Below are positions 1 to 20,168 of a stretch of DNA of 20,168 nucleotides, piece by piece. The first letter of the stretch is position 1; each line of letters starts with the position of its first letter. Made by a program: the position numbers and the translations under genes. The notes beneath the pieces are model-generated. The model was not told where the DNA came from. It made no database searches and was given only the letters and a program-made list of their open reading frames with translations. Source of the stretch: a virus. Where the stretch lies: positions 1 through 20,168 of the IMG/VR virus record IMGVR_UViG_3300042898_002067. One strand, 5' to 3'.

Positions 1-186
1 ATGGAGCAGGAGCAAATCAGGGTCAAGTGCGACCACTGCGAGGCGCAGGTCGGATACCTCGAAGTATTCCCCGCCTTCGCCAACGGCACGGGGAGCGCAT
101 GCCTCCCGTGCTTCATCAAGCATGTAGACGACAAGCGCACCGACTCGCAGCGATTCGCCGCGATGATGGGCGCCTTCGGAAAGTAG
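1..186 (+). CDS. small zinc-finger-like protein, 5' end may be cut
   Basis: This 61-residue reading frame begins with ATG at the first base of the window, so an upstream extension cannot be excluded. It carries two CxxC pairs (CDHC at residues 10-13 and CLPC near 34-37), the usual spacing of a small zinc ribbon or treble clef. Such mini zinc proteins are common among phage early genes, but their targets are rarely known. It is followed after 14 bases by the next gene, whose ribosome binding site (GAGAGGAGCAGG) lies just past this stop codon. The zinc site is inferred from cysteine spacing only, and no function can be assigned. Confidence 0.6.
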   Translation: MEQEQIRVKCDHCEAQVGYLEVFPAFANGTGSACLPCFIKHVDDKRTDSQRFAAMMGAFGK

Positions 187-200
187 AGAGGAGCAGGATC

Positions 201-635
201 ATGGACTTCCCAACACTCAATCAGGCAGAGATCGACCACATCAAAGACCTCCTAGAGGAGCACTGCGACGACCTAACGATGAGCGCGGGAGACATGGAGT
301 ACTTCCTCGGGCTCACGCGCGAGGGCGTAGAAGTAATCCGAAAGGCCAAGCCAGGATACCTAGACGTAAACGCGTGGAACGAGACCCCCGCGATAGACGA
401 AATGATCGCAACGCTGGAGGAGGTAGTAAGCAGCTTCGGCGGAGCGTACACGCTCCACGGGTACGCCAAGTACGGATTCCAAGCGCGCCTCACGGTAGAG
501 GGATTCGAGTACAAGGGGTCAGAGCAGGGCGTCGGCGCCCTCGTCTACAAGTACCGTAAGGCAGACGAGGTCGTCATCCGCACCGGCGACAAGGCGGGCA
601 CATACGAGCGCGGCCTATTCGTTTGGTGGGATTAG
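201..635 (+). CDS. hypothetical phage protein, 144 aa
   Basis: The ATG at 201 is chosen because AGAGAGGAGCAGG lies directly upstream; the open frame extends further 5' but only across the previous gene. The product is acidic, with a predicted helical N-terminal half (IDHIKDLLEEHCDDL) and a C-terminal half rich in aromatic and beta-forming residues that ends in FVWWD. I do not recognise the family and see no catalytic motif. Its TAG stop overlaps a GTG start of a tiny downstream frame. It is probably an early accessory gene of the small-gene cluster at the left end. Confidence 0.7.
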   Translation: MDFPTLNQAEIDHIKDLLEEHCDDLTMSAGDMEYFLGLTREGVEVIRKAKPGYLDVNAWNETPAIDEMIATLEEVVSSFGGAYTLHGYAKYGFQARLTVEGFEYKGSEQGVGALVYKYRKADEVVIRTGDKAGTYERGLFVWWD

Positions 636-784
636 TGAGCAGCGAAGCAGTAGTAGACGGGGAGTGCCCGATCTGCGGGCACATCCCCGAGGTAGCCGAC
701 GGGAGAATCCCGCCGTGCGTAGACTGGCAGCGGGTAGAGCCCAACGCCCCAATAGAGGAGGAGGAGACCAATGGCGCAGCGTAA
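635..784 (+). CDS. tiny zinc-binding-like protein, 49 aa
   Basis: A GTG start overlaps the stop of the previous gene (TAGTG) and opens a 49-codon frame that ends inside the next gene. It fills what would otherwise be a 135-base gap. It contains CPICGH (residues 11-16) and a later PPC (residues 26-28), a partial zinc-knuckle pattern, and ends in an acidic EEEE run encoded by the ribosome binding site of the following gene. Translational coupling is plausible from the overlap. The call rests on position and cysteine pattern only; the frame could also be fortuitous. Confidence 0.45.
   Translation: MSSEAVVDGECPICGHIPEVADGRIPPCVDWQRVEPNAPIEEEETNGAA
740..763 (+). repeat. 24-bp leader repeat, copy 1
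   Basis: These 24 bases, starting CCCAACGCCCCAA and ending in the ribosome binding site GAGGAGGAG, recur at 2470-2493 with one base different. Both copies lie just upstream of a start codon (771 here, 2496 for the other). Confidence 0.7.
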
Positions 785-1070
785 GCGCACGATCACGGTC
801 AGCTTGACCGACGTAGAGGCCTCAAGGGTCTACGACGTCATCAGCGCAGCGATCGGGCGAGACACCGACACGGATCAACGCAGGGTGGAGCGATTCGCCA
901 ACCTAGTCGCCGACTGGATGTCCGACGGCGACAAGTACGGCGCAATCCCCGCCCTTCGGTCAGCCCATCAAGAGTTATCCGACGCCATGGACGAGCAGCC
1001 CAACGAGCACGATCACCGCCCAGGGGCGGTCTGCATCGTTTGCCCAGAGGGCAGCGGGAGGTATCTATGA
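771..1070 (+). CDS. hypothetical phage protein, 99 aa
   Basis: It starts at an ATG preceded by a long GAGGAGGAGGAG ribosome binding site. The N-terminus (KRTITVSLTDVEASRVYDVI) looks like a beta strand followed by a helix, which resembles small ribbon-helix-helix or other compact phage DNA-binding folds, but the match is too weak for a call. A CIVC pair lies near the C-terminus. The stop TGA overlaps the ATG of the next gene (ATGA), so the two are probably translationally coupled. Function unknown. Confidence 0.65.
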   Translation: MAQRKRTITVSLTDVEASRVYDVISAAIGRDTDTDQRRVERFANLVADWMSDGDKYGAIPALRSAHQELSDAMDEQPNEHDHRPGAVCIVCPEGSGRYL

Positions 1071-1342
1071 GCGCACCGGTTGCAATCGCACCAATCAGCT
1101 TCACCAGCACCATTGAGGTGATCTGGGAGGAGGGCTGCATGGCATTCACATGGAAGGGGGGAGAATACATAGAAGTACGCAGGTGGACAGACGACGAGCG
1201 CAACGAGATGCCAGACGAAGTAATCAACGTCTTCGACTACGAGCGGGGAGCGCCCGACATCGCAACAATCGGAGACATGGAGAGCGCAATAGCCGAGTGG
1301 ATCATCGCAAATCAGACAGTAGCCCTACTAGGGCTGGAATAG
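1067..1342 (+). CDS. hypothetical phage protein, 91 aa
   Basis: The start at 1067 overlaps the previous stop in an ATGA arrangement and is preferred over an upstream in-frame start inside the previous gene. The product is acidic, with several tryptophans and a central segment EYIEVRRWTDDERNEMPDEV. No motif or family is recognised. It is followed after 8 bases by the next ATG, with AGGAGG directly after its stop, so it belongs to the same transcription unit of small early genes. Confidence 0.6.
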   Translation: MSAPVAIAPISFTSTIEVIWEEGCMAFTWKGGEYIEVRRWTDDERNEMPDEVINVFDYERGAPDIATIGDMESAIAEWIIANQTVALLGLE

Positions 1343-1350
1343 GAGGCAAC

Positions 1351-1740
1351 ATGAACGCCAAGAGAGCACTAACCGCCGCGCAGGCGTACGGAATCACCGC
1401 GGTGGCGGCAGTCATAAGCATCGCAATCGGGTACGCCATCGGCAACGGCACGGGGTACACCCAGGGCGAGACCGCGGGATACAGCGAAGGCCGCGCCGCG
1501 GGAGACCGCGCCGGATGGGAGAGAGGAGCAGAGGCGTCCTTCGAGAAAGGGTACTGGATGGGGCTCATCGACGGATGCCATGCAGTCTTTGAGGAGGCTG
1601 GGTGGCAATACATCTTCGTGAACGGCGGCGGAGCGCTGGACAAGCAGACGTATTGCGTGGACGACGGCGATCACAGCGGCACCCCATCGGGGCCCGCCAC
1701 CGAAACGCCATACGTGCCCGATTCGGCAGACAGCGAGTAG
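1351..1740 (+). CDS. small membrane-anchored protein with glycine-rich repeats
   Basis: The ATG at 1351 follows AGGAGGCAAC. The 129-residue product has one hydrophobic segment at about residues 14-31, fitting an N-terminal membrane anchor. A stretch of short glycine repeats follows (GY.QGE.AGYSEGRAAGDRAGWERG, about residues 31-60), similar to GxxxG-type periodic helices. The rest is soluble-looking, has two cysteines (near 76 and 102) and ends in a Pro/Ser/Asp-rich tail. It may sit in the host membrane, but its role is unknown. The stop is followed at once by the ribosome binding site GGAGGAG of the annealing protein. Confidence 0.65.
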   Translation: MNAKRALTAAQAYGITAVAAVISIAIGYAIGNGTGYTQGETAGYSEGRAAGDRAGWERGAEASFEKGYWMGLIDGCHAVFEEAGWQYIFVNGGGALDKQTYCVDDGDHSGTPSGPATETPYVPDSADSE

Positions 1741-1748
1741 GAGGAGTC

Positions 1749-2429
1749 ATGGATAGCGAGCAGACGCGTAAGGGGCTCAGCGCCCCCTTCCCGCCCGAGC
1801 AGATTCGCACCCGCGAGGGCAGAGCAGGGATGAAACTACAATGGGTAGAGGCCCGCCTAGTGGCGCAACGCCTCAACGAAGTGATCGGCGTCGGGGCGTG
1901 GAGCTTCGAGGTCAGCCTCGTGCCAGGGCACGATAACGCCGTGAAGGGGCGACTCAGCCTCCCCGGCGCCGTGTACGAGGATTACGGGTACGAGACCGGG
2001 GGCAGCGGCGAGACCTTGAAAGAGGCGAGCAGCGATGCCCTGCGACGCTGTGCAAGCCTCACGGGCGTAGCGGCGTATTTGTACGCCCACGGCGCAGAGG
2101 CCAACGCAGCTTCGGCGCCTCGACCGTTCAGGCGCCCCGAGGCGACAGAGACGGTGAGCATCCCAGCGCGGGCGAATCCGTCTAGCGATGCCGTTCTCGC
2201 GTGCCCAGACCACGGCGAGCCGTACGTATACCGCGAAGGCGGCATAAGTAAGGCCACCGGAAAGGCGTACGAGCCCTTCTGGACGTGCAAGGGCAAAACC
2301 GCCGACGGCGGCTACTGCCGCAGTAAGCCGCCGCGCGGCTACAACGGCGGCATCAACCAGGCACCCGCACCCGTAGAGGCACCCGCCTTACGGGACAGCG
2401 AGGCCGACCTAAATGACCTACCCTTCTAG
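1749..2429 (+). CDS. Rad52-like single-strand annealing protein with zinc finger and SSB-like tip
   Basis: This 226-residue protein is a probable phage recombinase that anneals complementary single strands during recombination-dependent replication or repair. Residues 20-115 match the Rad52/Rad22 annealing fold as used by phages: WSFEV, then YEDYGYETGGSGETLKEASSDALRRCASL and a final ALY-like AYLY. A linker follows (120-150), then a zinc-finger-like set of C152, H155, C180 and C190. The last residues, DLNDLPF, resemble the acidic DDDIPF tip with which SSB recruits partners. The start at 1749 follows GGAGGAGTC. A copy of the dispersed ATCCGTCTAGCGAT element encodes residues 143-148 in the linker. 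A PD-(D/E)XK nuclease at 4705 is a likely partner. The family call is strong; zinc binding and tip function are inferred. Confidence 0.85.
   Translation: MDSEQTRKGLSAPFPPEQIRTREGRAGMKLQWVEARLVAQRLNEVIGVGAWSFEVSLVPGHDNAVKGRLSLPGAVYEDYGYETGGSGETLKEASSDALRRCASLTGVAAYLYAHGAEANAASAPRPFRRPEATETVSIPARANPSSDAVLACPDHGEPYVYREGGISKATGKAYEPFWTCKGKTADGGYCRSKPPRGYNGGINQAPAPVEAPALRDSEADLNDLPF
2175..2190 (+). repeat. dispersed ATCCGTCTAGCGAT element, copy 1
   Basis: The sequence is AATCCGTCTAGCGATG. It lies inside the Rad52-like gene and is read as Asn-Pro-Ser-Ser-Asp in the linker between the annealing domain and the zinc finger. Confidence 0.8.
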
Positions 2430-2445
2430 GGTAGGAAGCGGCGAA

Positions 2446-2472
2446 GGGGCGGGCAACTGGGTAGCCCGCCCC
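2446..2472 (+). terminator. hairpin after the annealing protein gene
   Basis: A perfect 9-bp inverted repeat (GGGGCGGGC / GCCCGCCCC) with a 9-base loop begins 16 bases after the stop codon. There is no T-run, so it would be a GC-rich terminator without U-tail, or an mRNA 3'-end stabiliser. Confidence 0.5.
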
Positions 2473-2493
2473 AACGCCCCAACAGAGGAGGAG
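2470..2493 (+). repeat. 24-bp leader repeat, copy 2
   Basis: This copy differs by one base from 740-763 and again ends in a GAGGAGGAG ribosome binding site just ahead of an ATG (2496). Its first bases overlap the 3' arm of the hairpin at 2446-2472. Confidence 0.7.
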
Positions 2494-2495
2494 CA

Positions 2496-2681
2496 ATGCA
2501 GACACACCGACCGAATCGAGGGAAACTAAAGACACACGTGCGCCCAGGCAGGCGCGGGGCGTACTACGACGACGGAGTGCCGACGACAGTAGCAGGATGG
2601 GCATGGCTGACCGCGCAGGCGGCAATCGGGCTCGCCGGCGTCTACATCGTCATCGTGCTACTCCTGAGCCTCCCAATCTAG
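2496..2681 (+). CDS. small single-pass membrane protein, 61 aa
   Basis: The ATG at 2496 follows a strong GAGGAGGAGCA site. The first 25 residues are basic (HRPNRGKLKTHVRPGRRG) and the last 30 are hydrophobic (about 33-60, ending VIVLLLSLPI), giving one membrane segment with a positively charged N-terminus likely in the cytoplasm. Size and shape would fit a holin-like or membrane-tethering protein, but no lysis cassette surrounds it, so no function is assigned. Confidence 0.6.
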   Translation: MQTHRPNRGKLKTHVRPGRRGAYYDDGVPTTVAGWAWLTAQAAIGLAGVYIVIVLLLSLPI

Positions 2682-2685
2682 GCGC

Positions 2686-3108
2686 ATGCGGCTCAGCGCG
2701 AGCACCAAAGCGGGAGTAGAGGCGTGGATCGCCGACGTACTACCCCGAATCGGGCTCACGCAGTGGGACATCACCGTAAGTGAAGACGCCGCCGCGGAGG
2801 ATGCGTGGGCAGACATCGAGGCACATAGCATCGACCCGCGCGCAACCATAAGGATCGGCGCGGGCCTAGAAGCGCAGACACCCGAGCGGCAGCGCCTTGT
2901 ACTCACGCACGAGCTTGTCCACCTATTCCTGCACCCGCTTGACCGATACACGGCGAGCATGGAGGCGACGCATGGGAGCGTATGGTACGGCGCGTGGTAC
3001 CCCGGCTACGACGACCACCACGAGCAGGCGACGGAGCGAATCGCACGAGCGATAGCGCCGCACCTCCCGACCCCACGGATCGGCAGTAAGGGCGGCAAGG
3101 GCAAGTAG
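2686..3108 (+). CDS. putative HExxH zinc metallopeptidase (ImmA/IrrE- or SprT-like)
   Basis: The 140-residue product carries LTHELVHLFLH: H75, E76 and H79 form the HExxH zinc site, and E113 in the later helix HEQATERIA is a candidate third ligand. Small phage proteins of this shape are usually annotated as ImmA/IrrE-type or SprT-like peptidases, which in some systems cleave repressors or other regulators. No repressor gene is visible nearby, so the substrate is unknown. The ATG at 2686 lies 4 bases after the previous stop and has no good ribosome binding site of its own, which suggests coupling to the upstream gene. The metallopeptidase call is based on the motif. Confidence 0.7.
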   Translation: MRLSASTKAGVEAWIADVLPRIGLTQWDITVSEDAAAEDAWADIEAHSIDPRATIRIGAGLEAQTPERQRLVLTHELVHLFLHPLDRYTASMEATHGSVWYGAWYPGYDDHHEQATERIARAIAPHLPTPRIGSKGGKGK

Positions 3109-3110
3109 CG

Positions 3111-3293
3111 ATGAAGGTGCAATGGGACGACGAGGAGCCCGAGGAGCACGATAGAGACCGTAAGCGCCGACGGCGCGAGGAGGGCATGCGGATGGATAAG
3201 GCGCTCAAGCGCCAAATGAACGAACTCGAGGAGCGCGAGCGCCAACGCCAACGGGCGAGGGCCGACAAGCGCAGGGCGCAAGAGGAGGAGTAG
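3111..3293 (+). CDS. highly charged coiled-coil-like small protein, 60 aa
   Basis: The frame starts 2 bases after the previous stop. Apart from the first 10 residues it is almost entirely Arg, Lys and Glu with spaced Met, Leu and Gln (for example MDKALKRQMNELEERERQRQ), which predicts one long charged helix or coiled coil. Such sequences can be nucleic-acid-binding or simply low complexity. It is kept as a gene because it fills the space between two genes in a dense operon. The function is not known. Confidence 0.5.
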   Translation: MKVQWDDEEPEEHDRDRKRRRREEGMRMDKALKRQMNELEERERQRQRARADKRRAQEEE

Positions 3294-3300
3294 CCGAGGA

Positions 3301-3350
3301 GGGTGGCGACAATCGCCGCCGCGCTACGCAGGATTGCGGTACCGCCACCC
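3301..3350 (+). promoter_or_regulatory. large hairpin directly upstream of the methyltransferase gene
   Basis: GGGTGGCG at 3301-3308 pairs perfectly with CGCCACCC at 3343-3350, and inside it CAATC (3310-3314) pairs with GATTG (3332-3336). The structure occupies most of the gap between the charged small gene and the ribosome binding site of the methyltransferase (3357-3366), so it could be a terminator, an attenuator or a translational control element. No T-run follows it. Confidence 0.45.
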
Positions 3351-3369
3351 AGGCGGGGAGGAGGAGCAG

Positions 3370-4614
3370 ATGAGACACGCATCATTCTTTAGCGGCGTAG
3401 GAGGCCTAGACATAGGCTTCGAACGCGCAGGCATCAAGACGGTCAGCGTCTGCGAGATTGACCCGTATGCGAGCAGCGTACTCGCGGAGCGATTCCCAAG
3501 CGCCCCTAATCTTGGGAGCATCACGGAGGTAAACGCACATGACATCCCCAACGCCGACATCTGGTCAGGGGGATTCCCCTGCCAAGACCTCAGCGTCGCC
3601 GGAAAGCGCGCAGGATTCGCAGGCAAGCGAAGCAGCCTTGCCTTCACCTTCCTCGACCTTGTGGAGCAGCGCCGACCTCGGTGGATCGTGTTGGAGAACG
3701 TCCTTGGGCTCCTCAGTAGCAATCAGGGCCGCGACTTCGCCCGACTACTCGGGGAGATGGACGGGCTCGGGTATGGCGTGGCGTGGCGAACTTTGGACGC
3801 TCGGTACTTCGGAGTCGCCCAACGACGCCGTAGAGTGTTCATTGTCGGCAGTCTTGGAACCGACCGCGCCGCCGAGGTACTCTTTGAGTGCGAGGGCTGC
3901 GACAGGCATCCTGCGCCGCGCTGGACGCAGAGGCAAGGTGTTGCCAGCGGCACTCCAGACGGCTCTGGAATCGCTGGCACAATCACCAGACGATTCAGTA
4001 AAGGAGTCAATAGCACCATCGACGAGCCCCTCATCGTCAGCGGTCAGGCGGCTCACACCGACAGAGTGCGAGCGGCTAATGGGGTGGCCGGACGGGTGGA
4101 CGATCAGCCAGGCGTGGACACCTTCGGCGCGGAAACGCACCGCGCACTCCAAGCCCGAGACTGGAAGGCGGGAGTAAGCAATCAAGACATCGGCGAGGAT
4201 GGATACCTCGTCGGCTACCAGACACGAGCAGACGTAGCCGAGGCCGCCCACCGCTCCCTTACCGGGGGCGGGTCAGATTCACCTCAGTCAGAGCGTATAT
4301 GGAGTGAAATCGGAACCGCGCCAACCTTAGACACGGGTCGAGCCGTGCCGCAGGTCTTCCGTAAGTCAGCCCGAGCGCAGACCAGTACAGACTCAGAGAC
4401 GTGGGTGGAGGGCGAGGTCGCGAACACGCTCAACAGCTTCGACGTAGGGGACGTACGTACAACGCACGCAGTAGTAGGCGGAGGCACAACAGACGACCCC
4501 ACCTTGCCAGCAGGGCTCGACTCCCACCGCTACCGATGCTGCGGGAATGGCGTAGTAGCCCCCGTTGCCGAGTGGATCGGGCGCAGGATCATAGCCGAGG
4601 AGGGTCGCCTATAA
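3370..4614 (+). CDS. DNA cytosine-5 methyltransferase
   Basis: The product transfers a methyl group from S-adenosylmethionine to C5 of cytosine in DNA. Motifs are in the normal order: FFSGVGGLDIGFERAG (motif I, residues 6-21), GGFPCQDLS with nucleophile C71 (IV), ENV at 109-111 (VI), QRRRR at 151-155 (VIII), a variable region at about 165-380, and RYRCCGNGV near 387-395 (X). The ATG at 3370 follows GGAGGAGGAGC; a TTG 36 bases upstream lies inside the hairpin and is less likely. The usual motif RRLTPxECERLxGxPD is missing from this frame and appears in the overlapping frame at 4046-4102. Methylation would make 5mC, the substrate of the TET/JBP enzyme at 10058. Family is certain; target site and activity are not. 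Confidence 0.92.
   Translation: MRHASFFSGVGGLDIGFERAGIKTVSVCEIDPYASSVLAERFPSAPNLGSITEVNAHDIPNADIWSGGFPCQDLSVAGKRAGFAGKRSSLAFTFLDLVEQRRPRWIVLENVLGLLSSNQGRDFARLLGEMDGLGYGVAWRTLDARYFGVAQRRRRVFIVGSLGTDRAAEVLFECEGCDRHPAPRWTQRQGVASGTPDGSGIAGTITRRFSKGVNSTIDEPLIVSGQAAHTDRVRAANGVAGRVDDQPGVDTFGAETHRALQARDWKAGVSNQDIGEDGYLVGYQTRADVAEAAHRSLTGGGSDSPQSERIWSEIGTAPTLDTGRAVPQVFRKSARAQTSTDSETWVEGEVANTLNSFDVGDVRTTHAVVGGGTTDDPTLPAGLDSHRYRCCGNGVVAPVAEWIGRRIIAEEGRL
3539..4177 (+). CDS. overlapping reading frame inside the methyltransferase, carrying a C5-MTase motif
   Basis: A 212-codon frame lies wholly inside the methyltransferase gene, shifted by +1. It has its own ribosome binding site (GGAGG at 3525-3529, 9 bases before the ATG). 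From memory, its central part (SGMAWRGELWTL, then RYSLSARAATGILRRAGRRG and LPAAL) matches a family of phage hypothetical proteins often annotated beside C5 methyltransferases, a family that may itself be overprinted. Its C-terminal part reads RRLTPTECERLMGWPDGWT (4046-4102), the conserved methyltransferase segment absent from the main frame. It may be a real overprinted gene, a split second subunit, or the remains of a frameshifted methyltransferase 3' half. Confidence 0.45.
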   Translation: MTSPTPTSGQGDSPAKTSASPESAQDSQASEAALPSPSSTLWSSADLGGSCWRTSLGSSVAIRAATSPDYSGRWTGSGMAWRGELWTLGTSESPNDAVECSLSAVLEPTAPPRYSLSARAATGILRRAGRRGKVLPAALQTALESLAQSPDDSVKESIAPSTSPSSSAVRRLTPTECERLMGWPDGWTISQAWTPSARKRTAHSKPETGRRE

Positions 4615-4624
4615 GCGGGGGAGC

Positions 4625-4639
4625 ATCCGTCTAGCGATA
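4625..4639 (+). repeat. dispersed ATCCGTCTAGCGAT element, copy 2
   Basis: The sequence is ATCCGTCTAGCGATA, intergenic, 10 bases after the methyltransferase stop. A run of seven A (4642-4648) follows 3 bases later. Confidence 0.8.
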
Positions 4640-4653
4640 CCAAAAAAAGCAAC

Positions 4654-4686
4654 GGGGGGTGGCGGCTGAATACGCCGCCCCCCACC
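4654..4686 (+). terminator. GC hairpin between methyltransferase and nuclease genes
   Basis: GGCGGC (4661-4666) pairs with GCCGCC (4674-4679) around a 7-base loop, and the stem continues outward through two mismatches with GGG/CCC and GG/CC. No T-run follows on the + strand. Read on the - strand it is followed by a T7 tract 5 bases away, but no - strand gene is seen to need it. It separates the methyltransferase from the ribosome binding site GGAGGTG of the next gene. Confidence 0.45.
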
Positions 4687-4704
4687 ATACGGAGGTGCAG
4701 ACCA

Positions 4705-5667
4705 ATGGCACGAGTACCAATCAGTAAGGCAATCGACCCCAAGCGCACGGGGATAAGTAAGAGCCTCGTGGTCGCCACGAGCCTGTGCGCCCGTAAGGGC
4801 TGGCACCAGGAGCACGTGCGCACCGCCAACGGAGCCCGCCCCCAAGCGGTCATGCCGGAACGCGTGCACTACGGGAGCGCGCTAGACGAGGCGACAATGA
4901 CGCTCATCTACCGCCACTGGGAGCAGCGCCAACCCATCACCGACGAACTAATCATGGAGGCGGTGGAGGAGGGCCTCGGGAGCATCAGCACGAAGCCAGG
5001 GGCGGAGGAACTCGACCCAATCGCAATGGCGGCAGAGTTAGAGGCGGCTATCCGCAGCTTCGCCGTCATCGTGCTCCCGCAAGTCTTAGAGGGCGCAACG
5101 CGCGTCTACTTGCAGGGATGGAACGGAGAGTCGTGGGGCGACGGGCACGGGGGCATAGGCACCCCCGACATCACCGTGTTCTACGGTAAAGAGCGCGCAA
5201 CGGTTTGGGACGTCAAGAGCAGCACACGCCGTAAGCCGCTGGAAGCGCTGTACGGGCCAGAGATGAGCCACTATGCGGCCCTTTACGACGACATCGACCG
5301 CGGCAGAGACGACCACGATGACGAGCGCCTCCCGCGCAACCTCACCGTCGGGTATCTCACGTGGGTAAGGCTAAAGAGCCCCGTATGGCAGGTAATCAGC
5401 GCAACCGTAGACCTCCCGCACCATGCGATGGCATTCGCGCAGCGCGAGTACACGGAGGCGGTGATCGCACACCGCACCCCCGACGCCCTCGCGTACAACA
5501 CGAGCCTGTGCGGCACGTGCGAGTACGCGGAGCGCATCGAGGGGGCGCTACGACCATCACGCAGGATCGGGGACGGGATGGAGCCCTTCCCCGGTTGCGC
5601 CATCGGAATCATCACCCTAGGGGTCAAGCGCATCACAGAGGCGGCAGAGGGGGCCAACAATGAGTAA
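4705..5667 (+). CDS. PD-(D/E)XK nuclease, Cas4/RecB-like, probable Fe-S exonuclease
   Basis: The 320-residue product has the RecB-type nuclease core: GTPDITVFYG with D155, then ATVWDVKSS with D169 and K171, followed by MSHYAALYDD (186-196) at the position of the family QxxxY motif. One early cysteine (C28, SLCARKGW) and three late ones (C269, C272, C298) match the split arrangement that holds a 4Fe-4S cluster in Cas4, AddB and related phage exonucleases. It probably resects double-stranded ends to feed the Rad52-like annealing protein at 1749. The ATG at 4705 follows GGAGGTGCAGACCA. The nuclease fold is well supported; the cluster and polarity are inferred. Confidence 0.85.
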   Translation: MARVPISKAIDPKRTGISKSLVVATSLCARKGWHQEHVRTANGARPQAVMPERVHYGSALDEATMTLIYRHWEQRQPITDELIMEAVEEGLGSISTKPGAEELDPIAMAAELEAAIRSFAVIVLPQVLEGATRVYLQGWNGESWGDGHGGIGTPDITVFYGKERATVWDVKSSTRRKPLEALYGPEMSHYAALYDDIDRGRDDHDDERLPRNLTVGYLTWVRLKSPVWQVISATVDLPHHAMAFAQREYTEAVIAHRTPDALAYNTSLCGTCEYAERIEGALRPSRRIGDGMEPFPGCAIGIITLGVKRITEAAEGANNE

Positions 5668-6037
5668 GCCGACCCAGGCGCAACGCATCTTACAGCGCAT
5701 GCGAGAGCACCCCGAGGGGATCACCGCGATGGAGGCGCTCGACGAGATCGGGTGCTTCCGACTAGCGGCACGCATCTACGACCTCAGGGCGGAGGGGCAT
5801 CAAATCATCGAGGAGACCCAGAGCACACCGACGGGAAAGCATGTAGCACGGTACCGACTCATCGGCATCGCACCGACACCGACAGCGCCCAATAAGGTCA
5901 GAGCATGGGTGTGCGCCCAGTGCGGCACCGACGCGTCATACATCGGGGCGAGCGCCATAGGGGATAAGTACGGCCTCGGTAAGTGCCACACGCACGGCAC
6001 CACCGCAGTCATGACCCTGTACAGGGACGCAGTATGA
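5660..6037 (+). CDS. winged-helix-like DNA-binding protein with C-terminal zinc finger
   Basis: The start overlaps the end of the nuclease gene by 8 bases, pointing to coupled translation. Residues 5-70 (AQRILQRMREHPEGITAMEAL, then CFRLAARIYDLRAEGHQI and a RYRL strand) match the small winged-helix domain seen in many phage replication and regulatory proteins. A second part has C85 and C88 (CAQC), then C109 with H110 and H112, consistent with a zinc site. It is likely a DNA-binding accessory factor of the replication or recombination region. The specific role is unknown. Confidence 0.7.
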   Translation: MSKPTQAQRILQRMREHPEGITAMEALDEIGCFRLAARIYDLRAEGHQIIEETQSTPTGKHVARYRLIGIAPTPTAPNKVRAWVCAQCGTDASYIGASAIGDKYGLGKCHTHGTTAVMTLYRDAV

Positions 6038-6489
6038 AGTGGATCAAACTCGACACCGCAATCCGCACCGACGATAAGGTCGCCTTACTCCCGAGCGATA
6101 ACGCACGGTGGGCATGGATCGCCGTACTCGTCGCAGCGGGGGCGCAGGATGGACGCGCGTGGAGCAGCTTCAAGCACCTAAACGCATGCCTCAGCGCAAC
6201 GGAGCGTAAGCACGTCAAGACACTTGTCGCGGCAGGGCTGGTAGAGGAGACCCAAGACGGGCAGGTCATCATCCCCGGCTGGAGCAGTCACCAAGTACCC
6301 ATGAGGTTCCAGAGTAAGGGCCAGCGCCACGGTTCAGCCACGCAAAACCACGCAACAGCCACGCAACAGCGTGACCAGATTAGAGGAGATAAGAGAGAGA
6401 TAAGAAACCCCCTTACCCCCTTACAGGGTAGGATGAAAACGGGCACCGAATCCGTAGAGGCAGTCATCAAGCGGCTAGGGGGGGAATAG
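6034..6489 (+). CDS. putative replisome-organizer-like protein (winged-helix N-terminus)
   Basis: The start at 6034 overlaps the previous stop (ATGA). The first 85 residues (MKWIKLDTAIRTDDKVALLP, WAWIAVLVAAG, KHLNACLSATERKHVKTLVAAGLVEE) resemble the winged-helix N-terminal domain of phage replisome organizers and DnaD-type primosome proteins, which begin with a similar W.KLDT..R.D.K pattern. The C-terminal half is short, polar and basic, and lacks a clear DnaD-like helicase-loader domain. At 151 residues it is shorter than typical replication initiators, so it may be only an adaptor. It lies next to the RusA gene, in a replication and recombination block. Confidence 0.55.
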   Translation: MKWIKLDTAIRTDDKVALLPSDNARWAWIAVLVAAGAQDGRAWSSFKHLNACLSATERKHVKTLVAAGLVEETQDGQVIIPGWSSHQVPMRFQSKGQRHGSATQNHATATQQRDQIRGDKREIRNPLTPLQGRMKTGTESVEAVIKRLGGE

Positions 6490-6491
6490 GC

Positions 6492-6971
6492 ATGGGCAGG
6501 GTAAAGGAGCGGGCAATAGCCAACGCACTCAACGCCTTCGACGACAACGTAGAGGGCACACCCCAGCCGCAGGGCAGTAGCAGGGCCTTCATGCATAAAG
6601 GGCGCCCAGTCATCACGAGCGCCAACCCGAAACTACGACCATGGAGGGCACGCCTAGACACGAGCTTCGCAGCGCGAGTAGGCGACCGCTCGCCAATGAT
6701 CGGGCCAGTGAGCGTCACGATGACCTTCCGAATGCCACGCCCCAAGTCGCACACCGGCGCCAGCGGGCTCACCCCAAGTGCCAGAGGAGCGGCACCCGAC
6801 ACTCGACCCGACGTAGATAAACTCGCCAGAGCGGTAAACGACGCCCTCACCACCGCAGGAGTCCTCTACGACGACAGCCAGATAACCCGCATCATCGCGG
6901 CAAAAAGATACGCCGACCCACACGAGGCCCCAGGCGTCACAATCGCCGTCAGCCAGGACAGAGAAAGGTAG
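6492..6971 (+). CDS. rusA: RusA-family Holliday junction resolvase
   Basis: RusA enzymes are small dimeric endonucleases that cut four-way DNA junctions. The 159-residue product shows the family signature GTPQPQGSSRAF near the N-terminus, RMPRPKSH in the middle, and the acidic core RPDVDKLARAVNDALT (D107, D109, D117) followed by YDDSQI (D127, D128). These aspartates correspond to the metal-binding residues of the family. The gene starts 2 bases after the previous stop. It would resolve branched intermediates made by the annealing protein and nuclease upstream, or debranch concatemers before packaging. Confidence 0.9.
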   Translation: MGRVKERAIANALNAFDDNVEGTPQPQGSSRAFMHKGRPVITSANPKLRPWRARLDTSFAARVGDRSPMIGPVSVTMTFRMPRPKSHTGASGLTPSARGAAPDTRPDVDKLARAVNDALTTAGVLYDDSQITRIIAAKRYADPHEAPGVTIAVSQDRER

Positions 6972-6975
6972 CCCC

Positions 6976-7449
6976 GTGAGCATCCGTCTAGCGATGGCGG
7001 CAGCGGCAATCATGCTCGCGGCGGCATGCGCACCGCAGCCGCACCTACACGCCACGCAGCCCACCGCAACCCAGGGGCAGCGCGGTCTGGGCAGCCCGAT
7101 CGAGGTAGCGCAGGTGAAGGGCGTCGCATCGTGGTACGACGCCACCAAAAACAACGCATGGTACACCCGCCAGACGAAGTGGGGCGCACCCGTCGCCTAT
7201 TACGCAGCGGCGGGGCCCGCCGCGAGGAGACTCATCGGCGACAAGAATCCATACCACGAGCACTACCCCGTCTACGTCACCAACAAAAAGACCGGGCGCA
7301 CCATCAAGGTCATCATCGTGGACTGGTGCCAGTGCTCGAAGGGAAAGCGCGGAGAGAAAGCGATAGACCTCAGCCCCGCGGCCTTCGAGGCGCTCGGGCT
7401 ACCACTTGGGCACGGAGTGGTGAGAGTCATCATCACCCTGCTACCATAG
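6976..7449 (+). CDS. RlpA-like (double-psi beta-barrel) putative lipoprotein
   Basis: The 157-residue product starts with a hydrophobic signal (IRLAMAAAAIMLAAAC) whose C18 could be a lipidated cysteine, although the lipobox AAAC is weak. Residues 48-157 match a double-psi beta-barrel of the RlpA type: GVASWYDA, TIKVIIVDWCQC (D116, C118, C120) and KAIDLSPAAFEALGLPLGHGVVRV. Relatives cleave or bind denuded peptidoglycan, so roles in lysis, entry or envelope change are possible. The GTG at 6976 lies 4 bases after the rusA stop with only a weak ribosome binding site; the ATG at 6994 is an alternative. A copy of the dispersed element covers codons 3-7, so it also shapes the signal peptide. Confidence 0.75.
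   Translation: MSIRLAMAAAAIMLAAACAPQPHLHATQPTATQGQRGLGSPIEVAQVKGVASWYDATKNNAWYTRQTKWGAPVAYYAAAGPAARRLIGDKNPYHEHYPVYVTNKKTGRTIKVIIVDWCQCSKGKRGEKAIDLSPAAFEALGLPLGHGVVRVIITLLP
6982..6997 (+). repeat. dispersed ATCCGTCTAGCGAT element, copy 3
   Basis: The sequence is ATCCGTCTAGCGATGG. It spans the start region of the RlpA-like gene and is read as Ile-Arg-Leu-Ala-Met, a different frame from the other coding copies. Confidence 0.8.
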
Positions 7450-7476
7450 CCGACGACCCCACTGCTCCTGGGGTCA

Positions 7477-7506
7477 GCCCCCGGTGGCGGCAACGTCGCC
7501 GGGGGC
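7477..7506 (+). terminator. strong hairpin after the RlpA-like gene
   Basis: A 13-bp stem (GCCCCCGGTGGCG / CGTCGCCGGGGGC, with two G-U pairs in RNA) is closed by a GCAA tetraloop of the stable GNRA type. It fills most of the 91-base gap before the Gp88-like gene. The sequence after it is GCAATAAAGG without a T-run, so the expected role is a GC-type terminator or RNA stabiliser. Confidence 0.6.
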
Positions 7507-7540
7507 GCAATAAAGGAGCGGAGCAGAGGAGGAGCGGAGC

Positions 7541-8251
7541 ATGGCACTACTCACCCAGAACCGCGAGCTTCGGGAGATCGGCGTCTACAACTGGACACTC
7601 CCCGCCCTAGGGGCGAAACTTGACGACGGGCGCACCGTGGCAACATGCCCCCAGGCGGGCGCATGCGCCGCCTTGTGCTACGCCCGCAACGGCACCTACC
7701 GATTCCCGAAAGTCAAGGCCGCGCACGCGCGCAACCTCAAGATGGTCTTGGACAACCTAGAAGGCTGGAAGGCCGCAATGATCGAGGAGGTAGCGAAGCG
7801 CGTCAAGAGAGGGGGATACGTCCGCATCCACGATAGCGGCGACTTCTTTAGCGACGACTATCTAGAGGCGTGGATAGACATAGCCCGCAACATCCCCAGC
7901 GTGACCTTCTACGCCTACACGAAAGAAGTACTCCGATTCAAGCGCCTTGCGGAGCGCGAGTACTACAGCGCCACCGGCGGAGGATACTTCCCTTGGGCGC
8001 CGCGCAACTTCAAATGGCTATACAGCCTAGGCGGGAAACAGGATCACCTCATAGACCTCGACCGCGACCGGCACGCCGAAGTCTTCCCCACCGCGGAGGC
8101 CCTAGAAGCGGCGGGCTACTTCAACCAGGAGGGCGACGACCGCCTAGCCGTCGAGGCACCGACCCACAAGATCGGCATAGTCGCCAATAACATCCCCCAC
8201 TTCCGTAAGCGGCAGGGCACCGACACCTTCGGCAGCTTGCAGCGCAAGTAA
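7541..8251 (+). CDS. Gp88-like phage protein
   Basis: The 236-residue product resembles the Gp88 family first named in mycobacteriophages. It shows NWTLPAL, then a three-cysteine cluster (C36, C42, C46 in TCPQAGACAALCYARNG), and later GGYVRIHDSGDFFSDDYLEAWIDIA and VTFYAYTKEV. The spacing C-x5-C-x3-C is reminiscent of a metal or Fe-S cluster site, and the HDSGDFF segment looks like an active-site loop, but the biochemical role is not known to me. The ATG follows GGAGGAGCGGAGC. Neighbours are nucleic-acid enzymes (HNH, ParB-like, TET/JBP). The family call is from memory of the pattern; the function is open. Confidence 0.7.
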   Translation: MALLTQNRELREIGVYNWTLPALGAKLDDGRTVATCPQAGACAALCYARNGTYRFPKVKAAHARNLKMVLDNLEGWKAAMIEEVAKRVKRGGYVRIHDSGDFFSDDYLEAWIDIARNIPSVTFYAYTKEVLRFKRLAEREYYSATGGGYFPWAPRNFKWLYSLGGKQDHLIDLDRDRHAEVFPTAEALEAAGYFNQEGDDRLAVEAPTHKIGIVANNIPHFRKRQGTDTFGSLQRK

Positions 8252-8254
8252 GGG

Positions 8255-8785
8255 ATGGCGCGACACAAGGCGCTCACGCGGCCATGCTTGGGATGCGGGA
8301 GGCTCACGCCCAACACCCGTTGCACGCCCTGCTACAGGGCCAGAGAGCGGGCACGAGGGGCATCGGTCTACTCCACGTACGAGTGGATCGCGTACAGCCG
8401 GGCAGTCAGAGCCGCCACGCCATACTGCGAGCGGTGCGGGTCTAGGGATAAACGGCTCAGCGTTGATCACATCACCCCGCTCAGCCAGGGCGGCGCCCTT
8501 TGTCCACCCCGAGCGGGCGTACGCGTCCTTTGTTGGCAGTGCCACAATACGCGCGACCATTGGGACGGGCCCGAGGGGCGGATGGCAAATGATGGGGGGG
8601 GCACCCCCGCCCATACCCCCCACAAACGTGCAATGATGAGCGCGGGAGACACGGAGCAGAATGGGGGGGAGGGGCAAAAACTCGTTCTCAGCCCACCCCT
8701 CGCAGCGCCGGGCATCCCCGTACGGAATAATGCGAGTTTAGAGAAAACGGCAATACCCCCCACGAAAACGGAGGAGGAGCAATGA
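8255..8785 (+). CDS. HNH endonuclease-like protein with zinc ribbon and low-complexity tail
   Basis: The first 30 residues contain CLGC and CTPC (C11, C14, C23, C26), a zinc ribbon. The HNH core follows: CERC (58-61), VDHITPLSQGG with D71 and H72, and VLCWQCHNTRDHW with C93, C96, H97 and N98. Phage HNH proteins near terminase genes are often needed for genome cutting during packaging. Residues 107-176 are unlike HNH proteins: Gly, Pro and Thr rich, encoded by DNA with a G8 run (8594-8601) and a G7 run near 8661. The start at 8255 lies 3 bases after the previous stop; the end overlaps the ParB-like gene (ATGA). The tail could be disordered or a frameshift product. Confidence 0.8.
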   Translation: MARHKALTRPCLGCGRLTPNTRCTPCYRARERARGASVYSTYEWIAYSRAVRAATPYCERCGSRDKRLSVDHITPLSQGGALCPPRAGVRVLCWQCHNTRDHWDGPEGRMANDGGGTPAHTPHKRAMMSAGDTEQNGGEGQKLVLSPPLAAPGIPVRNNASLEKTAIPPTKTEEEQ

Positions 8786-9441
8786 AGAGCGAAATGACCG
8801 CCACGAGGGTCAGGCTAGACACCATCAGGGCCGACGAAGATAACGCCCGAGTGCACGACGCCCGACAGATCGACGCAATCGCCCGAAGCTTGACCGCCTT
8901 CGGTCAGCGCCGACCAATCGTACTCGACGATCAGGGCACCGTAATCGCCGGCAACGGCACCTACGCCGCAGCGAAGGCGCTCGGGTGGACGGAGATCGAC
9001 GCCGTAGTCGCGCCCTTCAAGAGCGCCGACGAGCGCCGCGCATACGCCATCGCCGACAACCGCACGGGCACCTTAGCGGAGTGGAGCCACGAGGCCCTCA
9101 TCACCGCACTACGCGGCGCAGGGGAGGAGACAATCGCCGCGACGGGATTCACACGCGCGGAGTACGAGGAGATCAGGGACGCGCTCCTCGCCCAGGCGAA
9201 TACGCCCGGCGAGTCAGAGTCGCACCAGTCAGGCTATAAGCGCGCCCAGAGCGCCAACGAAGGGTACGACGCCTACATGGCATCAACGGAGCGCAACATC
9301 GTCTTGGAGTACCCGATGCCCCGCTACCTCGCCATGATCGACGCGTGGGCCGCCTACCGCAGTATCCACGGGCTAGAGGGCAATAACGAAGCGCTCCTAC
9401 ACCTACTTGCCACCGCCACCGGCACGGAGGCGCCACGATGA
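8782..9441 (+). CDS. ParB/Srx-fold phage protein, first of a tandem pair
   Basis: Residues 8-105 match the phage type of ParB N-terminal domain: DEDNARVHDARQIDAIARSL, TAFGQRRPIVL, VIAGNGTYAAAKALGW (the ParB box region) and RRAYAIADNRTGTLAEW. This fold is used in chromosome-partition CTPases but also in nucleases, methyltransferase accessories and sulfiredoxin-like proteins, so phage members cannot be assumed to partition DNA. The C-terminal part (STERNIVLEYPMPRYLAMIDAWAAYR) is shared with the next protein. The ATG at 8782 follows GGAGGAGGAGCA and overlaps the HNH stop. The two tandem copies end in the TET/JBP gene, suggesting a joint task on DNA. Confidence 0.85.
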   Translation: MKSEMTATRVRLDTIRADEDNARVHDARQIDAIARSLTAFGQRRPIVLDDQGTVIAGNGTYAAAKALGWTEIDAVVAPFKSADERRAYAIADNRTGTLAEWSHEALITALRGAGEETIAATGFTRAEYEEIRDALLAQANTPGESESHQSGYKRAQSANEGYDAYMASTERNIVLEYPMPRYLAMIDAWAAYRSIHGLEGNNEALLHLLATATGTEAPR

Positions 9442-10061
9442 GCGCGCCCATCGAGCTTCGCACCGTAGTAATCGCCAACCTGCGGCCCGACCCCGACAAC
9501 GCCCGCGTGCACTCCGAGCGCAACATCAACGCCATCGCCAAAAGCCTCAGCACCTTCGGGCAGCGTAAGCCCATCGTGATCGCAGGCGACACCATCGTCG
9601 CGGGCAACGGCACCGTAGAGGCGGCACGCCGACTAGGATGGACAGACATCATCGCAGTGGACTACCCCGCCAACAGGATCACGGAGGCACGGGCATACGC
9701 CATCGCCGATAACCGCACCGGGGAACTAAGCCTGTGGGACAATCGCCGCCTGAAGGCGCAACTAGACACAATCGGCGCAGGGCTCGCCAACGTCGCAGGG
9801 TACACGTGGGAGGAGATCGACGACCTCGTCAGCCCATCCGTGAACATCCCAACCCTCACCGTCACCGACGGAGACCGGGCAATCGCCGACTTCTACGCCA
9901 TGCGCGCCTCACGCAGCTTCCTATTCCGCATGCCCGTAGCGCAGTACGAGTGGGCAATCGAGCGCCTGAAAGAGACGCGCACCAGGTTAGGAGTAGAATC
10001 GAACGCAGAGGCCGTAGAGCGCCTTATACTCAACGCAATCAACACGGAGGAGGCACGATGA
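9438..10061 (+). CDS. ParB/Srx-fold phage protein, second of a tandem pair
   Basis: This 207-residue protein parallels its upstream neighbour along its length: PDPDNARVHSERNINAIAKSL, STFGQRKPIVI, IVAGNGTVEAARRLGW and ARAYAIADNRTGELSLW, then a C-terminal SRSFLFRMPVAQYEWAIERL module. It most likely arose by tandem duplication followed by divergence. Start and stop both overlap neighbours in ATGA form (9438 and 10058), so three genes are locked in one translational unit ending with the dioxygenase. It may give DNA binding or nicking specificity to that enzyme or to packaging. This is inference from order only. Confidence 0.85.
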   Translation: MSAPIELRTVVIANLRPDPDNARVHSERNINAIAKSLSTFGQRKPIVIAGDTIVAGNGTVEAARRLGWTDIIAVDYPANRITEARAYAIADNRTGELSLWDNRRLKAQLDTIGAGLANVAGYTWEEIDDLVSPSVNIPTLTVTDGDRAIADFYAMRASRSFLFRMPVAQYEWAIERLKETRTRLGVESNAEAVERLILNAINTEEAR

Positions 10062-10921
10062 CGCTACCAGTAATCGAGGTCAGCAGACTCATCACGGGAA
10101 AGGACGCGACCGCCCTCGTAGGCGAGACCGTACCCGACTTCGAGAGCACCGTAAACGACGAGGGCATCTACGTAGACGCCGACACCGGGGAGATCGTGCT
10201 CGTGTACGCGCCGCTCAAGAGCGGCACTGAAGACCTACGCGCCGCAGTGCTCAATACGCCAATGGGCAGCGTCAAGCGGGCATCAGGGATCGACCAGGAG
10301 TCGCGCAGCTTCGGCATGGCGCCCCGTAAGGTCATGCAGGGCCGCGACGCGTGCCGCCCAGCGAGCCTTGCCTACGAGCGCCCGAGCGAGCACGCCTTCC
10401 TCGCCCGACTCGCCCTCGACTTGGGCGAGACCCTCCGCGAGATCAGCCCAGAGAAGTACCAAGAGAATATCGACGCCCTAGCCGAGATCGACAAGGACTG
10501 GAGGATCACCGAGGGCGCCCTATGGACATCAGGCAACATCAACCGCAGCGCAACGCTCCCCTACCACCGAGACGGCTTCAACTTCGACTCGTGGAGCGCC
10601 ATGCCCGTGGTCCGACGCGGCATGAGAGGCGGATACCTGAACGTACCCGAGTACGGCCTCACCGTAGGATGCCGAGACGGATGGGTGGTCTTCTTCAACG
10701 GCTACCGCATCGTGCACGGCGTCACGCCAATGGCGAAGAGCACCGACGACGGGTACCGCTTCTCCGTGGTCTACTACGCCCTCAGGGGCATGAAGGACTG
10801 CTTCACCTACGCCGTAGAGACGGCGAAGGGGGCGAAGCGCCGAACGCAGCGCGAGGAGGAGCGCGCAGGCGCAACTACGCCATGGGGGCACACGGCACAC
10901 CCAACGGAGCCCGGCGCGTAG
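10058..10921 (+). CDS. TET/JBP-family 2-oxoglutarate Fe(II) dioxygenase (5-methylcytosine hydroxylase candidate)
   Basis: The 287-residue product has the double-stranded beta-helix signature of phage TET/JBP enzymes. LPYHRDGFNF gives the first Fe ligands (H170, D172), GGYLNVPEYG follows, and FFNGYRIVHGVTPM supplies the distal ligand H220, with R234 in GYRFSVVYY as likely 2-oxoglutarate binder. The N-terminal part (residues 70-165) has the family pattern with SFGMAPRK and ALWTSGNINRSATLPY. TET enzymes oxidise 5-methylcytosine to 5-hydroxymethylcytosine; JBP enzymes act on thymine. The methyltransferase at 3370 makes 5mC the likelier substrate. The start at 10058 overlaps the previous stop (ATGA) after GGAGGAGGCACG. 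No glycosyltransferase is seen in the window. Fold confident; substrate inferred. Confidence 0.85.
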   Translation: MTLPVIEVSRLITGKDATALVGETVPDFESTVNDEGIYVDADTGEIVLVYAPLKSGTEDLRAAVLNTPMGSVKRASGIDQESRSFGMAPRKVMQGRDACRPASLAYERPSEHAFLARLALDLGETLREISPEKYQENIDALAEIDKDWRITEGALWTSGNINRSATLPYHRDGFNFDSWSAMPVVRRGMRGGYLNVPEYGLTVGCRDGWVVFFNGYRIVHGVTPMAKSTDDGYRFSVVYYALRGMKDCFTYAVETAKGAKRRTQREEERAGATTPWGHTAHPTEPGA

Positions 10922-10922
10922 C

Positions 10923-10939
10923 AATCCGTCTAGCGATGG
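10923..10939 (+). repeat. dispersed ATCCGTCTAGCGAT element, copy 4
   Basis: The sequence is AATCCGTCTAGCGATGG, beginning one base after the TET/JBP stop and ahead of the terminase ribosome binding site. A run of six A (10953-10958) follows 15 bases after the core. Confidence 0.8.
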
Positions 10940-10960
10940 CAGAGGAGGAGCGAAAAAACA

Positions 10961-11461
10961 ATGGGAAAGCGGGGGCCTAAGCCTAAGCCAAGCGCCATCC
11001 GCGCCACGGAGGGTAAGATCGTGCCGCTCGGTGAACCGCGCCCAACGCTCAGCACCCTACAACCGCCACCCGACATCGCCGAGGATGCCCTCGACGTATG
11101 GCGGGAGGTCATCGCAGCCGTAGGGCACACGGGCGTCATCACCGCCGCCGACATCGACACCCTACGCGCGTACTGCGAGGCGACCGCCCGATATCGAGAG
11201 GCAGAGGGGCTCCTACGAAAGAGCGGGCCGCTCGTGAAGGGGCGCAACGGCGAGTACGTAAAGAATCCTTTACATCAGGTTATGCGCGATAACGCCACGA
11301 TGATGCGCGCAGGCGCCCGTGAACTCGGGCTCACCCCAAGCGCCCGCGTCGGCATGAAGTCCAACAGTAAGGCGGCACCCAGCCCCCTAGAACTACTCCT
11401 TGCACGCCGGGCGCAACGTGTCGCCCAACAGGACGACGAGCGCAACAGGGGAGCAGGATGA
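10961..11461 (+). CDS. terS: phage terminase small subunit, P27 family
   Basis: The small subunit recognises phage DNA and presents it to the large terminase. The 166-residue product starts MGKRGPKPKPSAIRATEG and continues LDVWREVIAAVGHTGVITAADIDTLRAYC, YREAEGLL, then GPLV, NPLHQVMRDNATMMR and ARELGLTPSAR, all typical of P27-type small terminases. The ribosome binding site GAGGAGGAG is followed by an A6 tract and the ATG at 10961. The stop overlaps the large subunit start (ATGA). It opens the late region and directly follows a copy of the dispersed element, so that junction may be a module border. Confidence 0.9.
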   Translation: MGKRGPKPKPSAIRATEGKIVPLGEPRPTLSTLQPPPDIAEDALDVWREVIAAVGHTGVITAADIDTLRAYCEATARYREAEGLLRKSGPLVKGRNGEYVKNPLHQVMRDNATMMRAGARELGLTPSARVGMKSNSKAAPSPLELLLARRAQRVAQQDDERNRGAG

Positions 11462-12939
11462 CCCAGCCGCTCTACGGATCACCGCCACGGCAGGGGAGCA
11501 CCCGAGGCGAGGAGGCGGCGACCTTCATCGAGCACTACTGCCGCATCGTCAAAGAGTCGCTAGGCGGCGCAGTAGGCGAGACCCTCCGCCTCCGACCGTA
11601 CCAGCGCCAGCTTCTTGACGACCTACTACGCGAGCGCGACGACGGGCACCTAGCGCACCGACAGGCACTCATCGGGCTACCCCGCAAAAACGGTAAGTCA
11701 GCCCTACTCAGCGGGCTGGCACTATGGGCGACGGTACTCGGCCCCGACGGCGGCGAAGTGTACTCAGTAGCAGGAGACCGCGAGCAGGCGCGCATCACCT
11801 TCGGCACCGGGCGCCGCATGGTAGAACTCGACCCCGAGCTTAGCGGCATGCTCAACCTCTACCGCGACGCCATCGAGAACCCAATCACGGGCACCTTGTG
11901 GCGGGTGGTCAGCAGTGACGCGCCGCTGAAAGAGGGCCTCAGCCCAACCTTCACCCTCGTAGACGAAGGGCACGTCATCAACGAAGACCTATGGAACGTG
12001 TTTGCGCTCGCGCAGGGCGCCCGCGTAGAGCCGATGCTCGCCATGATCACCACCGCGGGAGCGCGCACCGACGCCAACGGGCGAGACACCATCGCGCACC
12101 GGCTGTATCAGCACGGGCAGCGCGTCGCCGTCAATGAGGTAGACGACCCGAGCTTCTTCTTCCGCTGGTGGGGCGCACCCGCAGACGCCGACCACCGCGA
12201 GGAGGGCGTATGGGCGGCGGCGAACCCCGGCTACGGCGACATCGTAAGCGCGGAGGACTTCCGCAGCGCCATCATGCGCACGCCCGAGAATGAGTGGCGC
12301 ACGAAGCGCCTCAACCAATGGGTAGCGAGCACGCAGGCATGGCTACCGACAGGGGCATGGGAGTTGTGCGCCGTAGAGGATAAAATCCACCCAGGCGACC
12401 GCATCATCTTGGCGCTAGACGGCAGCTTCTCCAACGACAGCACCGCCCTCATCGGAATCCGCCTCACCGACGGCCTCATTGACGTCATGGGGCTATGGGA
12501 GCGCCCCCTAGACGACGAACACTGGCGGGTAGACATCGAGGCGGTAGAGGAGCGCATCAGGGAGGTAGCCCGCACCCATACCGTGAGGGAGATCACCGCC
12601 GACCCCTTCCGATGGGCGCGCAGCTTACAAATCCTCGCAGGTGAGGGCCTCCCCATCACAGAGTTCCCGCAGCACGCGGCACGAATGACCCCCGCCACGA
12701 GCGCCTTCTACGACGCCGTCACCACCCAGCGCCTGAAGCATAGCGGCGATAAGCGCCTCGCCCGGCACATCGCCAACGCCTCAGTCAAGACCGACCGCCA
12801 CGGCACCCGCTTGACGAAAGATAAAGGCGGGCGCAAAATCGACCTAGCAGTCGCCGCAGTATTCGGGCTCGCCCGCGCCAACGCAATCATCGCCGACGAT
12901 GAGCGCCCGCAGGCCGCAGTAAACTTCATCACGCTATAG
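11458..12939 (+). CDS. terL: phage terminase large subunit
   Basis: This 493-residue protein is the packaging motor ATPase and headful or site nuclease. The ATPase part holds a Walker A-like GLPRKNGKS (73-81) and Walker B LVDEGH (167-172), with ITTAGA (197-202) as the coupling segment. The C-terminal RNase H-like nuclease shows LALDGSFSNDST with D321, ITADPFRW with D382 and RKIDLAVA with D462. Length and motif order fit HK97-type large terminases. It overlaps the small subunit by 4 bases and is followed by a hairpin before the portal gene. No truncation is seen. Confidence 0.95.
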   Translation: MTQPLYGSPPRQGSTRGEEAATFIEHYCRIVKESLGGAVGETLRLRPYQRQLLDDLLRERDDGHLAHRQALIGLPRKNGKSALLSGLALWATVLGPDGGEVYSVAGDREQARITFGTGRRMVELDPELSGMLNLYRDAIENPITGTLWRVVSSDAPLKEGLSPTFTLVDEGHVINEDLWNVFALAQGARVEPMLAMITTAGARTDANGRDTIAHRLYQHGQRVAVNEVDDPSFFFRWWGAPADADHREEGVWAAANPGYGDIVSAEDFRSAIMRTPENEWRTKRLNQWVASTQAWLPTGAWELCAVEDKIHPGDRIILALDGSFSNDSTALIGIRLTDGLIDVMGLWERPLDDEHWRVDIEAVEERIREVARTHTVREITADPFRWARSLQILAGEGLPITEFPQHAARMTPATSAFYDAVTTQRLKHSGDKRLARHIANASVKTDRHGTRLTKDKGGRKIDLAVAAVFGLARANAIIADDERPQAAVNFITL

Positions 12940-12941
12940 AA

Positions 12942-12965
12942 GGCGAGCGGTATGATACCCTCGCC
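12942..12965 (+). terminator. inverted repeat between terminase and portal genes
   Basis: GGCGAG (12942-12947), a single extra C, then GGTAT-G-ATACC and CTCGCC (12960-12965) form a nearly perfect 24-base palindrome. As RNA it makes a stem of about 9 bp with one bulge; as DNA it could be an operator-like dyad. An in-frame ATG of the portal frame at 12952 lies inside it, which favours 13012 as the portal start. Confidence 0.45.
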
Positions 12966-13011
12966 CGAGGAGCGCTCCGCCAACCGGGGCATCGCCGACA
13001 GAGGAGGCCTA

Positions 13012-14274
13012 ATGGGCGTTATCGACCGCATCTTCGGTAGGCAGGAGCAGCGCGCAATCGGCATCGACCGGTTCTTTGACGGCCCACCGGGGCAGTACTC
13101 GCCCGTAGAGATCAACCAGGATCGCGCCACCCAGATCAGCGCCGTATATGCGGCAATCCGCCTCATCAGCGACACCGTCGGGGGGCTCCCGCTCGACGCC
13201 TTCCAGAAGACCAATGGACTCCGCCAACCGCTACGCCCCAAGCCGTCATGGATCGAGAACCCAAGCCCCGATAAGAGCGTCACGCGAGTAGAACTCGTCA
13301 GCCAGATCGTTGCGAGCTTGCTCACCGATGGCAACGCCTTCATCGCCGTAACGCGCGACAGCGCCGGCGCGCCCGTCTTCCTCGACGTACTCGCGCCACG
13401 CGCAATCACCGTCACACGCGTAAACGGCCTACCAATCTACGAGGTGCTCACGCCATCAGGCGCGAAGGCAACGTACACGCAGGATGAGATCATCCACATC
13501 CCGCTATTCCGCTTGCCAGGCTTCCACCGCGGGCTCAGCCCAATCGACCACCTGAAGGCGACATACGGCGTCGCAATCGCCGCGGAGGAATACGGTGGAC
13601 GCTTCTTCGGTCAGAACGCCACCCCGAGCGGGATCGTAAACGTGCCAGGCGACCTCACGGAGGAGCAGGCGGGGAGTATCCGCCGCAACTTCGCGCGGCA
13701 CCACGAGGGCCTCGGCAACGCGCACCGCATCGCCGTACTCACGGGCGGCGCCAAGTTTGACGCCATCAGCATCACGCCAGAGCAGGCGCAATTCCTAGAA
13801 CTACGCGGCTTCCAAGTGGAGGAGATCGCCCGAATCTTCCGCGTGCCCGCGCACCTACTCGGCATCCTCAAGCCAGGCGCCGTGTCGTACGCGTCAGTGG
13901 AACTTCAAGCGCAGGAGTACGTCACCTTCACCATCAAGCCAATCCTTGACCGGCTGGAGACGGGGCTCGCCCGGCTGATCCCCGGCGGCGACACGTATCT
14001 CCGATTCAACGTAGAGGGCCTCCTCCGCGCCGACACTAAGAGTCGCTACGACGCGCTCGCCAGCGCCATCAACACGGGGTGGATCAGCGTAGACGAGGCG
14101 CGCAGGATTGAAGACCTACCGCCACTCCCAGACGGGCAGGGCGCCATCTACCGCATGCAGCTTGGATTCGCACCCGCGGGCACCGCCGACACCCAGGGCC
14201 GCGCCAACATCTACGAGACGCTCATCAAGTCAGGCATCACGCCCGACGAGGCGGCGAGGATCAGCGGCCTGTGA
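13012..14274 (+). CDS. HK97-type portal protein
   Basis: The portal is the dodecameric ring at the capsid vertex through which DNA enters and leaves. The 420-residue product starts MGVIDRIFGR, typical of the family, and shows SAVYAAIRLISDTVGGLPLDAF, SLLTDGNAFIAV, EIIHIPLFR, GLSPIDHLK, GRFFGQNATPSGIV, ITPEQAQFLE and IARIFRVPAHLLGIL. I chose the ATG at 13012 because GAGGAGG lies 5 bases upstream; the in-frame ATG at 12952 has a poor site and lies in a hairpin. The stop overlaps the GTG start of the protease fusion (GTGA). Confidence 0.95.
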   Translation: MGVIDRIFGRQEQRAIGIDRFFDGPPGQYSPVEINQDRATQISAVYAAIRLISDTVGGLPLDAFQKTNGLRQPLRPKPSWIENPSPDKSVTRVELVSQIVASLLTDGNAFIAVTRDSAGAPVFLDVLAPRAITVTRVNGLPIYEVLTPSGAKATYTQDEIIHIPLFRLPGFHRGLSPIDHLKATYGVAIAAEEYGGRFFGQNATPSGIVNVPGDLTEEQAGSIRRNFARHHEGLGNAHRIAVLTGGAKFDAISITPEQAQFLELRGFQVEEIARIFRVPAHLLGILKPGAVSYASVELQAQEYVTFTIKPILDRLETGLARLIPGGDTYLRFNVEGLLRADTKSRYDALASAINTGWISVDEARRIEDLPPLPDGQGAIYRMQLGFAPAGTADTQGRANIYETLIKSGITPDEAARISGL

Positions 14275-15851
14275 GCATGATCATCGTAGACGTGGACGGC
14301 ACGCTTACCACCTCAGGCGACACGCCCAACCAGCCAGTAATCGACGCGCTCAACAGCGCCGTCATGAGCGGCGACTACCAGATCATCGTCGTCAGCGCGC
14401 GCAGCATCGACCGATTGGAGGAGACCCGAGCATGGCTACAAGAGCACGGGGTCGCGGGCGTAGGGGAGGTGCATCTCAACGACTTCGAGGGCACGCCCTT
14501 CGCAACCGGCTTCGCCTTCAAGGAGTACAAGTACGGCCTGCTCGCAGAGCAGTACGGCACGGAGGGGTCGCACGCCGTAGACGACGACCCAGCGGTGCGC
14601 GAGATGGCAACCGCCTTGGGCATCCACGGGATGAGCCCAGAGGAGACCGTCGCAATGTTCGGAGGGGCGTACGACGACGAGGAGGATGACGACGAGGAGA
14701 ATCCGTCTAACGATGCCGAAAACGCATCCGAATCGGAATCACGCGCAGACCTCAGCGTGCCAGACTTCATGCGCCAAAACGCCATCAGGGGCCTTGACCT
14801 GCTTGAATACAAGGGCGACGGGCTACGCCCCAACACGATCACCGAGGCACGAGACCTAGCCAGGGGTCGCGCAACGGAGGATAAATGGCGTAGGATGAGG
14901 GCGTGGATCGCACGCCACCTCAGCGACCTAGAGGGCGTCAGCCCAATCGCGGAGGGCGAGCGCCCCACCGCCGGGCAAGTCGCACACCTGCTATGGGGCA
15001 GCGGAGATACAACCGATAAGGCGAACCGGGCGTATGATTACGCCGAAAGGGTGGTGATGGCTATGGACAACGAGCAAAAGCGCACCGACACTGAGCCAAC
15101 TGAGACGCCAATCGAAGTACCCGCCGAGACGACCGCCGAGGCGCCCCCCGAGGCGCCCGCGGAGTACCACGCCGTCAAAGGTGAGGTGGAGACCCGCGCA
15201 TACACGGGCGAGCTTCGCGTGGACGCGGAGGCCCGCACGATTGTCGGCTACGCCGCGCTATTCAACTCCGACTCAAGCCCAATGCCGTTCATCGAGCGGC
15301 TGGCACCAGGCGCCTTCACGCGCAGCCTCGGGCAGGTCGCAGCTTCGGGTAAGGTAGTCAAACTGCTCCACGGGCACGATGAGAGTCAGATGGTCGCCGC
15401 AACGCCTACGAGCCTCAGCCTCAGCCAGGACGAGCGCGGGCTGCAAGTCACCGCCGACATCATCAAGAGCCCAATCGGCGATCACCTCATCGCACTAGCG
15501 CAGCGCGACCCCCAAGCAGTCGCATGGTCATTCGGATTCCGCGTCATGGACGAGGAGTGGGACGGAAATAAGCGCACGATCAACGAGGCCGCCCTCCACG
15601 AGGTCAGCCTACTCACCGGGCACACGCCCGCCTACCCCGGCACCATCGGACTCGCGTCAGTACGCGGGCTTGCGAAGCGCCGCGGAATCGAGGCGGAGGG
15701 GCTATGGAAAGCGGTCAGCACATGGCTCCGCGGCGACACCGTTGCAGAGGAGGATGCATCTGCTATCATCCGTGCGTTCGAGGGTAGCGTCACAGTCCCG
15801 ACGTCAGTCAGGGCCAAGATGCTCGCCTTGAAGGAGCGCATCGGAGAATAA
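14271..15851 (+). CDS. HAD domain - helical domain - HK97 prohead protease fusion
   Basis: The 526-residue protein joins three parts. Residues 1-125 are a HAD-type hydrolase: IIVDVDGT (D7, D9), VVSAR (40-44), HAVDDDP (101-107). An acidic linker (134-160) encodes one dispersed element. Residues 163-265 (VPDFMRQNAIRGLDLL, then TITEARDLARGRATEDKWRRM, ARHL and HLLWGSG) form a helical domain I recall from other phage head proteins. After a Pro/Glu linker (270-300), residues 305-465 are the prohead protease: VGYAALFN, ERLAPGAFTRSL, LLHGHD (H367), VAWSFGF (S420), LHEVSLLTGHTPAYPGT. It would process the scaffold or capsid N-terminus. The GTG at 14271 is preferred over ATG 14277 because of ribosome binding site spacing. 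The HAD fusion is unusual. Confidence 0.88.
   Translation: MSMIIVDVDGTLTTSGDTPNQPVIDALNSAVMSGDYQIIVVSARSIDRLEETRAWLQEHGVAGVGEVHLNDFEGTPFATGFAFKEYKYGLLAEQYGTEGSHAVDDDPAVREMATALGIHGMSPEETVAMFGGAYDDEEDDDEENPSNDAENASESESRADLSVPDFMRQNAIRGLDLLEYKGDGLRPNTITEARDLARGRATEDKWRRMRAWIARHLSDLEGVSPIAEGERPTAGQVAHLLWGSGDTTDKANRAYDYAERVVMAMDNEQKRTDTEPTETPIEVPAETTAEAPPEAPAEYHAVKGEVETRAYTGELRVDAEARTIVGYAALFNSDSSPMPFIERLAPGAFTRSLGQVAASGKVVKLLHGHDESQMVAATPTSLSLSQDERGLQVTADIIKSPIGDHLIALAQRDPQAVAWSFGFRVMDEEWDGNKRTINEAALHEVSLLTGHTPAYPGTIGLASVRGLAKRRGIEAEGLWKAVSTWLRGDTVAEEDASAIIRAFEGSVTVPTSVRAKMLALKERIGE
14700..14715 (+). repeat. dispersed ATCCGTCTAGCGAT element, copy 5
   Basis: The sequence is AATCCGTCTAACGATG, one mismatch from the core. 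It is read as Asn-Pro-Ser-Asn-Asp in the acidic linker after the HAD domain of the protease fusion. Confidence 0.75.
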
Positions 15852-15948
15852 CCGCAGGCCCGATCTCACACGCCTCGACCCCCACGAGGGTCACGCGCAG
15901 GGGGAACACCCGAGCGGAATAGGCAGTAGTAGAGAAAGGGGAAACATC

Positions 15949-17106
15949 ATGAGCGAGAACCTCATCACCGCGCTCCACGACGAGCGCCAGCGCGCAGCCG
16001 CAGCGGCTAAGGCAGTCCTAGAGGCAGCCGCCGACGCCAAGCGCGACCTCACCGCCGAGGAGAATCAGACCGTAGACCGCGCGTTTGCGGACATGGATTC
16101 CAAGGCCGCCCAGATCGCCGCCGCCGAGAAGATCGCCGACGCCGAGAAGGCAGCCCTAGAGTCCCGCTCCCGCTTCACCGTCGCCATCGAGGCGCCAGTG
16201 AAGGCAGAGCGCGCAACCGACGAATCAGAGCTTCGCCGCATCGGCATGAACGGCGGGCGCCTTGCATTCGAGTTCGAGAAGCGCGACGTCACCAAGTCCA
16301 CAGGCCTCGGCAACCCGGTCGGCATCGCCGCTCAGGTGAACGTGGTCGCGGGCCAGGTGAACCCATTCATCGACGCACGGGTCATCGACCTGTACACGGT
16401 GACGACGGGCAATAACTTCCAGTTTCCACGAGTGACGGCACTCGGCACCGCCGCGGCAGTATCCGAGGCGGGGTCAATCGGCGAGTCGGACGGCACGCTG
16501 TCCAGCTTGTCGCTCACACCGGCGAAGTACGCCACCCTGATTCAGGTCACCGATGAGCTCGTGCGCGATGCCGCGTTCGACATCTCAGCGATGATCGCCG
16601 AGAAGGCCGGTCAGGAAGTCGGAATCGCCCACGGCGCAGTAGCGGCACCCGCCGTTGCCGCCGCCGCAACTGTCGGTAAGACGGGCGCAGCAGTCGCCCC
16701 GGTATACGCCGACCTCGTAGACCTGGTCTACTCGGTCAATCAGCGCTACCGTAAGGCCCCCGGCGCAGGTTTCATCATGAACGATGCGACCCTCGGCGGA
16801 GTCCGCAAGCTTCTCGACAGCCAGAACCGCCCTATCTTCGAGGCGGGGAATCTCGGTGGGCCTGACAGCCTCCTCGGCTTCCCAGTCTATTCGGGCGCGC
16901 TTGTGGACACCGGCGACGAGGCTATCAGCATCGTCTTCGGTGACCTCAAGCAGGTGAAGACGCTCCTTGTGGGCGGCGTGGAAATCGCCGTTTCCAACGA
17001 GTACGCCTTCGCCAACGGCTTGGTCACCTACCGCGTACAGGTACGCGGCGTGACGGGCCTCGCTCAGGCGAGCGCCGTGAAGTCGTTCAAGGGCGCAAAC
17101 GTCTAA
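15949..17106 (+). CDS. HK97-fold major capsid protein
   Basis: The 385-residue protein forms the head shell. Residues 1-95 are an Ala/Glu/Lys-rich coiled coil (the delta domain, normally removed by the prohead protease upstream). The HK97 fold follows: NVVAGQVNPFIDARVIDLYT, FPRVTALGTAAAVSEAGSIGESD, LTPAKYATLIQVTDELVRDA, IMNDATLGGVRKLLDSQNRPIF, LLGFPVYSG and IVFGDLKQVKTLLVGGVEI. The 97-base gap before it holds a weak GACCC/GGGTC hairpin (15877-15892), and the ATG follows AGAAAGGGGAAACATC. Codons look more like a highly expressed gene (more GTC, GGT and TCC, fewer GTA) than those of its neighbours. Confidence 0.93.
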   Translation: MSENLITALHDERQRAAAAAKAVLEAAADAKRDLTAEENQTVDRAFADMDSKAAQIAAAEKIADAEKAALESRSRFTVAIEAPVKAERATDESELRRIGMNGGRLAFEFEKRDVTKSTGLGNPVGIAAQVNVVAGQVNPFIDARVIDLYTVTTGNNFQFPRVTALGTAAAVSEAGSIGESDGTLSSLSLTPAKYATLIQVTDELVRDAAFDISAMIAEKAGQEVGIAHGAVAAPAVAAAATVGKTGAAVAPVYADLVDLVYSVNQRYRKAPGAGFIMNDATLGGVRKLLDSQNRPIFEAGNLGGPDSLLGFPVYSGALVDTGDEAISIVFGDLKQVKTLLVGGVEIAVSNEYAFANGLVTYRVQVRGVTGLAQASAVKSFKGANV

Positions 17107-17133
17107 CCCAGTAGGGTAAGAGGAGCAGCGGAG

Positions 17134-17159
17134 GGGGGGCGGGAGGAATCCCGCCCCCC
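17134..17159 (+). terminator. strong hairpin after the major capsid gene
   Basis: A perfect 11-bp stem (GGGGGGCGGGA / TCCCGCCCCCC) is closed by a GGAA tetraloop. It begins 27 bases after the capsid stop. No T-run follows (AACCGC), so it is a GC-type terminator or 3'-end stabiliser that could let capsid mRNA accumulate above downstream genes. Confidence 0.65.
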
Positions 17160-17181
17160 AACCGCATAGAGAGGAGGAGCC

Positions 17182-17430
17182 ATGACGAAACTACAGACCG
17201 TACGCATGACCATCCACGTCACCGGCACGCGCAACGGGGTAGAGTGGCCCTATAAGGGCGGCACGATTGAACTACCGTACGGAGAGGCCGTGCAGCTTGC
17301 CGCCGCAGGATACGCGAGCCTGGTAGGCGAGCCCCGCGAGGAGCATCCGTCTAGCGATGGCGCACCCGAGGCCATAGAGACCGCTACAATCACCACCGAG
17401 CGTAAGACCCGTAAGACCAAGAGGGGGTAA
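17182..17430 (+). CDS. small head-region protein, 82 aa
   Basis: The ATG follows GAGAGGAGGAGCC. The first 50 residues are beta-rich (TVRMTIHVTGTRNGVEWPYKG, IELPYGEAVQLAAAGYASLVG) and look like a small folded domain. The rest is a polar, disordered tail that ends in basic residues (RKTRKTKRG). A copy of the dispersed element encodes residues 55-60 (HPSSDG) exactly at the border between domain and tail. Its position right after the capsid suggests a head accessory or completion role, but no family is recognised. Confidence 0.7.
   Translation: MTKLQTVRMTIHVTGTRNGVEWPYKGGTIELPYGEAVQLAAAGYASLVGEPREEHPSSDGAPEAIETATITTERKTRKTKRG
17345..17360 (+). repeat. dispersed ATCCGTCTAGCGAT element, copy 6
   Basis: The sequence is ATCCGTCTAGCGATGG, inside the small head-region gene. 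It is read as His-Pro-Ser-Ser-Asp between the folded part and the tail. Confidence 0.8.
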
Positions 17431-17433
17431 ACG

Positions 17434-17697
17434 ATGTCCGTCAGCAGCGCGAAGGTACTAGCCGGCACCACGCCAACCTTGCTCGTCACCGCCGACACCG
17501 ACGGATGCCGCGTGCTCATCCACAAGGATCAGCAGCACACCATCTACCTCGGAGGCGCCGACGTCACGACCGCCAACGGCTTCCTCTTTGACCATGACGG
17601 CACCGTAGACATCAGCCTCCCCGCCAACGCCAAAATCTACGCCGTAGTAGCCACGGGCACCGAGCCCTGCTACATCCTCAAGATCGGAAACGCCTAA
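17434..17697 (+). CDS. small beta-rich head protein, 87 aa (possible decoration protein)
   Basis: The start is 3 bases after the previous stop. The sequence is almost entirely beta-like (AKVLAGTTPTLLVTADTDGCRVLIH, IYLGG, GFLFDHDGTVDISLPANAKIYAVVA), with two cysteines. Compact beta proteins encoded next to HK97-type capsids are often decoration or cement proteins that bind the shell. That role is inferred from place and size only. The stop overlaps the next start (TAATG). Confidence 0.65.
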   Translation: MSVSSAKVLAGTTPTLLVTADTDGCRVLIHKDQQHTIYLGGADVTTANGFLFDHDGTVDISLPANAKIYAVVATGTEPCYILKIGNA

Positions 17698-18305
17698 TGA
17701 CCGACTACGCCACCCGCGCAGAGGCGAAAGCAATCCTCGGAATCGCAAGTAGCGATACAACCGAAGATACGCTCGTCGATAGCCTCATCACCGCAGCTTC
17801 GAGCGCCATCGACCAGTACTGCGACCGCCCGGCGGGCTTCGGGCCGCAGGGTAGCCAGACGCGCTACTACGCCGCCGACGACTACTACCGCATTGACGTA
17901 GACGACCTACTCACCGTCACGAGCTTGACGACCGACGACGGCATTGACGGCACCTACAACCAGACATGGGTGGAGGGCACCTACAACCTTATGCCGTACA
18001 ACGCGGCCCTCGCAGGGCGCCCGTACACGAGCATCGAGTCCTCAGACACGAGCATCCTCAACTTCCCTAAGGGCTCAACGAAGGGCGTCAAGATCATCGG
18101 CACGTGGGGCTGGAGCGCCATCCCCGCAGCGGTAAAGCAGGCGTGCCTATTAGAGGTCGCTAAACTCTACGCCTCCCGAAACGCACCCTTCGGCGTGATC
18201 GGCACCGGCGACGCCGGGGGCGTCACCCGCATGAGCACGAGGATGCACCCAGCAGCAGTAGCCCTCCTTGACCAATACCGCAACCGAAAGGGCGCAGCTT
18301 CCTAA
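17697..18305 (+). CDS. head-tail connector (HK97 gp6-like)
   Basis: The 202-residue product begins MTDYATRAEAKAILGI and has SLITAASSAIDQYCDRP, TRYYAADDYYRIDVDDLLTVTSL and, near the C-terminus, IPAAVKQACLLEVAKLYASRNAPFG. These are hallmarks of gp6-type adaptor proteins, which bind under the portal and start the neck. It overlaps its neighbours in TAATG form on both sides, so it is translated within a coupled string of head-completion genes. Confidence 0.8.
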   Translation: MTDYATRAEAKAILGIASSDTTEDTLVDSLITAASSAIDQYCDRPAGFGPQGSQTRYYAADDYYRIDVDDLLTVTSLTTDDGIDGTYNQTWVEGTYNLMPYNAALAGRPYTSIESSDTSILNFPKGSTKGVKIIGTWGWSAIPAAVKQACLLEVAKLYASRNAPFGVIGTGDAGGVTRMSTRMHPAAVALLDQYRNRKGAAS

Positions 18306-18748
18306 TGCCAATGAGCGACCTCGCCATCCACCAGGCACTCGCCAACCGATTGACGGCCCTCACCGCACCCACCGGGCGAGCGGGAGGGGGAATCCGCGCA
18401 GCATACGCAGTACCGCCCGACACCCTCGGCGCGTTGCCCGTAGCCGTGGTCATGCCCGGCACCGACAGCATCGAGTACGGGGCCGCGAGCAGGCGCACCG
18501 TCTTGACCTGCACCGTCACGATCTACCTCAGCCTCCAGCCGGATAGCGAGCGCCGATACACCGACCTCCTCATCTGGCGCACGTGGCTCAGAAACGCGTA
18601 TGATGGTACCGTACTGCTCGGCGGAGAGGCCGCCCAGGCGAGCGTGACGAGCACGAGCATCGGCAACGCAACGTGGGGGGATCAGACGTACATCACTATC
18701 GCCGCAGACGTAGATGTGGTAAACCTAGAAGGCAAGTCCTTCGCATAG
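18305..18748 (+). CDS. tail terminator / neck protein-like
   Basis: The 147-residue product has an N-terminal helix (MSDLAIHQALANRLTAL), a hydrophobic ALPVAVVMPG strand, TVLTCTVTIYLSL and a C-terminal TYITIAADVDVVNLEG strand. This mixed alpha/beta layout and its place between the connector and the tail tube gene match tail terminator or head-closure proteins. No diagnostic motif is seen, so the exact neck role is uncertain. The start overlaps the connector stop (TAATG). Confidence 0.6.
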   Translation: MPMSDLAIHQALANRLTALTAPTGRAGGGIRAAYAVPPDTLGALPVAVVMPGTDSIEYGAASRRTVLTCTVTIYLSLQPDSERRYTDLLIWRTWLRNAYDGTVLLGGEAAQASVTSTSIGNATWGDQTYITIAADVDVVNLEGKSFA

Positions 18749-18766
18749 TTAGAGGGGAGAATACCG

Positions 18767-19777
18767 ATGCCAAGCCCAACATTCGGCGCCAAGAGCTTCA
18801 CGAAGGTCATCGCTAAGGCGGAGGCGACCTACGGCACTACGCCATCACTCGTAGGCACCGTCGGGCAGATCATCATGGTGGACGCCCTCGGCGCCATCGA
18901 CCTCGGCATCGAACTCAACAGCGGCGACGACAGGACAGTAGGAGTACGCACGCAGGTGCTCGCCAACCGACCCGTCATCACCTCCCGAGCGCCAGTAATC
19001 ACGTGGGGCGAGACCGACGCAGACATGCGCGCCCTCCCAATCGCCCTTGACTCACTCGCAACGATCACCGCCACCGGCGCGGGCCCGTACGTATGGACGT
19101 GGAGCCCTAGCCAGACCGCAGTAGACACCTACAAGGGCTACAGCCTGCTCCTCACCGACGGCGTGCAGCAGTACGCCGCTAAGGGGTGCGTGCCAACCGA
19201 AATCACTTTCAGCGGCGAGGGCACGGGCACGCTCCAGTACGGCGTGACGTGGGCGGCAATCGACATCGCCACCAACGCCGACGCCAACACCGCAGTACCG
19301 TCAGCACCGGCGCTGGTACCGTCCCGCCTATTCAAGTTGTACACCGACACCGCCTTCCCAGACGGATCAGGCGACACCGAGTACGACCATGTCATGTCCT
19401 TCACGGCGACGATCGAGCCGGGCCTTACGATGATTAGCGCCCTCGACGCGAGCCTCGTAGCCGCCACCGCGGCATACACGGGGCCACTCAACGCCACAAT
19501 GGAACTGACCGTCGCCTCCAACGCCGCGGCAATCGCCAACGGCGCGTGGGGCATCGACGAGATCGGTGAGCAGCGATTCCTGCGACTCACGGCTACGACG
19601 AGCGCCGGCTACGGACTCGAGATTCGAGGGTCATGGATCATCGAGACCATCACCCCGCTCGGCGCCGACCAGGACGGCCTAGTCGTCAATACCGTGGGGC
19701 TCCGCCTCGCCTACGACCAGACCTCGGGAAAGAGCATCGAGATCGCCGCAACCAGCCCGCTGGCAGCGCGCCCGTAA
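18767..19777 (+). CDS. major tail (tail tube) protein
   Basis: The 336-residue protein begins GAKSFTKVIAKAEATYGTTPSLVG, the typical start of siphovirus tail tube subunits, and continues with repeated beta strands (LPIALDSLATITATGAGPYVWTW, TEITFSGEGTGTLQYGVTW, VMSFTATIEPGLTMI, RFLRLTATTSAGYGLEIRGSWII). It would stack as hexamers to build the tail tube. It is followed by a copy of the dispersed element and then the tail assembly chaperone, the standard order. Start after GAGGGGAGAATACC. Confidence 0.82.
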   Translation: MPSPTFGAKSFTKVIAKAEATYGTTPSLVGTVGQIIMVDALGAIDLGIELNSGDDRTVGVRTQVLANRPVITSRAPVITWGETDADMRALPIALDSLATITATGAGPYVWTWSPSQTAVDTYKGYSLLLTDGVQQYAAKGCVPTEITFSGEGTGTLQYGVTWAAIDIATNADANTAVPSAPALVPSRLFKLYTDTAFPDGSGDTEYDHVMSFTATIEPGLTMISALDASLVAATAAYTGPLNATMELTVASNAAAIANGAWGIDEIGEQRFLRLTATTSAGYGLEIRGSWIIETITPLGADQDGLVVNTVGLRLAYDQTSGKSIEIAATSPLAARP

Positions 19778-19780
19778 TGC

Positions 19781-19797
19781 AATCCGTCTAGCGATGG
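19781..19797 (+). repeat. dispersed ATCCGTCTAGCGAT element, copy 7
   Basis: The sequence is AATCCGTCTAGCGATGG, intergenic, 3 bases after the tail tube stop. A run of eight A (19809-19816) follows 14 bases after the core, just before the chaperone ribosome binding site. Confidence 0.8.
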
Positions 19798-19834
19798 CGC
19801 TAGGCGGCAAAAAAAACAGGAGAGGAGCAGACAG

Positions 19835-20107
19835 ATGGCAGCGAATACGGTACGCATCGAGCTTGAAGGCGAGTACACCGGCTGGTACGCAGAAATGCGC
19901 GCCAACGTCAGCATGAACGAAGTCGTGGAGGTGCAGTCAGAGAACCTCCCGAGGATCGTAGCCGCCCTCAAGCGCATCGTAGTCACCCACAACTTCAAGA
20001 GCGTAGACGGGAGCGTAGCCACCGACTTGGGAGACGCCGACACCCGAGCGTGGAGCCAACTAATCGAGAAGTGGGGTAAGGCCCTCACCGACGTCCCAAA
20101 CGCCTAA
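19835..20107 (+). CDS. tail assembly chaperone, short (zero-frame) product
   Basis: The 90-residue product (MAANTVRIELEGEYTGWYAE, later QSENLPRIVAALKRIVVTHNF and SQLIEKWGKALTDVP) has the size and position of the gpG-like tail assembly chaperone, which in siphoviruses binds the tape measure protein. The ATG follows GGAGAGGAGCAGACAG. The gene ends GTC CCA AAC GCC TAA, so a C CCA AAC heptamer lies two codons before the stop. A -1 slip there would skip the stop and make a longer gpGT-like product. The role is inferred from gene order and the slippery site. Confidence 0.8.
   Translation: MAANTVRIELEGEYTGWYAEMRANVSMNEVVEVQSENLPRIVAALKRIVVTHNFKSVDGSVATDLGDADTRAWSQLIEKWGKALTDVPNA
20095..20101 (+). 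promoter_or_regulatory. programmed -1 frameshift site C CCA AAC
   Basis: The heptamer fits X XXY YYZ exactly in the zero frame and sits two codons before the stop of the tail chaperone gene. After a -1 slip the next codons are CGC CTA AGG CTC GAC, and the frame remains open to the window end. Confidence 0.75.
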
Positions 20108-20168
20108 GGCTCGACGCGAAGCGGATCGCGCTCGGGCAACCAGTAGCACCGTCCATCGAGCTTATCGC
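20101..20168 (+). CDS. start of the -1 frame extension of the tail chaperone (gpGT-like), cut by the window end
   Basis: In the -1 frame the sequence reads RLRLDAKRIALGQPVAPSIE and runs on past the last base with no stop. No start codon with a ribosome binding site is seen in 20108-20168 for a separate gene, so this stretch is best explained as the frameshifted C-terminal part of the chaperone. Its full length and the following tape measure gene lie outside the window. Confidence 0.6.

What the first reader, a model, noticed from the sequence alone, without database searches (positions are those of the whole stretch)
2175..19797. Seven same-strand copies of a 14-17 bp element at gene and domain borders
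ATCCGTCTAGCGAT occurs at 2175, 4625, 6982, 10923, 14700 (one mismatch), 17345 and 19781, always on the + strand. Chance cannot plausibly give seven copies of a 14-mer in 20 kb. Three copies are intergenic and one covers a gene start; these follow rusA, the methyltransferase, the TET/JBP gene and the tail tube gene. Three are inside genes, in linkers: after the Rad52 domain, after the HAD domain, and at the border of a folded domain and its tail. They are read in two different frames, so selection is on nucleic acid, not protein. Spacing is roughly 2.4-3.9 kb. Possible roles are a repressor stoperator-like site, a packaging or replication protein site, or a recombination joint that lets modules and domains be exchanged.
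Basis: partly seen in the sequence, partly recalled or inferred. Interest (0 to 1): 0.82.

Follow-up and report, generated by a model that had tools for sequence, protein, structure and literature searches.

The report
Evenly spaced one-strand phage DNA site
A small bacterial virus carries the same short DNA signal about every three kilobases round its whole genome, always on the same strand and often followed by a run of A's, which marks it as a signal read by some protein; what it does is untested, but it resembles known strand-specific nick sites and transcription-stopping sites.

Summary
Observation confirmed: ATCCGTCTAGCGAT occurs seven times in the window (one copy with a mismatch), all on the + strand. 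Seven relatives from IMG/VR, one an apparently complete 29,202-bp circle (here R1), extend it. R1 has nine copies on the gene strand, none on the other, spaced 2.44-3.97 kb all the way round (P about 1e-5 for such evenness). The site is [AG]TCCGTCTA[AG]CGA[TG], usually followed by GSC. Every run of six or more A's in these contigs starts 17-29 nt downstream of a copy, in two classes about one helical turn apart; one further run sits at a contig edge where the copy is cut off. One close relative has lost both copies it should have, and its A-tract. Copies survive where flanks diverge, and evident recombination breakpoints miss them, so they are not module joints. The site is absent from 396 actinobacterial genomes and from TerL relatives at 59% identity or less. 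Best reading: a polar recognition array for a lineage-specific DNA protein. Mode of action is open: nick sites (about 0.3), stoperator-like sites (0.25), promoters (0.15), replication/packaging/topology (0.2).

The parts
2176..2192 (+). motif copy 1, inside the Rad52/Erf-type SSAP gene (1749-2429), linker after the folded domain; ATCCGTCTAGCGATGCC
4625..4641 (+). motif copy 2, intergenic, 10 nt after the C5-MTase stop; lies inside a 1.33-kb insert (3357-4690) absent from relative R1
4642..4648 (+). A7 tract, 17 nt after start of copy 2
6982..6998 (+). motif copy 3, just after RusA, within the first codons of the DPBB/RlpA-like gene (GTG 6976)
10924..10940 (+). motif copy 4, 2 nt after the Tet_JBP stop, upstream of TerS
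10953..10958 (+). A6 tract, 29 nt after start of copy 4
14701..14717 (+). motif copy 5 (G10A), inside HAD-prohead protease gene (14271-15851), in the variable linker
17345..17361 (+). motif copy 6, inside the 82-aa gene (17182-17430) after the capsid gene
19782..19798 (+). motif copy 7, 4 nt after the tail-tube stop
19809..19816 (+). A8 tract, 27 nt after start of copy 7

Best explanation
Shown: this phage lineage keeps a 12-17 bp asymmetric DNA site, [AG]TCCGTCTA[AG]CGA[TG] plus usually GSC, on one strand only, at 2.1-4.0 kb intervals over the whole genome, often with an A6-A8 tract one or two helical turns downstream. Inferred: the site is recognised as double- or single-stranded DNA by a phage-lineage protein, in a direction-dependent way, and the A-tract helps by bending or easy opening. 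My leading mode of action is site-specific nicking of the + strand, as in phages tf, phiKMV/phikF77 and T5 (about 0.3 of the total). A stoperator-like elongation block is next (0.25). The confidence given is for the class (polar DNA-level recognition array for a lineage-specific protein), not for nicking itself; the rivals below divide up that class, except the last two.
For: 28 copies of the 12-bp core on one strand and none on the other in five contigs. Even spacing in circular R1: CV 0.18; P(min gap) 1.2e-5, P(CV) 1e-5. Core 95% identical between window and R1 against 70% upstream and 83-87% downstream; kept in the unalignable part of R1/L054. All 13 A>=6 runs with a motif in range start 17-29 nt after one; a 14th, in L030, sits at the contig edge where the copy is cut off; no T>=6 runs at all. 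L197, 87% identical, lost both copies it should have and the A-tract. Not an evident host site: 0 of 396 actinobacterial genomes. DNA rather than RNA: copies lie both in and between genes, and no conserved fold appears. Towards nicking: near-invariance, strand exclusivity, mixed coding/border placement, G/A tolerance at one internal base and no integrase found, as in the tf/LUZ24 group (PMC3517423); an HNH endonuclease is present.
Against: No binding or nick data. No cognate protein identified. tf nick sites are shorter (9 bp), uneven (CV 0.93) and not reported with an A-tract. All genes lie on the same strand as the motif, so 'one strand' cannot be told from 'along transcription'. The sample is one lineage, and orthologous copies are not independent.
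Confidence: 0.72

Rival explanations
1. Stoperator-like sites: a repressor binds the asymmetric site and halts RNA polymerase moving through the single rightward transcription unit.
For: Length, asymmetry, orientation with transcription and dispersal match cluster A stoperators (PMC9283540, PMC6550527). In Trixie the structural-arm sites lie before terminase and after the capsid, tail and tape-measure genes; here before TerS, after the tail tube, one gene after the tape measure, and inside the gene after the capsid gene.
Against: No integrase and no recognised repressor found in R1; about half the copies are inside genes; copies are nearly invariant and evenly spaced whereas Trixie is uneven (CV 0.88).
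Confidence: 0.25
2. Promoters or activator sites of a phage transcription programme, one every 3 kb.
For: Even coverage of a one-direction genome; few sigma-70-like promoters elsewhere; several intergenic copies sit just upstream of ribosome-binding sites with an A-rich leader.
Against: No RNA polymerase or sigma factor found; no second element at fixed spacing; A-tract spacing varies by ten; one copy lies after its gene's likely GTG start; L197 lost two neighbouring copies.
Confidence: 0.15
3. Replication, packaging or topology sites: lagging-strand initiation, polar translocation signals, or gyrase/HU-like bend sites spaced along the circle.
For: Even spacing round the circle, independence from coding, A-tract at helical phase.
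Against: No known phage system of this layout found in the papers searched; no dedicated protein identified.
Confidence: 0.2
4. Recombination joints that let modules and domains be exchanged.
For: Copies lie at gene or domain borders; the MTase insert ends near a copy.
Against: Evident breakpoints are not at the motif; even spacing; copies conserved amid divergent flanks.
Confidence: 0.03
5. An RNA hairpin (AUCCGUCUARCGAU) read on the transcript, such as an antitermination signal.
For: Two of three common variants keep possible pairs (U-A/U-G, A-U/G-U), seen by eye in the copies.
Against: The core stem is three pairs (-0.5 kcal/mol) and no conserved fold forms in context; coding copies would be covered by ribosomes.
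Confidence: 0.04

Closest known systems
Localized single-strand interruption (nick) sites of Pseudomonas phage tf / LUZ24 group, phiKMV-like phages and T5
   Same: All copies on one strand, 8-14 per genome in the tf/LUZ24 group, near-invariant, tolerate one G/A change, in genes and at gene borders, positions similar in relatives (PMC3517423).
   Different: Sites 9 bp in tf; uneven spacing; no A-tract noted; nicks were shown experimentally there, nothing is shown here.
Stoperators of cluster A mycobacteriophages (L5, Trixie, Bxb1)
   Same: 13-bp asymmetric, dispersed, oriented with transcription, actinophage.
   Different: Need an immunity repressor, mostly in short intergenic gaps, more variable, uneven; none of the lysogeny genes found here.
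17-bp repeats of cluster O mycobacteriophages (Corndog)
   Same: Dispersed throughout, one third in genes, function unknown, no integrase (PMC4351075).
   Different: Dyad-symmetric, more than 30 copies, denser to one end; no strand polarity.
Start-associated sequences of cluster K mycobacteriophages
   Same: 13-bp asymmetric, mostly one orientation (PMC3203893).
   Different: Tied to start codons as RBS-like elements; here copies are also inside genes.

Membership tests
Phage localized nick (sci) sites | Sites on one strand only | tested here: met
   28 + / 0 - in five contigs
Phage localized nick (sci) sites | Ligatable single-strand breaks at the site in virion DNA | not testable with these tools
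   needs native DNA
Phage localized nick (sci) sites | Same recognition sequence as tf, phiKMV or T5 | tested here: not met
   tf consensus TACT/RTGMC differs, as does the T5 consensus quoted there; phiKMV not compared in sequence. Known nick systems differ from each other in sequence, so this does not exclude a nick site.
Cluster A stoperators | Short asymmetric site oriented with transcription | tested here: met
Cluster A stoperators | Repressor and lysogeny genes in the genome | tested here: inconclusive
   no integrase or repressor recognised in R1 by Pfam/PHROG/inspection; a winged-helix HTH_39 protein exists; several small proteins have no family
Cluster A stoperators | L5-clade sequence GGTGGMTGTCAAG | tested here: not met
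   ATCCGTCTAGCGAT differs
Single-subunit RNA polymerase promoters (T7-like) | Phage-encoded RNA polymerase | tested here: not met
   no such gene among R1 ORFs; R1 taken as complete from its 127-bp end overlap
Cluster K start-associated sequences | Within a few nt of start codons | tested here: not met
   three of seven window copies are well inside genes

The most novel reading that the evidence does not exclude
Spacing itself is selected: the phage needs a polar protein-DNA site with a bendable or meltable A-tract at least every 4 kb and not closer than about 2 kb, a genome-wide 'ruler' for nicking, packaging, replication or transcription that no phage system known to me has; an insert that would open a 4.8-kb gap brought its own site.
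Probability: 0.35. Interest if true: 0.82.

Novelty: new variant of a known kind. Interest (0 to 1): 0.62.

Why it matters
Short dispersed repeats are known in several phages, but their functions, including nick sites known since the 1960s, are mostly unexplained. Here a small genome with about ten near-identical, evenly spaced, one-strand sites, a clear accessory A-tract, and a close relative that lost both copies it should have gives a compact system in which purpose could be tested by mapping breaks, RNA starts and protein binding.

Tried and rejected
Chance and codon usage: synonymous shuffles of R1 leave only its three non-coding exact copies. RNA hairpin: no common fold; no Rfam or tRNA match. 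Recombination joint: breakpoints do not coincide. Host site: 0 of 396 actinobacterial genomes; the true host is unknown. ParB-parS: the site is not palindromic and the ParB-like protein scanned matches only ParB_N, below cut-off. Alternative motif in L197: its variant ATCCGCCTAGCGGT occurs elsewhere only as single unrelated copies, so loss is likelier than replacement, on a 4.6-kb contig. Similar arrays in TerL relatives at 59% identity or less and in phiPsal1: none. Structure prediction of the HTH_39 protein from a single sequence was too poor to use (pLDDT 41). First family scans failed on wrong frames; L5 and Bxb1 records were not held, so Trixie was used.

Full report
OBSERVATION. Dinucleotide shuffles give 0.10 matches to the 17-mer at up to 3 mismatches, against 7. 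In weight-matrix terms there is no intermediate class: copies score 28.6-32.3 and the next hit 4.6. Synonymous codon shuffling of relative R1 leaves only its three non-coding exact copies.

RELATIVES. An exact scan of viral contigs gave 108 stretches, nearly all unrelated single hits; the exceptions are one lineage. R1 (IMGVR_UViG_3300042559_002565) has a 127-bp exact end overlap, so I take it as a 29,202-bp circle. Partial members are R2 (3300042295_001369), L054, L115, L041, L030, L118 and, without the motif, L197. All R1 gene calls (my own script) are on the motif strand. The closest named phages by TerL are Pontimonas phage phiPsal1 (45%) and phiC31-type Streptomyces phages, so an actinobacterial host is likely but not shown. 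No repeat of this kind is seen in TerL relatives at 59% identity or less or in phiPsal1.

ANATOMY. R1 has nine copies on +, none on -; over the window and the four other contigs with a match the 12-bp core occurs 28 times on one strand and never on the other. Across 24 listed copies, positions 2-9 and 11-13 never vary; position 1 is A (G once), 10 is G or A, 14 is T (G twice), 15 mostly G, 16 C or G, 17 mostly C. Gaps in R1 are 3488, 3941, 3790, 2645, 2443, 3973, 2568, 2738 and 3616; for nine random points on the circle P(smallest gap at least this) is 1.2e-5 and P(CV this low) 1e-5. In L054 the smallest gap is 2081. These positions are largely shared between relatives, so this is one observation, not several. 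The window's extra copy at 4625 lies in a 1.33-kb insert with the C5-MTase gene that R1 lacks; without it the gap would be 4.8 kb.

A-TRACT. In this 64% GC genome, runs of six or more A's occur only downstream of the motif. The window and the seven relatives that carry the motif hold 14 such runs: 13 start 17, 18, 27, 28 or 29 nt after a motif start. The fourteenth, in L030, lies 11 nt from the contig edge; its expected motif would be off the end, so it is consistent but not a test. No T>=6 run exists. The 13 are orthologous copies at five distinct loci (4625, 10924, HAD linker, tail tube, R1 20803). The two offset classes differ by about 10 bp, one helical turn; with five loci that phasing is suggestive only. 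Other copies, most of them in genes, lack the tract, so it is an accessory.

CONSERVATION AND LOSS. Window and R1 are 95% identical over the 17 positions at six shared copies, against 70% in the 45 nt upstream and 87/83% downstream. The HAD linker copy sits where window and L054 cannot be aligned from 14699 to 14741, and the R1 23371 copy sits in a region of about 55% identity, yet both are kept. L197, 87% identical to the window over 4.6 kb, has CCCGCGCTAACGAG and ATCCGCCTAGCGGT where two copies should be, and its tract is CAAATAGC. Site and tract thus decayed together at the one locus where both are expected.

NUCLEIC ACID, AND PROBABLY DNA. Copies lie in intergenic gaps and in genes alike. 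Internal ones share a frame giving N/H-P-S-S-D, suited to linkers; one alternative frame is closed by TAG, so this sharing is not strong evidence of protein selection. TCT is 9 of 490 Ser codons in R1, and motif copies supply four of them. No fold is shared between copies, which argues against an RNA element.

NOT MODULE JOINTS. R2 and R1 become 99.8% identical from R2 position 2387 on, while the first motif is at 3225; divergence boundaries between R1 and L054 also miss the motif; the MTase insert has none at its left edge.

NOT AN EVIDENT HOST SITE. The 14-mer TCCGTCTARCGATG is absent from 396 actinobacterial genomes. The true host is unknown, so a host reader in an unsampled genus is not excluded.

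WHAT IT MAY DO. The genome shows SSAP, RusA, a replication-initiation-like protein, a winged-helix HTH_39 protein, an HNH endonuclease, two ParB_N-like proteins, a Tet_JBP oxygenase and usual head-tail genes; no RNA polymerase, integrase or repressor was recognised, though many small proteins match nothing. Phage tf has 14 experimentally mapped nicks, all on one strand, in genes and at gene borders, with one-base variants and similar site positions in relatives (PMC3517423). That is the best overall anatomical match, apart from length, evenness (tf CV 0.93) and A-tract. Cluster A stoperators match in asymmetry, size and orientation, and Trixie's structural-arm sites flank comparable genes, but the lysogeny genes they serve are not seen. 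Promoters would explain coverage, and one weak sigma-70-like candidate lies in the 195-bp gap before the first gene, but no polymerase or sigma is encoded. I cannot separate strand from transcription direction because every gene points one way.

VERDICT. Real, selected, lineage-specific and unexplained; a polar DNA recognition array. Nicking is the leading guess at about 0.3, close to stoperator-like action at 0.25.

Noticed in passing
R1 (L116/L224) 921, 2068, 6479, 10825, 16665, 26235: A second same-strand 11-mer, TCGAGCTTCGC, six exact copies on + and none on -, all in genes; synonymous shuffles give 0.16 on average, at most 3. Not conserved in the window (one exact copy, 9451). Found by scanning many k-mers, so the shuffle figure overstates it.
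   Followed up: partly
3357-4690: 1.33-kb insert with a C5-cytosine MTase gene, absent from R1, that carries its own motif copy and A-tract.
   Followed up: partly
14271-15851: Prohead protease fused to an N-terminal HAD domain with a weak (below cut-off) match to the PNKP phosphatase domain; the linker between them is hypervariable and bears the motif.
   Followed up: no
8782-10921: Two tandem ParB_N-like proteins followed by a Tet_JBP oxygenase, which PHROGs lists as a queuine tRNA-ribosyltransferase family (E 2e-80), probably a naming error.
   Followed up: no
R1 26975-27169, just before window position 1: 195-bp gap with a GC-rich inverted repeat and, in R2, TTTACA-N16-CATAAT; possible early promoter or genome end.
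   Followed up: partly
5660-6037: Winged-helix HTH_39 protein with a conserved C-terminal CxxC...C..H segment, a candidate two-domain DNA binder; structure prediction failed.
   Followed up: partly
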